From Tigriopus japonicus (taxonomy: Eukaryota > Arthropoda > Copepoda > Harpacticoida > Harpacticidae): a stretch of 64,000 nt of DNA. The translations under genes were made by a program, and so were the position numbers. The DNA lies in the NCBI GenBank assembly GCA_010645155.1, contig JAAGOF010000064.1:2056612-2120611 (forward strand), in the 5' to 3' direction. Shown in pieces: positions 1-64,000 of the stretch; the first letter of the stretch is position 1; each line of letters opens with the position of its first letter. Under the pieces are notes generated by a model. That model did not search any database, was not told where the DNA came from, and saw only the letters and a program-made list of their open reading frames with translations.

Positions 1-690
1 ACGTCCAAACTAAATTAACCAAGGCTTTCCAAACGTGTAGATGTATCTACAGAACATTTAAGTCAAGAGATCCACTTACAATGAAAACATTGTATAAATC
101 AATTGTCCAGCCCCATTTAGAATATGCATCGCCAATCTGGGCCCCAGTGTCGGCAGCATTGCTAAACAAGATTGAAGGGTTTTGCAAAGTTTCACCCAAT
201 GTATTTCAGGTGTGAGTCATTTGAGTTATTGGGACAGACTGAAAAGCCAGGGATTGTAGTGTTCAGCGCAGGTATGAACGCTATCAAATTCTTTACGTAT
301 TCAAATGACTTCATGGGCTTTACCCAAATCCAGGAATTAGACACACATGGAGTGACAGGAGGGGTATCTCTTGCGATGTTAGGTCTCCGCCCAAAATATC
401 TGACAGGAAGTTACTAAAGTGTTTAAAGAATTCCTTTGTCCTAATTAAAGCCCCTGTCCTCTACAGTCTTCTTTCGAGGTCCCTTCGAAAGTTTTATGTA
501 CTAGATGACCCATTGTCGAGCTTCAAACGCCAATTGGATGATTTTTTAAAGACTATTCCGGGCCAGCCTTAAGTACAAGGCTATACTAGGGCAGCTAACT
601 CAAACACATTAAACGATCAAATATCATACAGAGTCTGATACCTTAAATGCATGTTTACAGGGAATTTCATTTCCTGTATCGGATAAAAAC
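1..690 (+). pseudogene. LINE reverse transcriptase C-terminal fragment, decayed
   Basis: Conceptual translation of the plus strand gives a LINE reverse transcriptase C-terminus (CRCIYRTFKSRD, LYKSIVQPHLEYASPIWAP, RRYERYQILYVFK, FLKTIPGQP, NSNTLNDQISYRV) broken by stops and frameshifts. It matches, residue by residue, the end of the better preserved element on the minus strand at 36.5-38.6 kb. The 3' tail also resembles that element's 3' end (TTTACAGGGAAT followed by CATT and CCTGTA). The fragment runs off the left edge, so its 5' extent is unknown. It is dead. Confidence 0.85.
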
Positions 691-926
691 CCGTAAAGAA
701 AAATAGCGTCAGTGGGACATGCAAAATCAAGTGAGAGTTTTTAATCATCCCGCCAGCGGTAAAATAGGGCCATTGGCTAGGTCAATTTGGCCAAATTCAA
801 GTTTTTCCATCTAAACGTCCTATAATAATTCTAGATCCTCCGCTTACACCTGGTTGATAATATGCACAATGTGTTAATTAAAAATAAGACACATAAAACT
901 GTCCTTTTTCAAAAATCACAAAACAC

Positions 927-1880
927 TAGTGATGGACCGAAAGGGCTTTTAAACGAAACCGAAAGTTTTGGGTGAAAGAGGGCTTAACCGAAACCAAAAG
1001 CAGCTGACTACAAAATTGTATAAATGCAAAATCCACCTTAAAAATTATATTGCTCAGATGTTCGATGTTGGGTAGTCGCCAGGTTTGCTTCAATTCCCGC
1101 CCGGTTGACATTTAAAGTTTTTTCTCTTTTCTTGCCTTAAATGCCCCTAACTCGTCCCTCAAAATTGTTCTTTCCTCTATGTGAGTGACTAAATGCATCT
1201 TAAATTCAATTTTCGTGGATATTGTGTTTCCTAGAACTCTTGAAGAAGATATGAATTATGAAAATTTGTGATAAATAGGGCTCGGATAGAGTTACTCTTT
1301 ATTTTGCATAAAGTTGCAGGCTTTTAGCCCTAAAGTTTCATTCAATTCGACGAAAGTTGCTAAAATGGTGCCATTTTCTGGCTTTAAAATGTTACTTGTT
1401 GACATTGCGTGTAAAATATATGATTCAAATAATTTCCCGCAGGATTTAAGAAATTGAGACAAAAAAATGTCAAAAGATGCGGTTTCTTGCGAAAGAATCG
1501 AGTTTCAAGTATGTCGTTTACCGTCAAAAACTTAGTTGTGATATGTTAATGTGGTCCAGTATGCAGAAGATAATATGAAGAGTTAATAATTTAAATAATA
1601 ATTTGGAAGAAAGCAAACAAATCAAAAAAAAAACCCGAAAACCCAGAACCGAAAAACCCGAAAAACCCGCCCGAAAAACCCGGGCGGGTTTTTCTCCGAT
1701 GCAACCCTGGTAGTCGCAAATTTTAAAAAATCGGGAAACCTGAATTTCCGATGTTTTTGGACGAAAATGTTTTCGATTTTGTTTTCAAACTCCATCCTTT
1801 ATAGTGCATGTCTGCTTTCGGTTTCGGTTACCGAAATTTCAGCCGTAATTTCGGCCGAAAGCGCTTTCGGTCCTTCACTA
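927..1880. mobile_element. Non-autonomous hAT-like element (outer of a nested pair)
   Basis: The left end reads TAGTGATGGACCGAAAG and the right end, reverse-complemented, reads TAGTGAAGGACCGAAAG, so the termini are inverted repeats. The flanking 8-mers are CAAAACAC (919-926) and CTAAACAC (1881-1888), seven of eight identical. An 8-bp target duplication is the hAT hallmark. There is no transposase ORF. Without the inner insertion (1080-1709) the element would be about 316 bp. Confidence 0.7.
1080..1709. mobile_element. hAT-like element nested in the outer one
   Basis: It starts CAGGTTTGC and ends GCAACCCTG (reverse complement CAGGGTTGC), with further terminal similarity in CCCGCCCGG. It is flanked by a perfect 8-bp duplication GTAGTCGC at 1072-1079 and 1710-1717. 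Termini of the form CAGGGTTGC with 8-bp duplications are typical of hAT. The right end carries short CCCGAAAA repeats. No ORF is present, so it is non-autonomous. It inserted after the surrounding element. Confidence 0.85.
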
Positions 1881-2336
1881 CTAAACACTATTTCATCTCT
1901 CTTTATGTTGAAACATTGGTATAATTCTTCTCAACATATAAGCACTTTTAAATTATGTTTGGATCAGTGTTCAGTCCTATTTTTGCAACAGCGCAAGGCA
2001 TCGCGTATTTTGTTAACAAAATGACACTGCAAAGAAATATAAACATCTCGGAAAAAAAACTGAAGTTTGGCAAAGGGTGGGATCAAAATCCACTTGCTAG
2101 CTGCCAACCATTTGTTTTGAAAAAGTCTTTATTTGGGGAAGTTATTAAGCCTAAAAATAGAGTGCACTTGGAGTACCCTTGAATTGAAATGAAATATGAT
2201 TAGGAGCAACGAAAATATTTTGACCTGAACCCAGAATGGGCCCCTTCAAGTACATGTACATTCAATTGTACAAGATTTACAAACTCATGATGAATATTGA
2301 CACTAAAACCTATGTGCAAAATAAACATGCAAAAAA

Positions 2337-2337
2337 G

Positions 2338-2394
<57 letters not shown>

Positions 2395-2396
2395 TA

Positions 2397-2440
<44 letters not shown>
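2337..2440. repeat. (ATT)n microsatellite
   Basis: About 100 bp of almost perfect ATT repeat with one interruption (TTTATATT near 2391). No gene overlaps it. The isoleucine-rich ORF through it is an artefact. Confidence 0.97.
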
Positions 2441-2443
<3 letters not shown>

Positions 2444-2908
2444 ACTTGAGTTTCATTGGTTCAGCATAGGTTTTACCATCAAATATCAAGAAACAAAGAA
2501 AAACGCTTCCATTGAAGGTTAAATATGTTGCTGGAAAGAAACTATTTTTGAACATCACTAGTAGCACTGTCAACAAATTCAACGTGGATTGAATTGAAAA
2601 AAAAAGTGATCGGTTCGATTTGTACCAAGAACTATTATTTGTACATGGGCACGGTAGGTCAAATAATGTTGATGAAATATTACAAAATAATTTTAGGTAT
2701 GAAATTACGGCTTTTAAGATAATATTTCTTTTTTATCAGTATCTAATGATAGAAAAACTATTTATTAGCATTACATACAACTAATGAATTTGCAAAATCC
2801 ACAAAACCCTGATCCACAGTCGAACAAACCAGGGGTGCCACTTGGGTTAAGCTCCTGAGGAAGGTTTTTTCCCTCAACACATTCAACAGAGGATGATGGA
2901 CTCGGGAG

Positions 2909-3214
2909 TAGTGATGTGTTTCGAGTTGGGAGTGCTGCCATCTTTGACTCGGAAGTTCATCGCTGTTAAAAAGAGCAGGTTGTATTGAACTTTTTAAAAA
3001 GAGCTTAAACAACGACCAATAAGGCAACACTCGAACTAGTTCGATTTCGAGTTCCAGCAGTACCTATGAATTCATTTCGGGTTGGCAGTGCTGCCAAGTT
3101 TTATGGCAGATAAGGTCTATTGCCGGTTGAAAAGTTCAGTTGTGGTCAGATTTTTGACCCTAAAAACCGAAATGGCAAAACTCGGCCAAAAATCCAACTC
3201 GAAACACATTAGTA
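2909..3214. mobile_element. hAT-like MITE, copy 1
   Basis: A 306-bp element with inverted ends (TAGTGATGTGTTTCGAG at the left, CTCGAAACACATTAGTA at the right) and a perfect 8-bp target duplication CTCGGGAG at 2901-2908 and 3215-3222. A second copy of the family, in inverse orientation, lies at 21653-21921 with its own duplication. A one-ended relic is near 47.74 kb. There is no coding capacity. Confidence 0.9.
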
Positions 3215-3361
3215 CTCGGGAGGCTTATTGGCAGACCTAGTTAGGCTACCTATCGTGAAAATGATTGGTGATTGGATTGTTTCCATCACTACAGTGTTTT
3301 CGTGTTTAATGATTAATGAAAACAATTAAGTATTTAGTAATTTTTGTTTTTATATTTCCAG

Positions 3362-3509
3362 TGTTTGCGAAGGTCGTAAGCAACCTGACGTCGTGCTTAG
3401 GGAACAAATCGCCAAATATAAAAGCTTGTTCCAGATTGCAGCTCAACAAGTCACCAAAATTGACGAGGCGTGTGCCCGCTACCTAAATGAAATTCCGCAG
3501 AATCAGTAG
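3362..3509 (+). CDS. Last coding exon of an unidentified gene
   Basis: A pyrimidine-rich tract ending TTTCCAG (to 3361) precedes 48 codons ending at TAG (3507-3509). The peptide is polar and likely helical (REQIAKYKSLFQIAAQQ, then ACARYLNEIPQNQ). AATAAA lies at 3618-3623, about 110 bp past the stop. Intron phase is 1. The upstream exons are not visible in the first 3.3 kb, so they are probably outside the window, separated from this exon by a transposon-rich intron. I do not recognise the family. The frame, splice site and poly(A) signal make a genuine terminal exon more likely than chance. Confidence 0.5.
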
Positions 3510-3623
3510 ACCTTTGCTTAGTCTTTGACCTGCCTGGCTTTACAGCACTGACCATAAAATTGTCAAATCTATTCATACAGATGAAATAAATACGAAGATT
3601 ATGTACTTTGTCAACTAAATAAA

Positions 3624-4790
3624 GCCCGGCGTTAGATTCAAAAGACTGATCCAAGATTGGCTTTTAGACTGAGCCAGCAACCAATCACTTTCCTAGGATT
3701 CCCTTTCTTGATCACGTGCTCTATACGACTTGAGCGTCATTGGTTCAAAAACCAGTGTGACCAATATGCGTGGCATTGTACTGAAACTCGAATGTTTTCG
3801 CGTTCAATCCCATTTAAGCGTAATCGACGAACAGGATCATTTTGTCAACTTTCGAGTCTCATTTTTATCTGACTTGCGAATTGCAGAGAGTAATCCCAAC
3901 CACGTTAGTGTTGCAGAACCAATCCTTCAATATTGCAAAATGAAGAGTGATTTTTAGCAAGTCTCTTGATCAGTTTTTTGCTTGCCAATGTCATTCTTCT
4001 GAACATTTTTAGTCACGAAGTATTCAGAATTAATAGTAAAATTTCATAGAACCACCTTCGCTCCTTAACTCTACAAAGACCAAGCCTTAGTGGAAGAGCA
4101 AACTTCGGGCGTGCGCAAGTCCTGTCGATCCAGCCTGACGTTTTCTGCTTGAAAGCCGAGAGAGAGACATCTCGAGCGCGCTCACCCTCATCATAGATTT
4201 GACGACGACTCTGAAGACTCAAGAACAAGAACAGGCGACGACGACGTTGGCCATCCAACGATTTCTGCAGTCAGGTTGTAGCTGAACAGATCGAAACAAG
4301 TCCGTTCGTGAATTCCCGACTTGGTGAAAACTGAGTGTTACTTTTTTGAACAGGATCTGGTACGTATACCTTCAATATATGTGTCCTGTAAATTTGAGTT
4401 TCATCAAAGGCCTCGAAATTGGTTTAAATTGAGCTTTAAGTGTCATGGCCTAGGGCAATTTGGGGTCATGGTGGAGCGGCTAGCCTAACATCTGGCTGAG
4501 TGGCAGCTTGGCCGAAAGGTTGTCTCCCTGCCTCCTCTGCCCAACTGCCTGCCTTTTCTTTTCTTTCGTTCTTTCTTTACCTAAGGCTGGGTCGAGTCGC
4601 AAGGCAATATGAGGAGTGTCACGTGACCAAAGCGCTAAATTTGAACTCTATGGGACTAGCTTGACGATTGAAAATGAGAAAAATAAATTGATATAGGCTT
4701 GAATTGCTTAAGTTTGAATTCAATTTTGTAAGCTACGACTGTAGGAGTTTTGAATAAATTACTAACTGAATGTTTTTTAGATCAATTTCG
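3624..4790 (+). promoter_or_regulatory. HEXIM upstream region with probable 5' UTR exon and intron
   Basis: No coding sequence is evident. A plausible donor GTACGT at 4360-4365 would end a non-coding first exon. A strong acceptor TGTTTTTTAG ends at 4780, ten bases before the HEXIM start codon. The 5' boundary of the transcript cannot be placed by eye. Confidence 0.4.
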
Positions 4791-5834
4791 ATGGCCGAAA
4801 GTGACCAGGCAGTGGAACTGGTCGATTCCCAGGATTCTTCCGAGTCACATTCCAGAGACAATCAAGAATTGCCATTGAGTGACATGATGCCTCCACCAGA
4901 TATCATGTCCTCGCCTGGGGATGAAAATAGTTGGAAAAAGAAGCACCACCGAAGAGCCAGGAAAGGTCGAAAGCGGTTATGCACCGATTTGTCCAGTCCC
5001 AGAAAGATCAAAACCGATGAAAACAGAATTAAGTCCCCCAAAGACTCTCAAAGCGAAGTCAAATCGCCATCTAAGTTCCCCATGAAAGCGATGCCTCGCT
5101 TGGGCGTTCCCCCTGGGTCAAAGAAGAATCGACCAGTCTACCTTAGACCCACCAATGGACCCCTTCTAAACGCTCCCAAAAATTCTACCCAATTTATTAT
5201 CGATGATCACGAAAGCGATGCTGACCTCTATCTAGAGAATCCGGGTCAATCCGGACATGGTGGAGTGGAATCTCGTTCGACGCCCGCTCGCCGAGCCCCA
5301 CCTTCCCCTAAAGAGAACGACCGAGAGAATCTCTCGCCTGATGACGATTCGTTTTGGGCAGCCTATTCAGAGAGAGATTTCCAATCCGTCTATGAGACTG
5401 CCCACCATGAAGAGATCGCCAAATGGGATCGGCAAAAGCTTTGCGACGAAATCTCGTCGTTGGAGCGTCGCCAGAGAGAACTGGTCAACATCTTAGCTCG
5501 AGTGGATCCCGACATTTATGTTCAGAAACTTCAAACCGAATTGTCAAAGCTCCAAGAGACTAATCGCCGCTTGCGTCAAGAGCAATCGGAACACAATCCG
5601 GCCTTACCGGATAGCAGTTCTATGAACTCGGGGTCAGTCACTACCACCACGCCCACTCTTCAAGGTGAGGAAGAGGAAAGCCTAGCTGGATCCCAATCGT
5701 CACGGGAGGAGAGTTCAACGAGAGATCCCCCCTCGCCAATGCACGGCTTGCATGGTGGAGAAGCTAATGTCGAAATGGCGCAATCTCCCAGTAGAAATGT
5801 CGAAATGGCGCAATCTCCCAGTAGAAATGGTTGA
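4791..5834 (+). CDS. HEXIM: HEXIM-family P-TEFb inhibitor
   Basis: HEXIM proteins bind 7SK RNA and then hold P-TEFb (CDK9/cyclin T) inactive in the nucleus, which controls release of paused RNA polymerase II. The 347-residue frame begins at the ATG ten bases after an acceptor. The upstream in-frame ATG at 4770 falls in the intron. Landmarks in order: acidic N-terminus; arginine-rich RNA-binding motif at 49-63 (KKKHHRRARKGRKRL); PYNT-like CDK9-inhibitory motif at 129-140 (PKNSTQFIIDDH); acidic stretch; C-terminal coiled coil at about 190-267 (RDFQSVYETAHHEEIAKWDR), where HEXIM dimerises and binds cyclin T. The motif order matches the family. The tyrosine of PYNT is lysine here, while the following T-Q-F is kept. 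The Ser/Thr-rich tail ends in two copies of VEMAQSPSRN. AATAAA lies at 5946. The coding sequence is a single exon, as in vertebrate HEXIM. Confidence 0.9.
   Translation: MAESDQAVELVDSQDSSESHSRDNQELPLSDMMPPPDIMSSPGDENSWKKKHHRRARKGRKRLCTDLSSPRKIKTDENRIKSPKDSQSEVKSPSKFPMKAMPRLGVPPGSKKNRPVYLRPTNGPLLNAPKNSTQFIIDDHESDADLYLENPGQSGHGGVESRSTPARRAPPSPKENDRENLSPDDDSFWAAYSERDFQSVYETAHHEEIAKWDRQKLCDEISSLERRQRELVNILARVDPDIYVQKLQTELSKLQETNRRLRQEQSEHNPALPDSSSMNSGSVTTTTPTLQGEEEESLAGSQSSREESSTRDPPSPMHGLHGGEANVEMAQSPSRNVEMAQSPSRNG
5769..5828 (+). repeat. 30-bp exact tandem duplication in the HEXIM C-terminus
   Basis: Two identical 30-bp units (5769-5798 and 5799-5828) encode VEMAQSPSRN twice just before the stop. 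The length is a multiple of three, so the frame is kept. Perfect identity suggests a recent duplication or strong copy-number instability. Confidence 0.95.
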
Positions 5835-5951
5835 TTATGAGTCATCTCCCTGAGTATTTCGTTCTCAAGTACAAATTGTTCCCCTTTAAATATTATGGCG
5901 AATGCTATGATGTCATTCGTTCCCTATTTCCCCAAATTCCCGATTAATAAA

Positions 5952-6363
5952 TGAAAATATTAAAAGTAATAGCTAGTGTGGCCATCTAGTCGAGCAAAAA
6001 ACAATAAATGAAAATTTACCACCAAATGTGAGCGGATAAAAATCATTTTTACCGGGCCGGCACGAGGGCACTTGAAAAATCAAAATAAGGCTTCTAGTGA
6101 AATAATGTTCTTTCACTCGTTGAACGTATATGCTACGGTGAAAAGTTGGGCCAAATTTTGAGGAATTTCATTAGATTGGGTTGATGAAGGCTTCAGCGAA
6201 AAAAGACCTAAAAGGCCAATGAAACTTGCTGTTATGTTTTGAGGGGCCATGAAAATAACAGAACCAAAAAATATTGGACGCATCAGAATGAAGGCTCTCA
6301 AGATATAAAACCAAGTAGCATATAATGAAATAAATGTAAAGGTGATTGCTTGCTCTCCCATAA
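5952..6363. other. Intergenic, no feature seen
   Basis: Between the HEXIM poly(A) signal and the first copy of the 0.96-kb interspersed repeat. I see no ORF with splice context and no structured repeat. Confidence 0.5.
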
Positions 6364-7329
6364 CAGGAACCTCTCACCACAGAACGCGAACTTCAGTTGA
6401 GGCATGGCCCAAAGAGGCCCTTAAAACCTGTAAAGGCTGTACACTAAATTTGAACAAAATTGACAAAAGATGATAGAAAAAGCTATTTGATACCAAACAT
6501 CACTTCAGAATATAGTGCAGCATTAGATAGCGCTCCTTTTTCTGCCATTTATTTTTATAATGATGCTTTTCGTTCTCAGGACTGAGAAAAAACTGAAAAC
6601 TGAGCTGCTTCAGACCAATGTCTCGCGCAAAACTAAGAATGGATCTCAATTAAACGCATGTATAACTTGAATATAAAAATACCAACTTTAAACAACGGGT
6701 TCAATTATACTCAGATCAAGTTTTATGAACATTGGGCATCATTTTGGAAAACTGTGGCAATGTTATTAACAATGAAATTCACAGCCACAGTATCCACACT
6801 CTTCCCCCATAAAACCATTATGTTTAGTCAGCATTTTATCGTTTGAAATGCTTGAAATCCATTAGATGCCAAATATCAACATTGACAAGCCAAACTGAGA
6901 GGAAGCACGAGATTGAACAAATTTTTCATCAACTTAAAGTTGAGTTGTTGATGATTCCCTCTGAATGATTGTTCATGCAGAATGCAGTAAAGAACAGATC
7001 ACCTTCATGGAGGACTATATTCTTCGCTTTGATGGTGTTTTTAGGTACTTATAATCTGAAACCATTGGTATTTCTGGATAAGTTGAATGGGGTTGATGAT
7101 GAGTGGTGAAAGTGATTTACCCATGAGTGGGGTGCATTTAATTATCTCCAAGAGACATTTAGACAAACTATAATGATGTCTCCACAATTCATCCACTGAT
7201 TTAGTATAAAATATTGAATATTGAGTCCATAACACTTCCGTATCCTTCAGTCCATAGGGCCTTATTAGGCTCTCAAAAAACAACAACAAACAGCTGTCTT
7301 CGCATCCTCTTCTGTAAGTATATCCATGC
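6364..7329 (-). repeat. 0.96-kb interspersed repeat 'R', copy 1
   Basis: The plus strand runs from CAGGAACCTCTCACCAC to GTAAGTATATCCATGC. Similar sequence recurs at 18976-19932 (same orientation) and about 40282-41223 (inverted), without terminal inverted repeats. On its minus strand it has an open frame shared by all copies (VLWTQYSIFYTKSVDEL, PLIINPIQLI, KYQWFQIIST). An extra A in a homopolymer shifts the frame at the start of this copy. Class unknown. Confidence 0.75.
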
Positions 7330-8590
7330 ACAGCCATGTCCTTGTTAATTTTCCTGCGTGATAGCCTAAAGTTATTGAAAAAATCCAATATTGTTCGGAT
7401 TAATGTCATTTTATATACATAAATCATAATACAAAAGCACACCAGGACTCAATGAGCAATCATTTAATGCCCAACTGATGTCTCTCACAGACAAAACTGC
7501 ATTGTTTGCTTGTGTTAGGTCAAAAATATTCCTGATTCACTGACTTGTTTTGTGACAATGATTGTCCATGTTTTGTTGAAGGCAACATTGTTTTTATCAT
7601 TGGGATTGTTCTGGGGCATTCTTCCCTTCATAGAGTGATGAAAAATCTTACATGCATCTTTTTTCAACACTTTGCAGTCTTCTTTTGTCTTTATAATCCC
7701 AATTAAGTATTGAAAACAGAGACAGAGAAGAAAATTTATATCATTCTATGAAATGAAGAATGCCCTTGAACCATCCCAATTACAAAAACCATGTAGCCTT
7801 CAGAAAAAGATGGACAATCACTATGACAAAGCAAGCCAGTGGATTAGGAGTTTGAATATATTTTGCTTAACAAAATCAAACACAGTTTCAATTGTTAGGG
7901 AGACATAAATAGGGCATTGACTGATTGTTTATTGCATCCTCGTGCACTTTTGTAACTCCGGCCAAGCTATCACACAGGAAAAATAACATGGTAATTTGGC
8001 CTCACTTGATCCCATTCCACGTAATGGGAGGATTGACTTTGCACCAGCTAATTGAGCGACAGTATCATAACAAAGAGAAATACTGTACAGGCAGCTTGCA
8101 AAAGCTAAGGGTTCATGTTCTCTGCTTTCAAAAAACTCGTTTTGTCAAGCTTGGCTGGACCCTGATTGAGACCAGGTCAAGTTCGAACGCACTCATGTGC
8201 AGTCAGCCTGTTGAAATCAAAACAAGAAATACTGTTCACATTTGAAAGTAATCATCAATAGATGGCGGGGTCTACAATCAAATGCAGCTTTTTGGTTGGA
8301 ATTTGCTATTCTACTGGGAAAAATGTCAATTAAGATGAGAATCAGAGTTTTCTAATGAATCAATGAAGTTGCCATATTGGTGCCATGAGAAACAAGTTCA
8401 AAGTTGCATTTTCAAATATAATCTTAGATATGGGGGAAGTTGAATTGGCATTGAAGTTGTAAATGGTGCGTCAACATCATCATTTATTTTAGTTTTTATT
8501 TAATTTTTTCTTTTATATTTTCAAATTTCAAATATCCGTCAATAGATGGACACCTGACATCAGAGGACGCTTCCAGGTTGGGAATCTAGG
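7330..8590. other. Intergenic, no feature recognised
   Basis: AT-rich sequence with only short fortuitous ORFs and no splice or family signal. Some of it may be old repeat, but I could not match it within the window. Confidence 0.4.
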
Positions 8591-9144
8591 AGCTTCGCGC
8601 CTATGTCAATGGTGTAGCCTTGATGTGCAAGAAGCTCTTCCGTGCAGTGACTGTGGTTGCAGTCGTCGGCAGCTTGCTTCTCAAGTTGTCCAGTCCTCCC
8701 TCTGAAGTTCCCAGTGATACTAGAAAAGTCCACTGCTGACATATTTGAGATCCCCTTTGGCATGATTTTTTTCGATTTGTCTAATATTCTAAATGTGGAA
8801 CCTTTTGGCTTTGTAGGTGTTAATTCTTTATTTTAATGGTATTCCTAATGTTGGAAATCGACGATTAGCAAGATTTCCTTCCAAAAATTTGTTAAATTAT
8901 AATGCTTTTCCCATGAGCATTCCAAGAGAGCGTTTTGAATAATACCACTAGCCGCAAAATGGGACAGTTGGCCGTGATGAGTTACACAGCCCATTGTTTT
9001 GTTCTGTTTGTTGAGGAGTGAGAGCATCACTGATAATGGGTGTTCCATGAAGGAATATTCCCGCTCCTTGCCTCTTTTTTGTTGCCAATGGTATATATTG
9101 GCAATGTTTTGACATTGAAAGACGGTTCAACACTAAGATTTGAC

Positions 9145-9250
9145 TTCAGAGTTAAGTTTGGAAGCTGGCTATCAGCCAAGATCGAACCCCAGCCATCCGC
9201 ATGGCAAACGGACGCGGGACGCACTGCGCCATGCCTCAAACACCACTTGC
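9145..9250 (-). repeat. tRNA-derived SINE-like insertion, copy 1
   Basis: The minus strand has a box A-like TGGCGCAGTGCG and, about 45 bp later, a box B-like GGGGTTCGATC, as in tRNA-promoter SINEs. A related copy is on the plus strand at about 47548-47640 (box B GGGGTTCAATC). The paralogous site in duplication unit B (near 43260) lacks it, so it inserted after the duplication. It is not a plausible tRNA gene because the stems do not pair well by eye. Confidence 0.6.
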
Positions 9251-10780
9251 TCCGCCTATTTTGGCGAGTTTAAGTTGTTACCATTTCACAATCTATCTCA
9301 AAAGTCCAGGTGTTGCTGGAATTTGATCTAAAATATGCAAAAAAATCAGGGTTTCTTTAAAAAACACTTCATCAAGTATTGTGCTACAGCAGATATATGG
9401 AACCTAATATTGAACCAAGATGTTCATTTGTTTAGTAACACACAACCACTGAGAATTAGCAACAACTTCAAACCTGTATGTCTGTCCCTGCAGAGTTGTC
9501 AACCCTCATAAACAAAGGCTTCAAGAAGGTTAAATCATCTTGCAACTCATTGCATGGCATCTAAGCAAGTCCATGCAAATTATTTGACAAAAGGAATGAA
9601 AGAATGTTTTTCTTGTGATTAAATGGCCACTCTCTCACCTTGTGAAAGTAATGTTTCAAGTGTTAAATTAAATCTAAGTTTAGCAACAAGTGAAATACTG
9701 CGCTGGATAACTTTTTGTATTGCATCAGTGTCTGTGTTAACCAAATATGAAGTTGTGCTGAATTTCATATATTTTGGATTTGAAATGCTCATTCTTTCCT
9801 CATAAGAGTGCTCTCTTGTGAAAATATTCAAGGTTGGAACTGTCTGAAGAAAAACATATTTTTGGACATATGGAACTTTAGAAAAGTATATTTCATGTGT
9901 CTGCTTTCAAATTGGAGTCAATGAATGACTTTTACCATTAAGTACCTAATATTGACTGACAAAGACAACAAAAAATCCTATATCAAACCAACAAATTGAG
10001 TTTACATCTAATGCTGTTGGAATCTATTGAAAGATCTAGAAATAAGAAAGATTTTACAATCTGTGTCTTTACATGAATAATTAAGATTATTTTGGATTTC
10101 ATTGAACTAATATGCTTGAACATCTGCTTGAGATATATGGGTAAACTTTTATTTCTAGGCATAACTATATCCTCTTTTGATAACTATCACTTCAGTTTTG
10201 GAATTGTTAGCAATTTGTTTTAGGGATTTAACTATTTTTTAAACTAAACATATCAAAATTGGTTCAATAAAAGTTGTTCATTTTGACACTATGACGTTGA
10301 AAAACCTATTTCAAATCTTGGTATTTAATCAGTGAGAGCTATGCAATTCACAGGCTTTGGATAGACATCCCTACTAACGTAAACGCCAAAACGAGGAGCG
10401 GTCTCCAGTTTACAGTCCTCTATGAATACATTGACAAGTTTGGAAATACATTGTAGGTCATTGTAATTTTTTGGAGCTGTATTACTAAGGGTACCTCCCA
10501 GTCTTATATACTGTGACCTCCCAGTCAGCTGCTCGTTAAAGGACCCTTCCGGGGACGTTCATTATTTGGCTAAATATTGAAATGGAAATTACTTCCATTC
10601 GTCAAAAAAATTCAACACAGCCAACTGGCCCCTTCTGCCGCTTGCGGTGTAATTTAAAACGCTAATTTGAGCAACCTTTGTGCATGTCCCATTTGTTTGA
10701 CCTTTTTTTGCTTTCTTTTAAATGCATTTATGGGACAGATTAGATGCACTTGCTTTGTTGACTTTGACATTCACTTTACA

Positions 10781-10840
10781 GGTAATCTGGCATAGTTAAA
10801 ACCGGTAATCTGGCATATTTAAAACCGGTAATCTGGCATA
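10781..10840 (+). repeat. 23-bp minisatellite upstream of p53-like A
   Basis: GGTAATCTGGCAT starts at 10781, 10804 and 10827, a 23-bp period, three copies. It lies about 330 bp before the start codon. Unit B has the same 23-bp spacing with two copies (about 45114 and 45137), the second degraded to GACAATCTGGCAT. It may be a simple minisatellite or a promoter element. Confidence 0.85.
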
Positions 10841-11160
10841 ATTTCGGAAGAGAACTGGCGGCACTGTTCTCAAGTCTAATAGCCTGAGCTATCGACAAAC
10901 CATTATTCTAGGGGGAAATAGCGTCTCAAATCCAGGGGAATAATTAATCCTTAACCTCAGCACCAAATTTAAGCTCTAAGTAAGTCAAAAATACTTGAAA
11001 TTACAAGCAAGCCAGCCACAGTGTAAGTATGATCCGATTAGTTTTTGATATTTAAATTTGTGATAGAGATTCCGTTATTCTATGATGTCAAGATTGGGTT
11101 TGATATTGAAAGCTGACATTTTTTCTTTGAAGGAAGGAAAATTGGAAAAGTTACTGTGAA

Positions 11161-12874
11161 ATGGAAACCATGGGGACCTTCTTGGATTCGCCGAGGTAAG
11201 TCGAAATTTATCTACTGAATAACAGCAACTTCGGGTCTGAAGCAAAGCTCAACAAGTTGACTCATGGTTGTTTTTCTGGCACATCTAGTACCATTTGATT
11301 GGAAATGAATTTCAAAAGTCATCCGATAGCTAATAATCTAAACTTTTTTAACAAGCAAATCTGTCAGATTTCAGTAGCATTTAGAAGAGGAGTCCTTGGT
11401 GGATAGAAATGACCTCAAAAAACCCACTAGCAATTTTTAGGCGTGGTAAAATTTTGGTTAAAATGCTCCAGATAGCCAAAAAAAAGAAAATATCCTTCAC
11501 TCCTCTCTGTGGTGTGAATTTTTAATAGGACAGGACATAACAGGATTCAGGGCAAAAAAATGTTGAGTAGTACTTACAAATCCTGGAAGATTCCTTTTTA
11601 GGGCCCCGCAGGGCTAGGCCCAGGGCTAGGACTAATGTTCCCGCAGGGTTGTGTGATTGTAAGTCGTAGCAATTAGGCTAAGTTTGTTAGGATATGTTAG
11701 GTTTAAAGCCAAACCTAATCTTACCTCGCTCTTTTTCATGCACTTGCCAGTCACCGTACAAAGCCTTGAATCCTTTAGTAAAAAATGTTACCAAAGAGTT
11801 GCCATAGGATGTAAAAATAACCCAAACGATTGTCCATCATTGCAGTTCCGTACTCGTAAACATCTTTGAGGAAAGTGATGATCAAATTTTATTTGACGAC
11901 ATCCAGGAACAAACGAACCTTCCAGGAATCCCCAATTTATCTCCAAATTCTGATCGTCAGAACATCAGTAACATTGTCATTCAAGTAAGTCAAAGCTTGG
12001 TCAAGGAAATATAAAGCTGGATCCTCTGGCCAGTAAGATCGGTGCATAAATTTTGTCTTTGAAAAACAAGCCATTGATGTTGGATTCCATTTCAGTGGGG
12101 ACCCGAGGATTTTATTTTGGCCAACGTTCCGGAATGTCGGAAATCGGGGGTTCAAAAGAAAAAGTATAGTGAGATGTATGAAGTTCTCCGGGGTGAGCCC
12201 ATTCATTTGCGCTTGCCCAAGGGAATGTTCCAAGATCAAGATTATCTTGAATTGAGACTGCAACATCAGGATTCGAGGCACAAGGAAAAGCCAATCTTTG
12301 CTTGTCACAAGCATAACTTATATGACGGGCAAGATCTCAGGAAAACTACATACCCGTTGAGAGTGTTGGCACATCCCGAACAACATATTGCCTTCTATAA
12401 TGATGAGCAAAATACTTTGAACATCAAAGGATTGGCCAATAAGGAACATCTTACTCTCCAGTTTGCATGTTGTGGGCGTGAATCTCATAGTAAGTAGAAA
12501 TGCAAACAAGCTTCTGAATAAGAAAAAACAAACGATAACAATTTCTTAACATTTTAGATTTGGGAGACTCGTCTGAAGCCCGAGCTTGGATTCTTCAAAT
12601 CAATGGGTCTTGCGGAGCCATTCCATTTGAGCACCATTTAAAGCTTCAAGTTTACTCTACCTTGCGACAACGAGGCGAAAAAAGACTGAAGAGAAAATTG
12701 GAACAAGGCCCAATCAAAAAAGAATGTTTAGGTGGTAGCGATGAAGAGGCTGAAGCTGTTAAGAGAGAACTTCAGGCTATAATAGAGAGACAAATGTTTT
12801 GGGAGTTTGACAATCTTCCCTTGGAATTCCTTAAATATAAGCTTCAGTTAGCTAAAGGGAATATCAACTTTTGA
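11161..12874 (+). CDS. Divergent p53-like transcription factor, paralogue A
   Basis: Four exons, joined by GT-AG signals and frame: 11161-11195, 11846-11984, 12096-12489, 12558-12874. They total 885 nt and 294 residues. The N-terminus is acidic (FEESDDQILFDDI), like an activation domain. Residues about 59-235 align by eye with a p53 DNA-binding domain. C128-x2-H131 in the context PIFACHKH matches the zinc-binding CxxH of p53. RVLAHPEQHIAFYNDEQNTL corresponds to its central strands. LTLQFACCGRESH corresponds to the MCNSSC strand, and LKLQVYSTLRQR to VRVCACPGRDR. A Lys/Arg stretch (EKRLKRK) and an acidic C-terminal helix follow. The arginine in the VRV contact strand is glutamine here, and the second zinc pair appears to be C183-x5-H189. 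A divergent immunoglobulin-fold factor of another type is the main alternative. Paralogue B at 45495 has identical exon lengths. Confidence 0.6.
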
Positions 12875-14231
12875 ACACCATTATGGCGTCAACATCCACT
12901 TTGATCAACGGAAAGGCCGAAAGAAATTCCAGAACCAATGGCCAACAATCAACATGGCGATGGATGTGACTTCACCTAATTTGTAAAGCTTAATTTCCTT
13001 TCACCTCTGAGACGCAAATATTGAGGGTCTTTCGTTGTTTTCAAGCCATGCCACCGTCTCCCTTTTTCTTCAGACTAGTCTGAAACCTATGTAAATATAT
13101 GTGATTTTATTGGTAGAAGCGATGATTCAATTACGGTATTACGACTTGACCATCAAAACACTTAAAGAAATTCACATTACCTCAAAAACCTCCAACAAGC
13201 TTAAACAAAAAAAATGAAATATTATTTTAAACATTACAAGTGTTAACATATGATTCTCTAATCTACTCCCTCTCAAAACTTGTAAACTTCGTTTCTAAAA
13301 AAAACTTTTTCTTGAATAAACATGTTGGAAACCATGGAATCTCATTATTAAGGTCCGAATTTGAACTTGATTTTTTGGCCAGAAAAATAGGATTTTACAA
13401 TGGGGCAGGGGTGGACACGAACTCCGATTTTTGAAAAAATTGTATGAGGCCGAGGCTATATTTTGACTCTTGGCTTTTTTTACCTACACTTTAATAAGGG
13501 GTTGCGTGAAAAAATCTTTGATGTTCTGTCCATCTGAAAAATCATTTAATTACTTGACATTTTAGTTGGCACAAAAATCATCAGCTTATTATCAGTTTAT
13601 TAGGTAGAAAATAAAGATAATATATGTGCTTTTGTATAAAAAATATCTTTTCCCTTTCATCTTGGCAAAAACTTAAAGATCCTTTTGTCCCTCTGAGCTA
13701 ATTCCACTAACCATGCACAACTAGAATCTCTTGTCTGGATGTGTCCTCCCACTTTTTTAGGAATATGGAAGATGTTTTTTCTCATGTTGTGAAAATAAAA
13801 TGGGAGTATTCTCAGTATTTCTGTAATTGTCACCACCATGACCTCCTTCAAGACATGATTTACACCCCTTTTGCTTCTTGATTTGTTTTTTTGAAATGTT
13901 TGGTTTCTGAAGTGCTAGAAGAGCCTTGTTCAAGCCAATGAGGTTGTACACACTACCCACAAATTAACTTTCTACTCATTTATCATCATTTTGCCCTATT
14001 GAACTGGCTCAAAAAATTTTGAATAGATCCAGACAGTGATGGCATTTGATTAAAAGCCATTTTCTGCCACCTGGCAGAAATTGGTGGCAGAAAATGGCTT
14101 TTATTCTTGCGAAAAAAGTGGCAGAAAATGGCAGAAATTAGTTTTTCAAGAAACTCATATAAATCAATATATTCAATACTTAAAGGGATAAAATTTGGCA
14201 CTTTTGACGTCCAACTATGGCCTTATCATCC

Positions 14232-15155
14232 CTCCGAAAGCTCATTGCATTGAAGAAGGAAGATACAAGTTCGTGAAATTGATCTCTTGGATTCGTTTTT
14301 GAATTTCCCTTGAAGTCAGGGTGGCCAAATTGAGCACTCTGATTTCGTCTTAAATATACACTGAGAGTAAGAACTTGAATGCGATTTAATAATGTAATGC
14401 TCGTTCACCATTTGAACACAATATTTTAGAATTGTAAGTTTTTAAAATGTTTATATATTGTAGATGCAAAATGTTTTCAAAATTTAAATACTCCAAGGCC
14501 TAAGGTACATTTTTCAAATCCAATTCCGTTCCATTTCCTATAAACCGAATTAGTTTGAACTTAAAAACCAAATTACCAAAATTTGAAACCCAGTCCCAAA
14601 CTAGACTCTAGTTTGGGACTGGATTTCAAATTTTGGTAATTTGGTTTTTAAGTTCAAACTAATTCGGTTTATAGCAAGCAAGCATCTGCAAACCAGACTT
14701 TGTTTGAACGGAATGTTAAGTCGTAATTTATACATCAAACATATTGCTATTGTAAAAGATACAAAAGTAAGTGTTTAATTTTATTTTAAATTTGAGTAAA
14801 GGAAATTGACTTAAAAATAACAAGGAAATTAATTCAAATGATCCTTGTAAGACTGTGTTGTAATTGGATTTGAAAAACGTACCTTAGGCCTTGGAGTATT
14901 TAAATTTTGAAAACATTTTGCATCTACAATATATAAACATTTTAAAAACTTACAATTCTAAAATATTGTGTTAAAATGGTGAACGAGCATTACATTATTA
15001 AATCGCATTCAAGTTCTTACTCTCAGTGTATATTTAAGACGAAATCAGAGTGCTCAATTTGGCCACCTTGACTTCAAGGGAATTTCAAAAACCAATCCAA
15101 GAGATCAATTTCACGAACTTGTATCTTCCTTCTTCAATGCAATGAGCTTTCGGAG
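14232..15155. repeat. Nested palindrome inside the hAT-like element
   Basis: The outer arms (about 14232-14525 and 14862-15155, each near 294 bp) are near-perfect reverse complements, starting CTCCGAAAGCT and ending AGCTTTCGGAG. In the loop lies a second, tighter palindrome at 14538-14674, with arms of about 66 bp meeting at AGTCCCAAACTAGACTCTAG. Transcripts would form a very long hairpin. No ORF. Confidence 0.9.
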
Positions 15156-15967
15156 ACATTACCGAGTCAATTCACAGCAGCACTGGGCTTGAACGCGCAT
15201 CGAGGTTTATGGAGAACGAGAAGGTTATCTTCCGGCACCCACGGTTTTGGCCAGTCTTGGCCTTCAAAGGCTATTAAGGTCAAACATTATGCTTTCAAAG
15301 GTAAGATGAGATCATGAGCGTCAATTTGGTAATAAATAGTGCATAGTTAAAGTTGCCTCAAACAAGTCGAACCCAAGAACCACAGTACAATGGAACCGAC
15401 GTCTTGGGACCAAAATGGCACATGCGCGTACTCTTTTATTATAGCGCTCTATCCCAAACAAGTCATTTTCGTTTTCCTTTTTGAAAAATCGATATTGGGG
15501 CTTTACAAAACGTAACAAATGCTTCCTGGGACACAAATCATTAATCAATTCGTTTAATTAATTACCCTATTAAGTAATAAACCATATGTTAACAGCAAGC
15601 ATTCTAGAAAATAGGGATGATCTTACTCTTATATCCCATTTCAACACTATCTAATATTTAAGTGACTTTAAACTGAAAAATAAATATTTTTTCCAATGTG
15701 ATAAATATATTATCAATATGAAATATGATAAAAGTTTATCATAGGATTTTTTTACTAGTTTTCATAAACTTTCGTCATATTTTCAATTGAAGTTCTTATC
15801 TCAGCCTGAATTATTATCACTATATGGCACATGAAAGGATGACGGATTTTAAACCAGGGAATATCTTATGTAAAGACGTGTTTTCAAATGCAATGAGTAT
15901 TTCTAGGTATTTTTTGATCAGCAATAATATTTACATTTAATTTTGAGTTATTACTTGTTACTCTCAG

Positions 15968-17107
15968 ACGGTACTGAAAAAATCATATCAAATTTCTATG
16001 GAAATTCCCAAAGACTATGAAATATGTTTCAGGCTAAGGAAACCAAGGGAACAACTTTGATTTACTGAGTTTCTCAAAGTCGATCTAGATTAAAAGTTAT
16101 ATATCTAAAAACCTATTATATATACAATAATTTTTGAAAATCTAGTCAGAACACTTTTAGAGCAGATTTAGATACCTTTTGAATCGAAATTGCTTGAAAA
16201 TATGTTGCTCACCTGCTGAGATATTTGAATTTAACCGGTTCATTTTTGTCCCAAAAAAAGCGGAAAAACGTTCCGGGTATATGAAAATTCAAATTCCCAA
16301 GAAAATGATATATATTTTTGATGTCACAACGTAAAAGAAAACATCTTTATTCTTCTAAGTTTTGTCAGTTCTTGTCAAAATAATATATATTATTCCCTAA
16401 AACACACTAAACATATAATTTTTCAAATTATTGCTTTTGAATTATGGAAAGGTCAAATTGGTAAGTCCACAACGCAAATTTTGCAAAATTCAAAAAGGTT
16501 TTAAAAAAATCGATTTTGATCCATTTGACCATTGACCTTCGAGAAATATCGAATTCTCACAAAATACGAAGACACATCTGTTCAACATTTTTTTCAATTT
16601 TCATTTGAATACCTAATTGAATCTACTGAAATCAATTGAAACATGGTTTTTCAAAAATATGCATTTTTTTGTGTATTAAGTTTTAGTATGTATTATTTTT
16701 ACATGTTATGACCAAACATAGCACAATGAATAATTTTTATTTCATGTTGTGACATCAAAAATATTTATCATTTTCTTGGGAATTTGAATTTTCATATACC
16801 CGGAACGTTTTTCCGCTTTTTTGGGACAAAAATGGACCGGTTAAATTCAAATATCTCAGCAGGTGAGCAACATATTTTCAAGCAATTTCGATTCAAAAGG
16901 TATCTAAATCTGCTCTGAAAGTTTACTGACGACATTTTCAAAAATCAACATATTTCTTAGGTTTTTAGATATATAACTTTTAATCTAGACCTGACTTTGA
17001 GAAACTCAGTAAATCAAAGTTGTTCCCCTTAGTTTCCTGAGCTTGAAACATGTTTCATAGTCTTTGGGAATTTCCATACAAACTTGATACGAATTTTTCA
17101 GTACCGT
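15968..17107. repeat. Second large inverted repeat inside the hAT-like element
   Basis: Arms of about 365 bp (15968-16335 and 16745-17107) share ACGGTACTGAAAAA at their outer ends and CCGGAACGTTTTTCCGC within. They have more mismatches than the 14.2-kb palindrome, implying greater age. I found no convincing target duplication around it, so it may be an internal part of the host element rather than a separate insertion. Confidence 0.88.
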
Positions 17108-18803
17108 GCTCAAGTATTGGTGTAAACTTTAATTATATTTGATTCTTTTAATCTCATTCTACGTACAAAAGCAGATTTGTAGTTGAACATCAGTCTATGC
17201 GTACTTTTGTCTATTAGCGGCCATTTTCTACCATTTTCTGCCATTTTCTGCCATTTTCTGCCACTTTCTGCCATTTTCTGCCACCAAGTGGCAGAAAATG
17301 GCAGAAATTCAGTAAAAGCCAAAATTTGCCATCACTGGATCCAGACCTTAGGAATAATCAGAACATTTATTTGGATGTTTATGAATTTGAATGCCTCATG
17401 CAACTTTAAGAACCCTCAATTTGGGTAACTGCAATAACTCAGAGTCAATGGATCACACTGATTCCAGTCTTCTTGGCCTGAGTAGTTGCAAAGAATGCTT
17501 CCCAAGCCTATACTATGTACAATAGTACTATACTAACTATGAACAAGTCAATCTACTTTCCAAAGAATTATCCAGACAATCTCCAGAAATTACAAGTGAG
17601 ATAACAATGCAGACTTCTTGAGTCATTTGGAGCTTTTCCATGTAGTGTTGGTGTGATTTGCCATATCTGGTCTATATAAATCTATCAAACTAATCATGCA
17701 GCCAAAAGGTTGCAAAAGAGGGTTTGAAGGAAGTCATGATGTTGAAAGATGAAATAAAAAAGTGAAAAACCATTCATTTCATTTTTACAACATTAGAAAG
17801 AAGTGTTTCCCATTTTCCTTAATGGGATGCAAGGCACAAAATGACAATTGACCTTTAAGCCCTTGCCTATATTAGAAGTTTCCAGAAAAACAAGTACCAA
17901 ATCTTTTTTACTTCTACTTACTACTCCAAAAAATCAGAAATGGCTGATTAACTTTTGCACCAACTAAAAATAGATTGTTTTAGATGTAGTTTTCAGATAG
18001 ACGGAACATTAATGTTTTTCTCACGCAACCCCTAAATAAAGTGTAGGTAGGAAAAAGCCAAGATATTTTGACACAATGTCATTTAATCCTTATTAACGGC
18101 TAAAACTGTTAAACATGCGTCTTGAAAGAATTCAGTCAAACTTTTTGTGCTAATATTTGTGGACTGGATGTTCTTCACCTTGATTTTAAGGGTCCCGGCA
18201 CTCTTTTTACTCGTCTCATGAACTTTTGACATTCAGCTCTCCAAAGGATTTTAGTCCCCATAACAATGAGGAAAATACGTATATGGAATCTTGCTTCACT
18301 CTTTAGTCCAACATCAGTGAAACAATGCTAAGCAGAAGTATCTGTGGTTGTATCTAGAGCTCTATATTAGAAAGAGTACAATCATATCCAACGCCATCTA
18401 GTTGATTTGGGTCGCAACTGCTCGCCGTTCCCAAAACAATGCACAAGTACCCTCTAAGCTGAACAACTTTTCCAAAATATGAGAACAAGGTAGCAACTTT
18501 TGAGAAACTAAAGGGCCTAGAACCTTAATGAAGGGGTCCAAAATGACCTATTAGTGTGTTTCAAATGATTCAAAGCTGAATTACTTGTAAAATTAGGTTT
18601 AAAACCTAAAAGACCAAGAGAAAAATGAATATCTCACCCCTCACTCTGATCAATGCTTTTCAGAGGAAACGTTCGCAATCAGGGCTCCTACCATAAAAAA
18701 TGTTTCAGTTAGAATATTGATAGAGAGGAGCATGTTGATTTTCCTTACTTTACCTTTCAACCCTGAAATGTTGAGTCAAGTCCTCCTTGTCTGTTCACTG
18801 GGC

Positions 18804-18860
18804 TCAGTGTGGAGAGCGAGAGAGAGCGAGCGAGAGAGAGCAAGCGAGAGAGAGAAAGCT
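18804..18860. repeat. GA-rich low-complexity tract
   Basis: Imperfect (GA)n interspersed with GC steps (GAGAGAGCGAGCGAGAG) inside the long-TIR element. Confidence 0.9.
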
Positions 18861-18975
18861 GGCCCGGCCCAGCAATCCTAGCAGTTCTCTTCTTAACAAG
18901 TGCCAGTGCCCAAGCTGGGCAAGCCATCTGAAGCTAGCAAGCATTTGAGTGGACTCCCCTGCTGGCCACCACCAC

Positions 18976-19932
18976 CAGGAACCTCTCACCACAGGACGCA
19001 AACTTCAGCTGACGCGTAGCCCAATGAGGCCCTTAAAACGGTGCGGCTCTGCAGTGAATTTGAACGAAATTGTCAAAAAACGATAGAAATAGGTGTTTGA
19101 TAGCAAACATTGCTTCAGAACATTGTTGCAGCATTAGATAGCGCTCCTTTTCCTACCATTCATTTTTATAATGCTGCTTTCTGTTCTCGGGAATTAGTCA
19201 AAACTGAGCTCCTTCAGACCAATATCTCGCACAAAATGGAGAATGGATCTCGAATAAATGCATATGTAACTTAAATATAATAATACCAACTTCAGACAAC
19301 AAGTTCAGTTATACTTCAATCAAGTTTCATGAAGATTGGGCGTCTTTTTAGAAAACTGTGGCCATGTTATTAACAATGAAACTCACAGCCACAGTATCCA
19401 CACTCTTCCCCATAAAAACATCATTTTTAGTCAGCATTTTATCTTCTGAAATCCTTGAAATCCATTAGATGCCAAATATCAACATTTTGATCAGCCAAAC
19501 CGAGAGGAAGCACGAGATTAAACAATTTTTTTGTCAACTAATAGTTGAGTTTTGATGATTCCCTCACACTGATTATTCATGCAGAATGCAGTGAAGAACA
19601 GATCACTCTCATGGAGCACTGTATTCCTCGCTTTGATGGTGTTGTTTGGTACTTATAATCTGAAACCATTGGTATTTCAGGATAAGTTGAATAGGGTTGA
19701 TAATGAGTGGTGAGCGTGATTTACCCAAGAGTGGTTTGCATTTAATTATCTCTAAGAGACAGAAACACACACTAGAATCATGTCTAGACAATTTGTTCAC
19801 TGGTTTAGTACAAAATATTGAATATTGAGTCCATAACACTTCCCTATCGTTCACTCCAGAGGGCCTCATTGGGCTCTCAAAAACAACAACAAACAGCTGT
19901 CTTCGCATCCTCTTCTGTAAGTATATCCATGC
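18976..19932 (-). repeat. Interspersed repeat 'R', copy 2
   Basis: Homologous end to end with copies at 6364-7329 and 40282-41223. The minus-strand frame is open from RMRRQLFVVVFESPMRP through to KYQWFQIIST. It is nested inside the long-TIR element. Confidence 0.8.
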
Positions 19933-20437
19933 CACCACCTACTACTGTGATCTTGCATGTAGGTGGGCAAGTTTAAATTGCAGTCAGGGGTGAAGTCAAG
20001 AGAGGAAGAAAATTCCCTGTGCTGTTTCTCAGCAATGACCATGACAGCCAAGCACAAGAGGGAAGAGAATTCAGCAGCCCTGCGATTTCATTTCCAATCA
20101 CATTGTTGCCATCACCACTTGCATCAATATGTCCAAGGGGATAGATTTTCATTCTCTTAATGTCTTTTAAAGCTTTAAACCTAATTTTACAGGCAATTTA
20201 GCTTTGAAATATTTAAAACACACTAGTAGTTCATTTTGGACCCCTTCATTAAGGTTTTAGGCCCTTTAGTTTCTCAAAAGTTGCTATCTTGGTCTCATAA
20301 TTTGGAAAATTTGTTCAGCTTAGAGGGTACTCGTGCATCCTTTTGGGAACGGCGAGCAGTTGCGAGCAGAAGGAACTAGATGGCGTTGGATATGATTGTA
20401 CTCTTTCTAATATAGAGCTCTAGTTGTATCTGGAGTG

Positions 20438-20692
20438 TTACTCCTCTTCCATCCTCGTCAACACCTCCACAACACAGGAACCATTTCCATAGGAAAATGA
20501 AAGATCAAGAATGGTCTCATTTTGAAACAAGATGGAGTCCAAGTCGGAGATGTTGTTGGCTATAACTATTGAAGGGCACTTTTGACGGTTCTGGATCAGA
20601 TCAGCCATCTGATTCAGATTGGAATAGGAACAAAGGCAATCACAACGTCCTTGAGACAAAATGAGTGAAAAACATGAGAGAAATTTTTTCAA
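20438..20692 (-). pseudogene. Possible coding relic ending at a transposon insertion
   Basis: An 84-codon open stretch on the minus strand has protein-like composition (FLSCFSLILSQGRCDCLC, ILDLSFSYGNGSCVVEVLTR). It has no ATG in frame and ends a few bases before the target duplication of the long-TIR element. It could be an exon or receptor-like gene remnant disrupted by that insertion, or chance. I cannot assign a family. Confidence 0.2.
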
Positions 20693-21499
20693 GTCTTAGG
20701 GCTCAAGAAGGTCAGGACTACGCAGGACTGGCGCTAAGGGTCCTTCAGGACCAGAGGATCATGTCTTATCATTGCAGGGATAGGCTCTACAGGCTTGATA
20801 AGGTTTGATTGATCTTCTTAGATCCCTTGTCCAGGAATTAACAATCAAATTGAATGAAAAAATCCATACAATTCAATCTTAATGGGAGCATTTCATTCTA
20901 AAGACTTTGAGAGAGTCCATGTAATCCATGTTAGACTGTCAGATCACCAATTTGGGCTGACTGACTCGAAAGGCAGATCAAAATATTGAGCCCATCCATT
21001 GCTAGTAGGTCCACCTGATAGGTTTCAAAGTCATCTTAATTTGTTCTTCATTTGATCGAATTCTTGACACTGAGGACTTCTTCTTTCTTTGTTCTACCTA
21101 CATATATGCACCTTAATCCGAACGCAAATTCCTCTTGAAAAGGGATTAAGAACCAACTTTCCCCCCACATACTCTCACCCGGATCAAAACGGGGAGTTTT
21201 ATCGCACTCATCCATCACACAACTTGAACAACTTAAGAATATTTTACCTGTACTTATTATCCTGAACTAAAAGACACAACCATACAATAAAAGAAATTCG
21301 AAAATGGACCATCATTTATAGAACATTAAGTTATGCCAAGGTGACACAACCTATACCAACCTTGATTTCATACAAAGTTTGGCATGTGTTATTTAAGTTC
21401 AGGATAACACCTTCAATATTGATAGATGGGTTCAATTGTAAGTTCAAAGATACTAATAAGACGTTCAAGTCTGATAATGGATGAGCTCGAAAAACGTTA

Positions 21500-21620
21500 T
21501 TTTGTCCTTAAAATGTCGACACCAGATACCTAGTGTCGACACTGACACCGAAATCCAAAAAAGCCGGTGCGGTGTCGACACCTCGATACCGACACCAGCT
21601 TCTCGCCCACCCCTATCTCA
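21500..21620 (-). repeat. Probable DNA-transposon terminus with GTGTCGACAC repeats
   Basis: Four palindromic or near-palindromic GTGTCGACAC-type motifs occur within 90 bp. On the minus strand the edge reads AGGGGTGGGCGAGAAG, resembling the CAGGGGTGGGC start of many hAT elements. I did not find the opposite end or a target duplication. Confidence 0.4.
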
Positions 21621-21652
21621 AAGCAAACACAAATTTTCGTTTCATTTGTAAC

Positions 21653-21921
21653 TACTGATGTGTTTTGAACTGGATTTTTGGCAGAGTTTTGCCAATTTGG
21701 TTATTAGGGTCAAAAAGCTGACCACAACTAAACATTTCAACAAGCACCAGACCTTATCTGCCATAAAACATGGCAGCACTGCCAAATCGAACTAGTTTGA
21801 GTGTTGCCAAATTGGTCCCAGTTAAGGTCTTTTCAAAAAGTTCTATACACCCTGCCCTTTTTGACAGCGATAAACTTCAGAGTCAAAAATGGCAGCACTC
21901 CTGGTTCGAAACACATCACTA
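21653..21921. mobile_element. hAT-like MITE, copy 2
   Basis: A 269-bp relative of 2909-3214 in opposite orientation. The ends are TACTGATGTGTTTTGAAC and GTTCGAAACACATCACTA. A perfect 8-bp target duplication TTTGTAAC lies at 21645-21652 and 21922-21929. Confidence 0.9.
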
Positions 21922-21929
21922 TTTGTAAC

Positions 21930-23039
21930 CCTGATCCAAAGTTACAAAAGTCAGGGACGCGTTTTCAGTGCCTCTTAATGAAAAACCGCTTTAGGAAGAT
22001 TGGTAGTCAAATGGATTACCATTTCACTGAAAGTAAATTGGCGACCCTAGCGTACGACCTCACTTAAACTGAGAGCTCTGATCAAAGAAAATAGTCGTGG
22101 ATACTCGTACCAAACTTTGCCAGTAGATGTCCTAACAGTAGCATTTCCCCCGTCGTTTTTAACATCCAACAACGTGACGTGACGACACAAATTGTAAGCA
22201 GGGACGCCAAAACATCCTCCTGTAGGTCAAATACAAGGACACAGCCCTTTCCTTCCATTACATTTCAATGAACTTAGTCTCCTCGAATGAGGCTTTGTCA
22301 TACCGAAAAAGCTAAAAATCATTTTAATGCAAACCCTTGTAAGATACAAAATACAAATTCGGTTTGCTGGATACATCAAACCAACATTTCTTAGGCAACA
22401 TGAAGTAAGGCAAGTGGTATTAACCAGAAATTTATATATTCATTCTAGAGCCCTGGGACTCTCTAGTTCATTCTGGAGACTCTAGTTCATTCACTCTCAG
22501 TAGTATTTGCACTGAGATTTGAGAGAGCGTTATTTTTGACTCCGACGTTCGATTGAGCTGAAAATTCAAATACGTATTCTAGTCAACATAAGCAAGGTCC
22601 CTTTTGAAAAAAAAACTAAATTGATTAGGTCCCTCTGGACCTCATGATTCTTTTCGTTAGCCTCCCAGTCCAGAAAAATTCGGTGATTCTTGGTTGGACT
22701 AAATCTTCATAGGTTCGTTAAAGTGCCAATGAAAGGAAGCAAGACTTCCAAAGTGGAGCTTCTTGTTTTCAAACCCGACCAAGCTAATCTGAAAAGAAAA
22801 ATGCTAAGAATACTGAGGAAAGAAAGGATTTATTTTAATTCATGACAAATTTTTGGTGAATATGGTGTATTTTCATCTAACAACATTCCTACCAAATTAC
22901 CGCCCTCTGGCCGATAAAAAATTCTCCTCTGAATTCATCCTTGGCCAACCTGATTCTCGTTCTCTGAATGAGATGTTTCATGCTTTGGACATTGGAAGAG
23001 TTCAGTGTCACATCCTCCTGATCTTGTGCATTGTATTGA
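21930..23039. other. Upstream flank of ZNF598, no feature recognised
   Basis: About 1.1 kb without a supported gene. It should contain the ZNF598 promoter. The last 60 bp before the ATG may be 5' UTR. No TATA box stands out at a sensible distance. Confidence 0.4.
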
Positions 23040-26000
23040 ATGGCTCCTAAAAATCCCTCTCGAGGCTCTCGCGGGCGGGGTCGAGGCGGGCGTGGCCCGA
23101 TGATGGCCGCGCCCCCGCCCCTGAGCACGCCCCTAGCACGTGAGCGTTTCGTGTCAGAATCGGGCGAAGACGCGTGTCCGATTTGCTTGAATCCCATGAG
23201 CATTTTCGCGACGGGTCGTTGCAATCACCCGGTGTGCTCGGAATGTTCCACCAGAATCAGAGTCTTGTGCGAGAAGTTCGAGTGCCCCATATGTCGACAA
23301 GACATGCCCAAGGTACGCCCACATAGCCCACACACCCATGGGACGCCATGATGAGAGGAAAGGTCATCAATGACCTGGCTTTGAACTAGTGAATGGCGCA
23401 AGATTGTTTTGCGTTTTAGGAGTCCTTTGGGAGATAATAGAGACCAGAGTTTCATTTCTTTAAAAAAGAATCGTTTCTACCCCTTGTGCATTTTTTTTCG
23501 TGTCCCGATAGAGGTAGTGAACCCTGTACGTAACACAATTTTATGGAATTAAGTCTACGTTTGATGAGATGTGGCTATTCTTTGTTGAGGAGAAATCCAA
23601 AATTAGAACCTTCTAAGATAGTGCTCTGTAAGAGATGTTTCGATAATATATTTGAAATGGTTGTCTGAAGGATATGAGTTTTTAACTAAAAAAACTTTCA
23701 TCCTTTAAGCACACTTCGGTAAGACGTTTGTTGGTGTATGAGTATGAATTGTGCTAAATCCGTAGAAATATATTAAGTTCATTTCCTTTTGCAGTATTAG
23801 ATAACCTCAATTTATTTAAGAAAAAGTCGCTCAAGCTATTATTTTTTATGTTTCAGGTAATTCACAGCCACAAACGCGAGTGTTATGAGGACCTCCACGA
23901 TAACCCCTCGTTCAAACTGTTACGGAAGGCTCGGATTTGTTTCGAGGATGAAGACATTGAGCGCTCATTTCATGAGTTATTAACGCACCAATGCCCGTTG
24001 TGCGGCCCAGAATTGTTGTCCTTTCGGTCATTTTCCCAACTAGAGCAACATGTACGACGAGAGCATCAATTGTTCTATTGTGATCTGTGTGTTCAACACC
24101 TTAATGTGAGTATCAAATCTGGATGATACAAATTATTTAGTTCATAGCATTTCTTCGACATATTCATTCCATGTTTCCAGATGTTTTCGCACGAACGTAA
24201 GTTTTATAATCGGAGCGATTTGGCCACCCATCGTCGTAAGGGCGATCCGGATGATAAATCCCATAAGGGACATCCGGAGTGTGTGTATTGTAGTACGAGA
24301 TTCCTAGATAAGGATTCCTTGTTCATGCATGTTCGACGTGATCATTTCTTTTGTCATTTCTGTGATTCTGATGGGCGACAGTGCTATTTTGGGTGAGTTG
24401 AGTAATAGTAAGTAAAACCTAGTGATTCCAATCTGAATTCCCGTGTCTCCGACTCTTCTCAGAGATTATGCGGATTTGAGGATGCATTTCCGCGACGAGC
24501 ATTTCCTCTGTGAAGAATGTGATGGGGCCAACGAAAGGTTCACTAACGCCTTTCGCACAGAACTGGATCTGAAAGGTTGGCTGAAATTTGCAGACTATGA
24601 TGAACTGAATGAATCGAATAGTATCTCTAAACATCCGTTACAGGTCATATCGTGGAAAAACATCGGTCGGGATTGTCCAAAAATGAAGTCAAACAAAACC
24701 GTACCGTTGATTTGGAGTTCAATTATGGCAGTCATCGGGACCAACACAGACAAGATGGCCGTGGTCACAGGGGAAGAGACGAGGGTGGTGGTGGTGGAGG
24801 AGGCGGCCAAGGGCGACGTGGTGGCGGTGGCGAGAGTCGATATCAAGAACCTTCACTACCTGAATACGTAGATCAGATTGATGGTGGCGTCCGAGAGTCC
24901 ACCCCTCAAAGTCTCCCAGATTTCTCTGGTGAAAATTTTCCCACTCTTGGAGGAGCTTCGGCTGGAGCTCAAAGTGGGACTCGAGGTGCCGAGGCCAATG
25001 CTGCTTCTCGATTTGCCAAATCTAGTGGTAGAAATGTCGATTGGCGAAGGAATCAAGATCCATCGAAAGAGGATTTTCCGTCGTTGCCTGGAGCGTCAGC
25101 CAATGCATCTTCAAAACCCATGGGTGCTTATCGAAAAGTGCCTCAGGTTGCAGGAAGTGGGAAACGAGCCGAGGATTTTCCGGCCTTAGGTGGCCCTACG
25201 AAGAGTCTGTCTCAATTCAATCAGCCCCCGGTTTATCGGAATACTATTCAGCAACCTGCTTGGTCGGCGGGTTCGGGACCGAATAAGGAGAATCAAACCA
25301 ACGGCACGGGAAAGAAACCCGCTCCTCCACCAGATTTGAGCGATTCATTCCCTGGTCTTGGAGCCCCACTAGTTCGTCCTTCGACCGAGTCATTTAATGG
25401 AACAAAAAGTAAGAAAGGAAAGAACAATACGAACAAGAAGAACTCGAAAGTGGTGGAAGAAAAAACGATATCGTCCTCGTTAAAATCAGTGGCTGAAATG
25501 TTATCATCCTCGCCTTCTGACTCAAATCATATGAGACTGAACAGCAACTCCAACGGAGACTGGAGCGAGGTTCCAGTTAGTAAAGCAAAAAAGTCCGAGC
25601 TCAAATCCAGCCTTAATAGCAGCAATAACAAACTCAATCAGTCGGGCCCATCTTCCACCATTCCTGGGTTAAGTTACGACCAAGATGTCAGGGTGAAATC
25701 CGAACCCGCGAAAATGGCAATCCCAAAAGTTCCAAATTCTCCTGTGAAAGAAGATTTCCCAACCTTGGGTCCATCGGCATCGAAATTGGACTCTCGATTC
25801 CGACCAAACTCTGCCCCCGTTGTTAACTACTCGATGCAAAAATCGACCAACAATATTTCGCCCCAAGAAGTTTCCAAACCACGTGCCACGATCAATGACA
25901 TTCAAGATGAGAGCGCTTTCCCAGGTTTAGGGCCCGCTGCCCGCCCTATTAGTGCCAATTTCCGGTCTACTCAAAAAGTGAAACCGAGCAACAACAATAG

Positions 26001-26566
26001 TTCCTGGGGCGTGGCTACGTCGCAAGAAAAGGCTCCGCCCCCTGGTTTGACTAAAAAGATGGGAAACAGACCGCCCCCTGGTTTTGCTGGATCTCTTTCG
26101 TTCAAATATGAACAACCTCAAGGCTTCAAGGAGCGAAATAATCAACTTCTTGGAATGATATCGAAAGTGTTGGGAGCGAAATCCTTGGAATTCAAGAAGT
26201 TCAAAGACATTTCCAGTCAGTATCGCGCAGGAGGACTGGATAGCCAGAAATACTACGATCAGTGTGAGGCCTTAGTAACTCTGGAAAAGTTCCTTAAATT
26301 CTTTCCGGAATTACTAGCTCTTCTACCGGACATTAAAAAGCAGCAGGTGAGTGCATGTACTTTCTCCGTAGGGAGACATACGGCAGTAGTGTAACTTTTA
26401 TTGTTTTATATTCTAGGAACTTCTAAAAGTCCATCAAGAGGCAAATCCGCAATCACAGTTGGCTTTGACTTCATGCCAAATCTGTCGGCAAGTTGTGAGA
26501 TTGACCGATTTGGAAAATCACGAAGCGTCGCATGCATTGGATTCAGATTTCCCAGCTTTAGGATGA
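23040..26566 (+). CDS. ZNF598: ZNF598-type RING/C2H2 E3 ubiquitin ligase
   Basis: ZNF598 (yeast Hel2) senses collided ribosomes and ubiquitylates 40S proteins, starting ribosome-associated quality control in the cytosol. Six exons join in frame: 23040-23312, 23857-24105, 24181-24392, 24463-24575, 24644-26346, 26417-26566. They give 2700 nt and 899 residues, close to the human length. An RGG-rich N-terminus precedes a RING finger at 46-87 (CPIC, CNHPVC, CPICRQ). Then come Cys/His fingers typical of the family (HQCPLC with HVRREH, YCDLC, PECVYC with HVRRDHFFCHFC, HFRDEHFLCEEC). A long disordered region has seven FPxLx motifs. The end has a C2H2 finger (C870, C873, H885, H889) and DFPALG. The exon 4 donor (AAAG|GTTGGC) is weak, but it restores the family sequence LKGHIVEKHRS. 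AATAAA is at 26643. Confidence 0.95.
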
Positions 26567-26962
26567 TCATCAATCGTTTATGAAATCACTCGACCTCCGT
26601 CCGTGTTTTGCAGTGAAAGCTATATTTTTTTGTCGAAAGTAGAATAAATCCTATGACAAACCTAAAAAAACCAAGCCGTTCGACTCAAAGCCAAAATTCC
26701 AATCCTTCGTTAGTGTATTTCTTTCACGCGAAAGAAGCCTGATGAGTTTATCAGGCTTCAAAATCAAAAGGAACAGCGTACCTGAAAAGTTTCTGACTGA
26801 AGCAACCCAAAAAGGTGCTCATGAATAATTGATGGCTTTCTTTGGTCAAACATTCAATCTGATTGTGTGCCTGAAGCCCCATCATGAAAGAACGACACCC
26901 ATAATTGGAGCCAGGTCTTAATTCACGATTAGTGACGGAAAGTGCTGTATTTTCATATAACA

Positions 26963-28273
26963 ATGGACGAGAACTCGGATCTCAACGAAGATGAGTTGGA
27001 GGAGACTGAATCCGAATACGACGAAGAAGAGGATCGAAGTAAGACCCGTTTTGCTTTGCAAGAACATCTTACCTTCAATTTTGAAGAACATGTTTCAGAA
27101 TCTCAAATATCCCGGTTTCTGGGATACACACCCACCGCACCGCCTCCTGATTTCAGGAGCATTTCACCTTCCATAGACAATAAGAACGACTGGAGACCCA
27201 GTCGCCGAGGATCTCCAAAGGTAGGGACCAAATTTACTACCATCGTATCCATATTCTCCTCCCTATCCAAGTATCTGTTCTTAATAGAAAATCCGAGGCG
27301 AAAAACTTAATTGGAAGGCCGAACCCAAAGTTCAAACCAAACGACAGAAAATCGCCAAACCTCGGGGAGTTTCGGAAGAAAGAGTACCACCCATTTATTC
27401 TGAACGGCTTCAATGGAATGCTCAGTCCAAAGTGGATGCCCATAACCCAAACTATCGACGTAATAGTGATTCGAGTGTCCGAACTGCGGTCGTGTTTTCG
27501 GATAAACAATTCTGGAAGGCCTCGCCCAAAGTGGATAGTCGGAACCCTTTGTATGATCATCACGGGCGGAAACACACACCGGATGACGAACAATGGCCAG
27601 TGACACCCGAAAAAAACATGGTACATGTTGGGTGTTCTAAAACTTGGGTTGAAAGGATGAGGGAGCATAGAATAATTGTTTCTCGTTCCAGCCGGGATAT
27701 GACACTGCTCGATATGAAGATTTGGATGAAGAGCAAAGAAGGGCGTATTTGGGAGAGGATCGTGAATCCAGTGGCTATCATAGTCACCATGAGGATGTCC
27801 CATCAGTTGTTTCAATCCACGATTCAATTGAAAATCGGGACGATGAAGACTCAATCAATACACAGGAAGGAGATATTGAAGACCGCGACGCCATTCAAAA
27901 GAGTTCTCGGGCTAACTCGGTGGCATCTAAGATATCGTCCGATATTGAAGAGGTTTTCAATGAAACCGAAACCATGACGGATATCAATTTACAACAAAAC
28001 ATCCTGACTGCGCAGCCGAGACCATATTCATCCGAGAGTTCTCGGACTCCAATTCCAAGATATCCCACCTCAAGCGAGTCGTCAACCCTCGGTATGAACG
28101 AAATGGACAACAATGGGGACACCTTCCAAAAGGGCCAAATGCCGGACGATTCTTCGGATGATGGCGACGAAGAACCCTGTTGTCTTTGCCCTTGTTGTTG
28201 CTGTTGGACCATGAGATGTGAATCTCAAAAGAATCGAAAGAAGAAACGCTCCTCTAAAGTTGGCGTAGCATAA
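26963..28273 (+). CDS. Tau/MAP-repeat-like protein with cysteine-cluster C-terminus
   Basis: Three exons in frame (26963-27220, 27288-27620, 27692-28273) give 390 residues. The N-terminus is very acidic. The middle is basic, with three spaced copies of a motif at 91-101, 125-135 and 158-168 (EKLNWKAEPKV, ERLQWNAQSKV, DKQFWKASPKV). The second and third continue to an NP-x-Y, and all are preceded by a short hydrophobic pair. This resembles the invertebrate form of the tau/MAP2/MAP4 tubulin-binding repeat (hydrophobic-x-x-K-L-x-W-x-A-x-S-K-V-G-S). The PGGG ends are missing, so the match is partial. An acidic Ser-rich region follows, then CCLCPCCCCWTMRC at 360-373 and a Lys/Arg tail. The cysteine block suggests palmitoylation or metal binding. 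It starts 397 bp after the ZNF598 stop. AATAAA is at 28335, 27 bp from the stop codon of the convergent neighbour. Gene structure is certain; the family is inference. Confidence 0.75.
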
Positions 28274-28366
28274 ACTGAAGTTAAATATATCCATCCATCC
28301 ACACACTAAGGGGTTTAATTCCACGATTCACTTCAATAAACGCAATAATACCATGTATCTTGAGGT

Positions 28367-31300
28367 CTAGGACCGTCCATATTTATCCGAATAGTCTTTC
28401 AACTCCTTGTTGAGATGCTGCTTAGATGATCTTGTTCGAATCCAAGCTTTGGCCTTGCCATTAAAATCGAAGGTATCGCTCTTGGGCAGGCGAGGAACAC
28501 CCAAATGACAATACACCACTTGATAACGAAAATTTTTGAAACCCTCCACTTCTCGGGCACAAACATAAAGTTTCGATTTGGATCGACGAATCAAGCTCCA
28601 CTTGGATTCCTTGGGGTTGAATGTGTTGGAAATCCACAAGCGGTTTGAAGCCAAAAGGGCACGCTCATTATTGGGACCTACGGAAAGAATGGCGAACTTT
28701 GAGCACAGCTCTGTGTGAATCGTACCCACTGTGCTCTCATCCTTCAAGGCGAAATCATTTGATTGTTGATACCGGTGGTGTAAATCCTGTTTCGCAGATC
28801 CCGTAGCTTTTGAGGATGACGGTATCGCGCCTGATGATGAGGCAGCATCTTCATGCGCTCTTGACTCGATAAATTCGCGACAAGATTGAACAACTTGTTT
28901 GTAAATGGCGATCTTGTCCGGTTGGATTGCGGATTTGGCCAAGGCTTGCGGGGTGGGCACGATTTGTCCGGGCTTCCACACACTTGTGGCCAAATATGGG
29001 ACACAACTTTTCGGGTCAATGACACACGCATTGAAGTGGATCTCATCTCCGGGAGTAAGGACGTGATTGATGGATAAACTGCGATCCGCCGCTGAGTGCT
29101 CGACAGATACCTTGAGATCGTACGTGTCGAATAAACAGTAACATTGGCGTTTCCCATCATGAAAGCCGTGAATGAGACCAAAGTTCTCATTCAGGGAAAA
29201 CTTGAAGATCCCTCGCGTTACTTCGAGATCGAAGAGGAGGCCATTGGCTTCACAAGCATCCTTGAGGTCATCTTGCAATTTGACAAACCTCTCCCATTTA
29301 TTGATGTCGCTATAGATCGGTACCATAAAAGCGGGAGAGAAATCCAATTTCTGGATCGAGTTGAACTTATCATTCGGCAGAGGACCTTTCACGGTGACAC
29401 CATTCGAATGGGCGATTAGTTTTACGGGTCCAGGAGCTTCCACTTCACAAACATGGGCATCAAGCTCCAGTGCGTCGCCATGATCCTCCAAGTAAGAATA
29501 CAAATCCTGGGAACGAGGAAAGGATAAATGGAGACCATCCAACTCGTAATAGATGTACTGCGAGGAATTGGACGTGGATTGTAAAAGAGCCACGTCCTTG
29601 TTGATAAGACTAACAAATCGGGCTTGCAGATGCAACTCGGGCAAGGGATCCCGCATTCCAACCAGAGCATTTGAATCAAGACCCATGAGCGGAATGGTGG
29701 GCTTTAGGATCTTGGTATGCAACGTCTCTTTCTGGATGGGGTTCAGAACTCTCTCCAAGTAGGCACTTGTCCGATCGCTCATCCGATCAACCTCATCCTG
29801 AGTTGGCATCCTGCTATTATCGTCCACGCCGGTCACACGGATTGCTAAACCGTGAATACTTGGAACATCACTCTTTTCCAAAGGCATAACGATGCAAGAC
29901 AACTTGTCACCGATCTTTAAGCACGTGGATACCGAGCAGAATCTGCTCAAAAAGAACACGTGTGATTTGTACTTGGACAATCTGAGAACGCCACCGGTGA
30001 TACGGCCAGGAAATTTGATGTTATCCAAGACGAGGAGAACCACTTCTCCTAATTCATCCTCCAGACAACGACTTGTTGCACTTGATTCACCTAAGAGAGG
30101 ATTGTCTGAGGCATAAAATTCGGGAAGGTTCTCTCCCACTGAAGCCACCACTGTACGATAAATATTAATCTTGTCCAAATGGATTTTATCCTTGGTGACG
30201 GGTTGAGGTTGGTTTTCCGGGCTGAAAATCCGGTTGTCGGCCGACCAAACCGAACTTGCTAGATATTGAATCTTGGCACTTGAATCAATTAATGTGCCGT
30301 GGAATAAGACTCGTTGACCTTCTTGGATCACCTGGAATAACTTTTTGCCATCGCGTGACGCAGTGGTAATTGGATCGACCCAAAAGTCGCAAACGTCAAA
30401 CAATACCAAATTGTAATGTATCTTTATCAAACCAAAGTTCTCATCTAGAATACGAAAAACCTTGCCCTCTTTGGCTTCATAGTACTCCGGAAAGTTGTCG
30501 GCATCTCTTGTTTTAGACATGGTTGTGGTTGAGTCTGGCACTTGGACCGATAGCATTTCATTGACATCATGATACTTTTGGAGCAAGAACTCGTCCGGTT
30601 GTTGAGCTGCATTGATTTGTTCTGGACTGAGTTCAAACCGCTCACTACACACGAGCGTAGCTAGGTACGGAATCATCTTTGTGTCATCCACTAAAGTTGA
30701 AATCACCTTGACACACACTCCGGGATCAATAAGGTCATACAAAGATGACTGGGGCTTTGGAATCATTTGTCCCACAGTGAAAAGACACAAACCCGGCTTA
30801 TTACTTAACGTTGACAACTCGATAATACCCGAACCTTCGCTCAGTATTTCCTTGACCAATCCTAGTGAGGGTAAAATTGGATGAGTTCGCATGTTTTGTG
30901 CCACCATTGGACCGGTAGGGGACAAAGGAAACTTGAGAGGCTCCGGCTCCAAATCAGTGATGAATTTCGGGTCCAATTGAGGAAAAGCCGTCCTTGATTT
31001 CCTTAGGAATTCGTTTAGTTTCAAATTCAGCTCGTCGCGCAAACCGGTGTTTAAATAACCGTACGAATACTCGCTACGACTTCCCAATAACCCATCACCT
31101 CCCTTAAATCTGTAATAGAATTAGATGTTTGAATCATTAGATTGGGTCAAGGGGCCATGGGTTTTCCATGATGTAGCAGGTACATACCTGGTGGGACGTG
31201 GAGCAGTCCGTGGGATCAGAAAGGGATTCAAAGACACAACCACGGCTTGAAGCTCCAGAACGGCGGCCTTCAAGAAACTTCCCTTGGTCAAGACAATACT

Positions 31301-32581
31301 TCTGGCAGTCAAATTGACTTCTTGGTTTGCTTTGACCTGAAACACGTATAAGGGGCATCCACTTCATTGCTTACAACTACTAGGGATCTACCTGTTCATA
31401 ACATTAAGGATTATTAAACTTACAATTGCATTGAGCGGTTTGTCGCGAAACATGTCCGATAACACGGCTTTTTGGCCATCGGCTAAATACACATCGCTCC
31501 GGTGGAACATGCAGAAGAACCGATCCTGTTGTGAACCGATTAAAATCTCGATCACCCCAAATGACTCGTCTTTAATCTCCCAGATTTTAGCCCGGGCATC
31601 GCGCATTTCCAGCCGATCCAAGCCATTGATGGTCAAAGGTACAATCGTGTCCGGTGTGGTACGCTCATGGAATTGGCTCAAGAAATCCGACTGGTTGGTA
31701 ATGGGCTCCATTCGCGATGGGTTCTCGGTGGAATTGGGCCACACGGTCATGGCCAAGAAGTCGAAGAACGGGCTATTCACCTCAACGGCATTAAAAAAAA
31801 CTTCCGTACCCACGGGCAAGAGACGATCAAGGCAGGCTTCGGCCCGACTCACAATGTCGATATATCGCACCGGTGTGCCATAAACATCTCCACTAACCGT
31901 ATTGGGCACGAACGTGACACTGATATGAAAGTAAACGGCAAAAAAAGGTCCGTCCCGTGAGTTGGGCTGGTAATCGAGGATCCCAGCCGTGTCTGAAATG
32001 TATTCACGAATCACTCCGAGTCCTCGAGGCACACTATGAACCTGAGGCGAAGGAAACGGCTCAGACAAGTCCGGATCACGTCCATCCAAGTCCGAGATAT
32101 CCAATCGAACACGAGCTCGAGACCCTGACCTGAACGACGGAGGTGGTTCGACCCCCGATTCGGGCCAATGTCCACCGGACAAACCCGAATCCCAAGCCGA
32201 GCCACCCGCCAACAACGGTTCGTCATCGGGTCGTGGTGAAAACGAAGGCCGAAAATGAGGCCGAGGTAACGCGGATCGGGTCTGATTCTGGAAATCGTCA
32301 CGCGAACGCACGACCTCGGACCCTCCCGGAAACCCTCGAAACGGGCCCGCGGAGCCTTCAAATCCCATGGGACGAAAGCTTCCACGAGCCAAAGGCGGAC
32401 TGGGCGATCGACGTCGATATCGATCGCGGGATCGAGATCGCGAGCGCCGTCGGCGACTCAAGCGATTCTCGCGACTCTGAGAACGGGCGGAACGGGGTGG
32501 AGGCGAGGGAGATTGGTAATCTCCGCCACCGTCCAAGCCAATCCGACCACGTCCATGGCCGGGAGCTGCCCAAGATGACAT
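28367..32581 (-). CDS. RS-rich protein with eight cold-shock-like modules
   Basis: Three minus-strand exons, 32581-31424, 31336-31188 and 31109-28367, are joined by small GT-AG introns of 87 and 78 bp. The frame is continuous and gives 1349 residues. The two long ORFs here are therefore one gene. Residues about 25-65 are Arg/Ser-rich (RRRRSRSRSRDRYRRRSPSP). I count eight degenerate modules at about 198-285, 330-425, 522-593, 650-728, 789-863, 927-1003, 1067-1148 and 1229-1305. A good module runs G-x-V/I, NFGLI, CLFD, GD-x-I-x-F and PYLATSVW. NFGLI followed by an aromatic/CLFD strand resembles the UNR/CSDE1 type of cold-shock domain, suggesting single-stranded RNA binding. Other OB-like folds are possible. 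Linkers repeat DKIxIYxxVVxS. Its 3' end faces the tau-like gene. I do not know a named orthologue. Confidence 0.85.
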
Positions 32582-32599
32582 TGGGGCGGCCTAAGAACC

Positions 32600-34027
32600 T
32601 GAAGGAGGGAAAGCGAATGCGAGGGGAAAACTAAACAAAATTACGGATTTTTAGAATGGCACAACGTTGGTCTCGTTGATGGAATGAGTAGCTTATGTGG
32701 ATTAGACAGGAAGTCTCAATGGTGAGATTACACCTGGATGGAGCTATTTCTGCCTCACGCTCTTTTGTCAATGTTAGTTGGTTCGAGTCGGTACTATGCG
32801 CTGATGGGATTGGGAACAATGCAGGAGGCCTTGCATGGATGGATGGATTTGAACGAGAGGAGAGGAATGAAAACAATCGTGTGGCCCTCCTCGCCAACCT
32901 CGTTCCTTAAATAGTAGTAGTAGATCCTCTTATGTACTGCATTCAGAATTCAGAATATCCTCGTGATGCCTGCGTTGCAGCGTTGCACTTGCCACAATCA
33001 CAAGCTTAGAAAACAACGTTCAGCTGATTAGAAGGCTGGGTACAAACAGAAAATAAGGGTCCACTGGGGACGAAACACAGTTGCAGTAAAAGCACTCTAG
33101 GTACAAATGAAGCTCTAGGTACAAAGAGAAACATGAATGGACTAATATAAGGATTAGCGTGCTATTTCTGGTAAATTAGGTTTAGAGCTCAAATAGGAGC
33201 TTCTTATTTGCTATGTTTGTAACTAGTTGCCCAATTTAGACTTGTTTGAAAATCTGACAATATGTTTAACCTAACAACGTGGTATACAGACAATATAGAT
33301 TTAATCTATAAATCTGAAAAAGAGGGAAAAGAAAAAATTAGCAATCACGTAAACAAGTACCCAGTTTTATTGGTGGAAGTTGGGAAAGCACGTAAAGGCT
33401 GTTACCAGTTATTTGTGCTAAAAATTAACGAAAAGTGCACAAAAGGTATGTGATCCAAAATGATTTTTGCATTTAGGTCGAAAACTTAAAAAATAATATA
33501 TTCACCTTAGAAAAAATCAGAGTTCTTTAGGTCGGGTCTAATAAGTTAGGCTCCCAAAATAATATAAAGAAGAAAAAGTTTGAATGCCTTTTAAAATGTG
33601 TGACAAAAACAGCCAAAAAGATATTCAAAAAATCGATGACCTGCCAATACCAGCTCCAATGTTAGGTAATGGGCAATCAGTTATTTTCTGACATTTCAGT
33701 TTATTTGTAAGTTTTATTATTTAGGCTCAATTATTCAGACGGCGATTCAATCTTGCTAAACGAGAAATAACATAGTTTGGCAAGCAGCATTGAGAATGAT
33801 TCTTTTTGTTGGTGAGCTTTCGACTCAGAGGGTTGAAGCCAGGCCTGCAATTTAAGTATGTTTAACATGATTTGGTTTTACGTCCGGGGTTTGTAATGAC
33901 GCCTTAAAGTTTTATTGAGATACAACGCAAACCACACCTCCCTGAAATTTATTGGAGAATGCTTTCTGAAGGGCTTAATCATTTGTATATTATGACAATT
34001 TGTTTCTTTGTGCGATTTGACACGTTG
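32600..34027. other. Intergenic region, promoter of the cold-shock-like gene
   Basis: No gene is recognised. The right end of the cold-shock-like gene and the 3' end of p53-like gene C bound it. TTTATT at 33911-33916 reads AATAAA on the minus strand, about 115 bp past the p53-like C stop, and is its likely poly(A) signal. Confidence 0.5.
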
Positions 34028-35221
34028 TTACTCGGATGGTTCGGGTGACGTCTTCTTCAACTCAGAAATTTTCCATTGGAGCACAGCTAATGGCAGGGAA
34101 GGCAATTCTGCCTTGATTCTAGCCATCTTTAATGCAAAATACTGATCCTCTAATAATGTTCTATCACATTTGCTGTCATCATTCGTGGATGAGCGTTTCC
34201 GCCTCGGTCTCTCGGATCCATTGCCCGAGGATTCTGAGTTAGGACTCAAAACAGACCCAGGGTTTTCATTGGTTACTAAATTGGAATTACTTTGGCTTTT
34301 CCGCAAACGATTGGTATTCCGCAGACCAACCACAACTTGAAGTTGTACAGGGGGAAAACTGGTCTCTTCATTCATCAGAGTACCCTCCAATTGAAGCATC
34401 CAGTTCCGAGCTATTTCCTTATTACCATTATCTGAAATGAAAAAGAAAAAAAAATCCCTATTTGGGTTAACTCTTAAAGCCAAAAGACACTCTTACTATG
34501 CGGTTCAGAACTGAAGCACAGAAACCGGATTTGTATTTCGTGGACGGCATTCATGCTGGAGAATTGAGCGGAGTAGTGACCCGAAGCATCTTTGGTATAT
34601 GTGGGTTCGATCGCGCAATCCACGATTTCAAAAGGACACTTATCTAGGTAATTTAAGGAAACAATTAACATCACTGATCGTCTATTGTATCGGGAGTTTG
34701 ATCACTTGCCCAATTTAGGATTCTTATGCTTCTCGCAAGCCGTGATAGGATTCTTCGAGTAAAGCAAATCGGAATGTCTCAAGGAAATAGTGAGAATATC
34801 ATTGGTGGCAATAGAGGGACTGTTCCTTTTGAGAAGAACGATCTGGTGGCGAACCACTTCCACTCGGTTGGTGTTCTCATTGTATTGAAGAACTTTCTTT
34901 TTGCTACCTAAATACCAAAAATTTGCAAACATATTCGTTGTTTTCGAGCATCTTCTGCAAATCATTGAGTTGGACTTACTAGGATGTTGTACAAGTTCAT
35001 ATGGAGCGGCGGAATGGGTATCATCCAGCACGTAGTTATCATCGATTTGCCACACAAACTGCAATCCATTCTCATCAAAGTGATTCCTAAAATCAAGAAA
35101 GTCCATTTGTGTGACGGATAAAGGATAACAAAGATTTGAATGGCTCTTACAATGCATCGCCACCGTTCACGCACAACCCTGCATCAGAAGTGAGCGTGTC
35201 AGTAAAGGAATGGCTGGCCAT
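34028..35221 (-). CDS. Divergent p53-like transcription factor, paralogue C
   Basis: Five exons were derived by splice signals and frame: 35221-35151, 35086-34980, 34907-34710, 34643-34497, 34431-34028. They give 927 nt and 308 residues. Intron 3 uses a GC donor (TTGG|GCAAGT), the only choice keeping frame. Residues 117-120 (CEKH in NPITACEKHKN) align with the p53 zinc CxxH. IQIRFLCFSSEPH (C168-x5-H174) aligns with the YMCNSSC strand. WMLQLEGT aligns with the TLED strand, and VQLQVVVGLRNTNRLRK with VRVCACPGRDR. The last intron falls after the same His and in the same phase as in paralogues A and B, supporting common descent. A Ser/basic linker (RPRRKRSS) and a C-terminal helix (LPLAVLQWKISEL), similar to LPLEFLKYKLQL of A, follow. 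It is much more diverged than A is from B. The ATG at 35221 is the first that fits exon 1. Confidence 0.6.
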
Positions 35222-35896
35222 TATGAGAAGACCAATTCTTCCAGCCACGCCCAATGGGCCCTACGTTCAAGAATTGATGAGGTTCAAACCACACTCCCAG
35301 TTATTGGGCATGAACCTTCGACCTTAGATTCAATCTTCAAAACTCAGTAAGAGCCAGTGCCTCCAGATGTTCGAGATCGAAACGCGCAAGCAAATTCGCC
35401 AAAAGCGCAAGAAAAAGCGCAATTGATGTTTGCAAAGTTTGATGGCTTTATAATTGGCAGTTAGTAAATAGCAAAAACAATTAATCCGCGTTAAAATGGG
35501 GGCACATATGGTTTTTTTTCAGACTCTAAAAGTTCAAATTCGTCAGAGGCACTAAAAATTTGTGGTTATTTTCTTTGGAAAAAGGGATTTTGTAGGACTT
35601 TTTATCATCTTTGGGGTCGAAATTGCAAGTTTTAGTAATTTTTCATCGGACCCGAAAATTGCTAGATTTTTGGCCAAAAAACGCAAGGCACCAGAGCCCC
35701 CCAAAAACGCGCAAACAGGACCCCAAAAAGCGCAAGATTTGCGCAAAAGCCCAAGATATGCAAGCACTGGTGTGAGCTGTTGAGCAGTGCCTCCAGATGT
35801 TCGAGATCGAAACGCGCAAGAAAATTCGCCAAAAGCGTAGGAAAAAGCGCAAATTTTTTGCGGCACATGAGAAAGCGCACGAAAAAGAGCAATTTT
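35222..35896. repeat. Dispersed repeats rich in AAAAGCGCAA
   Basis: AGTGCCTCCAGATGTTCGAG with its downstream GAAACGCGCAAG occurs twice in direct orientation (about 35351-35420 and 35788-35860). The block between (35495-35680) recurs at 38770-38940 (TCGGACCCGAAAA, TTTTTCAGAC). Long open frames here are products of the low-complexity GCGCAA motif, not genes. It may be a non-autonomous transposon cluster. Confidence 0.6.
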
Positions 35897-36042
35897 TTAA
35901 TAGCGCTACAAGGAATGGGATTCCCTGTAAAGAGAGTTAATGATTAATAAACAGTAGTTTATAAAATTACCGTTTATATGAAATTTGATCTACCAATGAG
36001 TTACTGTTGGCAGATCTGTACAACCCTTGAATAGTGGGTTGG
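35897..36042 (-). mobile_element. 5'-truncated LINE 3' end
   Basis: A near-duplicate of the 3' end of the LINE at 36492-38590: GCTACAAGGAATGGGATTCC, AAGAGAGTTAAT and CCAATGAGTTACTGTTGGCA are shared. It keeps only the last codons and the 3' UTR, a classic short 5'-truncated retrotransposition product. Confidence 0.85.
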
Positions 36043-36491
36043 TCTTGCTTTATTGCAAAAATAAAGAACTTAAACAAAGTTTTTGGAAAACATATTTCAT
36101 AACTTTTAGAGTACACTATGTATGTTGAGTGTTCAGCCAAAATTACAAATAAATATGTCTAACAGATTTATATTCAAATTTACGATTTCTTGAAGCACCA
36201 TGTTCAAAATGGACTAAAACCGAAACTTGAAACATCAACTGATTTTTTCAAAACTTCCAAGTATTTCCCAACTTTGAGTGTCTTTGTCATTGCAAAAAAA
36301 ATTTTATCGCAAAAAGTATTGTAAGTTTTTGAAAGATTTTTGGAATTGAGATGTTATATTATTTTGAGCTGTTTTGACATAAACTCCGAAGCTCAAAAAA
36401 ATCATTTATTTTTTCAATATTGAAACGATATATGAATTCTATGGGAATTTGTTTGGTCTCTTAATATTTTTTTTGGGGGAGGGGTGGATTT

Positions 36492-38590
36492 TTCAATACC
36501 GCTACAAGGAATGGGATTCCCTGTAAAGAGAGTTAATCATTATTATAGTTTCAATAATTAATATTTATATGAAATTTGATCTACCAATGAGTTACTGTTG
36601 GCAGATCTATACAACCCTTGTATAGTGGGTTGGTCAGGAATAGTTTTTAAAAATTTGTCCAATCCTGCCTTAAATGCAGTTAGAGGATCAGCTCCTACAT
36701 ATTCCCGACGAAGGCAAATAAGCAGCAAATTGAACAATGAAGGAGCCCGATAAAGAAGAGAGGAGCACTTCATTGTTCGAACTAGCCTTGATTCCTTAGG
36801 ATTTGGAGGTGCTCTCAGAGCGCACGTAAAACCTCTACGATCGCTACAACTGATCTCAAATCCTGTGTTAGGACAGAGCCCATGAATGCTCTTGAAAACA
36901 TACAGTATCAGATCCCTTTCATACCTTCTCTGAGTACTGTACAACCCTAACTTCTGGAGTCTCTCCCAATACGAGAGCTCTCTCATTCCTGTGATGTTCC
37001 TAGTAAAACATCTTTGGACCTGCTCGACCTTTTGCAAACCTGCTGAACTCATTGGAGCCCAAATGGGTGAGGCACATTCAAGATGCGGCTGAACAATCGA
37101 CTTGTACAGAGTTAGCATTGTAATACTATCTCTGGACTTGAAAGTGCGATAGATCCAGCCGCACGTTTGAAATGCCTTCCCCACTTTCAACTGGATATGC
37201 TCATCAAACTTTCCATCATCTTGGACGACGACTCCCAAATCTCTCATGGACGATACCTGCTCAATATCACAACCTCCATTTTCTTTGAGTGGAACATCTA
37301 ATTTTGACGCCCCATACGTCATTGTGCGGAATTTCATCCCGTTCAATGCCATGTTACTCTCGCCAATCCAAGAGTAGACTTTCTCCAAGTCCTCAACTAA
37401 ACATTTCGAGTCCTGCCCATTCCTTCCACAAACTAATTTTGTGTCATCAGCATATGAAGAAATACTGGCTTTTGTTCTAAACTTCTGGAGAGGAGCAATA
37501 AAGAGAATAAACAAGAGCAGACCTAATATTGAACCTTGCGGAACACCTGACTTGACATCATACATGCCGCTAAAAGATCCTTCGACTTTAACTACTTGCT
37601 TCCTTTCGCTTATAAAACTACCAATCCAAGTCAGGACCTTACCCTGGACCCCTAACTCTTTGAGTTGATCGAGCAAAAGACCATGATCTACCTTATCGAA
37701 GGCCTTGGTAAAGTCAAGATAGACTACATCAACTGACTCATGGCTTTCGAGCCCTTCAATGATTTGCTTAATATGATCAACCAATTGGGTTACTGTACTA
37801 AAATGAGCTCGAAACCCATGCTGTCCAGAAGGAATTAAATCATGGACTTCCAAATAATCTACAAGCTTGGACTTCATAATCTTCTCAAAAACCTTTGCAA
37901 CGCTGGAGGTCAGAGAAATGGGCCTATAATTACTAGAGAGTGACTTATCTCCGCCCTTAAAAATTGGAACGACATGAGCTACTTTTAGAGAGGAGGGAAA
38001 CTTGCCCTGATCTAAAATGCAACGCATCAAAAAGGAGAAAACAGGGGCAAGAATCTGTGAACATTTCATCAGAAACTGAGATGTCACACCATCAGGTCCA
38101 GGAGAACTCGAGAGCTTTAAGCTCTTGATGGCCTCAAAAGCATCTTGATCTGTGACTACCAGATCCTCCAGTCGATTATCCTGACTATCAATGCCAGTCT
38201 CATCAAAAACATTGCTACAGTCATGGCCTGCTCTGACTACCCTTTTTGGAATTGAAAATACACTTGAGAACTGATCTCCAAGCATATTGGCCATAACCTC
38301 ACTATCATTGACGGTTTTACCGTCGACCTCAAAAGGTCCTACAGGATGCTTCATTTTTCTCTTTGTATTCGCAAACGAGAAAAACGCCTTTGGATTAGTC
38401 TTAACCTCCTGGATCACTCTACTTTCCTTCTCTAACTGATCGGAATCAATGGAGGCCCTAATTTTTTATTGGACCACATCCAATTTGCTTTGGAGGCTGG
38501 CTACAACAAATGGATTTGAAGTACGTCGAAGTCTATTCGAAAACTGACAACTCCGTTTGAACAACTTCTTCCTAACCTTTGGAAAAATAT
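36492..38590 (-). mobile_element. Non-LTR retrotransposon (CR1/Jockey-like LINE), 5'-truncated
   Basis: The element extends beyond its main ORF. Similarity to LINE ORF2 continues upstream of 38417 (KVRKKLFKRSCQFSNRLRR) across one in-frame stop near 38465 to about 38590. The 3' UTR ends near 36492 at a junction shared with the fragment at 35897-36042. The endonuclease domain is missing. Confidence 0.88.
36558..38417 (-). CDS. LINE reverse transcriptase (ORF2, N-terminally truncated)
   Basis: A 619-codon open frame encodes a reverse transcriptase in the order expected for CR1/Jockey-group LINEs: AHVVPIFKGGD, NYRPISLTSSVAKVFEKI, SGQHGFRAHFST, DVVYLDFTKAFDKVDH, SGVPQGSILG, and the catalytic SYADDTKL. 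Then come the thumb and the C-terminal region ASPIWAPM, YERDLILYVFK. No stop interrupts it, so it may be young, but the 5' endonuclease is absent and it cannot be autonomous. The usual QGSILGP is QGSILGL here. It is a copy of a transposable element and not a host gene. Confidence 0.93.
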   Translation of the reverse strand: MIQEVKTNPKAFFSFANTKRKMKHPVGPFEVDGKTVNDSEVMANMLGDQFSSVFSIPKRVVRAGHDCSNVFDETGIDSQDNRLEDLVVTDQDAFEAIKSLKLSSSPGPDGVTSQFLMKCSQILAPVFSFLMRCILDQGKFPSSLKVAHVVPIFKGGDKSLSSNYRPISLTSSVAKVFEKIMKSKLVDYLEVHDLIPSGQHGFRAHFSTVTQLVDHIKQIIEGLESHESVDVVYLDFTKAFDKVDHGLLLDQLKELGVQGKVLTWIGSFISERKQVVKVEGSFSGMYDVKSGVPQGSILGLLLFILFIAPLQKFRTKASISSYADDTKLVCGRNGQDSKCLVEDLEKVYSWIGESNMALNGMKFRTMTYGASKLDVPLKENGGCDIEQVSSMRDLGVVVQDDGKFDEHIQLKVGKAFQTCGWIYRTFKSRDSITMLTLYKSIVQPHLECASPIWAPMSSAGLQKVEQVQRCFTRNITGMRELSYWERLQKLGLYSTQRRYERDLILYVFKSIHGLCPNTGFEISCSDRRGFTCALRAPPNPKESRLVRTMKCSSLLYRAPSLFNLLLICLRREYVGADPLTAFKAGLDKFLKTIPDQPTIQGLYRSANSNSLVDQISYKY

Positions 38591-40281
38591 GGATAAGATG
38601 GTTTATCAAAAAATGTAATTAATAGATATCTAGGTATACAACTATTTCCCTGGACCTAAACTTATGTAATACAATAAAAGAAAAGTTGAAGTTGTTCCCC
38701 AATGGGTCTAAAAAAACGCCATGATGTCTTTGGATATTTCGATCCAAACCTAAAAAGACGTTCGGGACACCGTGGGGGCATATAAGTCTTTTTTCAGACC
38801 CTAAGGGTCCAAATTCGTTGGTGGCACTAAAAAATGATGGTTATTTGCTTTGGAAAATAAGAGTTTTTATCACCTCTGCGATCAAAATTGCAAATTTTAG
38901 TTATTTTTCCTCGGACCCGAAAAGCGCAAGATTTTTGTTAGCAGGGTTGCAGGCCTTTGATGACCGTTAACGTTTCTGTCCGAAAATTGCCTGCCAAATT
39001 TTTGCTAAACAGCTTTCAAGCGTTGGATAAATAATTATTTTTTGTAAAACTTTTCTTTGACACAATTTCAAGAAGAAAAACGCAGAGCCACTACTGATCT
39101 TAATCTTTTTCCATCAATTATTTTCATAGTTTTGAAGTGCAACCAGTGGAATAGAAAAGGTGTACCTCTGAGCTTTCGTTCACGAAATTTCTGTTTCGGC
39201 TTGTCCAATGTATCTTGAATATATTCGAAGTTCGAAAAAAGGACAAACTTACGTGTCAAGATGCAATTTTGAAAGTTGTGTTAAAATGGTAACCTCCCTG
39301 TCAGCTGTTCGTTACCCTAAAAAAGGACCCTAATTTACAAATTAGTAAATAAAAGTTTCTTTTTCTTTTTAAATAAAAGTTTTTAGTAAAAAAGTAACAA
39401 AATCTAGGAGAAAGCCTCCTTTCTGACATTTCAATCATTAGTAGAACTTTATAAAGTAAAACTTACTATGTCATGTTTGTAAAATTTGACCCATTAATAT
39501 TAAGCTTTTAGAAAGTATAATGTTTTTATCCAAACAATACCATAAATATAATATCCTGTAAAAACGTGACTCAAGGACGGAAAAGTTGATAAAATGAAAG
39601 AATGTTAAATAAAAGATAGTGCCCAAACAGCTTTTTAGGTACAAATGTCAAAGAAAAGTTTTGTTTTTGTAAATATGGATGAAAAAGGCATGAAAAAGGA
39701 TTTCCTCTCGGTTTTCCCCTCAATTTTCACTTATTGACCAAAATAGTTTGATCTTGTTTTATTGGTCTTCAACTTTTTGTTCTCAATTTTAGGCCAAACA
39801 TTTTTTCTTTTTCTTTCACCTAGGAAAAATGAGTTTTTTAGGTCTGACTTACATTTCGAAAAGGGGTTTTAAGGTCTAAACAGTGCGAGAAAAGTTTTAT
39901 CATCATGACAAGACTCAAAATTTTCCAGATATCGATAATTTTGTGTCAGGCCCAAATATGAGCTTCCACAAGAATGTCAGGCATAAAGAAAACTCAAGAC
40001 TAGCTAGCACTGTTCACTATATTTGTGACGAGAGACAATCAATTTTACTGAGGGCTTGACACTCTGTGAGATGTCTTCACAATTTAGCCACCAAAGAATG
40101 GAGATATTGATTGCAATATTGTTAGTTGTTCCAAAATAATGCGTTAGAAAAAGACTGCAAAGTGTGCAACTTCCTGGCTCAAATTTGGCCACACAGGCTA
40201 ATATTTTGGATCTGGCTACGCTGTTCCCTTCTTTGTCTCCTCAACAAAAGATCCTTTGTATCCTTAGTATATCTGAATCCT
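38591..40281. other. Intergenic with repeat debris
   Basis: 38770-38940 repeats the block at 35495-35680. At 38943 a sequence starting CAGGGTTGCAGGCC looks like a hAT left terminus, but I found no matching right end. No gene is supported. Confidence 0.45.
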
Positions 40282-41223
40282 TACTGAAGAGGATGCGAAG
40301 ACAGCTGTTTGTTGTTGTTTTTGAGAGCCCAATGAGGCCCTATGGACTGAACGATAGGCAAGTGTTATGGACTCAATATTCAATATTTTATACTAAATCA
40401 GTGGATGAATTGTCTAGACATCATTCTGGTATGTGTATCTGTCTCTTAGAGGTAATTAAATGCAACCCACTCTTTGGTAAATCACGTTCACCACTCATTA
40501 TCAACCCCATTCAACTTATCCTGAAATACCAATGGTTTCAAATTATAAGTACCTAACAACATCATCAAAGTGAAGAATATAGTGCTCCATGATGGTGATC
40601 TGTTCTTTACTTCATTCTGCATGAATAATCATTCAGAGGGAATCATCAACAACTCAACTATAAGTTGAAGAATAATTTGTTCAATATTGTGCTTCCTCTC
40701 GGTTTGGCCTGTCAAAATGTTGATTTTTGGCATGTAATGGACTTCAAGCATTTCAGAAAGTAAAATATTGACCAAAAATGATGTTTTTTTGGGAAGAGTG
40801 TGGATGTTTGGGTGTAAGTTTTGTTGTTAATAACAGGGCCAGTTTTCCAAAAACACGCTCATTTTTCATGAAACTTCATCCGTTTATAATTGAACCCATT
40901 GTCTGAAGTTGGCATTATCATATTCAAGTTATACATGCGTTTTATTGAGATCCATTCTCAGTTTTGTGCAATGACATTGCTCTGAAGCAGCTCAGTTTTG
41001 ACTAATTCCTGAGAACAGAAAACATCAGTATAGAAATTGATGGCAGGAAAAGGAGCACTATCTCATGCTGCAACTTTGTTCTGAAGTGGTGTTTGCAATC
41101 CAACACCTTTTTCTATCGTCTTTTGGCAATTTCGATCAAATTCACTGCAGAGCCGCACCGTTTTAAGGACCTCATTGGGCTACGCGTCAGCTGAAGTTTG
41201 CGTCCTGTGGTGAGAGGTTCCTG
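40282..41223 (+). repeat. Interspersed repeat 'R', copy 3 (inverted)
   Basis: This is the reverse orientation relative to copies 1 and 2, so the shared open frame is on the plus strand (RMRRQLFVVVFESPMRPYGL through PLIINPIQLI to KYQWFQIIST, stop near 40554). It ends at TGTGGTGAGAGGTTCCTG. A more divergent relative of its distal third is at about 42400-42640. Confidence 0.8.
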
Positions 41224-42734
41224 CTAGAGACCACATACCGTAAGGGCCATTTTGCGCTAGAGACGCTTTAGTGGTGCGTGAATGGTAGGCTGAAGGTAAC
41301 TATACACCTTGGTAGCTGCCTTGAGTGGGCCTGTCATTTCAATACCTGCTTCTAGAAGCGCTTTGTTGTGACATAGGAGGTCTCTACCTACTTCCAGTCG
41401 AGCTAGACTGGCTTGAATCTCTGATCCGCTCTTGTTTCAGCATACGTGTACTAGCTGTACTTCCATGGAGGTCTGCCAACTTTTCTTTCAACATCAGTGT
41501 TGTTTGTGAAAAGAGACCATGACATATTGACTTTTCAAAAAAATACAAAAATAAGATTGTGCGTTCCAGAGCATTTCAACTGTTTAAGACGTTCCCTTTC
41601 TTGAAAAAATGAACAAATTCCCAAAGTCATCAAATTTTCATCATTATATTTTCAAGGGAAGTTCGTGAGCTCTTCAAACGGCAAATGATTCTCCTAATTA
41701 CTCTTTTAACTCTCCTAACTACATCTTCGAAAGATATTTCCCCTATACTGTTGAAAAGACTCGTTAAATCAAATGTTTGTGCACTGTCCATTTAATTAAT
41801 ACAAACTAGAAATTTTCAAGATACAGCACCTAGACGAAACAAAGCTTTACTTTTGTGAGAAACCATCATGAATTTTGAACATGTGAACAATGATTCTTTT
41901 GGTTACATTTGGAAAACGAAAATAAACATAGCAATAATTAAAAAACCTAAATAAATGTAGTTAGTTATTTCGTTGATTTTTGTTGGTCTAATGTGAGCTT
42001 TGGAAATGCGCCGTATTTTTTTCAACGAAATTATGAATTGTTCTTTGACAATTTAAAGCTTGAGATATGAATTCAATCAATTTTGCATTGTCTTCCCTTG
42101 CGCCACTATCAGGCGCTAGGCCTCATGTGTCAAAGATTTCAGTGTCCAATCATTATTTCACTTTCAATCATTTTGCATTCATTAAATGCGTTAAACGTCC
42201 ACTATTCATTTGAGCATGATGATTTTTCTCTTCAGTTCATTGAAAATAAACCCCTGTCATGGTTGAATAACACTTATCATTCCACATCATCCTAATTCTT
42301 ATCACATCACTCTTAAAACATCATACGCCTTAACATCAACAGTACCTATTAGCAGCATAATAAGGAAGATAATGGTTCTTGTTTAAGGTCATCTGCTCCT
42401 TATTGCATTCTGCAAAAGCAATTATTTAGAAGAGAGAATATTTTTTAGTTACTCACTTTTGACAAATGCCAGAGACGAGAAGACATCATTCATAAAATTA
42501 ATTGCATGGAAAGGGGTGGGTGTTATCTAATGTTGCATTTTTTCTCAAGTGATCTTTGCTTTCATAGACCCCCTTATGTTATTCCTTGGAAATTTGTTGA
42601 AATTCACTGCAAATTCACCGCGGGTCTTTTTGGTAATTTCCCCAGCTGCACTTTGCATAATGAGGTGAGCAGTCTTTGCTTCTAGCGTAGCCATGATGGG
42701 CAAGGAGTAACTGTGCAGAGACGGATTTGGCCAC
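41224..42734. other. Intergenic, partly divergent repeat
   Basis: No gene is seen. About 42400-42640 shares pieces with the distal part of repeat R. The rest has no match I can detect. Confidence 0.4.
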
Positions 42735-43017
42735 ACTTCGCGCCTATATCTATGTACTGTGACTCCAGACCTTGGCAGTCTGCTTCTCAACTTCTCCAAT
42801 CCCACAGAACAATCCTGTGGAACAATCCCCCCTCTTAGGTTCCCAGTGCTGCCAGAAAAGACCATTACTAACGTATTTGAGTTCCCCTATGGCATTTTTT
42901 TCGATATGTCTTATTTTCTGACATATTTTGGCTTTGTTACAGTTGATTCTTGATCGTAATGATGGAAATCGACAAATAGCTAGATTTCCTTCCACAAGAT
43001 TTATATAACAATATATA

Positions 43018-43165
43018 ATCTATTAATGAAATAATATATTAATAACATAATAAATAATATATTAATAACATAATAAATAATACATTAATAACATAATAAA
43101 TAATATATTAATAACATAGTAAATAATATATTAATAAAATTATAAAAAAATAATAAATAATCTAA
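43018..43165. repeat. AT-rich minisatellite
   Basis: Five or so copies of a roughly 27-bp unit, TAATATATTAATAACATAA plus a variable AATAAA spacer, decaying toward the right. Absent from the paralogous site in unit A. Confidence 0.9.
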
Positions 43166-45494
43166 GAAAATAATAATGTCATAAAATTCTCATAAATGAA
43201 CATTTCTAGAGAGCGTTTTAAATCATACCACCAGCCCCTAAATGGGTTAATTGGCCGTACAAGTTGCTCCACCCATTTTGGCGAATCCAAGCTATTACTA
43301 TTTCGTGATCCATGTTGTTGCATCATGGAAAAATGGTGAATGACTAGATGATTTATTTAAGTGTACGTAAATGTAAATAAAAGAAGAGAGCAATGAGCAA
43401 GGACGAGTAAGAGCAAAGGGGGAATACAACACATGTCAAAAGTCTAAATCGTCTAGTTGAATGGATGTGATCTATTTTTCACTTTTAGAATCAGACTAGA
43501 CTGTGATCAAAAAAACATTTTGATCTTTTTTATTGCCATTTTTATTATTTTTTGTAAAATTTATTTGAGGGTTTAAAAAAGCACTTCATCAAGTGCTACT
43601 GCACATAATTAAACCTATTATTGAACCAGGAAAAAGTTTACAGATGTTTATTTGTTCAGGGATTCCATAGAACCATATCAATATTTCAAATGTTGCAGAA
43701 AAAAGAAATAAAACCCTTTTTAATGCATTCTTCCAAGTAATGTATGATTCTAAGTGTCTCAGTTTCCTGAGAAAAACTGAGCACATTGTCAGCCAAGTTC
43801 AAGCAAAGGTATCTAATCAAGAATATAGATTGTTTCCAAGGACGTTAATTGTTTGGCTGAACAATGAAATGGAAATAACTTGTTAGCCATAATAGAGAAT
43901 GTGAACTAAATATATCGGTGTAACAATTTCCCCCCATAAGTGGAGACAAACAAAAGGGAGGTAAAAGCTCAAAGTCAATCACATATTGGTCACATATTGA
44001 TAATCATTTTACAATTGTCATCTTAAGTATGGAAAAGTAAATCATCCTAACCAGAACATTAGCTTTAAGTAAAGTCACTTGACGTAACTGTCTTTAGTGA
44101 TTTATACGCACTTATTTCTTGACTAGGTTTAACAAACCACCCCACCCAGCACTTGCTTATCTTCTCATTTTGGCTACCCTACTGTTCCTCTGCACTTTGG
44201 CCTAGCTGACCAGCACAGAAATGAGGATAAAAGGGCTAGATTTCACTAGATTTGGAATTGTTCACAACCTCTATTCGCAAAAAAACTCAACAAATCCAAC
44301 TGGACTGTTTTGCCGCTGGCAGTATGATTTAAAACCACAGACCATATAATAGTCCTTGCTTCCTGCGAGAAAAAGGTGGACAACTTTGCTTCATCAGCTG
44401 GTACATACCACTACACCCTAAAATGGTTGGAATTTTGAACTTTTCAAAAACTTACCAGCGTGGCCAAATCCTGAACAAACTCAACGTACCGTACGTTCTT
44501 TGCTCTCGACGCAATTGAGCGTCGTTACTTCTGACGCGCGGTTGCCCTGAGATTTTGAAGCTAGCACAGCTAGGCCAAGTGGTGTCACTTTTCTCTTGCC
44601 GATGGCATGGCCCAATGCGACATCTTGCCATTATATGATCTGTGTTTAAAACGCTAACTTGAGCAAACTGTGTGCATGATCCATTTGTTTCTCTTCTTTA
44701 ATTTCATTCAAATGCATTCATGGCACAGGTCAGATCCACTTGTTTTATGGACCCTCATTGTTTTCCTATCTAAATGACATCATGATGTCATAGATATTGA
44801 CAAAAGGGGAGAGCATGAACTAAACTTAAACTTAACCAAACCTAACTTAACCTAAAATTATGAAAAAGCAACCTATCCAACAGATTCCTCACCAAAAACG
44901 CTTGAACAAAAACCCTGACGAAGGCACGAATCCCAGTTTGCAAATTGAAAAACTTGCGAGTTAACTCTGAGCAAACTCAATATGTTGTCAATCTATCAGG
45001 AATTTTAGATTTATCTAGTGCTGCAGTGTGTTCTTGATGACGTCATTTCCTAGATCGAAAGACAATTAGCTCCCATATACTTGCTTTGTTGACTTTTTAA
45101 CATTCACTCTACTGGTAATCTGGCATATTTCGAACCGACAATCTGGCATACTTTTTGGAACAGATCCGGCAGCACTGTTGTCAAGTTTGTTAATTGATAT
45201 CAAGGAAGCTACACACAGGCCATCAATTGCCCTTCTGCCATCTATGAACCAACCAAGCGTCTCAAACCCAGGGGAATAATTAATCCTTAACCTCAGCACC
45301 AAATTTAAGCTTTACGTAAGTCAAAAACTTGAAATTACAAAGCAAGCAAGCCATCAAATAAGAAAGATCCGATTGGTTTTAATATTTAAGTTTGTGTTAG
45401 AGGTTCCGTTACTTTAGAGGGGCTAGATATTGAAACTGACCATATTTCTTGATTTTTGCTTTGAAGGAAGGAAAATTGGAAAAGTTACTGTGAA

Positions 45495-46930
45495 ATGGAA
45501 ACTATGGGGACCTTCTTGGATTCGCCGAGGTAAGTTGAAATTTATGTACCAAGTAACAGCAACACCGGGTCTGAAGCAAAGCTTAACAACCTGACACATG
45601 CTTTTTTCTTTGGCGCGTCTAGGAAAATTTTATTCAAAACGAATTTTACAAGTTCTCCTACAGCTAATTTCCAATCACACTAATTACCAAGCAAAAAATC
45701 TGTCAGATTTCAGTAGCATTTAGAAGCGGAATCATGTGTAGATTGAAATGACCTCAAAAAAACTACTACGCAATTTTCATGCTTGTTGAATATTCGCTTA
45801 ATCAGCTTCAAGTAGCCAAAAGATAGAAAATATCCTTCACACCTCCCGTGAAGAGTGTTACCCAAGTTTTGGCACAGAATGTAAAAATAATCATTACGAT
45901 TGTTCCTTTCAGTTCCGCACTCGGAAACATCTTTGATGAAAGTGATGATCAAATTCTACTTTACGACATCCGGGACGAGACGAACCTTCAAGATATCCCC
46001 AATTTATCTGCAAATTCTGATCATCTGAACATCAATAACACTGTCATTGAGGCAAGTCAACTTGGTCAAGAAAACCTGAAGCTGCAGCCTGTGGCCAGGA
46101 AAAACGATGCATAAATTACGACGCTAGAAGAAGGAAAGATTGATTCTGAATTCCATTTCAGTGGGGACCCGAGGATTTCATTTTGGCCAACGTTCCGGAA
46201 TGTCGGAAATCGGGGGTTCAAAAGAAAAAGTATGATGCCATGTATGAAGTTCTCCGTGGTGAGCCCATTCATTTGCGCTTGCCCAAAGGACTGTTCCAAG
46301 ATCAAGATTATCTTGAATTGAGACTTCAACACCAGGACTCGAGATACAAGGAACGGCCCATCGTTGCTTGTCACAAGCATAATTTGTATGAAGGGCAAGA
46401 TCTCAGGAAAACCAATTATCCGTTGAAAGTGTTGGCACATCCCGAACAAGATATTGTCTTCTATAATGATAAGCTTAATACTTTGATTATCAAAGGATTG
46501 GCCAATAAGGAGCATCTTACTCTCCAGTTCGCATGTTGTGGGCGCGAATCTCATAGTGAGTAGAAATGGGATCAATAAGAAATTGAAATAATAACAATTT
46601 AAGAACATTTTAGATTTGGGAGACTCTTCTGAAGCCCGAATTTGGATTCTTCAAATCAATGGAACTTGCGGAGGCATTCCATTTGAGCACCATTTAAAGC
46701 TTCAGGTTTACTCCACCTTGCGACAACGATGCGATAAACGACTGAAACGAAAATTGGAACCACCCCCAATCAAACAAGAATGTTTCGCTGGTAGCGATGA
46801 TGAGTTTGAAGATATTGCAAGAAAACTTCAGGCTAAAATGGAGAGAGAGTTGCAGTGGCGGCTTGCCAATCTTTCCTTGGAAGTCCTTAAATATTTGCTT
46901 CTGGAACCTGAAAGAAATATCCCTTGTTGA
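45495..46930 (+). CDS. Divergent p53-like transcription factor, paralogue B
   Basis: Exons 45495-45529, 45913-46051, 46162-46555 and 46614-46930 have exactly the lengths of paralogue A (35, 139, 394 and 317 nt), 294 residues. The exon 2 donor is GC (GAG|GCAAGT) where A has GT. The sequence otherwise reads on into a premature stop, so splicing here is needed. In the exon 3 block I count about 15 differences in 126 residues from A. PIVACHKH (C128-x2-H131) and FACCGRESH (C183-x5-H189) are unchanged. The C-terminal 40 residues differ far more (QWRLANLSLEVLKYLLLEPE). All frames are intact, so both copies are probably expressed or lost function only recently. Family assignment carries the same uncertainty as for A. 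Confidence 0.6.
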
Positions 46931-47547
46931 ACCCCATTATCGTTACGGTTTCCACTTTGATGGAAAGGTTCACATCCAGAACCAATGGTTTTGAATTTGC
47001 CAAATTTGTAAAGTTTAATTTCCTTTCACTTCAGAGACGCCTGTACTGAATGTCTTCCAAAGCATCTCTTCCCTCCTTCTTCAGACAATTCTGAAACCTA
47101 TCTAAGTTTATGTAATTTGATTGTTTATTGGTAGAGTCGATGATTCAATTAAGATATCACGACGTGACCATCGAAACTAGCACTTTACAGAAAAAAATTA
47201 CCTCTGACTAAAAAAACTCCATAAAGTTTTAACCAAAAAAATGTTATTTGACTGATTATTTTACTTTTTTATGTGTATACATTTGATTCTCTATTGTACC
47301 CCGTACCAAATTTTGTAAATTTCGTTTCTCTTGAAATCGTGTAATTAAAAAAATCAATCTTCTGTCCACCCAGCATCATTCGAAATAAACCTCTTCTTAG
47401 CACCTTATTTCTTAGAAATTTCAACCCACAAATTGATGTTCTATTGATGGGGAAATTCGGAGTTGATGTTAGTTTTCGGAAAATGTCAATCAGATAAAAA
47501 ACATGACATAAATAACGTTAGAACTACGCTTAATAGCAATACAAGTG

Positions 47548-47640
47548 GTTGAGGCATAGCGTTATCCTCGCTGCGTTCATTTGCCGTGCGGATGGCTGGG
47601 GTTCAATCCTTGCTGACTGCCACCATCCAAACTTAAATCT
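47548..47640 (+). repeat. tRNA-derived SINE-like insertion, copy 2
   Basis: It matches the minus-strand copy at 9145-9250: GTGGTTGAGGCATAGCG, TTTGCCGTGCGGATGGCTGG and box B-like GGGGTTCAATCC. Box A is degraded here. It lies just beyond duplication unit B. Confidence 0.55.
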
Positions 47641-47740
47641 TTAGAGTCAGAACTTGGCGTTGGACCATCTTTCAATTTTAACAACTACCATTGTGCCAAA
47701 GGCTGGCAAGGAGCAGTAGCATTCCTTCATCGAACAATGG

Positions 47741-47800
47741 TGATGTATTTCGAGTTAGGAGTGCTGTCATTTTTGACTCGTAGTTTTTTTCAAAAGTTGT
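47741..47800 (+). mobile_element. One-ended relic of the hAT-like MITE family
   Basis: TGGTGATGTATTTCGAGTT with GGAGTGCTGTCA matches the left end of the element at 2909. The rest is absent, so boundaries are unclear. Confidence 0.5.
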
Positions 47801-50800
47801 GTTCTTGTAATGCACGAAAATTGCATTGGTTTGTCATAATGGTGTCCAAAAGTCCACATGTCTGAAAGCTTCCCCAACTCCTTTTTGAATGTATGAAATG
47901 CTTCGCTCTGATCGTTGACGGCCCCTCTTGTCTTCCTTCTCCTTTTCCCCTTTTTCTCCTTCCTCATATGCAGAGGGCGACTAATTTTGAAACTGAAGTT
48001 GACATTTTAAACTTGTAATAACTTTAAAATGAGGCAGAAATCTCGATGTCCTTAAAATTTCAGACTGTTTTTTGAAACAATATTAACAACTTACTGTTAA
48101 CTGCTACCAATTTCAAATCACTGGGGATGTACGAGAGGCATTCAAACTTAGCAAAGTGAGGAGCGTATTTTTGGAATTTCCTTACCTCTACACTCCAAGA
48201 AATGCTATAAATGCCGCTGGAGGTCGTTATTTTCGACTCTCAATTATGGCGAGACTTAGACTTATGGAAAGCTAAGAAAATAAGCTATTCGATGATGTCC
48301 ATATTATTAATATCAAATTAATGGTTGAGGTGCTAGATCCAACCTATTCCGAGAGTTCCGTGGAGCGCCGTAGGATTATCATTTAATTATCAATGATAAT
48401 GAATAGGCCTGGCAATTTAATCCAAATAATACACATTTAATGTCCTTCAAAATGCAACTAAAAAATGGCCCAGAATGCAAAAAAATGCAAAAAATCATGT
48501 TTTAAATAACCATTTCATGTTTGTTTAAGTTTTTTAGGTCCTGAGTCGTTGATTCAAGGCTTACTGGGCTAAAAATTGCAAATAAAATGTCACTTGGGTA
48601 GCATATAAACTTACCATTGTTTGCGTTTTCTGCCTGTGGATGTAAAAACTTTTCAGAGACATGCAACCAAACTAATTTTAATTCTTTAGTTTGCATACCT
48701 TAAGAACAACTCCTCCAATTTAAGTTGAGCAACAATATCCATAAATTCAGTTTGTTCATTCTCCATTTCCAAAAAGATGGTTTGTCAATTTAACTATATA
48801 TAACTTTACTAGTTATAACTTTGCAAAAAATCAAGTACATTTTGTAAGAAAAAATCGCCCTTAGTGGCATCCGCAGTTGTTAAGGTGTAAAGATCTTAGT
48901 AAGGTGCATTAGCATTTGATCCTTACATAGAAAGGACTTTGATAGTCAAGGCACCGCATCTTCCGAAGTCAAATCGAAAAATAGGGGATGGCAGAATCGC
49001 TTGTTTACGAATTCATTCTTAAATCGAATTTCCAAAAAATATATTGAAGAATTAAAATGAAATTGATCCCTATACCACCCTTGAAAATCACATCTTTTTG
49101 CTCAATTTTCTCAAACAGTTTCCAAAATGCAAATAAGCACTCAAAATGAAACCAATGCAAGTTAGCTCTCAAAATACAAATCAGTGCAAATAAGGGCCTA
49201 AAATGCAAAAAGTCCTGATTTTACCATTGAAACAACGGGAACGCACGCAATAAAAGTAAAGTAGTTTGGTAGGTATGAATATCCCTCGGCACATTTATTG
49301 GACCCCTTTGACTAGCGAAATATTACAACTAGTTAAACACGAAGGATTAGTGTACGCACAAGCCAATTACGGTATCTGGCTTGAGATGTATCAGTGTCCG
49401 AAATTTTGGAGGGAAATTATAACAGGGCTTGGTTGGCCACAGGTTTGCCTGGGGTGTCTCAACCATCAAATTCCAAGCCTAATAATAAGGTTTAGAGACG
49501 TCCACAACAGATCAAATAGAGGAAGGTCCATCTGCTTGATTTGGTTCAATTTTTTTATTTTAAAGGTCAAGAATGCTAAAAATTTATAAAAAATTGTTCC
49601 TCTTGAGCCAAAAAATACCTAAACGAAATTGAACCAATTCAAGAGCACATGGACCCTCCCCAACCTATTCTGAACTCACTGTAGATATAAAAAAGATTAA
49701 TCTTATCATGTCTGTCTTTTCGTGCATTTCATATACCTTTTCATTTGTTTGGTTTTCAAACTCTACAAGGGATATGAGAAAGCATAATTGACCTTTTTCC
49801 CACTTTTACCTATTTTTACTAATAAACAGTACCTTAATTAGCAAAACATACGGACCTGGAAGTGATATTCCACAAGATTTGATTGAAGTCATTATTGTTC
49901 CATTACTTTTTTCATCAAAACCTGTTGCCGTCACATGTTCTTCCTCGATCAAAGATCCTGATTCTCTCATTGAATCATGTCGCACCAGATGCACCCTAAG
50001 CAATATCAACTGGGTGGATAGAGCTAAAGGTCTGCTTTTTCAACCAAGAGAAAACGCAACCATTATGTACAGTATCAATGTAGGTATCCGGTAAAACTGT
50101 TTTACTCGCACAGTCCTGACAGACAGTCTCGGCATCAAAATGACGAAACAGATTGATGTACCTTTCATGCAGAGTGGTACGCTTGTTTGTATTCAAGAGA
50201 CAACGGTATAATACTACGTACACATGTGTATTGCATGCTGGTTGCTTTTTTATCCGATTGGAGACCTAGATTTCGAGACGGCTTTCCGTAATTCATAGAC
50301 ACTTTGTGGTTGGGATTGTGGAGACGGAAAATCGTGGTTGATAAAATAATTGAATGATTTCGAACCCGGCCATAGAAGCGCAATTCTGATGTTGGCTTCT
50401 CATTCTCATTCTCAACATTGGAGCTTTCTGGTCTGTGGTGGACATGTTTTGTCCAAGAAATTGGGACAAAAGACACTCCGTTGATTTTTTTTCTTCCATG
50501 TGATATTCATCTGTCTTTGGATTTCCTGATAAGAATTTTTTGGTAAATCTACCCCGAAGTACCGAAAGAACTTCCCAAGGTTCTAGCAATCGGAATACCT
50601 AGATTTGTCACATGTCCGTTTCACGGTCGAAAAGATAATTGCCTTTGATGGAGCAAGACTGACAATCTTCGTCCCTGATTTTTCTTTGAGGAAAAAAATT
50701 TTTTTTTTTGAGGAATCGGGGTAAATAATGATGATTATTCCTATACCGGTATCCTCACAAAACTTTGCTGTTTAGAGGTCTCAAGCTTCCAACGCGATTG

Positions 50801-51272
50801 GTAAACGACGTTTCTAGGGTTTGGGATGGTTTTGAAACGCATTGAAAAATGAGCTGATGATCTGTATGATTGTGGCATGAGGTAGAAATGGCGATGAAAT
50901 ATTTATTTTCCCGTCTGCTTGCGATTAATGGTGCCTACTTGTAGAGTGCTGATTACATATACAGATTGAAAAGCAATTTGTACCCAAATTGTCTTCTAAA
51001 TTAACACCTAAAATAGTGGGTTCTTAACATTATTTGTGTTCAGAATACTGTCATTGAAAACGTCATTACAATTGGATCACAATTTAAGAGATATCAAATT
51101 AAGGTTTTCTTGCTTGCTGACCAATTTTTATTTACTTCAATGATCACAATTACGATAATGCAAAGTAATAATTCAAACAAAGTTTAGCCACATGAGTGCT
51201 TTGCATCATTTTCTTCATGTTCTGATACAAAGGAAATATCGGTTTAAAGGATTTTTTCTGCTGACCAAAAAA
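47801..51272. other. Gene-poor AT-rich stretch
   Basis: It has no confident gene. It includes runs of AATGCAAAA near 48450-48500 and 49125-49215, and a candidate orphan exon (separate entry). Other ORFs are short and lack splice or family support. Confidence 0.4.
49830..50079 (+). CDS. Candidate orphan exon, unknown family
   Basis: An acceptor-like AATAAACAG ends at 49829 and a donor-like GTAGGT begins at 50080, bounding 83 open codons with balanced, protein-like composition (SDIPQDLIEVIIVPLLFSS, ESCRTRCTLSNINWVDRAKG). Paired cysteines suggest an extracellular domain. No neighbouring exon was found on either side, so it may be a pseudogene fragment or chance. Confidence 0.25.
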
Positions 51273-51522
51273 CAAGGGGTCGGTAACCACTTTTGGGTCA
51301 AGGCCCACAAAATTTGATTCGTGTTGTCAGGGGCCCACCAACCAGGCATTGGTAGATTCAGGGGCCCACCAATTAGCGTTCAAAGAGCTTTGAGCCCATG
51401 AGTACGGTACTATGGATGGCTGTCGGGCCCACTATTTTGGACTTTCTCCATAGCTTCTGGGCCCACTAACGACCACCCTTGGGCCCACATTTGGGCCGCG
51501 GCCCACTGGTTACCGACCCCTG
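51273..51522. mobile_element. hAT-type MITE, about 250 bp
   Basis: The left end is CAAGGGGTCGGTAACCA. The right end, reverse-complemented, is CAGGGGTCGGTAACCAG, a terminus typical of hAT elements. GGGCCCAC repeats fill the inside. No clean 8-bp duplication remains. Confidence 0.7.
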
Positions 51523-51913
51523 GCTTAACCCATTCCGGATACTATGGAATAGTATCTAATATAATAGTCTATGGAATAAAATCTGCATCATGAGTTCAGT
51601 TTCCAATCCTGAGAAATTGCCGTACCTATGAGGAGAGATGGGATTACTCTAGAATGATGCTATGCACCTCGTGGAGGGATTTTCCATATAGATTCTGACC
51701 ATTTCGGAGACCCAATACCAATGTTAATGATAGGCGTCCTCTGCATTCGACAAGATTTCATTCCAGAAAAACTTGATTAATCCATCCATACAAGTGAATT
51801 TGGTAAACTCACAAGATAAACTGAAAAGAACCAGAGCCAGAGGCCGGTTGAGAAAAGTTGTGGCCTTGAGGAAGGCCTTGTAGGTTTCTGCTTTTCAATA
51901 TTTCAATTTAAAG

Positions 51914-52245
51914 AAGCTCGTGCACGGCGTTTAATTGAGGTTGAGAAGTCATTTTTGAGTTCCAAATACATTTGAGACCAGTTTTGAAATGAAGAGACAA
52001 TGCCGCACATGAAAGTGAGCATTGTTAATTAGGTAACAGGCCAAAAATTGATATAAAGTCTCTTAAAATAGGCTTAAAAAGAAATTTATGAAAATTTTCT
52101 TTTTTTCAATTTTCAATTTTTGGCCCGTGACCTAATTAACAATGCTCACTTTCATGTGCATTTCTCCACCTCAAAACTGGTCTCAAATGTCTTTGGAACT
52201 CAAAAATGACTTCTCAAGCTCAATTAAACGCCGTGCGTGGTAAAG
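51914..52245. repeat. Foldback element with arms of about 125 bp
   Basis: CACGGCGTTTAATTGAGGTTGAGAAGTC-like sequence at 51922 reappears inverted near 52210-52240. The arms also share CATGAAAGTGAGCATTG and TAATTAGGTAAC. The loop is about 70 bp. No target duplication was found. Confidence 0.8.
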
Positions 52246-54677
52246 AACCGTCAACTTAACAGTAGCGACAAGCGGCTTTAACGTGAAGCATCAAAAAATC
52301 CCTACAAACCAAGAAGTGCAAGAGAAAAAATGCAGCCAATAGGAGCCTTTGATTGGCTGAATTTTGTGGTGTTGTAATTTTTAGGGTTTTTATTGTATTA
52401 TACTTTTTCTGTTTTTCCAGGTGTTAAATAGTTAGTTATTTTTTTTAAAATTTCCACTCAAGACACTTCACATAATGTAGAAAGAGTATTGGAGTACGAA
52501 TAGTCAAAAAATTAATTAATAAAGATGAAAAGTCGTAATGTAAAAATTGTAGAAAATTATTGTAATTATTGAAGTAAAATAGAGGGAAATGAGAAAAGTA
52601 GGTTAAAAGGGTAATTTCTTTGGCTTTCCGTGCGAGATAGCTCAAAGAATGATTCTGAGAATGCGCCTCAGCTAGCAAGCCAAGAAACTGCCGTGCTCTG
52701 TTAAAACCTCTTGGACATCTTTTTGCTTCTTTCACTATCCATATATTCAAGGGACTGCTTTATCAAACGTTTTAAAAGACAAATGTGGACTTGTTTTTAA
52801 TTTGGCAATCACCAAAGACTTTTTTTTATTTTCAAATTTATCTTCTTTTCAATGCGGTTCGTTCCGAGCGTATTGCTTCGTTTCATGGTTAGCCTTGCAC
52901 AAGCTGGTTTTACCAATCGCATAAATCAACAGAAATGATCAAATTTGTTTGCGAAGGTAAAGAAAAAGTAAACAATTACTTTTTTTCACCAAAATAGGCT
53001 CCTGAATGTGGGAGCAAAACCAAGACGCCAATATTGAGCTCGAAGGACCAAATGTTTCATAGACTCTTTAGCCCGTTTGCCAAAACGTTGCTAATAAGAA
53101 AGTGATACAAACTAAATCTTTTAAGGAATCCGATCAGGTTTGTTAGAAACCGAACTTGTTTCAATCTCGTCCAAACTTTGATTTAATTATAAATATTAAA
53201 ACTCTTTGATCAAGCGAAAACAATTCGTTTTACAAGCGGCTTAAAGTTTTCCTAAACTGCAATGTTTATATTTTAAAACTAAATGACTTTTTGAGAATGC
53301 CATTGCAAAATGTATCTATTCATAAGCTTGCTTTTTTCATTTGGCCGAAAGAAAGGGCTGACCAATTCACAAAATGCACATGACAAAGCATATTTAAAGC
53401 AAAACTAGCTTTTAAAACGGGGCTTTCTCATTACTTTTCTCACAATGCGCTATCCATCTACTTCAAAAATAACTCCCAAGAATAACAACCCTAAAACAAA
53501 ACCTTTAGCATTAAACGAAAACAATGTATTGTTCCGAATAAAGACTCCTGAAGCTTTGCATCTTTGAAAAGAATAGAGCGTAAAAGATACTACACATTTT
53601 TTAACGAACCTTAAGTAGAATTTGCCTGATATGTTTTTTTTTGTTTTGAGTACTGTAGTCTTTAAATAGTTATGAATCAGACTGTAATAGCTTTCATTGT
53701 TAAAAACGGTTCGAGGTGCGAACCATTACGTAAAATCAGATAAAGGTGCCTTTGTTGAATAACTTATCGAGTCTTTCAAATAATTTTTAAGGCATTTTTT
53801 GTACGCATCAAAACTGCAGTTTAGCAGCAGGCAACGGGAAAAAGTATTTGGATTAAAAAAGCCCTCAAATTTTTGGTACTTCCATGATGTTAAGAGGTAT
53901 TTTCATTGTCATTTTAGTTATACTTCTTAAAAGAAGGATAAGTTTCACTAATTGCAGAATAAGTATTCGTCCCAGTTTCCACACAAAAAGCTTTCAAGCT
54001 AGCTGACAGCCGTTTAAATGATGGGAAACAATCAAAGTTTGTCCCCCGATAATCGTCAATACCGAATCCAATTTTGTACCATAACCAAATCTTATCGATC
54101 TTCGTAAGGTCAATCCATTATCAGAAAGTGAAACATGGGCGTCGACATTGTAGATTGACTATGAGAGCAATGTCTGTCTCTCTGTTCTCAGGCTGTCATT
54201 TAACCTGTGGGTGGTGAAGAGAAAGAGAGAGAGAAAGAGACAACATTTGGATGCATTGGTCTGTCACAGGTCTAATTAATGAATCGACCACGTGTGGTAG
54301 TTGAATTACACATATATACGTATATTCTCTCTAGATTTCCTCTCACGGGAAACGGGAACATGGCGACATCGAAGTAGAAAGTGGCAGATACAAAAGGGAT
54401 GAAAAACGGAAACATTGTCCGGCAGTCTTGTCTTGCACGATGGTCGTTGACTTAAAAAGTCCCGGAGTGTTCGTAGAAGTGATTACGATGACTCCACTAA
54501 CAATGTCTTTCACGCTCTTTTTCTTGACTCTCATAATGATGATGATGATCAGTGGTGACTGAAGAAAGATGTCAGCGGGAACGCTCATTAATTCTTCGCG
54601 CAAATTCGTCCGCATTCGATTAGGTAGAAGAATTAACGCAAAAATATCTTGCCTGCCCAAGCGTGAAACCCTCCGGA
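52246..54677. other. Gene-poor region downstream of BCR
   Basis: No gene is supported. A 101-codon minus-strand ORF at 52445-52750 begins with a protein-like segment (RGFNRARQFLGLLAEAH) and then becomes AT-driven. A short GA tract lies near 54220-54240. Confidence 0.4.
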
Positions 54678-57600
54678 TTACACTTGGCGCTCCTGAATTT
54701 GAATGGGCTCTCCCTTGGCCCTCCTTCCCAAGAAGAACAATAAGATTCCAGCTTGAGCCATAACATCCACGGTACCCGTGGCTAATTGACTATCTTTTCC
54801 GGGGCCTTTCCGATCTCGTTCAGCCCCAGCATGCAGCATCGTGGGTCCAAAAACTGTGGCCAGATTGTGTAATGACATCTTATTTTGCTGCTCGTACTGA
54901 CTGACTCGCACCATGTGCTCGATAAGGAACACAATGCAAGCCTGGTTGGGATTGTGCGGGATTTGCGCAAACAGGCTCAAGTAATTGTTCTTCCGAATCT
55001 CGGGATCCGGTTCTCGACTGGATTCGAGCATCTCTTGATAAATGGGCGTGGTGAAGAGCGATTCGGGCAGGTCTCGAAGGAACAACTTGAGGGCACCCGC
55101 AACAGAGTGGATATCACATTCTTTCAAAAGTTGCTCGGCTTCATATGGGTTAGTTTCATAGGCCTTCTTAAGGCGCATTACATCGACCGCAGATCCGGAC
55201 ACGCGATACACGCCCACTTCACTGATTCCCCGCCTCTCGACTTCTCGAACACAACTGGTGATGATAAACGGTACGGCTCGTTTCTCGCGTTTGGTTGACG
55301 TCTGGATGGATGTTCCGAATAATCCGGTGAATTTGGCCGATGGCACTCGGCGAATCGTCTCCTCGAAAGTGACAAACTTCATGGAGCACGTGAGCAAGAG
55401 ATCATTCATCGAAATTCTTTGCTCGGCCATTTGATTACCAAGCCAACTTCGACTGAGTTCGAGCTCGGCACGTGCCAATAACGTGTTGTTCGTCACGCCT
55501 TCGGTGGTCTGTTGTTCATAGACTAAAATGCGCAGGTTTTCTGATCCATCCAGTTCCACGACAAATTCCTCCTCCCAGGTGGGCTCCATCGAGTTGATGA
55601 TGGTTCTTGACTTGGACTTTCTGAAGTAATGCCCGTAGGAATCGACTTCAATGACCACGTACAGATCGGTGGGGCGAGTTAAACCTTGAAGATGATGGAG
55701 ATTCAAGTGGAGATCTCCTACTAGTAGAGCTTCATCACGTGGGGATCGCATGAGGAACGATCCCATGTTGGTCTTAAGGAACTTTCGGCAACTGGTGATC
55801 CAAGATTGAAGATCATCCATGGTCATTTTGGGTCTGTTTTGATTGGGATTCAAGCTCATGGTGGTTTGAAGGACCTGAAGTGTCTCCACCCATTGGGATC
55901 GTTCAAAATCAGATGACAAGAAGAATGTGAACGTCTTCCCGCTGGGTTTCTGGGCCACCTACAAGGAAATATGGACACTGATTTATTGCTCCTTCCTTAA
56001 TCACACAAACAAAACGTCTTCCTGCATCTCATTAAGGTCTGTGGTATGTGAAACCTGGGGATTGTTCTCCCATCTTTTTTACTTTGTTATTTTCAAAACA
56101 AGATTTTTCAATCCCACAAGAACAAAGCCGCAAGGGACTCTCGTTCGTTGCTGTTTGTTCGGGATGATTCGGTTGTCGAAGAATTATTTTTTTTTGCTGT
56201 TGCGGTACAACGCCATATCAGGAATTACATTTTACCGAGGAGTCGCTACATTCAACGAGCCTCTTATCTTGCCTTCATGACGGTGTTCTTAATAATGAAT
56301 GGCAAATTCAAATCCTTCCATTGCAAGGTGTTAAGGCTGGCATTTGTCCTATTGTCAACACAGACTGTGTTTCAAAGGACACGACATTTTAGTCTCCTGT
56401 TTTCGACGACGTGCACAATCACAAAGAACAACTTAATCAATCATCAAAACGTGCCTCTCTATCGGATATGCATACATAGTAACAGGGATCAATGATGAGA
56501 TGCAAGATGAAACGGAAATCGTTCCATGTTTGCTTACCTGAAACACCAGACACGGTGAGGCCAAGACTAATTGGGCCTCGAGTTCGTTAAGCTTTTTGCG
56601 ATACTTTTCCGTGCTTTTGGAAGAGCCCGTGGATCCGTGATTGCTCTTTCTGCCTTTCCATTCATCTTCTTTCTCCAATCGGTAGATCTGGTCTCGAAGG
56701 GCCGCGGTTTGGGTCTTAAGAGCCACAATATTGGCAGGGTTGGACTCCTTTGGCTCGGCAGAGGGATCATCCACAATGACAGCCTAAAGGGGGAGAAAGA
56801 GAGGGAAGAAGCAAGAAATCATCATTTCGTTTCGTTCTCGATTTTCTATGGCGTTCATCATGGGTTTCTAATGAATCTCCAACTCTGTGGGCCAGGCAAC
56901 GGTAAAGCTAAACCATCTCGAAGTTCTGTGACGAGCTCAAAGGTACCGTAGCTCACTAGTCTGGTAGTACTAGTAGAACTAGTGGTACTCCAATGGAATG
57001 GACACACAGCGAATGAGTCTTCTCCCGCTATCAGAGAATTCAATCGAGATTCCTTTTGTTGCTCCGTGATGCCTCCTGATTTGGATGAAGTTTTGAGTCA
57101 GGTGGGCATGGACACTTTCTACTTTCCAAAGGACAGGCGTTTGATCCACTAGCACTAAAGCTCCCCGTTTCAAAAATGAAATTAGATAAGATGCACTAAA
57201 GGGAATGCAAATATTATACCAATCATCACCGTCTTCGACGTACCTCCAATTAAAGTGTGTCGCCGTTTTCCCTCGCTTTCTATCTTACTCGAGAGGAGGC
57301 TACCTACTACCAAAAGTAAGTAAACTGAAGTCAGCTTTAACTTATCATCTAAAACCAATTCCACGCCAAATTGGCCCGTTCAATGACGGTTTCCATCAAA
57401 GAGGTTCTCGTTCACTCCGTTCATGAACGAAGCCGTCTGCACACTGCTAATGGGATAAATGCAATAACGCCTGAATTACTTTCGATTGTTCCCACCAGAA
57501 TGTTGGTTAGCCAATTCAGAGAAGGCTGGAAACTCGAATCGTCAATTTCACTCAAAGAAGAGGACACTCGTTTTCGATTTCAACACATTTGGACCGACCA

Positions 57601-60600
57601 ACAGGAGCCTAATCATTAGCTGAAGGATTTTCACAGGAAAACAAAGGAGTAATAAGTTCTATTGATAGCCAAAGAAGATGCTAAAATGCAATGTCCTGTG
57701 GGAGAATTCAGCCACATCTCGTTAGAATTCCACATTGATAGATGGATGGATGGACATGAGAGCGGCATTTGGCTGAATTATACTTTGCCTCGTATGGCTT
57801 CATTCTGAAGGCAGAATCTTTAGCTTGTTTAATCCCAAGGTATTGCGTGTTCTCACTTCTCGCTGTCATCTTTGGGTGTCGGAGATATATTTACAGATTA
57901 AGACGTCCACCCTCTCATTCTTTTTTCCTCCTGCTTCGTCAAGCCCGAGTTTCCCAGGAAATTTGAAGCATTAACTCAAATATACAACTCCCGCCTTTCA
58001 GTTACTAAACCATGCTTGCTTGTTCTTGGCAGTCATCCTCAATTAGAGAAAGGGGTTTGCACTCATAGAGACATGAAATATGGACTTTCTTGAGTTCCCC
58101 CAAAGTGGATGAAGAGGATTTGTTAACGTTTTCGACGTAAGAGGAATTACTTACGCTCCTACTTGAATGTATTACAAGCTATGATCTTTTCTGATCCCAA
58201 CTTTGAAAAAGACACGACGGGATTTATTCCCTACGATGACTGAACCAAGGTGCAAAGAGAGCTTGCATAGAAATAATGCCAAGTAGTAGTAACACTAGTA
58301 GCGGTGAAGAAGATGATAGTGATGGTGACGCTTGCTAAATCCCGTTGTTCTGCTTCAATTGCCGTTGTTGCTCACTCTCACTTTGGCACATTTAGAATAG
58401 CATCTGTCCGTTCTTTAGATCGTGAAGATCTCGAAATCCTGTTGGCGTTGCTACCACCTTCTAGACTAGACCAAAAATCGGCAGTCTGAACCCATACCAT
58501 CAGATTGGAGTTCTTCTCACTTAAGATCGGCATTCAAAATTCTATCCGCTCATAATCATGGGAAAAATTCCGCTCAAATTCTTGGCGTGATCATTGAGGA
58601 AATGGGGCAAGAACCGCGATCCGTTCACACAAGCATGCATGTACATGGGTAGTATGCAACTCGAAGAACCCAGCGAGTACTTTTCAAGATCCATTAACTC
58701 GGGTTGCTAGACAAATACACGGTAGTTGAACAAAAAGAATTGCCCAGATTGTTCGGGAGGAGTACGACGAGAAACAATAACAAGCACCAAGTACTTAATG
58801 GCTCAAGATGAGTCTTGCAATTTTCTACCATTATGCCAGTTCTGTTCTTCAATTGTGGGTTCTTTCCAATCCCAAAATAAGGCCAACGCCCTACTCTCTT
58901 TCGCTTTCTATATCCCCGATGCATTGAAAGCCCAGTCCGATACTGTTTTTTTGCCGAATAATATTGGAGAACTGATTCTCTAACGTCAAATTCTCCAATT
59001 TTAAATTGAATCATCTCCTAAAATAAAACGAAATACTTACGTTTGATAAGGGAATGTACCACTTGAGTTGAAAGGTAAACTTCTCAGTCTTTTTGCTTGA
59101 AGCCTTATACTTGGCACACACCAGTACATCGTTGAAGAGAAAGAGATGTCGCAATTTGCGCTGACCCTCCCACAATTCCACGATGAACGAGTTCTTGACC
59201 AAATGCCGTTGCGGACGCTCCTGATGAGGAAACATTTCTTCCGCATGTCTCGAGTTGTAGTCATTCACAAAGCTTTGCACTTGGGTCAAGGCCTCGTTGA
59301 GAGTCTTGTAATCCGGATGTGTCTTTGGCGTATATTTGATTAGGTCTTGAAGACACAGACAATGCTTTTGTACTCTGGCCACAGGCTTATGGAGCAAATC
59401 CTCCAGAGACAATGACTGGCCTTGTCTTTGACCCTTAACTGTTCTCAATTTGATAGATTTGGTGAGATCGGCAAATTGTGGGTACGCCTCACTGCACCGA
59501 TGAAGGGCATCAAGAGCAGTCTGATAGTTACCGAGGAACGTGGAATAGATTTTGATTCGACTAGCCCACATTTTGAAGGTGTGTCCGATGCAATCATCCC
59601 CATTCCAACGCTCAAACTGCTTCTTTAACTTCTCGTGAAACGTCAGATGAAGATCGTGGAGCTCAGGGATCTTGTAGAAAATCCGGTCAAACTCGGCTTT
59701 GGGAATTACTGGCTGAGGCGTGCTCAGAGTCACTTTCATGGCTTTCATATATTGAAGCATGACACTGAGGCCTTCCAAGTAAATTGCTTCGCTATCTACG
59801 ATGCTGCTCAAAATACAACGGTACATGACGAGACGTTGAGCTTCAGACTCACTTGAGCCATCGAGGTTATCCGTGGATCCTTTGCTGTCGTTGCTTTCCA
59901 GATCTAAGAGCTCGTCATCGCTCATGATCGTGTCCATGGGCCATCGAGGTCCTTGTAGACTGTTGGAGGTTTCTTGGCGTTGTCGAAGGAAGAAATGAAT
60001 ATTGACGTAGTTCGGGTCCTCTTCCTCGAAGCTCAAACCCGGTTTTAAAGATGGACTTCCACTTAGAACATCCGTATCTGATGACGATAACGTCCCACTT
60101 CCAGTTAACGAAAGTCCAGATTGAGCCGATTTAAGGACAGGTAACACGTTCGGTTCATCGAAACCAAGATCGGCGGAGCTGCTTCCTCCTCCGGAAGAAC
60201 CGATGGTGTCAGATTTGATGGTGGAATTGGTTCCATACAGAAGGTGATTGTCATACTCATCCTCGGGCTCATCATTGGCCACGGTGTCATAGAGAGGTTC
60301 CTCTTTTTGATTCGAGTCATTTTTCGGCCCGGTTTCTCGTAGGGTTCGAGGTTTGGCACGAGGTTTCTTGACCGGTCTTTTTAGATTAGCGGCTGCCGCA
60401 GCAGCCGAAGAGGGTACGGCAGCAGTGGAAGATGATCCACCTGAGGGTCTTCGTACCAAACGATCGAGCCTGGTGTCTCCTGACGAGCCTCGTCGTCGTC
60501 GGGGACTCTCGTTATCGACTCCGGCATTGGCGTTCCTGGACGACGACCAGTTGGATTCACTATCACTGGAATCATGACTTTTCCCACTGGGACTTCCCAT

Positions 60601-61635
60601 TCGACCCCGACTGCTACTATCTGAGTCTTTTCGACGTGGCCTAGATTCGAGGGAATCTCCCCTCTCTGGCAAGGAGGATCGCAAAGGCTGAGAAGGCTTA
60701 GAAGACCCCATCATCAGGGGCTTGTTTTCCCAGTTGGCCATCAAATCTTTAATCTTCTTCACATTAGCGGATGGACCAATGTCATTGGTCGCAGAGATCC
60801 TTTCGGAGGCTTGAAATGTGGCGTTTTTTACTTCATGATGCTCAGTTCCATCTGGGCGACCTCGGGAATCTTCCTCTTCCTCTTCCGATGAGGATATTTT
60901 ATTGGATGTCTTGGGCGATATATTGACTCCTAGGCCCTCTCGGTGAGGATAGTAATCATCCGTTGAGTAGGGCGAAGGTGGGGTGGTAGGACTAGAAACA
61001 CTGTTTAATGAGTCTCGACTTCCAGAAAATCGCTTTGGAGGCTTGGGTGGAGGGACAGGTGTCGATAATGACGAGTCACTTTTCGTCTTCTTGTTATAGG
61101 TTCCATTAGTTGATGGAACTGGCAGGGGGCCCTTGGGCAAACCTTTGGCAGCCAACCCTTTCTTAGGCCCAGCCACGTTAATGACAGTCACAAAAGTGCT
61201 CCCCGTTGCTCCACCGGGAGTGCCAGACAAAGGAGTTGCTGATCCAGAGCTGGGCGTGGCTCCTGGACTCGCTCCGGCTAGATTTTGAGCATCAAGATCC
61301 AAGTGTAACTGACTACGATTTATCTCGGATGACCTGCGCTTATTTTCGTCGTTCTGCAGCTGCTCATCCTTCGACAAGAGATTATTCTCGCCGGTTATTC
61401 CCAATTCACTTGAGCTCGTTGAAGACTTCCGTTGCTTTTCGATATCACACAGCAACTTGTCCAAATATTCGACGTACATCTCCTCCTTCTCGAGCTCTTC
61501 TCTGAGCAAAGCCACCTTCGACTTGTGCTTTTTGAGGTTAGCTCGGACATCTTCTTCCCAAGCTGCGGGCAACTCGCTCCCAGGGAACCGGGCCACCCAC
61601 GCTTGACAAAAGTCGGAGAACACGCTATTACTCAT
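54678..61635 (-). CDS. BCR: BCR orthologue: RhoGEF/C2/RhoGAP protein
   Basis: BCR/ABR proteins couple a Rho exchange domain with a Rac/Cdc42 GTPase-activating domain. Three minus-strand exons, 61635-59041, 56783-56538 and 55958-54678, are all phase 0 and give 1373 residues. Domains in order: N-terminal coiled-coil oligomerisation segment at about 1-70 (FCQAWVARFPGSELP, as in BCR); Ser/Pro-rich low-complexity region to about 590; DH domain at about 601-795; PH split by the first two introns, about 810-975; C2 at about 1025-1125; RhoGAP at about 1175-1350 with arginine finger R1199 (GVYRVSG) and KMSLHNLATVFGPT. The N-terminal coiled coil identifies BCR rather than ABR. Y543 lies in YVNIHF, resembling the GRB2-binding YVNVEF of human BCR. 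The first exon is unusually long. Introns are 2.26 kb and 0.58 kb. Confidence 0.94.
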
Positions 61636-64000
61636 CTTCCTTGTGCTCTTGACGTCTGAAGAAGATATGGCTCACTCTGATTTGTACATTACAACCTTTT
61701 CCATTTGATAAGGGTGTGAGCCAGATGCCAATTAAAGTTCGGTTCGACTGAGAAGAAGGCTCTTACTTAGGGAGAGCGAGCATGATCCGTTTTCACTTTG
61801 TGCACTCAAACTCGAGATGATTGCAGCCACTGAAGCACTAAAACATGGTCATTATCTGGAAGCTGATGGCTGAAATCAACTTGATAGAGATAGAGAGCAA
61901 ACAGTCCTAACAATCTCTCCACACAGAATCACGTCGAATGAAGCCATTAGCCACAGTGTCCATGAAGCCAAAAGGTCCAAATAAATGAGAAATATATCCC
62001 AGGTACCTTCCACGCACTAATGTTGATCTCCTTGAAATCGCAACAGATAGGATTGCAAGATGGGACGAGTCTTTCACCAACACAAAATGGTAGGGTTGAG
62101 TCGACAAAGAGTGTTGGAAAGATTGAAATAACGCCCGATCGTTTCCATTCCAAGGGCTCAGGAGGATATTCAGGGCTGATCCTCACTAGTAGCAAATAAT
62201 TTCAATCAGATAAAAAGTCCTCAATCAAACAGACACACACACATGGCACCAAAAAGGTGGGCCAAGTCACTCGTCCAACAAGCAACTCTAGGTCGTTCGT
62301 TTTTGTTGCCGGATGGCATGAAGAGTCCCTTCATCCATGAGTGTGCTCAGTGTCTCGGAGCCACGTCTTCCTGGCTTGCCCGAACACATCAGTGTTGTCC
62401 ATCGACTCAGAGAAGAACTTGGTCGGAGGTAAAGTCCACTCTGTCAAGTACATCTATACTCATGTACACGAGCTTAGACAACAGGACGTATGAAGTACGT
62501 ACGTACGGACAGCTTGCACAGGGTTGGTGGATGGGTGGGTGGGTGGGTGTGTAAGTGGGTTAGGGCGAGGGCGTATTCGGTGCACTGGTATTATTCTCTA
62601 CCCAGTAGTGTGTATGCTTATTTTGGTAGGATACCTTGAAAATCACCCGGTACACTCGAGCTCAAACAGTCACAAACACGACAGACATCATGATCCGAAG
62701 AAAATGGAAAAGAAAGAGAGAAGCACTGGACTCAATTCAGAAGAGATCAAGACAATCCGAGACTCATTTTTCGGTGGAATTCCATGGTGAGAACCACGCC
62801 AGAGGAGCCGACAGCCAAAGCTTTTGGTATTGTTCAGAGACCGTGAGGTTGAGCCATTCAGATGAGGATTGTTCTACTTCAGAGATCAGAGCTTCTACTA
62901 GCGAAGATTGGTCCGCTCTTCGTTTCGAGACTGGGTGTGAGTCATTTACTTAATTTCGGCAATTTTTGCAACCCGATAACTGAGGATCTCTCTCTTGGTT
63001 AGGGATTGATCAAGTCTTATCCACAGCTGATACATCACTTGGATCTAATCAAGATGTTGCTGACGATCATCATATCAGGAATGGCGGTGTAGGTGGAGTG
63101 GATATCAGTCGCCGAGAAAGAACTTGAAGTACGAACGAGTTCTTCTTCAGCGAGAAATGAACTGTCGCTCCAGTTGGTTCTTCTTCATTTCATTCATCTT
63201 CAGAGGGTTGTCAATGACGAGCGAGATGGAAGACGAAGCAGATGATAATAAAGATGATGCCGCCAGCACTTTTCGATCTAGATACGCGAGTTGCAGTCGC
63301 AAGGAATGTACCGAACCTTTGGCTTTTCGATCACTATCAAAGTGACAAATGAAGGGTAGGTCTACAACACAAGATTCGAACACGTTGATGTGAATGAGTG
63401 GCTCTTCACAGTTCAAGACATAAAAAGGTCACTCATCCCCGTTGTTCCCCTTTCGGCCTTCTCATAAAGAAGCCTTGTCTCGAGCGAGCCAGCCGAATTT
63501 GTAGCTCAGTAACTAACTGAACTGGATGGCGTACTAGAATATCTGGGGTGGTGGGCACGTTAGGGGATGAAAAAGCAGTCTCGTCGCTATCTCGTTGTCC
63601 GTCACTCGGTCTCGAATCCTGCCAGTCGGGCTTTCTTTCTACCCCGAGTGGGATATCGCAGCTACCCTGCCGGTCCCGCTGGATCCTCTGTTTCGCTCTC
63701 AGGGATCTGGATGCAGAGAGTGTGAGTGTGGTTGTGACCGGCTTGGATATCGATCCCCAATTTCCTCCCCCTTCCTAGGGTGCTTGCTTGTGTCTCTGTG
63801 TGCCCTCGTTCCGTTTTCCTCCCTCTTCCTCTCTCTGGCGGAACAAAATAAATGCACTTCCCCCAATGGAGAGACAGACACTCGGAGAGACCGTTCTTGT
63901 TCAAGGAGAAGACCCAATTTTAGGACATGCGTCGGTCCTTTATTTCTCGCTTGGGTTCACGATAGCATTGCACCCCTTTGGAATCGTTTCCGAGAGTCTC
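61636..64000. promoter_or_regulatory. Upstream flank of BCR, probable promoter and 5' UTR
   Basis: No coding gene is supported. Short ORFs on both strands lack family or splice support. Simple repeats include GGTGGGTGG near 62525-62560 and GGGAGGGGG-type tracts on the minus strand near 63770-63835. The transcription start cannot be placed by eye. Confidence 0.4.

Follow-up and report, generated by a model that had tools for sequence, protein, structure and literature searches.

Three unannotated genes, A, B and C, were rebuilt from the DNA in a window of the Tigriopus japonicus genome, the window being the whole 64,000-nucleotide stretch that was analysed (C14:2056612-2120611, in an assembly of 194.85 Mb and 158 contigs). 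Every exon frame was open. The introns had GT-AG ends in 8 of 10 cases and GC-AG ends in the other two, intron 2 of B and intron 3 of C. The spliced models agreed in coordinates and in length (294, 294 and 308 residues) with those given in a preliminary description of this DNA, and the motifs it had listed, ACHKH, ACHKH and ACEKH, CCGRESH, CCGRESH and CFSSEPH, LQVYSTLRQR and LQVVVGLRNT, were all recovered in the rebuilt proteins. The proteins appear to share one layout, in which an acidic N-terminal region is followed by a p53-type DNA-binding domain (DBD), then by a basic stretch and finally by two C-terminal helices. The features are collected in Table 1.

Table 1. Positions of the genes, motifs and duplicated block within the 64,000-nucleotide window, and of two recognised p53 loci on other contigs
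Feature	Position	Strand	Description
HEXIM	4770-5834		Pfam-based neighbour
Duplicated block with gene A and upstream flank	10920-12884	+	Partner 45256-46940; window self-BLASTN
Gene A	11161-12874	+	294 aa; exons 11161-11195, 11846-11984, 12096-12489, 12558-12874; spliced open frame, GT-AG introns
A, L2 motif C128-x2-H131	12303-12314	+	p53 C176/H179; invariant in 5/5; aligned on canonical C-P-x-H
A, L3 motif C183-C-G-R-E187-S-H189	12468-12488	+	C183 = C238, E187 = C242, H189 = G244
A, Q220, p53 R273 position (S10)	12647-12649	+	Gln invariant in 5/5
ZNF598	23040-26394		Pfam-based neighbour
Gene C	34028-35221	-	308 aa; exons 35221-35151, 35086-34980, 34907-34710, 34643-34497, 34431-34028
C, Q206, p53 R273 position	34337-34339	-	Gln invariant in 5/5
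C, L3 motif C168-F-S-S-E172-P-H174	34498-34518	-	Phase-1 intron directly next, common to A/B
C, L2 motif C117-x2-H120	34726-34737	-	
Gene B	45495-46930	+	294 aa; exons 45495-45529, 45913-46051, 46162-46555, 46614-46930; duplicate of A
B, L2 motif C128-x2-H131	46369-46380	+	
B, L3 motif C183...E187-S-H189	46534-46554	+	
BCR/ABR-like RhoGEF/PH/C2/RhoGAP gene	54678-61671	-	Name inferred from domain order
L022 (contig C8) p53	about 2534981-2535678		CLSSDVGG, C242 to Asp (GAT); Lys at R273; R280 residue kept
L023 (contig C20) p53	about 184552-185250		MDLGSCPGG, C238 to Asp; top pairwise score to C among four p53s compared

Elsewhere in the window, the Bcr-Abl_Oligo match of the BCR/ABR-like gene was below its cut-off. 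Two open frames of 917 and 400 residues on the minus strand (28367-32590) showed, by eye, recurring "ENFGLI"-like segments, and Pfam matched neither of them. A reverse-transcriptase frame (RVT_1, 36558-38465, minus strand), non-LTR-like by eye, was located immediately upstream of gene C and in its orientation. Near A and B, a repeat some 960 bases long occurred in three copies with 85-88% identity (6364-7329, 18976-19932 and 40277-41223, the last inverted). No Pfam domain was found in its 40140-40553 frame, and the repeat may be a mobile element connected with the duplication of A and B. A search of the 64,000 nucleotides with Rfam found nothing.

The proteins of A and B were 79% identical over 292 residues, and C was about 25% identical to each of them over 142-151 residues (BLASTP E about 1e-10). 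Both types had an orthologue in T. californicus. The A-type orthologue was P0001 (45% identity over 83%; two matches among 321 candidates), and the C-type orthologue was P0003 (TCAL_06945; 69% identity over 89%; one match among 392 candidates). Together with A, B and C they form the five-sequence set referred to below. Both are named "uncharacterized" or "hypothetical", implying that domain annotation misses the family. The other T. californicus protein, P0002 (TCAL_15111), is a fusion of an unrelated N-terminal stretch with an A-type protein. The stretch was transposase-like by eye and had no Pfam match, and the fusion is probably an annotation error. Searching proteins with the five-sequence profile returned the same three T. 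californicus proteins alone at E<=10 (1311 candidates; shared five-residue words are needed, which leaves room for relatives outside Tigriopus). When the genome was searched in six frames with A and with C, no further convincing copy came up, and the sole match on another contig (C54) had an E value of 0.53 with A. The proposal of a lineage-specific subfamily therefore holds within the reach of protein searches based on five-residue words, in which Tigriopus alone was found.

The gene structures also connected C with A and B. One Asn codon, directly after the invariant His of L3, is split in an identical phase (phase 1) by intron 3 in A and B and by intron 4 in C. In the genome's three recognised p53 genes, whose structures were read by hand, L3 contained no intron, so the one in A, B and C was taken as a shared derived character. 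By eye, no intron of A, B or C coincided exactly with one in the recognised p53 genes. Intron 3 of gene C is near an intron of the p53 on contig C20 in a different phase, and was not used as homology.

The duplication that produced the A/B pair extended beyond the genes. In the window self-BLASTN, 10920-11505 matched 45256-45845 with 81% identity and 11786-12884 matched 45856-46940 with 84%, and weaker extensions were seen on both sides (13059-13296 with 47070-47329 at 74%, and three short upstream pieces). The dN/dS ratio of A versus B (Nei-Gojobori) was 0.55 over the whole protein, 0.93 in the N-terminal part, 0.23 in the DBD and 1.31 in the C-terminal part. The DBD carried 22 nonsynonymous changes on 406 sites and 22 synonymous changes on 107 sites. 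The domain has thus been under purifying selection since the duplication, and the tails drift or diverge. Positive selection on the C-terminal part was not called, as 7.5 synonymous changes alone lie beneath its ratio. A pseudogene reading of A, B and C was rejected because of the open frames, the intact splice sites and the ratio in the DBD.

Sequence searches did not connect the family with p53. The PF00870 model had no match at E<=10 to any of the five proteins. In a whole-genome search with the same model at E<=1, three other loci were found, on contigs C9 (185 bits), C8 (111 and 63 bits) and C20 (53, 34.5 and 33 bits), and the A, B and C loci were absent. No p53 was found for the family among PDB sequences, either by phmmer or by profile search. 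Single-pair phmmer against the p53s of the genome gave no significant pair among the matches listed, which covered A, B, P0001 and the beginning of C.

A profile-profile test of the five divergent proteins against the three recognised p53s of the genome and the 3q01 core, an engineered variant, gave a different picture. The score was 29.1 over 144 colinear columns, and none of 399 column permutations reached it (mean 13.0, sd 2.2, maximum 20.6); the reversed profile scored 12.8. The hhalign probability for the family against the p53 profile was low, from 10% (global) to 20% (local). The A-type rows alone aligned over 46 columns with a score of 24.2 and a probability of 4.3%. For the C-type rows alone, the alignment covered 135 columns, with a score of 18.7 and a probability of 0.8%. 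When one p53 was used at a time, the observed score was reached by 0 of 99 permutations for the C9 p53, 1 of 99 for C20, 5 of 99 for C8 and 17 of 99 for 3q01. In pairwise comparison with the C20 p53, gene C scored 65, a value reached by 3 of 2000 shuffles, and its orthologue scored 63 (7 of 2000), while the scores of A and of the A-type orthologue were no better than those of shuffles (1711 and 418 of 2000, respectively). This suggested that C is the bridge to p53.

AlphaFold models and Foldseek/VIA runs covered the orthologues P0001 and P0003, and A, B and C entered as exon rows only. Both models contained a predicted p53-type β-sandwich spanning p53 residues of about 104-288. A sandwich of the p53/Rel type, on which the preliminary description had made its case depend, is thus present in both predicted structures, and no other fold of the p53-like superfamily appeared among the structural matches listed. 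Mean pLDDT was moderate in both models, and pLDDT fell below 50 in part of L3. The residues concerned are 194-200 in P0001, which come immediately behind Glu191 and His193, and 164-172 in P0003, which include Glu166 and His168. Consequently, the putative metal site would be poorly defined in these models. Two long helices without a strand ahead of them formed the C-terminus. The Pfam matches of the five proteins included no tetramerisation family; Pfam also misses the core domain, so a diverged one could escape. Taken together, the permuted profile score and the fold of the orthologue models argue for the p53 ancestry that had been proposed by eye. The absence of p53 matches in the Pfam and PDB sequence searches and the low hhalign probability would also fit an unrelated Ig-like β-sandwich, not derived from p53, with chance Cys/His motifs. 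We consider this very improbable. The conserved Cys/His pattern of A, B and C is present in both T. californicus orthologues and is therefore not due to chance.

In L2, the C-x2-H that had been placed at p53 C176/H179 was kept in all five sequences and aligned on the canonical C-P-x-H; P0001 reads ACPKH here. In L3, a Cys, a Glu and a His (C183, E187 and H189 in A) were invariant in the five sequences. From the first L3 Cys to the next strand, the register had no gaps in the hhalign alignment with the canonical profile and in the pairwise alignment of C with the C20 p53, two alignments that have sequences in common and are not fully independent. In this register, the C176, H179 and C238 positions of the zinc quartet were kept, and C242 was replaced by Glu in 5/5, with the His at G244. 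The C-x5-H pair is thus not a positional replacement of the C-x3-C of p53, as had been claimed. The C176-C238 spacing was 51-57 residues versus 61-65 in p53s, and the C238-R273 spacing was 37-38 versus 34-35, an excess of 2 to 4 residues over the four p53s used for comparison. Both alignments placed the extra residues of the C238-S10 segment after L3. Were they inside L3, the Glu, the His and the residues assigned to R248 and 255 would all move to other positions.

The recognised p53s of the same genome offered a comparison at this site. The C9 p53 has the full zinc quartet. Asp stands at C242 in the C8 p53 and at C238 in the C20 p53, indicating that a Cys-to-acid change in the zinc site recurs in this genome. 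In addition, CFSSE of gene C resembles CLSSD of the C8 p53 at the same place. For these two reasons, a C2H2 site was not accepted as the default. Such a site, composed of C128, H131, C183 and H189 with the His of C-x5-H taking over from C242, is favored by the invariance of H189 in all five sequences and in both branches. However, the gapless register puts H189 at G244 and an equally invariant Glu in the C242 slot, and the recurrent acidic replacement of a zinc Cys also argues against it, which makes it a doubtful though credible arrangement. A Cys-His-Cys-Glu site, with E187 exactly at C242 and H189 in the second shell or in contact with DNA, is a reasonable candidate that we put somewhat short of even odds. 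It draws on the gapless register, the invariance of E187 and the likeness of CFSSE to the recognised CLSSD. On the other hand, zinc is more usually bound by His than by Glu, the register may shift if the 2-4 extra residues fall in L3, and part of L3 was modelled at low confidence. Judged from sequence, the fourth ligand could be Glu or His, or no metal may be bound.

The residues that contact DNA in p53 were also altered. The S10 register was read from the structural alignments obtained with the two orthologue models, in each case from one row, which ends with P0001 N231 at p53 R280 (2ahi_C) and with P0003 L205 at P278 (4ibz_A). These end points place an invariant Gln at R273 and an invariant Arg in the G279 slot. 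The proposed loss of the S10 contact arginine is supported by the Gln at R273 in all five sequences. The R280 position was occupied by Gln, Asn or Asp. At R248, the gapless register gave Asp or Asn, and the Gly-Gly-x-Asn-Arg-Arg of L3 was lost.

The core packing resembled that of invertebrate p53s. Residue 255 was Trp and residue 270 was Leu or Val in A, B, C and both orthologues. An aromatic residue at 255 with a small one at 270 is described, in an excerpt of PMC8901663, as the inverted packing of most invertebrate p53s. This agreement supports the L3 register. Among the recognised p53s of the genome, C8 (Phe/Ile) and C20 (Phe/Leu) fit the pattern and C9 (Leu/Phe) does not, so it is not universal in this genome.

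Because the canonical contacts are missing, DNA binding may have been lost. The proteins would then keep the p53 fold without metal or DNA binding and act by contacting other proteins; they could, for instance, antagonise the recognised p53s. The changes at R273, R280 and R248, the missing Gly-Gly-x-Asn-Arg-Arg and the absence of a tetramerisation domain among the Pfam matches are all consistent with this. However, the Cys-His-Cys, Glu and His residues do not vary between the two branches, although these share only about 25% identity; in A and B it is the domain that is under constraint; and in all five sequences the domain is followed, by eye, by a basic stretch (KRLKRKL in A, RPRRKR in C). 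We regard such a loss as unlikely.

In our reading, with a probability of roughly two in three, A, B and C are one fast-evolving subfamily descended from p53, so far found in Tigriopus alone, with a p53-type domain and altered contacts. The Pfam model, the zinc quartet and the contact arginines did not fit, and the fold and the core packing did. A, B and C are therefore filed as a p53-derived subfamily with the p53 fold, apart from canonical p53. They are probably gene regulators with a different target code, as far as sequence can tell. In such proteins, L2 and L3 would still be pinned by a metal through Cys-His-Cys plus the Glu at C242 or the His two residues on. The domain would still bind DNA through other residues, such as the invariant Arg in the G279 slot and lysines near L1, with a sequence preference that differs from that of p53. 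The C-terminal helical pair may replace the p53 tetramerisation domain and serve dimerisation, and the basic stretch may be the nuclear signal of nuclear transcription factors. More tentatively, and with a little less than an even chance in our estimate, the subfamily has swapped both the zinc site (to Cys-His-Cys plus Glu or His) and the R248/R273/R280 code, with selection keeping the domain working.

Several of the zinc-site and DNA-contact residues of p53 are hot spots in human cancer. If the reading of A, B and C is true, a natural lineage shows which compensating changes let the p53 fold work without them, and the evolution of p53 DNA specificity becomes directly testable with small, expressible proteins. 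In the open-access literature, we found no title on these genes and none for the gene names; Tigriopus p53 papers may exist in subscription journals.

Compared with the canonical p53/p63/p73 domain (PF00870; 3q01, 4mzi and 7pc6 from Alvinella), the family has in common the predicted sandwich, the C-x2-H of L2 and the first Cys of L3, and it shares the aromatic 255 and small 270 core with most invertebrate p53s. It differs from the canonical domain in the lost PF00870 match, the change of C242 to Glu and R273 to Gln, the loss of R280 and R248 and the missing GG-x-NRR. C. elegans CEP-1 and Drosophila p53 are divergent invertebrate p53s with dimer interfaces unlike the vertebrate ones, according to an extract of PMC3790848. 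The same extract describes the zinc and DNA-contact residues as perfectly conserved in all seven of the p53-family proteins that it compares, which range from worm and fly to human. CEP-1 and Drosophila p53 thus keep these residues in that account, whereas A, B and C do not. The C20 p53 is like gene C in its altered zinc quartet, but the alteration is at C238 (Asp). Unlike A, B and C, it is recognised by PF00870 and keeps the R248, R273 and R280 residues and the strand RICTCPKRD.
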